Of a DNA stretch of 23,424 nucleotides, positions 1 through 23,424 are shown piece by piece. Source of the DNA: a virus; the IMG/VR virus record IMGVR_UViG_3300042476_000421, positions 1 through 23,424 of that record, one strand, 5' to 3'. A model generated the notes under the pieces. That model did no database searches. It saw only the letters and a program-made list of their open reading frames with translations, and had not been told where the DNA came from. Each line of letters begins with the position of its first letter. The stretch's first letter is position 1. Both the position numbers and the translations under genes were made by a program.

Positions 1-1
1 T

Positions 2-130
2 ACTATAACCCTGACCGGACTTGTTGCATCGGCTATTAATGGTATTATAGCTTATGTAGCTGTTTATTTTTTTAAGCCATTGTGGGAAAAAATAGTTAAG
101 CTTTTTCTAGATAAGAATAATGTACGTTAA
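2..130 (+). CDS. C-terminal end of a small membrane protein (partial)
   Basis: The reading frame is open from the window edge to a TAA at 128-130 and gives a 42-residue tail. A hydrophobic stretch (LTGLVASAINGIIAYVAVYF) looks like a transmembrane helix. It is followed by a basic tail containing KPLWEKIVKLFLDKNN, as expected for a helix with a cytoplasmic positive end. The next gene starts inside its last codons (ATG at 120), the tight overlap seen throughout this region. The start lies outside the window and the function is unknown. A holin-like or other small phage membrane protein is possible, but nothing here proves it. Confidence 0.55.
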   Translation, partial: TITLTGLVASAINGIIAYVAVYFFKPLWEKIVKLFLDKNNVR

Positions 131-356
131 ATTTATATCTAAAGATAACGAATGGTTTGATAGTGGCACAGAGGTTTTTGATGCTACTGTTTGTGATTGG
201 GGAAGAACCCTGAAAAGAATGACCAAAGAAAATTACGAAAATGTTTGGATTAAAGCGGGCCATATACTAGGACGAGGATTAAGAAATGGTTTTTGGGATG
301 AGGAACTTTGTCCATTAGAAGAATTTGAAATACTATATACAGAGGATCAAATATGA
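120..356 (+). CDS. Hypothetical protein, 78 aa
   Basis: This small acidic protein has several aromatic residues (WFDSG, CDWGR, NGFWDEE) and no recognised catalytic motif, signal peptide or membrane segment. It starts inside the end of the upstream membrane protein gene, and its TGA overlaps the ATG of thyX by four bases (ATGA), so it is probably translationally coupled to thyX. I do not recognise the family. Compact position and coupling argue that it is a real gene. Confidence 0.7.
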   Translation: MYVKFISKDNEWFDSGTEVFDATVCDWGRTLKRMTKENYENVWIKAGHILGRGLRNGFWDEELCPLEEFEILYTEDQI

Positions 357-985
357 ATGTAAAACTAATCAGTGTAACTCCAGATGCAGAAAAATTAATA
401 GCCTATTGTGCCAAGGTAAGCAACCCTAAAGGACAAGATAGCGACAACTATGCTAAATTACTAAAGTATTGCATAGAGCATCACCATTGGAGCATATTTG
501 AAATGGCATTTCTAACTCTTGAGATTAACACTACAAGAGGAATTGCTGCTCAAATTCTACGACATAGATCGTTCACTTTTCAAGAATTCTCACAGAGATA
601 TGCTGATGCTTCATTGCTATCAGAAGAAATTCCAGTATTTGAATTACGTCGCCAAGATACTAAGAATAGACAAAATAGTATAGATGATATAGCCGATGAA
701 ACAAGAGTTAAATGGAATACTAAAATTCGTGAGCATTTTGCTAAAAGCAAAGCTCTTTATGATGGTATGATAGCTGATGGAATAGCTAAAGAATGTGCTA
801 GATTCATACTACCATTAGCAACCCCAACCAAACTTTATATGAGTGGCAGCATACGGTCATGGACCCACTATATTAATCTAAGGTCTGCTCATGGAACTCA
901 AAAAGAACATATGGATATTGCTAATGAAGCTAAAGAAATTTTTAAAACTCAATTCCCTATTATATCGGAGGCTTTAGAATGGTAG
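353..985 (+). CDS. thyX: FAD-dependent thymidylate synthase ThyX
   Basis: ThyX converts dUMP to dTMP using methylene-tetrahydrofolate, FAD and NADPH, supplying thymidine for phage DNA synthesis. The signature RHRx7S is present: R70-H71-R72, seven residues, then S80, followed by QRY. Upstream HHHWSIFE (about 43-50) matches the family segment that helps shape the active site. The C-terminal part (about 145-185, LPLATPTKLYMSGSIRSW, then NLRSAHGTQKEH) is also characteristic of ThyX. At 210 aa it is slightly short but complete. The ATG overlaps the previous stop (ATGA), and the downstream gene starts inside its last three codons. ThyX is common in large phages. Confidence 0.95.
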   Translation: MNVKLISVTPDAEKLIAYCAKVSNPKGQDSDNYAKLLKYCIEHHHWSIFEMAFLTLEINTTRGIAAQILRHRSFTFQEFSQRYADASLLSEEIPVFELRRQDTKNRQNSIDDIADETRVKWNTKIREHFAKSKALYDGMIADGIAKECARFILPLATPTKLYMSGSIRSWTHYINLRSAHGTQKEHMDIANEAKEIFKTQFPIISEALEW

Positions 986-1176
986 AAAAAGAATTCATTG
1001 TAACTGGACAACTTAAAGAGACAAATGGAACAGACAAACAGATGTTAATTTTACATCGTTCTTTTTTTACTTCATCCAAAGAAGAAGCTATCAAAAACTT
1101 TCATACTTATTTTGAACCGGAACTAAAAGTAATTAAGATTTTTTCTGTGGTAGACGATAAAGGAATTTTAGTATAA
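979..1176 (+). CDS. Hypothetical protein, 65 aa
   Basis: Its ATG lies seven bases inside the end of thyX, and its TAA shares one base with the ATG of the following gene (TAATG), so it belongs to the same transcript. The protein mixes beta-like stretches (EFIVTGQL, MLILHRSFF, VIKIFSVV) with a short helical segment (SKEEAIKNFHTYF), suggesting a small alpha/beta fold. No motif assigns a function. Confidence 0.7.
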   Translation: MVEKEFIVTGQLKETNGTDKQMLILHRSFFTSSKEEAIKNFHTYFEPELKVIKIFSVVDDKGILV

Positions 1177-1808
1177 TGGATACCAAATTAGACTTCACTC
1201 TAAAAGTAGTAAAAGAATTACTATCTCATCAGTTTTCTGTCAAGCTATTAAATGTGGACAACATTGATGGTTATGGTGGATGGTTTGGAACAGATGAAGG
1301 TGAAGAAGAATTTGTGGTCGCTATGAAACATCATATGGGTTTTGAAATTTTGATTCATGAGTATTGTCATTTTTTACAGTGGAAACATGATCGTAAATTA
1401 TGGGATAAGAGTATATTGACCTATGATATTCTATTTGATTGGATTAGTTTCCCGTCACTAAAATACTCAGAAGATATTAAAGATTGTGAATATACAAATG
1501 AACAATTAGATCAGAGTTTACATGATATTCTAGAAATAGAACATGATTGTGAAAAAAGAGTTCTAAAATTAGTAGCAAATAATCCTATAGAAAATTTTGA
1601 TACCGACAAATATATCCGGGCAGTTAATGCTTATTTATGGAGTTATCATCTAAATAGAGAATTAAGGAAAAGGCCGGTTAGACCAATATATTCAGAAAGA
1701 GTTTTAACTGGTATGCCAAATACTTTTAATAAATCTTTAGAGTATTATCTTGATTCCTCTAATTTAACCAACGATATGCGTTTAGCATTGTTGCAAGAAT
1801 ACGCATAA
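1176..1808 (+). CDS. Zincin-like putative metallopeptidase (HExxH)
   Basis: Residues 59-67 (LIHEYCHFL) contain H61-E62-x-x-H65, the zinc-binding helix of zincin metallopeptidases. It is preceded by a hydrophobic strand (FEILI), as usual in this fold. A downstream acidic segment, LEIEHDCEKR (about residues 119-128), could supply the third metal ligand. There is no signal peptide, so the protein is probably intracellular. It is translationally coupled to the upstream gene by TAATG and is the last gene before the uvdE promoter. Whether it is an active peptidase, and on what substrate, cannot be told from the sequence. Confidence 0.6.
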   Translation: MDTKLDFTLKVVKELLSHQFSVKLLNVDNIDGYGGWFGTDEGEEEFVVAMKHHMGFEILIHEYCHFLQWKHDRKLWDKSILTYDILFDWISFPSLKYSEDIKDCEYTNEQLDQSLHDILEIEHDCEKRVLKLVANNPIENFDTDKYIRAVNAYLWSYHLNRELRKRPVRPIYSERVLTGMPNTFNKSLEYYLDSSNLTNDMRLALLQEYA

Positions 1809-1822
1809 AAATTCAAGAACTG

Positions 1823-1851
1823 TTGACAACAACGCCGATAAGTGATATAAT
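1823..1851 (+). promoter_or_regulatory. Sigma70-type promoter with GCCGATAA spacer element (uvdE)
   Basis: A perfect TTGACA (1823-1828), a 17-base spacer and a perfect TATAAT (1846-1851) lie just upstream of uvdE. The spacer contains GCCGATAA five bases after the -35 box, an element shared with other strong promoters in the window. Predicted transcription starts near 1858, leaving a very short leader before the GGAG ribosome binding site. Confidence 0.9.
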
Positions 1852-1869
1852 CAGCGAAACGGAGATTTT

Positions 1870-2793
1870 ATGAGTATCAGACCGGGGCTTTGTTGTATAA
1901 GTTTAACACTTCAAGAACGTGATCCTCCAGTTAAATTCCAGACAATGACATATAAGCGATTTTCTAGTTTGCCTAGAAACGAAGCACTGGAAATACTAGG
2001 TAACAGGATTCTTAATAATCTTGAAACTACTAATGAAACTATCAAATTTTGTGCTGAAAATAATTGGGTTTATCGTGTTAGTAGCGATATTTTCCCACTA
2101 ATTACTTATGATCAAGCGAATGTAAACCTAGAAGATTTGCCAAATTATGAAGATATTCAAGATGAGTTTGATAATATCTCACAAACTATTTCCTCTACTA
2201 ATGTTCGGGTTTCTGCTCATCCTAGTGAATTTAATAGTTTGTCAAGCCTCAACGAAAAAGTTGTTGAAAAAACAATCACAGAACTTAATTTCTACAGCAG
2301 TTTCTTTGATAGAATTGGACTTCCAGCAGATACTAGATCGGCCATGAATTTTCATATCCATAACAATAATGGTACTAGAGAAGAAATATCCCACAGATTT
2401 TACAACAACTTTAAAAAGCTTGATGAAAACTGTCAAGCCCGCACTGTAATAGAAAATGATGACAAACTTAATTGTTGGAGTGTTAAAGAACTAGTAGATA
2501 TTTTTCATCCAATTACCCGTATACCTATTACTTTCGACTATTTGCATCACAAATGTCATCCAAATAATTTGACAGAATGTGAGGCGATTAATATGTGTTA
2601 TGATACATGGCAAACTCGTCCACTTTTTCATTATAGTGAAAGTAGGCCCGGTAATAATCCAAGAGCCCATAATGATTATGCCGAAAACTATTTCGATAGT
2701 TATGGGTTAGAGTTTGACTGTGATTTTGAACTAAAAGCAAAATGTTTTGCTATTAAAAAATGGACCGATTCTTTTATTACTACAGGAGTTTAA
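1870..2793 (+). CDS. uvdE: UV-damage endonuclease (UvdE/UvsE family)
   Basis: This is a TIM-barrel, metal-dependent endonuclease that nicks DNA 5' to UV photoproducts and starts an alternative excision repair pathway. The opening (RPGLCCISLTLQ) is the typical first strand of UVDE. Probable metal ligands appear in family order: H117 (SAHPSEF), H162/H164 (FHIHNN), E195 (VIENDDK), D223 and H226 (FDYLHHK), H254 and E257 (FHYSESRPG). The 307-residue length matches bacterial homologues. The ATG follows a GGAG site and lies under its own strong promoter. With the ligase and glycosylase in this window it forms a phage repair set. Confidence 0.93.
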   Translation: MSIRPGLCCISLTLQERDPPVKFQTMTYKRFSSLPRNEALEILGNRILNNLETTNETIKFCAENNWVYRVSSDIFPLITYDQANVNLEDLPNYEDIQDEFDNISQTISSTNVRVSAHPSEFNSLSSLNEKVVEKTITELNFYSSFFDRIGLPADTRSAMNFHIHNNNGTREEISHRFYNNFKKLDENCQARTVIENDDKLNCWSVKELVDIFHPITRIPITFDYLHHKCHPNNLTECEAINMCYDTWQTRPLFHYSESRPGNNPRAHNDYAENYFDSYGLEFDCDFELKAKCFAIKKWTDSFITTGV

Positions 2794-2795
2794 TT

Positions 2796-2942
2796 ATGCC
2801 CCAAGTTGGAACTATTGTAATTAGTGACAGTGTTAATACTCAAGCTATGATTAACTTGATCAAAACAGATCCTAAGCTTACTATAGGTAAGGAACAGGTT
2901 ACAGAAAATGGCGTTAGATACGTTCCAATAGAAAAGAACTAA
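2796..2942 (+). CDS. Hypothetical protein, 48 aa
   Basis: An AGGAG site at 2784-2788 decides the ATG at 2796. An in-frame upstream extension into uvdE is less likely. The protein (MPQVGTIVISDSVNTQ..., ending in RYVPIEKN) looks like a tiny alpha/beta domain. It follows uvdE by two bases and is probably co-transcribed with it. No function is recognised. Confidence 0.65.
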   Translation: MPQVGTIVISDSVNTQAMINLIKTDPKLTIGKEQVTENGVRYVPIEKN

Positions 2943-2943
2943 T

Positions 2944-3090
2944 ATGAGTGCATGGCTTATTATTTTTACTGGTTTTGTATACGCTTATGTTGCAATAGAA
3001 CAGGGGTGTAAAGGTAATACTGGTATGCTTATAGCGTATACTGGTTATGCCTTTGCTAATATAGGATTATATCTATTAGCTTCTAAGTAA
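2944..3090 (+). CDS. Small two-helix membrane protein, 48 aa
   Basis: This short gene encodes MSAWLIIFTGFVYAYVAIEQ, then a polar link GCKGNTG, then MLIAYTGYAFANIGLYLLAS. The two hydrophobic segments of about 18-20 residues are joined by a short polar loop, a hairpin membrane protein. It begins one base after the previous stop, so it is in the same operon. Small membrane proteins of this shape are frequent in large phages. The specific role is unknown. Confidence 0.7.
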   Translation: MSAWLIIFTGFVYAYVAIEQGCKGNTGMLIAYTGYAFANIGLYLLASK

Positions 3091-3100
3091 AAGGAAAGTT

Positions 3101-3280
3101 ATGAATAAACCTAATAAGCCTAATCCAAGACCATTAAATCCAGAATCTCCAAGATCTAAAAAGGTTAATGTTACTCCGTTACCTAAAATTCATCCAGAAG
3201 ATGCTGATGATATTTATATCTTGGATGAAGTAAATAAAAAGCTGAATGAAATTTATAATGAAGATAATAAAGAAGGCTAA
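3101..3280 (+). CDS. Hypothetical proline-rich small protein, 59 aa
   Basis: AAGGAAAG just upstream serves as ribosome binding site. The first half is rich in Pro, Asn and Lys (MNKPNKPNPRPLNPESPR) and probably disordered. The second half is acidic and helical (DADDIYILDEVNKKLNEIY). No known domain is seen. It fills the gap between two other small genes in the same orientation with good spacing, which supports it being real. Confidence 0.65.
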   Translation: MNKPNKPNPRPLNPESPRSKKVNVTPLPKIHPEDADDIYILDEVNKKLNEIYNEDNKEG

Positions 3281-3297
3281 ATAGCAAGGAAGCTATT

Positions 3298-3537
3298 ATG
3301 AAATACGGAAATTGTTTTACCGGAGCAGTTATGCTCTTGTGGACACAGAGAGATCATAAACCAAGACTAATATTAAGAACAAGACCGGGAACTATGGTTC
3401 CTCATTTTATGGTTAAAACAAACTCTGAAATTCACCATTATAAGGTGCATAAGGAAATTCTTCCTTGGCCTTTATGTTATTTCTTTTTTGAGGGAAGATT
3501 CCAAACTGTTCCAGATGCTATTGACGAATCCTTTTAG
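3298..3537 (+). CDS. Hypothetical protein, 79 aa
   Basis: AAGGAAG ten bases upstream fits the ATG. The sequence is compact and aromatic-rich (GNCFTGAVMLLW, RTRPGTMVPHFMV, LPWPLCYFFFEGRF), suggesting a small beta-rich fold. The hydrophobic stretches are interrupted by charges, so a membrane protein is unlikely. The end of the gene overlaps the -35 box of the next promoter. The family is not assigned a function. Confidence 0.7.
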   Translation: MKYGNCFTGAVMLLWTQRDHKPRLILRTRPGTMVPHFMVKTNSEIHHYKVHKEILPWPLCYFFFEGRFQTVPDAIDESF

Positions 3538-3548
3538 TGTGATATACT
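3521..3548 (+). promoter_or_regulatory. Sigma70-type promoter upstream of deaminase-like gene
   Basis: TTGACG (3521-3526), a 16-base spacer and TATACT (3543-3548) overlap the end of the preceding gene and precede the gene at 3573 by 24 bases. Unlike most strong promoters here, its spacer lacks the GCCGAT element. Confidence 0.7.
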
Positions 3549-3572
3549 AGAGTCTCACTAACAGAGAAGTTT

Positions 3573-4031
3573 ATGAAGATAATTCAAAAAACTATTAAGA
3601 AAGCATACAATAGCTGGAATCCTTGTAAGGAAATTCGTTGCTATCATTTTGCCGCTGCCTTTGATGGTACTAAGCTTATAGGATTCACTCAAAATAATCC
3701 TATTAAAACTCATACTGGTGCTTATAGAATAGGTGAAAATTTCAATCTTCCCAAATATAAGGAACATCCATTTTATCATGCTGAGTCTCATCTTGTATCT
3801 CAATTACTTGATAGGTATAATTCCATTGATCCTAATTGGTCACTTGTTGTTATGCGAATTAACAGAAGAGGACTTGTACTAGGAAGTAAGCCTTGCGAGA
3901 ATTGTAGTCAGCTTCTTAATGCTGTAGGATTAGATACTATTTATTATAGTACTGATGATGGAGATTTTACCAATAGTTTTGGAACTTTGATTGGAGTTGG
4001 CGGCTTGACAATGCCGATGATGATGGTATAA
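3573..4031 (+). CDS. Cytidine/dCMP deaminase-like protein
   Basis: The zinc-dependent deaminase signature is visible. H69-A70-E71 (YHAESHLVSQL) supplies one zinc ligand and the proton-shuttling Glu. P107-C108-E-N-C111 (KPCENC) supplies the two cysteine ligands. A preceding strand (FAAAFDGTKLIGF) and following strand (LVVMRINRRG) match the deaminase fold. At 152 aa it is the right size for a free nucleoside or nucleotide deaminase. The likely role is pyrimidine salvage feeding ThyX with dUMP, but a nucleic-acid-editing role cannot be excluded. It has its own promoter. The next promoter lies inside its last codons. Confidence 0.8.
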   Translation: MKIIQKTIKKAYNSWNPCKEIRCYHFAAAFDGTKLIGFTQNNPIKTHTGAYRIGENFNLPKYKEHPFYHAESHLVSQLLDRYNSIDPNWSLVVMRINRRGLVLGSKPCENCSQLLNAVGLDTIYYSTDDGDFTNSFGTLIGVGGLTMPMMMV

Positions 4032-4032
4032 T
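4005..4032 (+). promoter_or_regulatory. Sigma70-type promoter with GCCGATGA spacer element
   Basis: A perfect TTGACA (4005-4010), a 16-base spacer and a perfect TATAAT (4027-4032) sit within the last codons of the deaminase gene. The spacer carries GCCGATGA two bases after the -35 box. The promoter drives the zinc-finger gene at 4052. Confidence 0.85.
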
Positions 4033-4051
4033 TCGTAAACGGAGGCTACCT

Positions 4052-4270
4052 ATGAATTGTATTTATTGCAAAAATTGCGTTGGTGTTGACCGTTACGAAT
4101 TTCTTGTAGAAACTGGTCGTAAAGTTATTTGCAAAGAATGTAGCGTCGAGGATCGTGCTGTGGGATTTATGGATTGGGGACATAAAACAGCACCAAGTTT
4201 AGTGATGGTTCCTAGTAACGCTAAAGAAACTATTCGTATTTTAGATAGAGCAAACAGGAGAAGCAGATGA
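4052..4270 (+). CDS. Small zinc-finger protein, 72 aa
   Basis: Four cysteines are set as C3-x2-C6 and a second pair at ICKEC (about residues 27-30), which could bind one zinc ion; C9 is a spare cysteine. The C-terminal half (GFMDWGHKTAPSLVMVPSN, then basic NRRSR) is not recognised. An ACGGAGG site lies eight bases upstream of the ATG, directly under a strong promoter. The next gene is coupled by ATGA. A nucleic-acid- or protein-binding role is likely but not specific. Confidence 0.75.
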   Translation: MNCIYCKNCVGVDRYEFLVETGRKVICKECSVEDRAVGFMDWGHKTAPSLVMVPSNAKETIRILDRANRRSR

Positions 4271-4488
4271 ATAAAATGACTTGGCTTGATCTTTATACTT
4301 TTCTGAATGAAAAAGCTAATAGTGTTAAATCTATTGGTACTTTTGACTGGAATCGTCCCGTTTTGGTACACGATGCTGATACTGGTGATGAATTTATCTG
4401 CGATACATATTATGTGACAGATAATCGTGGAGATGATAGGCTTGTGCTTATTACTAATATTGAAAAGATTTTTGAGGAGAATCGTTAA
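4267..4488 (+). CDS. Hypothetical protein, 73 aa
   Basis: An AGGAGAAG site within the previous gene and an ATGA overlap support this start. The protein contains TWLDLYTFLNEK, a strand-rich centre (RPVLVHDADTGDEFICDTYYV) and a final RLVLITNIEK. Small proteins with this TW-LY...VHDADTGDE pattern recur in phages as far as I recall, without a known function. It is in an operon with the zinc-finger gene. Confidence 0.7.
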   Translation: MNKMTWLDLYTFLNEKANSVKSIGTFDWNRPVLVHDADTGDEFICDTYYVTDNRGDDRLVLITNIEKIFEENR

Positions 4489-4721
4489 TGGATTTTGAAA
4501 TTGAGAGTTTGCTTTTTAAACAGGTAACGAAGCCCAAGTATTATTTGATGACTAAAATTAATAAATTGTGGGAAAATAGATACAGAGTTAATGTTTATAT
4601 TCAAATAGAAGAAGAAGGTCTTGCAAAAAAACGTATTCATGATAGTTATTTTTGTCATTATGATCCCGGTAAGTTAACCATTATTCCAGAAAAGGATTAT
4701 GCGTCCAAACTTACAGGATAA
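4488..4721 (+). CDS. Hypothetical protein, 77 aa
   Basis: It is coupled to the previous gene by TAATG. The protein alternates beta-like and charged segments (YLMTKINKLWENRYRVNVYIQ, then YFCHYDPGKLTIIPEKDYASK) and has no catalytic signature. It is the last gene of the 4052-4721 operon and is followed by an inverted repeat. Confidence 0.65.
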   Translation: MDFEIESLLFKQVTKPKYYLMTKINKLWENRYRVNVYIQIEEEGLAKKRIHDSYFCHYDPGKLTIIPEKDYASKLTG

Positions 4722-4726
4722 TTTAA

Positions 4727-4755
4727 AAACCTCAAGTATATTTGGTGCTAGGTTT
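4727..4755. repeat. Inverted repeat AAACCT / AGGTTT between operons
   Basis: AAACCT at 4727-4732 and AGGTTT at 4750-4755 can form a six-base stem with a 17-base loop, just after the 4488 gene and 32 bases before the next promoter. No T-run follows, so a rho-independent terminator is doubtful. The same arm sequence occurs at 10321-10346 in the same position relative to another promoter. Confidence 0.35.
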
Positions 4756-4786
4756 GAAAAATCCAGAATCGTCTAAAGAGTACCCC

Positions 4787-4814
4787 TTGACAACTCCGAT
4801 AACTGTGTTATACT
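4787..4814 (+). promoter_or_regulatory. Sigma70-type promoter with TCCGATAA spacer element
   Basis: TTGACA (4787-4792), a 16-base spacer and TATACT (4809-4814). The spacer has TCCGATAA, a one-base variant of the shared element. The gene at 4851 follows with an AGGAG site. Confidence 0.85.
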
Positions 4815-4850
4815 TAGAGCGTATCAACTACACTTCACAGGAGATTAAAG

Positions 4851-5264
4851 ATGGGACTTGGTAAGGGTAAAAAAGCTTGTCCAGATTGCGGAACTACAAC
4901 TGGCCCAAGGGCATATTGTTGCAAAAAGTGCAATCATATTTTTATATTTAAGCCCAAGAGCAAAGAGGCTAAGAATACTAAGATCATTCAAAAGGTTGAT
5001 TGGAAAACTCTGGTCAAGGGAGAGAGAATAAAGGTTGCTGGTGGACCGTACTATGTATCCAAGGGCGAATTTATTCCTATGGGATATAGAGGGCGTTTTG
5101 TTGTTGAGAGCGTAGACGATAAAGGTATTCGTGCTTATGGTCTTGACAAGTCCAGCGGCTTCTGTCATATTTATATGGGAAGGGATTTTCAAAATCCAGA
5201 AACAGGAGTTTGGAAAACAAAGCACAAACTGATGAAACTCAAACCTAAAACGGAGACTGTCTAA
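4851..5264 (+). CDS. Zinc-ribbon protein, 137 aa
   Basis: The N-terminus has CPDC (C10, C13) and CCKKC (about 23-27), a zinc ribbon. It is followed by a basic linker rich in Lys (KPKSKEAKNTK) and a second, strand-rich domain from about residue 50 (WKTLVKGERIKVAGGPYYVS, GYRGRFVVESV) that resembles a small beta-barrel. The start follows ACAGGAG and a strong promoter. Zinc ribbon, basic linker and barrel suggest RNA or DNA binding, but the family is not assigned. It is coupled to the next gene by TAATG. Confidence 0.75.
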   Translation: MGLGKGKKACPDCGTTTGPRAYCCKKCNHIFIFKPKSKEAKNTKIIQKVDWKTLVKGERIKVAGGPYYVSKGEFIPMGYRGRFVVESVDDKGIRAYGLDKSSGFCHIYMGRDFQNPETGVWKTKHKLMKLKPKTETV

Positions 5265-5554
5265 TGAGTCTTGAAGGAGGTTTTACTAAAACTCAAAAAG
5301 ACCAATTAAATAATCTGTTGGATCATAGAGATTCTATAGTCAATAATTTATATCATATAGAGAGAATTCTTAAAGTATATTTTCCAGAAGAGTTTGAATT
5401 AGCATATCAGCATTGGATTCCACAGATTATTACTGCTCTTTATGAAGATGGTCGTTGGTTGCCTAGAGGAGATCAAACTATGCAAAAAACTTTGAATAGA
5501 TTATTGGATAAAAGTAGTCAAAAAATAGATCAAACAGTTAAGAAATTTATTTAA
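5264..5554 (+). CDS. Hypothetical helical protein, 96 aa
   Basis: The protein is predicted mostly helical (TQKDQLNNLLDHRDSIVNNL, then LNRLLDKSSQKIDQTVKKFI) with an aromatic centre (YFPEEFELAYQHWIPQ). It is coupled to the zinc-ribbon gene by TAATG. No catalytic motif is seen and the function is unknown. Confidence 0.7.
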   Translation: MSLEGGFTKTQKDQLNNLLDHRDSIVNNLYHIERILKVYFPEEFELAYQHWIPQIITALYEDGRWLPRGDQTMQKTLNRLLDKSSQKIDQTVKKFI

Positions 5555-5569
5555 TTGGGGTATATTACT

Positions 5570-5983
5570 ATGAGTGAGATTTATTCTATTAGCGATTTGA
5601 ACAGGTATGCTGAAAGTATTAGAAAAAATGCTGCTCTATCATTTACAGAATTTTATGATGAAAATCTTGATGATTTTATCAGCATAGTCCAAACTACCAA
5701 TTTGATTAAAAGCAACTGTATCGGAGAGGATGAGGACGGCAACCTATTAATTGATGAAGATAGCTACAATAGAACTTTTGAAGAAGTCACAATGTGGCTA
5801 TATAATGTTGGTTTGGCAAAACTAGCTGCTGAAGGCAGAGTAGAGTGTGCTTGGGATGATAAATTAAACGAAATGGTTTTCTGGATATCTTCTAGTGAAT
5901 TAACATTAAAGACCCAAGATGATGAACCACAACCACAACCAAAACGAAAAACTTCTAAAAGAAATAACAAGCCTAAAAGCTAA
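5570..5983 (+). CDS. Hypothetical protein, 137 aa, paralogue of the 21084 gene
   Basis: The ATG at 5570 is chosen over an in-frame TTG at 5555 because GGGG at 5557-5560 gives proper spacing. The acidic, helical protein ends its globular part with LAAEGRVECAWDDKLNEMVFWI (in two pieces: LAAEGRVE and AWDDKLNEMVFWI). This closely resembles LVNNGLLE plus AFDEENNDFIFWV in the protein at 21084-21515. The shared pattern looks like the last helix and beta-wing of a winged-helix domain, which would imply nucleic acid or protein binding (inference). The tail is PQPQPK followed by Lys/Arg-rich sequence. Confidence 0.7.
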   Translation: MSEIYSISDLNRYAESIRKNAALSFTEFYDENLDDFISIVQTTNLIKSNCIGEDEDGNLLIDEDSYNRTFEEVTMWLYNVGLAKLAAEGRVECAWDDKLNEMVFWISSSELTLKTQDDEPQPQPKRKTSKRNNKPKS

Positions 5984-6104
5984 ATTAGATGAATTAAAAG
6001 AGCGGTTTGATTCTGACTATTGTAAGAAGTGTAGAGAAATAGAGACAGAGATTCAAGGATGCGAACAAGAAATTATGGATCTGAAAAATCTTTTTGTAAC
6101 ATGA
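5919..6104 (+). CDS. Small coiled-coil protein, 61 aa
   Basis: The frame encodes a coiled-coil (LLKEITSLKAKLDELKERFD, then REIETEIQGCEQEIMDLKNL) with a CKKC pair in the middle. The start overlaps the previous gene by 65 bases, which is unusual, and no clear ribosome binding site precedes ATGATG at 5919. Its stop overlaps the next start as ATGATG/TGA, which supports it being translated. A later start is possible. Confidence 0.5.
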   Translation: MMNHNHNQNEKLLKEITSLKAKLDELKERFDSDYCKKCREIETEIQGCEQEIMDLKNLFVT

Positions 6105-6313
6105 TGGGGAATTTGAGAGAGTGGTCGCTTAACCTTTCTTTCAAAAGGAGACTTTGTTATATCTCTGGTGAAAATCTATGGTTTAAAATAGCATATCGTG
6201 GCAGAAAGAAAGTTTGGAGTATTATAGATAATGGACGATCAATCAACGATGATATATGGATATCTCAAAAAGAATACTTCAATATGATAAGAAAAGGAAA
6301 GTTAAATGTGTAA
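6101..6313 (+). CDS. Hypothetical basic protein, 70 aa
   Basis: The ATG at 6101 overlaps the upstream TGA, so translation is likely coupled. The frame also extends further upstream to 6059, but that start would overlap coding sequence. The protein is basic (LSFKRRLCY, YRGRKKVW) and ends in ISQKEYFNMIRKGKLNV. No recognised domain. Confidence 0.6.
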   Translation: MMGNLREWSLNLSFKRRLCYISGENLWFKIAYRGRKKVWSIIDNGRSINDDIWISQKEYFNMIRKGKLNV

Positions 6314-6509
6314 TAGACCACTATGGAAATTAAGTTTTTTTGTTTTGCTCTTTGGATCATTGTTACTGTCTCTTGGTTATAATTTACATTTGATTAATTG
6401 TGTTAACAAGCTAGAGAATTCACTACAGAATAATCATTGGATTACTGATCAAGAATATAGTGAAATAAAAAAAGAGCTTTTGAGACTCGAAAAGGTTAAA
6501 TACGAATAA
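6306..6509 (+). CDS. Single-pass membrane protein with coiled-coil tail, 67 aa
   Basis: One hydrophobic helix (LWKLSFFVLLFGSLLLSLGY, about residues 6-25) is preceded by a few residues and followed by a helical charged tail (NCVNKLENSLQNN, EYSEIKKELLRLEKV). The shape recalls phage spanin or Rz-type proteins, but length and context do not prove that. It overlaps the previous gene by eight bases and ends ten bases before the tmRNA. Confidence 0.65.
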   Translation: MCNRPLWKLSFFVLLFGSLLLSLGYNLHLINCVNKLENSLQNNHWITDQEYSEIKKELLRLEKVKYE

Positions 6510-6518
6510 TTTTATATG

Positions 6519-6871
6519 GGGGGCGTAACGGTATCGACTGGATATGGAAAATTATATTAGCAAGTAGTAGTTGATCTGGTGGCTACTTTAAAACCAGATT
6601 AAACGCTTAACTGGCGTAAATCAGTTAGCCCTTGCTGCTTAATTAAATAGCAGCAACAATCTTAGGAAGCGATAAAGGTAGCGTCCAAAAGATTGTCGTA
6701 AAATCCTTTGGCTCCTGTTAGTGGTGACGGTTAACAGGCTAAGATGTGTCACTAGGATTGATGAATGTTTTTTATTCTTTAGTCATATCCAAAATTTTAT
6801 GAATAAAATAAACTTGTAGAAGATGTAATTAGAAATATCGCAGCAAATGGGTTCGACTCCCATCGCCTCCA
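6519..6871 (+). ncRNA. ssrA: Transfer-messenger RNA (tmRNA), one-piece
   Basis: The 5' end GGGGGCGTAACGGTATCGAC and the 3' end ATGGGTTCGACTCCCATCGC plus CTCCA match the tRNA-like domain of tmRNA. The acceptor stem 6519-6525 pairs with 6864-6870 (one G-U). The T-arm is ATGGG-TTCGACT-CCCAT, with discriminator A at 6871. CCA is not encoded. The likely tag frame begins at GGC (6613) and ends in TAA (6640-6642), giving GVNQLALAA, with the usual hydrophobic ALAA-type degradation end. The stop sits in a GCTGCT...AGCAGC hairpin as in other tmRNAs. tmRNA frees stalled ribosomes and tags their products for proteolysis. A phage copy may help translation late in infection. Confidence 0.95.
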
Positions 6872-6893
6872 CTGTTTAAGAAGAGAAAAAGCT

Positions 6894-7460
6894 ATGCAAC
6901 ATATACATAATAATATCCCAGGCTGGTTTAATTTTATTGATTTTTACAATTATATTATTGATAATATTCCAAACGATTTTCTCTTTGTAGAAGTAGGAGT
7001 ATGGCAAGGCAAAAGTCTTTCTTATTTTGTTGTAGAGAGCATTAATAGGAATAAGTTTGGTAAAACCTATGCTGTTGATCATTGGCTAGGGAGTATGGAG
7101 CATCAAAAAGGTTCTTGGGCTTATGATTCTGTTTTGGATACAGAAGATGCCTTATATAGTAGTTATTTGCAACATACCAACCAAATTCAGCAGCACATAA
7201 CTAATCTAAGAAAAACTTCATTAGAAGCTGCTTCTTTATTTAAAGATCAAAGTATAGATGCTATCTTTATAGATGCAAGCCATGATTATGATAATGTTTG
7301 TCAAGATATTAATTGTTGGTTTCCTAAAATAAAAACTGGAGGGATAATATCTGGTCATGATTATGACTGGCCCGAGGTTAGTAGGGCTGTTAATGATTGT
7401 GCTAAAAAATATAATCTAAATATTAGACAACATGATACTTCATGGGAATACTATAAATAA
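6894..7460 (+). CDS. Class I SAM-dependent methyltransferase-like protein
   Basis: The Rossmann-fold motif I is clear: FVEVGVWQGKSLSYF at residues 31-45. It is followed by an acidic strand end (YAVDHWLG, D62), the core strand DAIFIDASHDYDNV and GGIISGHDYDW. This arrangement is typical of the Methyltransf_24 and TylF-like group, where the later Asp and His residues may bind a metal. The 188-residue length fits. The acceptor substrate is unknown and could be a glycan or small molecule. It lies 22 bases after the tmRNA. A paralogue with the same motif order lies at 9740-10297. Confidence 0.8.
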   Translation: MQHIHNNIPGWFNFIDFYNYIIDNIPNDFLFVEVGVWQGKSLSYFVVESINRNKFGKTYAVDHWLGSMEHQKGSWAYDSVLDTEDALYSSYLQHTNQIQQHITNLRKTSLEAASLFKDQSIDAIFIDASHDYDNVCQDINCWFPKIKTGGIISGHDYDWPEVSRAVNDCAKKYNLNIRQHDTSWEYYK

Positions 7461-7467
7461 CCCTATT

Positions 7468-7809
7468 ATGAGAAAAATTTGTTCATATTGTGGAAAAAGA
7501 AAAAACAAGGGAAGTTTCCCTAAGCACAGTATGTATAAAGATAATCTGGATACTAGATGTAAAAAGTGCGTAAAGAAACACTCCAAGGTAAGAAGTGGTC
7601 TTCATAAAATAGCACCACCTAGACCAGAGTTTTGTGAGTGTTGTAAAAAAATACCTATTAAATGGGTATTAGATCACGATCATGGTAATGATAGTTTTAG
7701 GGGTTGGGTCTGTGATCGTTGTAATACCGGTATAGGAAAATTAGGAGATAATTTACAAGGAATTGTTAATGCTATGAACTATTTTCTTTCAAGGCCCAAA
7801 GATAAATGA
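7468..7809 (+). CDS. Endonuclease VII-like Holliday junction resolvase
   Basis: The T4 endonuclease VII core is visible: a zinc-binding pair at C56 and C59, then LDHDHGNDSFRGWVCDRCN with D69-H70-D71-H72, the second zinc pair C82/C85 and N86. This is the His-Me finger nuclease centre that cuts four-way junctions and branched DNA. An extra N-terminal zinc pair (C5/C8 with C31/C34) precedes it, common in phage relatives. ATG 7468 gives 113 aa. An in-frame ATG at 7432 would overlap the methyltransferase gene without a ribosome binding site. It could act downstream of the RuvB-like motor encoded at 21873. Confidence 0.85.
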   Translation: MRKICSYCGKRKNKGSFPKHSMYKDNLDTRCKKCVKKHSKVRSGLHKIAPPRPEFCECCKKIPIKWVLDHDHGNDSFRGWVCDRCNTGIGKLGDNLQGIVNAMNYFLSRPKDK

Positions 7810-8021
7810 GAAAAATAATTAAACAACATCTAATAGAAAATCATATGACTTATTATCAGCATTTAAAATTTGCTATTTTCTATGGACTTGTTTGTTTGGT
7901 TGCTGGTTTATGTCTAATAGTTCATGCTATATTCCCTTGTTGGTTTCAAACTTCTGGAAGCGATCTGGTACAATATATGGCGATTGTGTTCAAGAAACGG
8001 CAAAGATTAGACGATACTTGA
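7806..8021 (+). CDS. Small membrane protein (DUF6356-like), 71 aa
   Basis: The pattern HMTYYQHLKFAIFYGLV followed by CLVAGLCLIVHAIFPCWF and TSGSDL matches a small family I recall as DUF6356: an amphipathic start, one transmembrane helix (about residues 22-44), a HAxFP motif and a GSD end. The start overlaps the resolvase stop as ATGA. The function of the family is unknown. The end of the gene overlaps the ligase promoter. Confidence 0.7.
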   Translation: MRKIIKQHLIENHMTYYQHLKFAIFYGLVCLVAGLCLIVHAIFPCWFQTSGSDLVQYMAIVFKKRQRLDDT

Positions 8022-8046
8022 CAAGAGGGTTGTGTTGTGATATGAT
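8018..8046 (+). promoter_or_regulatory. Sigma70-type promoter for DNA ligase
   Basis: TTGACA (8018-8023), a 17-base spacer and TATGAT (8041-8046) lie 25 bases upstream of the ligase ATG. The spacer does not contain the GCCGAT element seen in most other strong promoters here. Confidence 0.8.
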
Positions 8047-8070
8047 GTTGGAACACACAGGAGAAAAAAG

Positions 8071-9384
8071 ATGATTCACGATTTTGATTATGTTTGGGGA
8101 ATGGTTCGTGATCTTAGAGCTACCAGCAGTACTATTGATAAGCAGGGTATTATTGAGGACTATTGTAATCATAGCAGTGCCGCTGCTAGTTTTACGAAGA
8201 ATATTCTGTTGTATACCTATCATCCGTTGTGGCAATACAATGTCACTAGCGACAATCTCAAGAAGAAGAATCATCTTGTAGCCAGAAAGAATGAATATAA
8301 AAACTTCTTTGATCTTCTTGATGCTCTTAAAAGCAGACAGATTACCGGGCATGATGCTATATCTGCTGTTAATAGTTTTATTGAACATTATTCAGAATAC
8401 GAGGAACTGATTCATTGTATTATTGACAAGGACTTGAAAACCCGTGCTGGGGATAAGATTATAAATAAAGCAATCTCAGATCATATTCCGGAGTTTAGTG
8501 TGGCTCTTGCTGATAAATACGAGCCTAAAATTGTTGACTGGAAGGATGGATGGTATGTTAGCAGAAAGATTGACGGTGCTAGATGTATTGCTATTGTTGA
8601 TGCTAATGGTGATACTACCTTCTATTCCCGCACGGGAAAGGAATTTGATACTCTTGCTATCGTTAGGGGCGGTATTAAGGCTCTTGGTATTACTAATGTA
8701 GTATTGGATGGTGAGCTTTGCCTTGTAGATGATGAGGGCAATGAAGATTTTCAAGGAGTTATGAAACAACTTAAAAAGAAAGATCATACTATTCCTAATC
8801 CATCTTTTAAGATTTTTGATATGATTAGTCACGATGAATTCTATAGCAAGAAAGGCGAGAAGAATCGTCCTTATTCTATTCGTTTGGCAAATTTGACAGA
8901 GATTATGACTAAGAATGAATGTCCATGTCTCACCCTCCTTGAACAAGAATTGATTCATAATGATGAGCATTTTCAAGAGTGGGTTAAAGAAGCCTCCGAT
9001 TATGGTTGGGAAGGAGTTATGCTACGAGCAGACGAACCATATAAAGGTAAGCGATCCAAAGACCTACTCAAAGTTAAAAAGTTTTTTGATGATGAGTATG
9101 AAGTAGTTGATACTGAAATGGGTCCATTCCGATATGTTCTTAATGGAAAAGAGCATGAGGAAACCATGTTAAGTTGTGTAACCATTAAGCATAAAAATTA
9201 TGATGTTAGAGTAGGGTCTGGCTTTACTATTGAGCAGCGTCAAGACTTTTATAAGCATCCAAAAAAGATTCTTGGGAAAATCATAACTGTCCAGTATTTT
9301 GCTGAGAGCAACAACCAAGAGGGTGGGATTAGTTTGAGATTTCCTACTTTTAAAATATTACATGGTGAGTCTAGGGTGGTATAA
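8071..9384 (+). CDS. ATP-dependent DNA ligase
   Basis: The enzyme seals nicks through a covalent lysyl-AMP. The nucleotidyltransferase motifs are in order: motif I K166-I-D-G with R171 (SRKIDGARC), motif III-type FYSRTGKEF (about 184-192) and LDGEL (212-216), motif IIIa FKIFDM, motif IV WEGVMLR, and motif V DLLKVKKF. The N-terminal 150 residues are a helical DNA-binding domain, and the C-terminus (VRVGSGF, GKIITVQYFA, LRFPTF) is the OB-fold. At 437 aa it is a typical phage ligase. The start follows CAGGAG and its own promoter. It probably serves replication and repair together with UvdE and the glycosylase. Confidence 0.93.
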   Translation: MIHDFDYVWGMVRDLRATSSTIDKQGIIEDYCNHSSAAASFTKNILLYTYHPLWQYNVTSDNLKKKNHLVARKNEYKNFFDLLDALKSRQITGHDAISAVNSFIEHYSEYEELIHCIIDKDLKTRAGDKIINKAISDHIPEFSVALADKYEPKIVDWKDGWYVSRKIDGARCIAIVDANGDTTFYSRTGKEFDTLAIVRGGIKALGITNVVLDGELCLVDDEGNEDFQGVMKQLKKKDHTIPNPSFKIFDMISHDEFYSKKGEKNRPYSIRLANLTEIMTKNECPCLTLLEQELIHNDEHFQEWVKEASDYGWEGVMLRADEPYKGKRSKDLLKVKKFFDDEYEVVDTEMGPFRYVLNGKEHEETMLSCVTIKHKNYDVRVGSGFTIEQRQDFYKHPKKILGKIITVQYFAESNNQEGGISLRFPTFKILHGESRVV

Positions 9385-9671
9385 TGAAATATCGTCCTAC
9401 TAAATCTAGAAGATGGGCAGATCAACGTAGAAATCGTAGAATTATCCAAGAATATGGTTTGCAGGAGGCCAAAAGAGTTGGTGCTTTGGATTCCACAAAA
9501 GAGCAAAAAAAGAAAGAAAAAGACATAAAGAAACAATTAAAGATACAAAAAAAACAACAAATTCAATCAGCAAAATCTAAAACAGGACATATGGTTGGCG
9601 AGAATTATGCTAAAGAACTATCTAAATTTATAGAAGATGGGGGCGATCCAAATTCCTGTCCTTTTGATTAG
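9384..9671 (+). CDS. Hypothetical very basic protein, 95 aa
   Basis: Coupled to the ligase gene by TAATG. The N-terminus is rich in Arg (YRPTKSRRWADQRRNRRI), followed by a long Lys/Gln-rich helix (KEQKKKEKDIKKQLKIQKKQ) that may be a coiled-coil. The short end has GGDPNSCPFD. The charge suggests nucleic acid binding. The family is not recognised. Confidence 0.65.
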   Translation: MKYRPTKSRRWADQRRNRRIIQEYGLQEAKRVGALDSTKEQKKKEKDIKKQLKIQKKQQIQSAKSKTGHMVGENYAKELSKFIEDGGDPNSCPFD

Positions 9672-9739
9672 AGCTAATTAATAATGATTATAGAGATAAT
9701 TAATCTTCTTTAAAAAACTGGAAATAATAGAGAAATATA

Positions 9740-10297
9740 ATGAATAGAATTCAATTTTTAAAAAATGTTGCTAAACAATTACCGGAAAACCCTATTTGTA
9801 TAGAAATAGGAGTTTATGATGGATTTTTTGCACAAAAAATATATGAAATTCTAAACCCAACAAAATTATACTTAGTAGATCCTTGGGAAGTTAGTAGTGA
9901 TAAAAATACTGATCAAAAAACATATAGTGGACCATTATCTCATTTAAATACAGCATATAGTACAAATAATGAATACTTAAAAGTATCTCAATTATTTAAA
10001 CAACACATAATTGATGAAAAAATAATCTTAAAAAAGGGATTTTCTTATGATGTTGTAAATGATTTTTCAGATCAATATTTTGATTTTATTTATATTGATG
10101 CTACTCATATATATGAATGTGTCAAAGCTGATTTGAATATGTATTTTCCAAAATTAAAAAAGACAGGATTAATATGTGGACACGATTATATTAATCATCC
10201 TAGTTTTAGTGTTATTCCAGCAGTTGATGAATTTGTCAAACAAAATAACAGTAGAATAATTTTTCTCTCAAACGAGGGAGATTTTGCAATTCAATAA
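9740..10297 (+). CDS. Class I SAM-dependent methyltransferase-like protein, AT-rich
   Basis: Motif I (ICIEIGVYDGFFAQKIY, about residues 19-35), an acidic strand end (LYLVDPW), FDFIYIDATHIYECVKADL and GLICGHDY follow the same order as in the protein at 6894-7460, so the two are paralogues with low overall identity. At 185 aa it is about the same length. Codon use is strongly AT-biased (mostly AAA, AAT, ATA), unlike the neighbouring ligase and glycosylase genes, which suggests separate acquisition. It is flanked by AT-rich intergenic DNA with inverted repeats, like a cassette. The substrate is unknown. Confidence 0.75.
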   Translation: MNRIQFLKNVAKQLPENPICIEIGVYDGFFAQKIYEILNPTKLYLVDPWEVSSDKNTDQKTYSGPLSHLNTAYSTNNEYLKVSQLFKQHIIDEKIILKKGFSYDVVNDFSDQYFDFIYIDATHIYECVKADLNMYFPKLKKTGLICGHDYINHPSFSVIPAVDEFVKQNNSRIIFLSNEGDFAIQ

Positions 10298-10320
10298 TAT
10301 ATTGAAACTATATTGCAATG

Positions 10321-10346
10321 AGGTTTTCAAAAATTGGATAAAACCT
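10321..10346. repeat. Inverted repeat AGGTTTT / AAAACCT
   Basis: A perfect seven-base stem (10321-10327 with 10340-10346) and 12-base loop lie between the methyltransferase gene and the next promoter. No T-run follows, so it is not a canonical terminator. The arm sequence repeats that of 4727-4755. Confidence 0.4.
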
Positions 10347-10359
10347 AAAGTAGCGTGGC

Positions 10360-10388
10360 TTGACAAGCCGATAACACTAATGTAGAAT
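10360..10388 (+). promoter_or_regulatory. Sigma70-type promoter with GCCGATAA spacer element (glycosylase)
   Basis: TTGACA (10360-10365), a 17-base spacer and TAGAAT (10383-10388). GCCGATAA starts one base after the -35 box. Transcription near 10395 would place a TTG at 10402 too close to the RNA end, supporting the ATG at 10426 as the gene start. Confidence 0.85.
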
Positions 10389-10425
10389 CGTAGCATACCT
10401 GTTGGAAACACTTTTTGGAGATACT

Positions 10426-11124
10426 ATGAGCGAAACAGTGCTTGAGAAGAAACCTGTTGTAATGAGTACGTCTAAGGCTGACGAGTTTTTTAAGAACTTT
10501 CCTAAAGATAAGGTAGTGTCCTATAAGGACTATTGGGAAAGCGTTCGTCCACAAAATAATGACGATATTTTCCGCCGCTACCTCTTTGCCTATTGCAGCG
10601 TTCATACTACTTGGCAGGGTAATGTTAAGGGTTATAACGCTATCAAGAATTTTAGCGAATGGGTAGATAGCAAAGAAATTCTTTTGGAAAAACTCCACAA
10701 GAGCGGAGTCGGGCTGCACAATAATCGTACTAATTATATCTGGGATTTCAGTACCAAGTTTTGGGCCAATCCTAAAGATTTTTATCTCACCACTAAGAAG
10801 TATCACGTTAAGAAGCGAGACAGTATTCTAAATAAGATTAGCGGTATTGGTTTGGCTAAGATTAGCTTTGCTCTGGAAATGATTCATCCTAATGAGGCTA
10901 GGATTTTGTGTGGAGATATTCACCAGTTGAGACTTTACGATGTGGAGTCTCTGAAATATAATAAGAGCAAAGCAGGATCAACTATTTATAAAAAGATGGA
11001 GCGTCACTGGATGATTAACTGTGGCAAATTGAAAGTCCCATCTTATGTAGCAAGGTCGATCTATTGGGATGCTCTTCAAAAGAAAGAAGATAGCCGTTAC
11101 TGGAGTTATGTTCTGGAGAATTAA
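10426..11124 (+). CDS. OGG-like HhH DNA glycosylase (putative)
   Basis: A helix-hairpin-helix segment (LNKISGIGLAKISFALEM, about 135-152) contains K145. An aspartate, D164 (LCGDIHQLRLY), lies 19 residues later. This Lys-Asp spacing equals that of the catalytic K249 and D268 of human OGG1, so a bifunctional glycosylase/AP-lyase acting on oxidised purines is likely. A GGAG site at 10417-10420 decides the ATG at 10426 (232 aa). An in-frame upstream TTG is rejected. The N-terminal half is unlike OGG1, so the damaged base recognised could differ. It joins UvdE and ligase in DNA repair. Confidence 0.75.
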   Translation: MSETVLEKKPVVMSTSKADEFFKNFPKDKVVSYKDYWESVRPQNNDDIFRRYLFAYCSVHTTWQGNVKGYNAIKNFSEWVDSKEILLEKLHKSGVGLHNNRTNYIWDFSTKFWANPKDFYLTTKKYHVKKRDSILNKISGIGLAKISFALEMIHPNEARILCGDIHQLRLYDVESLKYNKSKAGSTIYKKMERHWMINCGKLKVPSYVARSIYWDALQKKEDSRYWSYVLEN

Positions 11125-11126
11125 GA

Positions 11127-11252
11127 ATGTCTAATGGAAAAGGTTCAAAAAGACGAGTTAGTTTAGTCTCTCAAGATACTTGGAACAAAAATTACGAAAG
11201 AATTTTTAGAAAGAAGAAGCATGGGAAGCGTAACAAATCTAAAAGAAAATAA
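11127..11252 (+). CDS. Hypothetical basic microprotein, 41 aa
   Basis: The short frame begins two bases after the glycosylase stop and encodes a highly basic peptide (MSNGKGSKRRVSLV...TWNKNYERIFRKKKHGKR). Short proteins with the pattern TW/F..N.ERIF..K are common in phages, as I recall, so it is likely real. TTCTGGAGAATTAAGA upstream supplies a GGAG. The highly charged end suggests nucleic acid binding. No function is known. Confidence 0.6.
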   Translation: MSNGKGSKRRVSLVSQDTWNKNYERIFRKKKHGKRNKSKRK

Positions 11253-11505
11253 GACTATTTTTATTCCTTGTGGTTGTAGAAGTGAAATTTTAGTTATTGA
11301 ATATGATCATGAAATTGGGGCTGCTGATTTTGCTATTTATGAAAATCTAACATCCTATAAACACAAGATGTCATTTTGGCAGCGTTTAAGGTATTGTTAC
11401 CAAGTTTTAGTTCATAAAAAGCCTTATGCTGATCAAATATTCTTAGATAATAAACAACTTTTGGATTTAAAAAACTTTTTGTACAGACTTAATCTAAATT
11501 TATAA
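11221..11505 (+). CDS. Hypothetical protein, 94 aa
   Basis: The start overlaps the previous microprotein gene by 32 bases, with an AAGAAG-like site upstream. The protein has beta-like N-terminal strands (KTIFIPCGCRSEILVIEY) and a C-terminal helical part (MSFWQRLRYCYQVLVHKKPY, then DLKNFLYRLNLNL). It is probably a small alpha/beta domain with no recognised catalytic residues. Confidence 0.65.
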   Translation: MGSVTNLKENKTIFIPCGCRSEILVIEYDHEIGAADFAIYENLTSYKHKMSFWQRLRYCYQVLVHKKPYADQIFLDNKQLLDLKNFLYRLNLNL

Positions 11506-11545
11506 TGGTGTATATTTTGTTAGCCATTTACCACAGGAGGTTACT

Positions 11546-11761
11546 ATGGTAGTCAAGAGTATGAACAGTTATGTTGCTGATGAACTTGCTAATAAAGTTA
11601 AACATCTACAGCTTGCTCTAGACCAAGCAAAAAATATCATAAGTATGCTTGAAACTGAAAATGATAGACTAAAAGACGTTCTTAATGGCCTAACGTCAGA
11701 AAATAACGAAGGTTATATGCTTCACAGTGAGGCTTTTAATGAGCCGGTGTACTCAGTCTAA
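11546..11761 (+). CDS. Small coiled-coil protein, 71 aa
   Basis: A strong AGGAGG site precedes the ATG. Residues 12-47 (ADELANKVKHLQLALDQAKN, then IISMLETENDRLKDVLNGL) show heptads of a coiled-coil, so it probably forms dimers. A TATAAT lies at 11501-11506 but no convincing -35 box is seen, so a separate promoter is uncertain. The function is unknown. Confidence 0.7.
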   Translation: MVVKSMNSYVADELANKVKHLQLALDQAKNIISMLETENDRLKDVLNGLTSENNEGYMLHSEAFNEPVYSV

Positions 11762-12026
11762 TAAGGGTAAAAATACCAGAATAATCACACAAATAGGCGA
11801 AAAAGAATATTTGGTAGAAGGAGAAAGCGAGTGGGCTAGATTTGGTTGTCAAAACGATCCTTCTGTTATAACTTCAGCTAATCTAGATGGTGGTCCGTTT
11901 TTATTGGTTGGAGATTCTTTTTTGGGTAAAGGACAAATTAAATCAATACAAAATATTGAGAGTAATAGAGATGGATATTTAATAATTAAAATTACTCTGC
12001 ACTCCCCAAAAGAAAATAATACTTAA
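11739..12026 (+). CDS. Hypothetical protein, 95 aa
   Basis: GTGAGG at 11727-11732 sets the ATG at 11739 and leaves a 23-base overlap with the coiled-coil gene. The protein is rich in predicted strands (TRIITQIGEKEYLVEG, GPFLLVGDSFLGKGQIKSI, GYLIIKITLHS), suggesting a small beta-barrel or sandwich. No catalytic motif is seen. Confidence 0.65.
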   Translation: MSRCTQSNKGKNTRIITQIGEKEYLVEGESEWARFGCQNDPSVITSANLDGGPFLLVGDSFLGKGQIKSIQNIESNRDGYLIIKITLHSPKENNT

Positions 12027-12040
12027 TAAAGGATTTACTT

Positions 12041-12226
12041 ATGAGCAAGTTTCATAAAAGCAATAAAAACAGAACCTTTTTAGGGGTTTGTGGTGGCTTG
12101 TCTGAATCCACCGGAATAGATGTATCTTTGATTAGGATTGGTTTTATTTTAGGAACTATTTTTAGCGGTAGTATTCTGTTATGGATTTATCTATTATTGG
12201 CACTGGTGCTACCAACTGAGGACTGA
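12041..12226 (+). CDS. PspC-domain membrane protein, 61 aa
   Basis: The sequence follows the PspC domain pattern: basic start (KSNKNRTFLGVCGGLSESTG), then IDVSLIRIGFILG and a transmembrane helix (SGSILLWIYLLLALVLP) with a final PTED. In bacteria, PspC-domain proteins sense membrane stress and bind partners at the inner membrane. A stand-alone phage copy could modulate host envelope stress responses (inference). AAAGGA precedes the ATG. Confidence 0.85.
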   Translation: MSKFHKSNKNRTFLGVCGGLSESTGIDVSLIRIGFILGTIFSGSILLWIYLLLALVLPTED

Positions 12227-12465
12227 TCGACAATAGACTCTAATCTAGCTTATAGGACAGACTTTAAAAATTGAGAGAGCGGTTGCCTTGTTCTGTTCTT
12301 TTAAAAAAGATTTGCGAATAATTCTGACAGAACCGAAAAAAAATCAAGGATACCCATTGACAATGCCGATAAGGTGTTGTACAATCAAAAAGACAACGAG
12401 AGGTAATATCAATCATGCGATTGAGCCTCAAGTTGAAAGATTGGATAGGAATTTGGAGGTTTATT
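12227..12465 (+). other. Intergenic region with promoter and leader
   Basis: No gene is supported in these 239 bases. They hold an imperfect inverted repeat (GTTCTGT near 12292 with ACAGAAC near 12326, plus CCTTG and CAAGG outside it), a GCCGATAA-type promoter at 12357-12385 and an approximately 70-base leader to the next gene. An upstream in-frame ATG at 12415 lacks a ribosome binding site. Confidence 0.5.
12357..12385 (+). promoter_or_regulatory. Sigma70-type promoter with GCCGATAA spacer element (HTH gene)
   Basis: TTGACA (12357-12362), a 17-base spacer and TACAAT (12380-12385). GCCGATAA starts two bases after the -35 box. The HTH-like gene at 12466 follows. If its product binds this element, it would be self-regulated. 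Confidence 0.85.
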
Positions 12466-12750
12466 ATGACTGAAGTTACTACTACTGCTGATAAGCAGAC
12501 CCGTGTTCGTTGTTCTGATGAGCAGTTTCTTGAGGCAGTTTTTTCTAGCAAGACCTATGCTGAGATTGCGTCAAAGACTGGTCAGAAGATTGCTAGTACG
12601 ATGGCACGATATGCTCGTACAAAGGCGGCTCTGTCTAAGAAGGGTGTTGAACTTCCCGCTATGGAGCGTCAGAAGCCTGTTAAGACGGTTGATAATGTTG
12701 AGGCTATGGCAGACATTGTTCGTCGCCTCAAGGCTCATACTAACGGCTGA
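12466..12750 (+). CDS. Helix-turn-helix-like DNA-binding protein, 94 aa
   Basis: A strong GGAGG (12455-12459) fixes the ATG at 12466. Residues 17-52 (SDEQFLEAVFSSKTYAEIAS, then KTGQKIASTMARYARTKAAL) have the pattern of an initial helix followed by a turn-linked pair (YAEIASKTGQ..ASTMARYAR), typical of small winged or homeodomain-like HTH proteins. The C-terminus is helical (VEAMADIVRRLKAH). Gene and promoter are stand-alone, the arrangement of a regulator. A role as the factor that reads the CCGAT promoter element is an untested idea. Confidence 0.65.
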   Translation: MTEVTTTADKQTRVRCSDEQFLEAVFSSKTYAEIASKTGQKIASTMARYARTKAALSKKGVELPAMERQKPVKTVDNVEAMADIVRRLKAHTNG

Positions 12751-12769
12751 GTTTAGTTTAAGCCAAATG

Positions 12770-12851
12770 CTTCCAACTACATCACTCATAAATATTGTTA
12801 GAGACAACATAGACAAAATCTAACTAATTGTTATGATATGTAGTTCGGAAG
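12770..12851 (+). repeat. Long inverted repeat upstream of tRNA
   Basis: CTTCCAACTACAT (12770-12782) and ATGTAGTTCGGAAG (12838-12851) pair over 13 bases with one bulged C on the 3' arm. Inside, TTAGA (12799-12803 region) and TCTAA (12819-12823 region) can extend the stem. No T-run follows. It could be a processing hairpin separating the HTH mRNA from the tRNA precursor. Confidence 0.5.
12810..12837 (+). promoter_or_regulatory. Possible promoter for the tRNA gene
   Basis: TAGACA (12810-12815), a 16-base spacer and TATGAT (12832-12837) each match the sigma70 consensus at five of six bases. They would start RNA near 12844, about 14 bases before the tRNA. The site lies within the inverted repeat, so either use is possible. 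Confidence 0.45.
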
Positions 12852-12857
12852 TGTTAT

Positions 12858-13132
12858 GGGAGCATAGCCCAATTAGGCAGAGGCAATGGACTTTTTTCGT
12901 TAAATTGAGTGCTTAAAGAGAAATTTTTAAAGTAGAACCTGTCAAATTCGGTGAAGGCTTAACTGCTAATACCGAGCCAAGCATAGTAATATGAAGGTGT
13001 AGAGACTTGACGGCAGGAACCTAAAGTGAAAACTATGGTTAAGGTAAAGTCCAGACTACAAACAGTAATGGTAACGAAAGTTATAGTAGTACGAAAATCC
13101 ATACAGTGAGGGTTCGATCCCCTCTGCTCCTA
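12858..13132 (+). tRNA. tRNA interrupted by a group I intron, apparent anticodon UAA
   Basis: Exon 1 (12858-12893) has acceptor GGGAGCA, TA, a D-arm GCC...GGC and anticodon stem ATGGA. Exon 2 (13094-13132) has TCCAT, a five-base variable region ACAGT, T-arm GAGGG-TTCGATC-CCCTC, acceptor TGCTCCT and discriminator A. CCA is not encoded. With the splice sites placed by the group I rules (U before, G at the intron end), the loop is CTTAAAA, hence anticodon TAA (Leu, UUA codons). But Leu tRNAs usually have a long variable arm, and this one is class I in shape. If the splice sites shifted, TTT (Lys) would be the alternative. Confidence 0.85.
12894..13093 (+). ncRNA. Group I self-splicing intron (tRNA type), no ORF
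   Basis: The conserved core is recognisable: P-like TTCGGTGAAGGC, Q-like AATACCGAGCCAAGC, R-like GTGTAGAGACTTGACGG and S-like AAGGTAAAGTCCAGAC. GACTT in R pairs with AAGTC in S (P7), and the strands of P4 (CGGT / ACCG) also pair. The exon end ACTT can pair with GAGT in the intron (12906-12910 region) with a U-G at the cut, and the intron ends in G at 13093. The about 200-base size and elements resemble the introns in cyanobacterial tRNA-Leu(UAA), inserted at the same loop position. No homing endonuclease is encoded. Confidence 0.87.
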
Positions 13133-13145
13133 CTGAAAGAAATTT

Positions 13146-13343
13146 ATGACATTCGACCAATGGATCAATCAAAACGAAGGATTCGGCCCAAGAATTGAGC
13201 GAATGTTGGACGATGTAAAAGTTGCAGTTGAACAAGAAAAAACAGACGATATAATTAAGTGGCTGAAAGCTGCTTATATTATGGGTCATGAACAAGGATA
13301 TGATGCTGGATATTATGATTGTTCTGATGAAGAAGATCTCTAA
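13146..13343 (+). CDS. Hypothetical acidic protein, 65 aa
   Basis: It begins 13 bases after the tRNA, preceded by GAAAG. The protein is helical and acidic (TFDQWINQNEGFGPRIERML, then DDIIKWLKAAYIMGHEQGYD, ending in DCSDEEDL). No domain is recognised. It starts a run of small, closely spaced genes. Confidence 0.65.
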   Translation: MTFDQWINQNEGFGPRIERMLDDVKVAVEQEKTDDIIKWLKAAYIMGHEQGYDAGYYDCSDEEDL

Positions 13344-13357
13344 ATAAAAGGAAAACT

Positions 13358-13573
13358 ATGAGCAAAAATGTTCTAGAATTATATAAGATTGGGAGCAAGG
13401 TTAAGCTGGCAGATGATGTTTATGGTACAATTGTTAGTATTAATATTCATGGAGATAATAATATTACATATGAGTGTGGATGGTGGAATAGTCGCTCATA
13501 CTCAACCCACTCTTTTGCTCCAAACGAAATAGAAGTTACAATTAGTGATAAAACAAGAATAGGTTTTGTATGA
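13358..13573 (+). CDS. Hypothetical protein, 71 aa
   Basis: AAAGGAAAA precedes the ATG. The sequence is dominated by beta-like segments (YKIGSKVKLADDVYGTIVSI, then ITYECGWWNSRSYSTHSF, EIEVTI), the pattern of a small SH3-like or KOW-like barrel. In phages such domains often occur as small unassigned proteins. It is coupled to the next gene by ATGA. Confidence 0.65.
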   Translation: MSKNVLELYKIGSKVKLADDVYGTIVSINIHGDNNITYECGWWNSRSYSTHSFAPNEIEVTISDKTRIGFV

Positions 13574-13857
13574 TGATGCCTTCTGATAACGAAAAGAATT
13601 CTAATCCTTTGGATACTCTTATTGATTTTGCTTGGTCAAGTGGTGCTGATATTTTTTGGGTTAATAATGCTAAGGATGAACTTAAAAAACTCAAAAAAGA
13701 ACTAGAGTGTTATAGAAAGTCTTTTGAGACTCCAGTTGCTTGGGCTAAAACTAATAAGCATAATGATTTATTTGATTTGCGAATTCAGAATAATCCTTAT
13801 ATAAATCAAGATATTGTTGTTCCATTATATAGGAAATCTCATGATAGCCAAAAATAG
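13570..13857 (+). CDS. Hypothetical protein, 95 aa
   Basis: The ATG overlaps the previous stop as ATGA. The centre is helical (AKDELKKLKKELECYRKSFE) and probably a short coiled-coil, and the end resembles a short beta segment (INQDIVVPLYRKSH). Nothing indicates a catalytic role. The next gene starts inside its end. Confidence 0.6.
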   Translation: MMMPSDNEKNSNPLDTLIDFAWSSGADIFWVNNAKDELKKLKKELECYRKSFETPVAWAKTNKHNDLFDLRIQNNPYINQDIVVPLYRKSHDSQK

Positions 13858-14167
13858 ATTTTATCAAGGATATTGTTTGAATACTGGCAATAATTCATCT
13901 CACCTTAGACTTTATAAAATTGAGACAGAAAGGGAGATTAGTGACTATGAAGGTGGTACTGTTATTGAGAGTATTAAAAGCGTAGAAGATTATTGGGACG
14001 ATACTGAAACTGTTGGTGAGCCGTTCTATACAATTTATGGTTCGTTCAAAATTGATTTTGTACAATCTTCATTAAAAATCGCTAGTACAGATTCTTTGCA
14101 AGAAGCGATAAGCTTAGTCGAACATCTTTCTGGAAATAAAATTTCTGAAAATTATTATAATGGCTAA
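13841..14167 (+). CDS. Hypothetical protein, 108 aa
   Basis: AGGAAA at 13831-13836 sets the ATG at 13841, 17 bases inside the previous gene. An upstream in-frame TTG is less likely. The protein has several strands (RLYKIETEREISDYEGGTVI, PFYTIYGSFKIDFVQ) and a final helix (SLQEAISLVEHLSGNKI). The family is not recognised. It overlaps the kinase-like gene by eight bases. Confidence 0.65.
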   Translation: MIAKNRFYQGYCLNTGNNSSHLRLYKIETEREISDYEGGTVIESIKSVEDYWDDTETVGEPFYTIYGSFKIDFVQSSLKIASTDSLQEAISLVEHLSGNKISENYYNG

Positions 14168-14678
14168 CTACCTAATTGATAATGACTCTTGGTTTAAAGA
14201 GGGAGGATATGCTCAATTATATCCAATATTAAATTATGATAACTTAGCTTTTAAAGAATTTCCATCCAAGAAAAAAGCCGACTATGCTAGAAAAATTCAG
14301 TATGAATTATCTATATTTGATTTGGCCCCCAAGGTAATAAGTAAAACTATAAAATTAGAATACGCTAAATCTATAGAAGGATATATTCCCGAACAAAGCG
14401 AATGGGGATATATTACTGAACTAGCACAACACGGGACGGTATCTAGTGTACGAATACAGAACCTAGTTAATAAGATTTTTTTAAAAACTAGACTAAAATT
14501 CTGGGATTGTCATTATTCAAATATCGGATATATTAAAAGACGAGGGAAGTCTAAAGTAGTTTGCATTGATACTGGGAAAGAAAGTTTTGATGGTCGTGCA
14601 AATGCTTGGGGAAATCCCGATCCCGGCCCAAAATGTAGTTATTGTTTTAAATATGAATGTAATTGTATAGACTTATAA
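14160..14678 (+). CDS. Minimal protein-kinase-like fold protein, 172 aa
   Basis: The order of kinase residues is present. K32 sits in a strand (NLAFKEF, like the VAIK lysine), E49 in the next helix (IQYELS), a hinge-like YITEL at 84-88, D116-C-H-Y-S-N121 (catalytic Asp with Asn five residues later), and D137-T-G139 after a strand (VVCIDTG) in place of DFG. This is shared with protein kinases, APH and related phosphotransferases. There is no room for a normal C-lobe, so it is unusually small. A C-terminal CSYC...CNC (about 159-169) may bind zinc. Substrate unknown; a pseudokinase is possible. Confidence 0.6.
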   Translation: MANYLIDNDSWFKEGGYAQLYPILNYDNLAFKEFPSKKKADYARKIQYELSIFDLAPKVISKTIKLEYAKSIEGYIPEQSEWGYITELAQHGTVSSVRIQNLVNKIFLKTRLKFWDCHYSNIGYIKRRGKSKVVCIDTGKESFDGRANAWGNPDPGPKCSYCFKYECNCIDL

Positions 14679-14690
14679 TAGGAAAAAAAT

Positions 14691-15005
14691 ATGCCATATA
14701 TTAATGAAGACGAAAGACTTGAACTAAATAGTGCAATAGAGGTTTTGTCTAATGTTATACTAAATAGCAAAACTAATCTGAATAATCCTCGTGATTTTAG
14801 CCGGTATCTTGGGCGAATAAACTATTGTTTTTCTCGCATCATAATGAATGTAATGGGGGACGTATCTTATAGCAAGATTGCTATGGCTACTGGTGTATTA
14901 GAGAATATTAAGCAAGAACTGTATCGCAGGGTGGCTGGAGATTATGAGGATAAGAAGATTGCTGAAAATGGAGATATAAAAGAGTACAAAAATTTAAATT
15001 TTTAA
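14691..15005 (+). CDS. Hypothetical protein, DUF6899-like, 104 aa
   Basis: The pattern MPYINEDERLELNSAIEVLS, then GRINYCFSRIIMNVM, and near the end GVLENIKQELYRRV with YEDKKIAENGDI, matches a small protein family common in phages that I recall as DUF6899. It is helical, has no catalytic motif, and its function is unknown. TAGGAAAAAA precedes the ATG. Confidence 0.7.
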   Translation: MPYINEDERLELNSAIEVLSNVILNSKTNLNNPRDFSRYLGRINYCFSRIIMNVMGDVSYSKIAMATGVLENIKQELYRRVAGDYEDKKIAENGDIKEYKNLNF

Positions 15006-15015
15006 GGATGATATA

Positions 15016-15345
15016 ATGTCAAAAAATATAGATGATGTAATAAAAGAAGTAATGAAAAGTAATAAAGAAATTCATAGAGTAGACAATAAACTATCAAAAG
15101 ACATAGATACTACCCATAGAGAAATACAATCACTAAAGAAAGAAGTAAAACTAGTATCTGCAAAAATAGACTCTGTACTAGAAATACTTAATACATTAAC
15201 TATATTTATAGAAGATGCAGAACAAATAATAGACGACGAAGATATTGATGAAGAATATTCTTCTAATGAGGGATGGATACCAGAAGTAAATAATTGGGAA
15301 GATAAAAATACCGATGATGAAGACGAAGAAGATGAGATTCAGTAA
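15016..15345 (+). CDS. Coiled-coil protein with acidic tail, 109 aa
   Basis: Residues 5-65 form a long heptad-rich helix (KEVMKSNKEIHRVDNKLSKD, EIQSLKKEVKLVSAKIDSVL). The tail is very acidic (DDEDIDEEY, DEDEEDEIQ). Such coiled-coil/acidic proteins often bind basic partners, but no partner is visible. It starts with AAGGATG upstream and is coupled to the next gene by TAATG. Confidence 0.7.
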   Translation: MSKNIDDVIKEVMKSNKEIHRVDNKLSKDIDTTHREIQSLKKEVKLVSAKIDSVLEILNTLTIFIEDAEQIIDDEDIDEEYSSNEGWIPEVNNWEDKNTDDEDEEDEIQ

Positions 15346-15596
15346 TGGCTAGTTTGGCTCTGATAGTAACAATAATCTTTTTTTCTGTGATAATTATAGG
15401 ACCATTAAGTTACATCTTATCTTTATTTAATTGGATGCCAAGGTTTTTTGTGTGGATCATGGGATTGCTCTGCATACTTGTTGGATGTATGACGTTTACT
15501 TTGCCTGTGGTCTTTTTAAAAGTTTTGGGTCTGATAGACATAGCCATAGGCTTTAAAATAATATCAGACAGACAACAAAAGAAAACTGATGCTTGA
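15345..15596 (+). CDS. Small membrane protein, 83 aa
   Basis: Two to three hydrophobic helices are visible: LALIVTIIFFSVIIIGPLSY, then FFVWIMGLLCILVGCMTF and PVVFLKVLGLIDIAIGF. The tail is basic (ISDRQQKKTDA). It is probably an integral inner membrane protein of the infected cell. It follows by TAATG coupling, and its last codons overlap the rIIA promoter. A holin role is possible but unproven. Confidence 0.7.
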   Translation: MASLALIVTIIFFSVIIIGPLSYILSLFNWMPRFFVWIMGLLCILVGCMTFTLPVVFLKVLGLIDIAIGFKIISDRQQKKTDA

Positions 15597-15621
15597 CAAG
15601 AGGTTTTGCCGATGGTATACT
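15593..15621 (+). promoter_or_regulatory. Sigma70-type promoter with GCCGATGG spacer element (rIIA)
   Basis: TTGACA (15593-15598), a 17-base spacer and TATACT (15616-15621). GCCGATGG begins nine bases after the -35 box, so here it touches the -10 box. The rIIA gene follows 38 bases later. Confidence 0.85.
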
Positions 15622-15659
15622 CTAGCCATCACAGGGAACGATAACACTTTTGGAGAAAA

Positions 15660-18350
15660 ATGATGAAGTTGGCAGATAGGACGATTGAGACTCACAGCGT
15701 TGGTGTTACGAGCAAGAATCAGTTTAATATTGCTCAAACAAGCAAAATGTTTAAAATCCTTTCAGATTCTCTTTATTCTGACAAGGTTATGGCTGCAATT
15801 CGTGAGCTTTCAACTAATGCTTATGATAGCCACATTTCTGCTGGTAATAAGAATCCTTTTAAGGTAACTCTGCCCACCGCTGCTAATCCAACTTTTATGG
15901 TTAGAGATTACGGTACTGGTCTTAGTCAGGATGATATGGAGGACTTGTATACAACCTATGGAGCGTCCAACAAGAATGATAGCAATGATTTTGTTGGTTG
16001 TCTTGGTCTAGGGTCTAAGAGTCCGTTTGCTTATACCAAGAGTTTTACGACCGCATCTTATTATAATGGTAAGAAATATACTTATATTGCGGCGATTGAT
16101 GAGAGTGGTGTTCCTACCCTCAATCTTTTTAATACTTCTAATACATCTGAGCCTAATGGTCTTGAGATTAGTTTTGCTGTTAAGCAGCATGACTTCCAAG
16201 AATTTACAGATAAGGCTAAGAGAATCTTCCATTATTTCCGTATGAAACCTATTATTGAGGGTGGTATTGGTGTTAATCTTCAAGACCACAAGTACAGTAA
16301 TACTAACATCGTTATTAGTGGTGACGGGTGGAGAGTTTGCCGACTGAATAATGATACTCAATACTATCCTAATAGTTATCATCGTATTGATAGTGGTGTT
16401 GTAGCTATCATGGGTAATATTGCGTATCCTGTTCAGACCGCACAGATTGTGGGTCAAGAAAAGGAAGAGATGCCTGATCATATTCAGAAGTGGAATAGAG
16501 CTTTCCAGAAAGCAGATATTGATAGCTGGAAGAGTTTTGTTAGTGAGATTATCAACTCCGGTCTTTATCTTGAGTTGGATTTTAATATCGGTCAACTTGA
16601 GATGGACGTAAGCCGGGAAGGATTGCAGTATACTAAAGATGTGATCAAGACCCTTCGTAAAAAGACTCAAGAAATTTATATTGAGATGAAGGAAGAATTC
16701 TCCAAGAAAATTCAAACTTCTAAAACTAAAGTAGAAGCCATTACTTCATACTATACCATGAACGAACTGGCTGGAGGATGGGGAGTTGGTGCATCTTGGA
16801 CCGATCCCAAGGGCAAAGATCATCCCATCAATTCTGGTAACGATCTGGAATATAAAATTCCGGCTGGCAAGAGTCTGTATGTTTTTAATTACAAGACTGC
16901 TGGGTTTCGTTCTCGTCGCATGGTTGCTCTGACTGATAAGATTCATCACGAAACTCTTACTGGTAAAGGTTATAGTTATTGGAATAACCAGAAAAAGAAA
17001 GGTCAGATGAGTTTCTTTGTGTGTGACGTTAAGGGTGAAGAGACTGCTAAGAAAATTATTACAAAATATTGTAATACAAATGATTGCTTTGCATACCTCT
17101 TGATTGATACTAAGGATCATACAAAAAGCGGAGAAGGTTTTGATCAACTGATTGAAGATGTTGGGGCTGAAAATCTACTCAAGGTTTCAGACTACAAACA
17201 TCTGACGCAAAGTTCTGGACCAAGAAAGTCTTACAATAGAAATTCTAATGGTAGCGTTAGCGATCAAGACGTATTCTTTATTCATGGTTATGATAAGGAT
17301 AGCAAGCAGATTACCAATCCTTACAACGACGCTACTTGTCTGAGAATTCTTTCAGAAGAACAACTGGAAGATTTTCTGGAACAAGATGAGATCGTCTATG
17401 TTCCTATGCTTCGCTATAAGACTGAACCTGCGTCTGGCTATCCACAGATTAATGATATCTCTATTACTCTTAGAGATGAAACGCTCAAGAGTATAGTCAA
17501 GGACTTGGTTGGAGATAGTAAGGTTTATGCTATCAAAACAGCTTTTGCTAAAAAGCTTGAGAAAGACGGATACAATCTTGTTAACTTCAATGACTTTTTG
17601 AAGAGACAGCTTAAAGTTGTAGCAGAAAAACATTTTAAGAATCTTGCTTCTATCAACAAGCTTGTTGAATATTGTAAGAAGGACTATGCAGAAGATGAGA
17701 AGTACACGGGAGGGGGTTATAGATATTATAACCATGGAACAACAGATAAGCAGTTTATGTTTCATATTCTGAATATCTTTGGTCTAGATTATGATAGGTT
17801 TATTGGCAACAAGACTCTTGTAGATTGTTTGAACAAGACTATGCTAACAGAGTTCTTTGCTAATACTGTTCATATGAGTCCTTTTAATATTAGTAAGTTT
17901 AAGCAAACAGAATATCTATCTCATATCTCTAAGCTTATGAAAGAAATTGGCATTGAAGATGTTGACGGTAAGGAGATTCGTAATGCTAATTTGGCCTACA
18001 ATACCTTGACTCGCATGATCTCCAACTCTTTGTACTCTGGAGATAATAGTACAAAAGCAGAGGGTTATCTCAAGATTATTCGTGGGACTTCTACTCAAGA
18101 TATTAAGACATGGAAGATCTCTGAGATTAGGGAAAAGATCAAAACTGAGGTAGATAAGAATCCTATGCTGAAACTTATTATGGGGAATCATCAAGTATCT
18201 GGTAATCTGACAGAACTAAAGCCTAGTCAGAATCCTATTCTTGAGGATCGTCACTCATACTATGGAAATTCTGCTAAGGATTGGATCCATCAGATGAGTC
18301 AGGAGAATATTGATCTGTTAAAGATTCAGTTGAGCAGTTTGATAAAGTAG
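15660..18350 (+). CDS. rIIA: rIIA-like protein (GHKL ATPase)
   Basis: The GHKL ATPase fold is clear: N-box AAIRELSTNAYDSH with E49 and N53, G1 box VRDYGTGLS with D83, and glycine-rich GCLGLGSKSPFAY (113-125) as the lid. The family is T4 rIIA, which with rIIB guards T4 infection against the RexAB exclusion system. The 896-residue length exceeds T4 rIIA, and the C-terminal half (from about 450) is not recognised. Start is ATGATG: GGAG at 15652-15655 suits the second ATG (15663) best. It is the largest gene in the window, under a CCGAT promoter, followed by rIIB. Confidence 0.9.
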   Translation: MMKLADRTIETHSVGVTSKNQFNIAQTSKMFKILSDSLYSDKVMAAIRELSTNAYDSHISAGNKNPFKVTLPTAANPTFMVRDYGTGLSQDDMEDLYTTYGASNKNDSNDFVGCLGLGSKSPFAYTKSFTTASYYNGKKYTYIAAIDESGVPTLNLFNTSNTSEPNGLEISFAVKQHDFQEFTDKAKRIFHYFRMKPIIEGGIGVNLQDHKYSNTNIVISGDGWRVCRLNNDTQYYPNSYHRIDSGVVAIMGNIAYPVQTAQIVGQEKEEMPDHIQKWNRAFQKADIDSWKSFVSEIINSGLYLELDFNIGQLEMDVSREGLQYTKDVIKTLRKKTQEIYIEMKEEFSKKIQTSKTKVEAITSYYTMNELAGGWGVGASWTDPKGKDHPINSGNDLEYKIPAGKSLYVFNYKTAGFRSRRMVALTDKIHHETLTGKGYSYWNNQKKKGQMSFFVCDVKGEETAKKIITKYCNTNDCFAYLLIDTKDHTKSGEGFDQLIEDVGAENLLKVSDYKHLTQSSGPRKSYNRNSNGSVSDQDVFFIHGYDKDSKQITNPYNDATCLRILSEEQLEDFLEQDEIVYVPMLRYKTEPASGYPQINDISITLRDETLKSIVKDLVGDSKVYAIKTAFAKKLEKDGYNLVNFNDFLKRQLKVVAEKHFKNLASINKLVEYCKKDYAEDEKYTGGGYRYYNHGTTDKQFMFHILNIFGLDYDRFIGNKTLVDCLNKTMLTEFFANTVHMSPFNISKFKQTEYLSHISKLMKEIGIEDVDGKEIRNANLAYNTLTRMISNSLYSGDNSTKAEGYLKIIRGTSTQDIKTWKISEIREKIKTEVDKNPMLKLIMGNHQVSGNLTELKPSQNPILEDRHSYYGNSAKDWIHQMSQENIDLLKIQLSSLIK

Positions 18351-18371
18351 TCAGAAATTGTTCAAGACCCC

Positions 18372-18399
18372 TTGACAAGCTTGCCGATTAGTGTAAAAT
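18372..18399 (+). promoter_or_regulatory. Sigma70-type promoter with GCCGATTA spacer element (rIIB)
   Basis: TTGACA (18372-18377), a 16-base spacer and TAAAAT (18394-18399). GCCGATTA starts five bases after the -35 box. It gives rIIB a separate promoter from rIIA, allowing unequal dosage. Confidence 0.85.
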
Positions 18400-18444
18400 G
18401 ACAGTATCACAGGTATCGAAACTTTAATTTTTAGGAGTTGGATT

Positions 18445-19317
18445 ATGGCTGTTCCGTTTATGTTTGTGGATGGTAATTTGACACTGGTTCTAAATAACCA
18501 GAGTTATCAGGTGTTGCCGGATCATATCAACTATAAGTTGATTCTGGAAAAACTTCCCTCTGCTACAGCAGAGGAACTGTTGGAGGTTGTTGATGTTCAA
18601 AAAGCCGTTGCTACTTTTAGTGATGGTCTTGTGGAGATCAAGAATGGTCAGGTCACTTATGAAGGTGAGCCTGTTCATGGATCAATTAGCAAAAGAATTC
18701 TAGAGTTTATGAGCAAGGGACTACCGTTCCAACCGCTCGTTAATTTCCTGAATAATATTATGGAAAATCCCAGTATGCAGAGTCAAAAGGAACTTTATGA
18801 TTTCCTTGAACATGAGCATCTGCCAATTACTGAGGATGGTCACTTTCTGGCTTATAAGGCAGTAAGGAGTGATTATAAGGATAAGTATCGTGGGGTTTTT
18901 GATAATCGCGTTGGTCAGATTTGCACTATGCAAAGAGCAAAGGTTGATGATAATCGTGCTAGGGGCTGTTCTGATGGGCTTCATGCTGGTGCATTGAACT
19001 ACGTTGCTGGTTATGGCAGCCTAGAATCTGGTGATAGGATTGTGATTGTTAAGATTAATCCGAAAGATGTTGTGAGTGTTCCAAGCGATTGCAACTGCGA
19101 AAAGCTTCGCACATGCCGATATGAAGTTGTTGGAGAATATGAGGGTGAACTTCTAAAGCCCCTGTATTCTGCTGATTTTAGTCAGGATGACTATGAGGAT
19201 GAGGACGAAGATTATACCAATGAAGAAGGGTATTGGGATCAGTTTGATGAGGATGAGGAAGAGGAAGAATATGAAGAAGATGATCTTGATGAGGATGATT
19301 GGAATAATCAGTACTAA
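18445..19317 (+). CDS. rIIB: rIIB-like protein
   Basis: The rIIB core is visible: FLEHEHLPITEDGHFLAYKA, VFDNRVGQICTMQRAKVDDN, then CSDGLHAGALNYV and DRIVIVKINPKDVVSVPSDC. T4 rIIB is the partner of rIIA and acts against host or prophage exclusion. The N-terminal domain (1-105) is extra compared with the core, and the C-terminal tail (about 245-290) is very acidic, almost only Asp and Glu. AGGAG precedes the ATG. Codons are richer in G and C than in surrounding small genes, like rIIA, suggesting strong expression. Confidence 0.9.
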   Translation: MAVPFMFVDGNLTLVLNNQSYQVLPDHINYKLILEKLPSATAEELLEVVDVQKAVATFSDGLVEIKNGQVTYEGEPVHGSISKRILEFMSKGLPFQPLVNFLNNIMENPSMQSQKELYDFLEHEHLPITEDGHFLAYKAVRSDYKDKYRGVFDNRVGQICTMQRAKVDDNRARGCSDGLHAGALNYVAGYGSLESGDRIVIVKINPKDVVSVPSDCNCEKLRTCRYEVVGEYEGELLKPLYSADFSQDDYEDEDEDYTNEEGYWDQFDEDEEEEEYEEDDLDEDDWNNQY

Positions 19318-19328
19318 GAGATAGTCAA

Positions 19329-19412
19329 AAGGTGGAGTCTGGTGACTAAAGATATTAGCCTCTAGCTATAAAGCATACGCTAATTGAGAGGGTTCGATTC
19401 ACTCCCACATTT
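19329..19412 (+). other. tRNA-like sequence, possibly a degenerate tRNA
   Basis: GAGGG-TTCGATT-CACTC (19388-19404) resembles a T-arm with one G-A mismatch and shares GAGGGTTCGAT with the true tRNA here. AAGGTGG (19329-19335) pairs with CCACATT (19405-19411) at six of seven positions. An ATTAGC/GCTAAT stem (19354-19359 and 19379-19384) would enclose a 19-base loop, far too large for an anticodon loop. A tRNA remnant, a tRNA with a small insertion, or a mimic are all possible. Confidence 0.35.
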
Positions 19413-19472
19413 TTAGAGATATTGCTTTTGATAGTAGTGTTTGCTATCCCAATATCAAAATATTTGGTGGGA
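19403..19472 (+). other. Long-range inverted repeat in the primase leader
   Basis: TCCCAC (19403-19408) pairs with GTGGGA (19467-19472). Inside, ATATT/AATAT and TTGAT/ATCAA can extend it. It competes with the tRNA-like fold for the same bases and lies 11 bases before the primase ribosome binding site, so it may influence translation or RNA stability. Confidence 0.35.
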
Positions 19473-19493
19473 AGTAGTAAAAGAGGAAAACAA

Positions 19494-20633
19494 ATGTTTA
19501 GCGATACTTTGGCTTTTAATCCGTTCGATAAGAATCACAGTGCAATTGGAACAAGAGATCAAATTACTTTGCGAAATAAGTTTTTTGATTCTTTTGGTGG
19601 TCAGCAGATTTTCTGTTACAACGGTGATCCTCGTAAGAAGATCAGTAGTATGAATCATACAGATCATCTTACAACTGTTGCTATTGCCAACGATAGTCAA
19701 GGTGCTGATGCTTACTTCTATGTTAATGGTGGACGTAAGCAGTATGCTATTAGTAGAATTCGTGCTTGTTTTGTCGATATGGATGCTGGTCGAGATGATC
19801 AAGGTCGTTATTTTAAGCCCAGTATCGTTATGCAGAAGAAAAAGGAATTCTTGGATCAGATCAATAACTTTCCAGTAAAGCCAAGCTGGGTTGTTGATAC
19901 TCGTAATGGCTATCAATGCTATTGGATTCTAAACCAAAACAATACGAATCCTCACAAGACTTACTGGAATGGTATCCAGAAGAAACTTGTAAACCATTTT
20001 GGTGGTGATGCCAGAGCTATTAAAATCAATCAGATTTATAGGATCCCTTATACTTGGTGGAGGAAGGGTTGGGAAGGAAAGCAGCCTTATTTTACCAGTA
20101 TTTTATCGGGATCAACTGGTAATTGGGTTAATATTGAACAGCTTAAAGAGGCTCTTGATGGAGTGTCTGCTGTTGTTAATGTTGTTGCAAATAAGACTAG
20201 CGACGAATGGTTTAAAGAATATGCTAAGGCTTATAAGAGGTCTGACGTTACTGGAGTTCCAGTATCGTTTAATGTTGCAACAAACATTCAGAATCAGATG
20301 AAAGCTTTGAGTCCTGAGACATATACAAATAGCACAGAAAATATCAAACCGATTTATGGGTATGCTAGTGGTAGTGTCTTTCAAAAAGCTTATGGTGATC
20401 CCATGCCAGTATCTCCTGCGACTGAGGACGATACAGATGCTCTCCAGACGCTTCCAAATGATGCTGGTGACGAGGATATAAGTCTCGACGGTCAGCAGAT
20501 CAAACTTTTAAAAACGGTGGTGGAGTTCCTAAATCAAGTGAGTACCCCGCTATATTTTAGCGGAAACAGATTCCTATCCGGTGCTGCTAAAGAACTAGCT
20601 AATGAACTTAGTGATAAGTTTTGTATAGGATAA
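19494..20633 (+). CDS. Archaeo-eukaryotic-type (AEP/RepB-like) DNA primase
   Basis: The primase core is visible: motif I RACFVDMDAGRDD with D95 and D97 (metal ligands), motif II PSWVVDTRNGYQCYWIL (130-146) and motif III GDARAIKINQIYRIPYTW (171-188). This matches AEP-superfamily, RepB-type primases, which make primers for replication. Motif II has Gln where many family members have His. The ATG at 19494 follows AGAGGA; an in-frame TTG at 19422 would begin inside the tRNA-like leader and is rejected. At 379 aa, the C-terminus (from about 230) is probably a linker and helicase-interaction region. Confidence 0.8.
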   Translation: MFSDTLAFNPFDKNHSAIGTRDQITLRNKFFDSFGGQQIFCYNGDPRKKISSMNHTDHLTTVAIANDSQGADAYFYVNGGRKQYAISRIRACFVDMDAGRDDQGRYFKPSIVMQKKKEFLDQINNFPVKPSWVVDTRNGYQCYWILNQNNTNPHKTYWNGIQKKLVNHFGGDARAIKINQIYRIPYTWWRKGWEGKQPYFTSILSGSTGNWVNIEQLKEALDGVSAVVNVVANKTSDEWFKEYAKAYKRSDVTGVPVSFNVATNIQNQMKALSPETYTNSTENIKPIYGYASGSVFQKAYGDPMPVSPATEDDTDALQTLPNDAGDEDISLDGQQIKLLKTVVEFLNQVSTPLYFSGNRFLSGAAKELANELSDKFCIG

Positions 20634-20635
20634 AA

Positions 20636-21073
20636 ATGAACGAAGAACATGATGACAACTATGATGATAGTCATGACTATGATGATAGTCAGGATAATTT
20701 AGAGAACAAGTATAAACATTACTTTAAGTTTGATCCAGAAGCATGGGACTCTTGGGGTAAAATGTTACAAGACGCTCTAAATGATATAGTTGAAAGTTCT
20801 CCAAATGTATGGTATGTTGGTGGTTTCGGCATCCCGCCTGCCTCTGGTTTTCCAAGCAAGTCGATTCCTGTGAATAGTTACTTCTCCAATACTGGCAAGG
20901 GTAATTCCTTCCAGTATTTGGGGAATAACTATGATAATGTTAAAGTATGGAAGAAAAAATATTTTATACACGATAAGACTCAACACGATTATATTAATCA
21001 TATAGTCTCTAATTCTGTATATTTTTTAAAACAACCACACTACTACAAAGGAATGTTTGATATTTTAAATTAA
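20636..21073 (+). CDS. Hypothetical protein, 145 aa
   Basis: TAGGATAAAA places the start at the ATG 20636. A strongly acidic N-terminus (DDNYDDSHDYDDSQD) encoded by a DNA repeat is followed by a globular part (SWGKMLQDALNDIVESSPNV, WYVGGFGIPPASGFPSKSIP). The family is not recognised. It follows the primase by two bases and is probably in the same transcript. Confidence 0.65.
   Translation: MNEEHDDNYDDSHDYDDSQDNLENKYKHYFKFDPEAWDSWGKMLQDALNDIVESSPNVWYVGGFGIPPASGFPSKSIPVNSYFSNTGKGNSFQYLGNNYDNVKVWKKKYFIHDKTQHDYINHIVSNSVYFLKQPHYYKGMFDILN
20658..20690 (+). repeat. Tandem repeat of a hairpin unit
   Basis: ACTATGATGATAGTC occurs at 20658-20672 and again at 20676-20690, an 18-base period. Each copy can fold as ACTAT-GATGA-TAGT-like hairpin. 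It encodes YDDSHD and YDDSQD near the start of the gene. It may be slippage-generated. Confidence 0.7.
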
Positions 21074-21083
21074 CATTATACAT

Positions 21084-21515
21084 ATGGAAAACAAAGAATG
21101 GTATATTATAAGAAATTTGCCAGAATTTATAGACCATGCTAGAAGATTGGTGTTTAAGTTTTTTGGTCAAGTTAATGAGGACTCAAATGATAGCTTAACA
21201 GCAATGTTATCTTCATTATCTATGGACGAAGAAAAAGAACTAGATTCTACTCTTTCTTTTGCCGAATGTGAAAATATTGCAAAACAATTTTTGAAGAAAA
21301 AAAATAATAAAAAAACCAAGACTATATCATATTATATTAATGATAGTATCTTAATGAAGATGTTGGAGTCGTTCAATAATAGAATGATTAGCAATATACT
21401 AAATAAGCTTGTTAATAACGGTCTATTGGAAAGTGCTTTTGATGAAGAAAACAATGATTTTATTTTTTGGGTAAAAGATGATGAAAACAAAAAAGAAACT
21501 CCAGAAACCGATTGA
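21084..21515 (+). CDS. Hypothetical protein, 143 aa, paralogue of the 5570 gene
   Basis: The helical, acidic protein has a middle LSFAECENIAKQFLKKKNNK and a C-terminal ILNKLVNNGLLESAFDEENN then DFIFWVKDDE. This last part matches the end of the protein at 5570-5983. The pattern resembles a winged-helix recognition helix and wing, so DNA or RNA binding is possible (inference). The next gene starts 38 bases inside its end. Confidence 0.7.
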   Translation: MENKEWYIIRNLPEFIDHARRLVFKFFGQVNEDSNDSLTAMLSSLSMDEEKELDSTLSFAECENIAKQFLKKKNNKKTKTISYYINDSILMKMLESFNNRMISNILNKLVNNGLLESAFDEENNDFIFWVKDDENKKETPETD

Positions 21516-21870
21516 TCAAGAGATTAATCTTAAATATAGATGTTCTCAGTGTAACCAAGACCATTGGTTATCTTGGAGACAAGCTGCTACTATTAACTTT
21601 AAGGTAGTCTGCGACTGTGGAGAAGTTTTTAAAGTTAAAAGAGTAACAGACTTTAAAATCAATTATCTTAAAAAAGTACTAGCAATAGAGCCACCTAAAG
21701 AACACCATAAAATCTCGAATGATCTTTTAGAAAAAGCTACTAAACTATTAATAGGATATGGATTTACTAAGATAGAAGCTATTGAATTAGTAAATAAATC
21801 TTATGAAGAAAATAGGGTCGATGATTATGTTATTTTGGTTAAACAAACTTTGGAGTCCATCAGGAATTAA
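21478..21870 (+). CDS. Zinc-ribbon protein with RuvA domain III-like C-terminus
   Basis: The N-terminal part has a zinc ribbon (C22-S-Q-C25 and C45-D-C47) and a basic linker. The C-terminal part, about 82-128 (LLEKATKLLIGYGFTKIEAI, then ELVNKSYEENRVDDYVILVK), has the pattern of RuvA domain III (A..L...GY...EA...V..., then a helix). In bacteria this small three-helix domain binds the RuvB motor. The RuvA tetramer and DNA-binding domains I and II are absent. It lies two bases before ruvB, supporting a partner role. ATG 21478 or 21481 is the start; no strong ribosome binding site is seen. A UBA-like fold is the main alternative. Confidence 0.6.
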   Translation: MMKTKKKLQKPIDQEINLKYRCSQCNQDHWLSWRQAATINFKVVCDCGEVFKVKRVTDFKINYLKKVLAIEPPKEHHKISNDLLEKATKLLIGYGFTKIEAIELVNKSYEENRVDDYVILVKQTLESIRN

Positions 21871-21872
21871 TT

Positions 21873-22775
21873 ATGTCAAATAATATTATGCGTCCTTCTA
21901 GATTAAATGATATTGTGGGTCAGTCAGATGTAGTAACCAGATTGCAGATTCTGGTGCATGGGTGTTTAAACTCTGAGAGTGTGATGCCTCACGTTTTAAT
22001 AGACGGTCCCCCAGGCTTAGGAAAGACCACTATCGCTAGTTCTATTGCTAACGAACTTGGTGTTAATCTATATACAGCCAATGCTGCGAATATTCGTAGT
22101 GTTAAAAATATTATTCCTTATCTAATGGGCATAGCTCCAAGGTCTGTATTATTTATTGATGAGATTCATAGACTTCCAAAAATTGTAGAAGAATTTTTAT
22201 ATCCAGTAATGGAGGATTTTGTTCTGAATATATCTGTAGAAGATCAGCCAGAAAAAATAGATTTGCCTCTTTTTTGTATAGTGGGTGCGACTACTAGCGG
22301 AGGAAGTCTAAGTCAGCCTTTCTATGATAGGTTTATTATTAAAGAACATCTATCTTTTTATTCTCCAGATGAACTAGCTAAACTAGCAGGGTCGAACTCT
22401 AGAAAGCTTGGACTAACAATATCAGATGACCATCTATTAGAGATAGCTAAAAGAAGCAAGGGAACTCCTCGTATATTAAATGCAAGGCTACAATGGTATA
22501 AAAGCTATGTTTCTTTCTATAAAGATAAAGATATATCGGATATAAATGAAATTTTTAGTAGTCAGGGTATTGATCATAGAGGTCTAGATGTGTATGATAG
22601 GTTATATTTAGAGATTTTGCAAAAGTCTAAAGGCAATCCTATGGGATTAAAGGCAATATCCTCTTTAACCGGGATTGCTATTGATACTATAGAAAATAGT
22701 ATTGAGCCTTTCTTAGTAAGAGAAGGTTATGTTAGTAGAACCCCAAAGGGTAGAACAATCGGAAACAGATTATGA
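21873..22775 (+). CDS. ruvB: RuvB-like Holliday junction branch migration ATPase
   Basis: An AAA+ motor that drives branch migration of Holliday junctions. Motifs in order: RPSRLNDIVGQ start, Walker A GPPGLGKT (45-52), Walker B FIDEIHRL (94-101), FLYPVMEDF with the following hairpin that contacts RuvA in bacteria (114-134), sensor I GATT (138-141), arginine finger R153 in FYDRF, sensor II GTPRIL, and the C-terminal winged helix (about 235-300) ending in TPKGRTIGNRL. At 300 aa it is about 35 residues shorter than host RuvB. CAGGAATTAATT precedes the ATG. It is paired with the RuvA-III-like gene. Confidence 0.9.
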   Translation: MSNNIMRPSRLNDIVGQSDVVTRLQILVHGCLNSESVMPHVLIDGPPGLGKTTIASSIANELGVNLYTANAANIRSVKNIIPYLMGIAPRSVLFIDEIHRLPKIVEEFLYPVMEDFVLNISVEDQPEKIDLPLFCIVGATTSGGSLSQPFYDRFIIKEHLSFYSPDELAKLAGSNSRKLGLTISDDHLLEIAKRSKGTPRILNARLQWYKSYVSFYKDKDISDINEIFSSQGIDHRGLDVYDRLYLEILQKSKGNPMGLKAISSLTGIAIDTIENSIEPFLVREGYVSRTPKGRTIGNRL

Positions 22776-23092
22776 CAATAGATATAAATACTAACATATA
22801 TACTATAGTATTATTTTCAAGCACACTCCTAGTAATAGGGGTGTGTTTGTTTTTTATAGGCTATCTAATAGGTCAAAAACGAAATGAGAGTGGTGTATTA
22901 AATAGTAGGCCAAAAAGCTTTTTTGATCAAAATAAAAATATAGTTAATTCTATATCTATAGATGATAAAAAATATGTAGGAGATATAAAAACTTCTGGAT
23001 TAGAAAGAAAATATAATAGTCTGGGGGATACCAAGACCTCTCAAGAAAATATATCGTCTTCTATAGATAAATTAAAAAATATGAAAGGATAA
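22772..23092 (+). CDS. Membrane-anchored hypothetical protein, 106 aa
   Basis: ATG overlaps the ruvB stop (ATGA). A short start is followed by one hydrophobic helix (TIVLFSSTLLVIGVCLFFIG, then YLIGQKRNE) and a polar, probably extended cytoplasmic tail rich in Ser, Asn and Lys (KSFFDQNKNIVNSISIDDKK). The tail shape suggests an adaptor or anchor. The DNA coding the helix contains a terminator-like hairpin. The next gene, an actin-fold ATPase, starts four bases later, so a cytoskeleton-to-membrane link is conceivable. Confidence 0.65.
   Translation: MTIDINTNIYTIVLFSSTLLVIGVCLFFIGYLIGQKRNESGVLNSRPKSFFDQNKNIVNSISIDDKKYVGDIKTSGLERKYNSLGDTKTSQENISSSIDKLKNMKG
22821..22856 (+). terminator. Rho-independent terminator-like hairpin inside a gene
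   Basis: CACACTCCTA (22822-22831), loop GTAA and TAGGGGTGTG (22836-22845) form a ten-base stem with one G-U pair, followed by TTTGTTTTTT. This has all parts of an intrinsic terminator but lies within the first third of the gene at 22772, so it may attenuate transcription from ruvB into the next genes. Confidence 0.6.
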
Positions 23093-23095
23093 ATT

Positions 23096-23424
23096 ATGTC
23101 AACAGTAGGTTTAGATGTTGGTACAAGTTTTATTGTTCTATCCAAGGAAACCAATAATAGCATTGAATATAAAGAATTCAGGGATGCTTTTTATATTATT
23201 AAACCAACAACTCCTGTGGCAACAAAAATGATTGAGAAAGGGTTGGCTGGTAAAGTTTTTATTAAAGATGAAGATGGATCATTTATTCTTTTAGGCAAAG
23301 ACGCTATAGAAAAAGCTATAGAAAGAAATGATACAGCAAAAAGGCCCATGTATAAAGGTGTTGTATCGTCTAAAGAAAAAGATGCTAAAAGAATATTAGC
23401 TTTTATATTACAAGAAGTAGTCGG
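23096..23424 (+). CDS. Actin/Hsp70-fold (ASKHA) ATPase, N-terminal part
   Basis: The frame is open to the window edge, 109 codons. The start MSTVGLDVGTSFIVLSK has the phosphate-1 motif (D7-x-G-T-S) of actin, MreB, ParM and Hsp70. Later, AKRPMYKGVVSSKEKDAKRI is similar to the RPMKDGVI segment of MreB-type proteins, where a short strand and helix follow the insertion. It is probably a phage actin homologue that forms filaments for DNA or capsid positioning. Only about the first third is seen, so Hsp70- or FtsA-like alternatives remain. It follows a membrane-anchored protein. Confidence 0.7.
   Translation, partial: MSTVGLDVGTSFIVLSKETNNSIEYKEFRDAFYIIKPTTPVATKMIEKGLAGKVFIKDEDGSFILLGKDAIEKAIERNDTAKRPMYKGVVSSKEKDAKRILAFILQEVV

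Follow-up and report, generated by a model that had tools for sequence, protein, structure and literature searches.

The CCGAT element that recurs in the promoters of the window, by which we mean the whole 23,424-nt stretch of viral DNA analyzed here, is the right part of a bipartite site, 5′-TMAAG-N15/16-GHCGATA-3′, extending over 27–28 bp, and we put at roughly two in three the probability that this site is the operator of a putative phage-encoded repressor acting on host-sigma promoters. The sequence-only reading had taken the CCGAT element for a likely operator of a phage-wide repressor or a polymerase-modifying switch. An operator common to many phage promoters is strongly supported, whereas the element is not CCGAT alone and repression by an operator-bound protein is something that we infer, along with an early timing suggested by the type of gene and the type of promoter. 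The carriers are a family of large, uncultured environmental phages that are apparently lytic.

The window holds eight near-consensus promoters, each with an exact TTGACA, a −10 hexamer that departs from TATAAT at no more than one base, and a spacer of 16–17 nt. In seven of the eight, CCGAT lies inside the spacer (P ~3e-14 for at least seven, with the rate set by the 17 CCGAT on the + strand). The sigma70-type promoters originally described at 1823, 4005, 4787, 10360, 12357, 15593, and 18372 are all present, and the distance from −35 to NCCGAT varies among them as claimed, at 5, 2, 2, 1, 2, 9, and 5 bases, respectively. The two strands together hold 10 copies of GCCGAT versus 3.1 expected, a count reached by none of 100 shuffles. 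Its supposed occurrence only about once outside promoters was an underestimate, as the + strand has two such copies (692 and 19115) and the − strand two more; 10 of the 17 NCCGAT on the + strand also lie outside the seven promoters, and CCGATAA with one mismatch allowed is only mildly enriched (68 versus 51.5). The eighth promoter, of equal quality, is that of the DNA ligase gene at 8018, where the spacer is without the element and GACGATA is located just 5′ of the −35 (8010–8016). An AAG exactly 19 bases 5′ of NCCGAT is found at five of the seven promoter copies versus none of the 10 non-promoter copies, and at all eight promoters the left half carries at least three of its four consensus letters.

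The consensus of the two halves is YTMAAGW and GHCGATA, with a center-to-center spacing of 22–23 bp, or about two helical turns. A search of eight related sequences totaling 688 kb finds 35 strict sites with N15 and 74 with N16, versus zero to four at every other gap from N8 to N25, and each sequence carries 5 to 21 strict sites. There is no clear palindrome, though an imperfect one is possible (TNAAG against TATCG). Relative to the promoter, strict sites occupy registers of −14, +1 to +7, and +22/+23, with rIIA at +9 and two further outliers at −4 and +39. The register ranges over ~37 bp, with sites to either side of both the −10 and the −35, so that the halves are able to flank the −35, flank the −10, or precede the −35. 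Twelve of the 109 strict sites were scored as lacking a promoter; inspection reveals a weak one at several of the twelve. The pair of half-sites slides along the promoter while its own gap stays constant, in agreement with the earlier view that the element is separate from a fixed promoter consensus. Were the element no operator but part of a longer promoter consensus, or of a promoter cassette that had been copied, one would understand why promoters of this lineage are alike, with common A/T-rich upstream DNA and weak preferences among the bases between the halves; this explanation is contradicted by a half-site pair that shifts against both hexamers, many strong promoters are without the site, and we regard it as extremely improbable. 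Promoter enrichment in relatives, retention in orthologous promoters, and the free register together argue that the site is not a core-promoter element. A site at which a bound phage or host protein recruits polymerase would also be promoter-proximal and co-oriented, as this one is. An activator, however, is normally tied to a set position, while an occluding repressor is not, and a variable register that places sites to either side of the −10 and −35, together with window hexamers that are near consensus already, makes recruitment highly improbable.

Orthologous promoters were compared at loci picked by the rIIA protein only (in the window, an rIIA-like protein with a GHKL-type ATPase domain, 15660–18350, + strand). 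Here, the core is kept in 143 of 149 distinct orthologous promoters, mostly with a gene-specific register, so the element is not absent from the homologous promoters of related phages. Neither of the two outcomes named at the outset as refuting the operator came about. All window operators lie on the + strand. The uvdE operator (TCAAG-N16-GCCGATA, 1813–1840; −35 1823–1828, −10 1846–1851) has register +5, and among its relatives, a set partly selected for GCCGAT, 11 of 12 promoters keep the operator, in register +3 or +4. Upstream of a small Cys-rich ORF (4052–4270), the operator TGGAG-N16-GCCGATG (3992–4019; left half 3/4) sits at +2 of the promoter with −35 4005–4010 and −10 4027–4032, and it is found in 16/16 promoters of a partly selected set of relatives, at +2 to +4. 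The zinc-ribbon gene (4851–5264) has TAAAG-N16-TCCGATA (4774–4801; −35 4787–4792, −10 4809–4814) at +2, the register seen in all five promoters of its relatives. The DNA ligase operator, TCAAG-N15-GACGATA (7990–8016; −35 8018–8023, −10 8041–8046), lies at −14, and 17 of 21 relatives have it, all 17 at −14 with a left half of 4/4, while the other four are without it. For the DNA glycosylase gene (TAAAG-N16-GCCGATA, 10346–10373; −35 10360–10365, −10 10383–10388), register +1 is kept in 26 of 27 relatives. The HTH protein gene has TCAAG-N16-GCCGATA (12344–12371; −35 12357–12362, −10 12380–12385) at +2, with the operator in 28/28 related promoters and every left half 4/4. The rIIA operator, TGATG-N16-GCCGATG (15587–15614; −35 15593–15598, −10 15616–15621), lies at +9 and has the weakest left half of the window's eight, which counts against the main reading; the operator is nevertheless present in all 43 related promoters, 42 of them at +9, where the left half scores 4/4 in 4, 3/4 in 31, and 2/4 in 8. 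Finally, the rIIB operator (TCAAG-N16-GCCGATT, 18362–18389; −35 18372–18377, −10 18394–18399) has register +5, as in 23 of 24 relatives, and 12 more upstream regions were scored as having no promoter.

In the related sequences, T.AAG-N15/16-N[CAT]CGAT is found on 97 of 217 strong promoters, while controls on the same promoters give 3 (reversed letters), 1 (complement), and 2 (opposite strand); the core alone is found on 135, versus 18 and 14 in controls. A control with the letters reversed (TAGCCG), applied to viral contigs, was dropped, since TAGCCGAT contains TAGCCG and the two are not independent. The remaining 120 strong promoters fail the strict test, many without any trace of the site, and this counts against the main reading. 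The share bearing the operator is not an unbiased one in the window, picked for the finding itself, or in G018–G022 and G024, picked for several GCCGAT promoters; G006 is the only other sequence, and was picked without regard to motif, and there 10 of 41 strong promoters pass. The site runs with transcription on those 97 promoters versus against it on 2, and this too counts against the repressor reading, because occlusion alone would not demand orientation. Such a bias is what one would see if a phage factor touching RNA polymerase read the site one way and stalled or reprogrammed the polymerase, as L5-type repressors do at stoperators. L5 repressor sites no longer repress once reversed, according to the passage cited (PMC9283540), and the phages themselves encode a sigma-region-2-like protein. 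Strict sites off promoters are few, however, unlike most stoperators as described in the cited passage (PMC6550527), and orientation may have been kept by descent, since the promoters may have multiplied by duplication; we consider an orientation-locked switch of this type unlikely, if well short of negligible. A related and likewise unlikely idea is that of a register-free, direction-locked, genome-wide early-gene off-switch without lysogeny, exerted by a putative protein family that would act on polymerase and not by simple occlusion.

The operator reading is favored by the near-consensus promoters together with a distribution bound to one lineage. Among the matches listed (at least 120 viral loci), the left half is found in 68 of 81 loci with at least two lineage genes versus 11 of 39 others. 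A scan of genomes from 84,980 prokaryote species for one strict arrangement of the site gave four matches, all on phage-like contigs of three MAGs. The hosts of the MAG matches (Micavibrio, SAR202, and a gammaproteobacterium) were rejected as host clues, being mutually inconsistent, and the matches look like binned phage contigs. The site could instead belong to a host-encoded regulator exploited by the phages, for example to sense host state, and the failure to find a phage binder would fit; with that one arrangement found on no ordinary bacterial contig, we judge this improbable. A GP88-like gene occurs in 10 records, four of which were inspected (~40 kb each of S-SRM01, Sf-FR1, and S-EIVl, and all 16 kb of AG-345-A17), and none has an operator-bearing promoter, although the last two, with 0 and 1 strong promoters, carry little weight. 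S-SRM01 has one spacer with ATCGAT, and S-EIVl one loose match without a promoter. Searches of open-licence PMC papers yielded no account of the element; where checked, a literature match to its sequence was a primer.

Among the phage's own proteins, the 336-aa conserved protein of the terminase cluster, a putative major capsid protein that matches no PHROG family, has no match in 50,697 phage records. The terminase has distant matches only, in 37 records, mostly Bacillus phages including SPbeta-like ones. The DNA polymerase and GP88-like matches are scattered over phages of many hosts. The sigma-like protein had no match in the search for named phage relatives. A Gp23 search matched nothing anywhere, and with controls likewise blank it is uninformative.

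The HTH protein (94 aa, 12466–12750, + strand), suggested at the outset as the first binder to try, is unsupported as a common one. Its model (pLDDT 76; helices 18–27, 31–38, and 42–58) resembles LysR/MarR-type domains only weakly in fold (best E 0.27), and its family turned up in no lineage other than that of the window, with copies in 48 of 80 rIIA loci (many partial) and in G006. A family HMM found nothing convincing in G018–G022 and G024 (best E 1.7; six records, possibly incomplete), and among the ORFs of these, G006, and the window it recovered the window and G006 copies only (next E at least 0.57). As these six sequences share the operator without the family being found, we rejected the protein as the common binder; it may still be a modulator within its own lineage. 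The zinc-ribbon protein (137 aa, 4851–5264, + strand) is a speculative candidate for the putative binder, with a family in seven sequences (the window, G006, G019, G020, G021, G024, and L337) and a model of pLDDT 85 without a significant fold match. Neither HTH_3 nor Phage_integrase (PF00589) matched in 14 records, with controls positive in 14/14 for each, although MrpR itself may escape the latter profile. That HTH_3, Phage_integrase, and the HTH protein gave no binder counts against the main reading.

If the site is a repressor operator, a putative phage-encoded protein would contact both halves, whether as a dimer on an imperfectly matched pair or as a single chain that uses two of its domains. 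The bound protein would cover the −35, the spacer, or the −10, blocking the host sigma-70-type polymerase, and uvdE, ligase, glycosylase, rIIA, rIIB, and small early ORFs would be silenced as a group at a later stage of infection, or alternatively held at a set level, while promoters without the operator would escape control. Repression of this kind would mean that phages where no integrase was found silence genes in concert through one type of operator, and would split strong sigma-70 promoters into regulated and unregulated sets. For large environmental phages without a close cultured relative in the searched collection, the site defines a regulon that can be tested, and its 28-bp sequence is a concrete probe for fishing out the regulator. 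Its sliding but oriented layout is a natural experiment on operator position and direction in blocking polymerase.

Known systems resemble this one in part. The lambda CI type combines a palindromic operator with an HTH_3 repressor; here, there is no clear palindrome and the 14 records lack HTH_3. The T4 MotA activator box replaces the −35 at a set position, unlike the present site, where the −35 is intact and the register variable. Closer is the SPBRE of SPbeta, also a single element conserved across many promoter regions of a phage, to which one master repressor, MrpR, binds (PMC10516654). In the passages cited, however, SPBRE is a single 15-bp motif of a temperate phage, not a bipartite site, and MrpR has a tyrosine-recombinase fold; the 14 records gave no match to Phage_integrase, a profile that MrpR itself may miss. 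The operators and stoperators of cluster A phages (L5, TipsytheTRex), as the cited passages describe them, are likewise many copies of one asymmetric site oriented with transcription, and their immunity repressor offers an earlier example of a monomer that recognizes an asymmetric site with two domains (PMC9283540; PMC6550527). The L5 sites described there are 13-mers mostly off promoters, while the site here is 27–28 bp and mainly on promoters; matches to Phage_integrase or HTH_3 are missing from the 14 records, with HTH_3 absence uninformative on the L5 family. In Bacillus phage phi29, the early protein p4 represses the early promoters A2b and A2c, as given in the passage cited (PMC3100819). 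Its sites differ in being an inverted repeat (CTTTTT/AAAATG), where ours pairs YTMAAGW with GHCGATA and has no clear inverted repeat; in numbering four within one region, versus 5–21 strict sites per sequence over many promoters; and in register, which varies here. They are nonetheless built alike, from two half-sites with a 15-bp separation, which corresponds here to N15 (35 sites) or N16 (74 sites).

The window, 23,424 bases long and probably a genome fragment, is an entire IMG/VR virus record and contains eight near-consensus promoters, each on the + strand: those of uvdE (1823), ORF 4052 (4005), a zinc-ribbon protein (4787), DNA ligase (8018), DNA glycosylase (10360), an HTH protein (12357), rIIA (15593) and rIIB (18372). 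The sequence-only reading placed a CCGAT element in the spacers of seven of these promoters, as we also find (7/8); at the window's own CCGAT frequency, seven or more of eight spacers would carry it by chance with P ~ 3e-14. It slightly undercounted GCCGAT outside promoters, where two copies lie on the + strand (692 and 19115) and two more on the - strand. The element has a second half. In GCCGAT promoters from public viral contigs, an upstream AAG shifts with GCCGAT, independent of promoter position. With -35 and -10 masked, the letters preferred relative to GCCGAT in 149 promoters (the window's own record absent, near relatives present) are T at -21 (72%), A at -19 (62%) and -18 (74%), and G at -17 (56%). 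In the window, 5/7 promoter copies vs 0/10 non-promoter copies have an AAG beginning exactly 19 bases upstream (P ~ 4e-7 for one set distance), and all eight promoters, including that of the ligase, retain at least three of the four scored letters of this left half. The longer consensus runs from an A/T tract through YTMAAGW to GHCGATA, with weak preferences only in the stretch separating the halves.

The gap between the halves and the register, defined as the start of the right half relative to -35, were surveyed on both strands of 688 kb from eight sequences, the window and seven related viral sequences (G006, G018-G022, G024). Six were chosen for several exact GCCGAT promoters, the window for the finding itself and G006 as an rIIA relative. 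Neither the left half and its gap nor the GACGAT/GTCGAT variants and odd registers played a part in this choice. Counts of the strict pair T.AAG / G[CAT]CGATA are 35 for gap 15, 74 for gap 16 and 0-4 for every other gap from 8 to 25. By the criterion used, a promoter is absent at 12/109 strict sites; at the others, the register is +1 to +7 (n=87), +22/+23 (n=6, with GNCGATA immediately 3′ of TATAAT) or -14 (n=2), and outliers at -4 and +39 look like chance. Together with the rIIA operator at +9, these registers indicate that the halves are able to flank -35, flank -10 or precede -35. The half-sites lie 22-23 bp apart, centre to centre, or about two turns. Because the internal gap is fixed, the position is free over ~37 bp of a strong promoter and both hexamers are spared, the site acts like an operator.

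On 217 strong promoters of the eight sequences, T.AAG-N15/16-N[CAT]CGAT is present at 97, compared with 3 for reversed letters, 1 for the complement and 2 for the opposite strand; the core alone is found at 135, vs 18 and 14 in controls. The operator-bearing fraction is 6/8 in the window, 10/41 in G006, 19/24 in G018, 12/18 in G019, 16/44 in G020, 14/25 in G021, 5/15 in G022 and 15/42 in G024, and since many strong promoters lack any trace of the operator, it is confined to a subset of them. Its direction is almost uniform, with 97 operators reading with transcription and 2 against; one strict reversed case is in G006, where a minus-strand promoter (135266) overlaps an operator that reads the other way. 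Among operator-less promoters, four strong ones in G022 (30923, 31537, 32379 and 32629) share the spacer CCAACTTAGT, or a 1-2-letter variant, before TATAATACA, possibly a second promoter family or a recent duplication, and one near 114610 in G006 (L306) has a near-palindrome, CCTTACGACATTGTAAGG, upstream.

Orthologous promoters were taken from loci chosen solely by their rIIA protein (L002-L081, 80 retained of 90 relatives found). After 13 promoterless upstream regions were dropped (12 rIIB, 1 ORF 4052), with uvdE outside coverage, 149 distinct promoters remained. NNCGAT is found on 143/149, and the four-letter controls TAGC and ATCG occur in 34/149 and 36/149 promoter neighbourhoods. By gene, the element is carried by 17/21 ligase promoters (register -14), 26/27 glycosylase (+1), 28/28 HTH protein (23 at +2, 5 at +1), 5/5 zinc-ribbon (+2), 1/1 ORF 4052, 43/43 rIIA (42 at +9) and 23/24 rIIB (+5). 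The left half is complete (4/4) on element-bearing promoters except two of the glycosylase (3/4) and those of rIIA, where it scores 4/4 in 4, 3/4 in 31 and 2/4 in 8. When GCCGAT-selected loci are added, 11/12 uvdE promoters carry the element, at +3 or +4 vs +5 in the window, and 5/23 ligase promoters have it at +1, +7 or +22, so the register shifts among more distant relatives.

A scan of genomes from 84,980 species for one strict operator arrangement gave four matches. Each lies on a contig that has several operator promoters as well as genes of the phage lineage; the contigs were binned into three MAGs (Micavibrio, SAR202 and a gammaproteobacterium). The viral scan gave at least 120 loci; among those listed, 81 have two or more lineage genes, and the left half is present in 68/81 of these vs 11/39 others. 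Genomes in the lineage are large, with records reaching 238 kb, and encode a PolIII-alpha-type polymerase. The lineage is likely lytic, because an integrase profile found zero matches in 14 records. A sigma-70 region-2-like protein, a possible late sigma factor, adjoins the terminase cluster in 7/7 related sequences (e.g., L306:6311-7006 (-) and L320:2476-2994 (-)), scoring above the Pfam cut-off in G024 and just under it in G006. A 336-aa protein conserved in the terminase cluster had zero matches among 50,697 phage records. Ten phage records contain a GP88-like gene, and the four of these that were examined have no operator promoters. The window itself also encodes a tmRNA (6519-6872, tag GVNQLALAA), a PspC-domain protein (12041-12226) and a RuvB-like protein (21873-22775). 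A group I intron (12884-13069; RF00028, 55.3 bits, above the gathering score) apparently splits a tRNA-like gene at ~12858-13134 (bounds by eye), where ARAGORN makes no tRNA call, and a weak tRNA-like fold 3′ of rIIB (19329-19412; 19.5 bits, under the gathering score) is perhaps a degenerate or unusual tRNA.

The shared operator is real, two-part and lineage-wide, and sits on a subset of strong promoters; repression, one of the actions proposed by the sequence-only reading, is likely. The HTH protein at 12466, suggested as the first candidate binder, is unlikely to be the common one because it was not found in six sequences with the same operator, although these records are possibly incomplete. 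Listing the proteins common to G006 and G024 and scanning part of them brought no evident regulator to light. Seven sequences have a member of the zinc-ribbon family (window 4851-5264), whose protein model returned no significant fold match. We infer that a bound protein would likely repress these promoters, that it may be encoded by the phage, and that the genes under its control would be early genes.

No earlier report of this element was found in the open-access literature. Known phage systems share some of its properties. At early promoters of phi29, the p4 sites (CTTTTT-15 bp-AAAATG) lie over the -35, with half-sites about two turns apart, as in the present operator (PMC3100819). SPbeta SPBRE/MrpR provides a further precedent for a single element across many phage promoters (PMC10516654). 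In the L5 system, a monomer with two domains reads an asymmetric site; the stoperators there, which lose repression when inverted, resemble the operator described here in its near-uniform direction (97 vs 2) (PMC9283540, PMC6550527).
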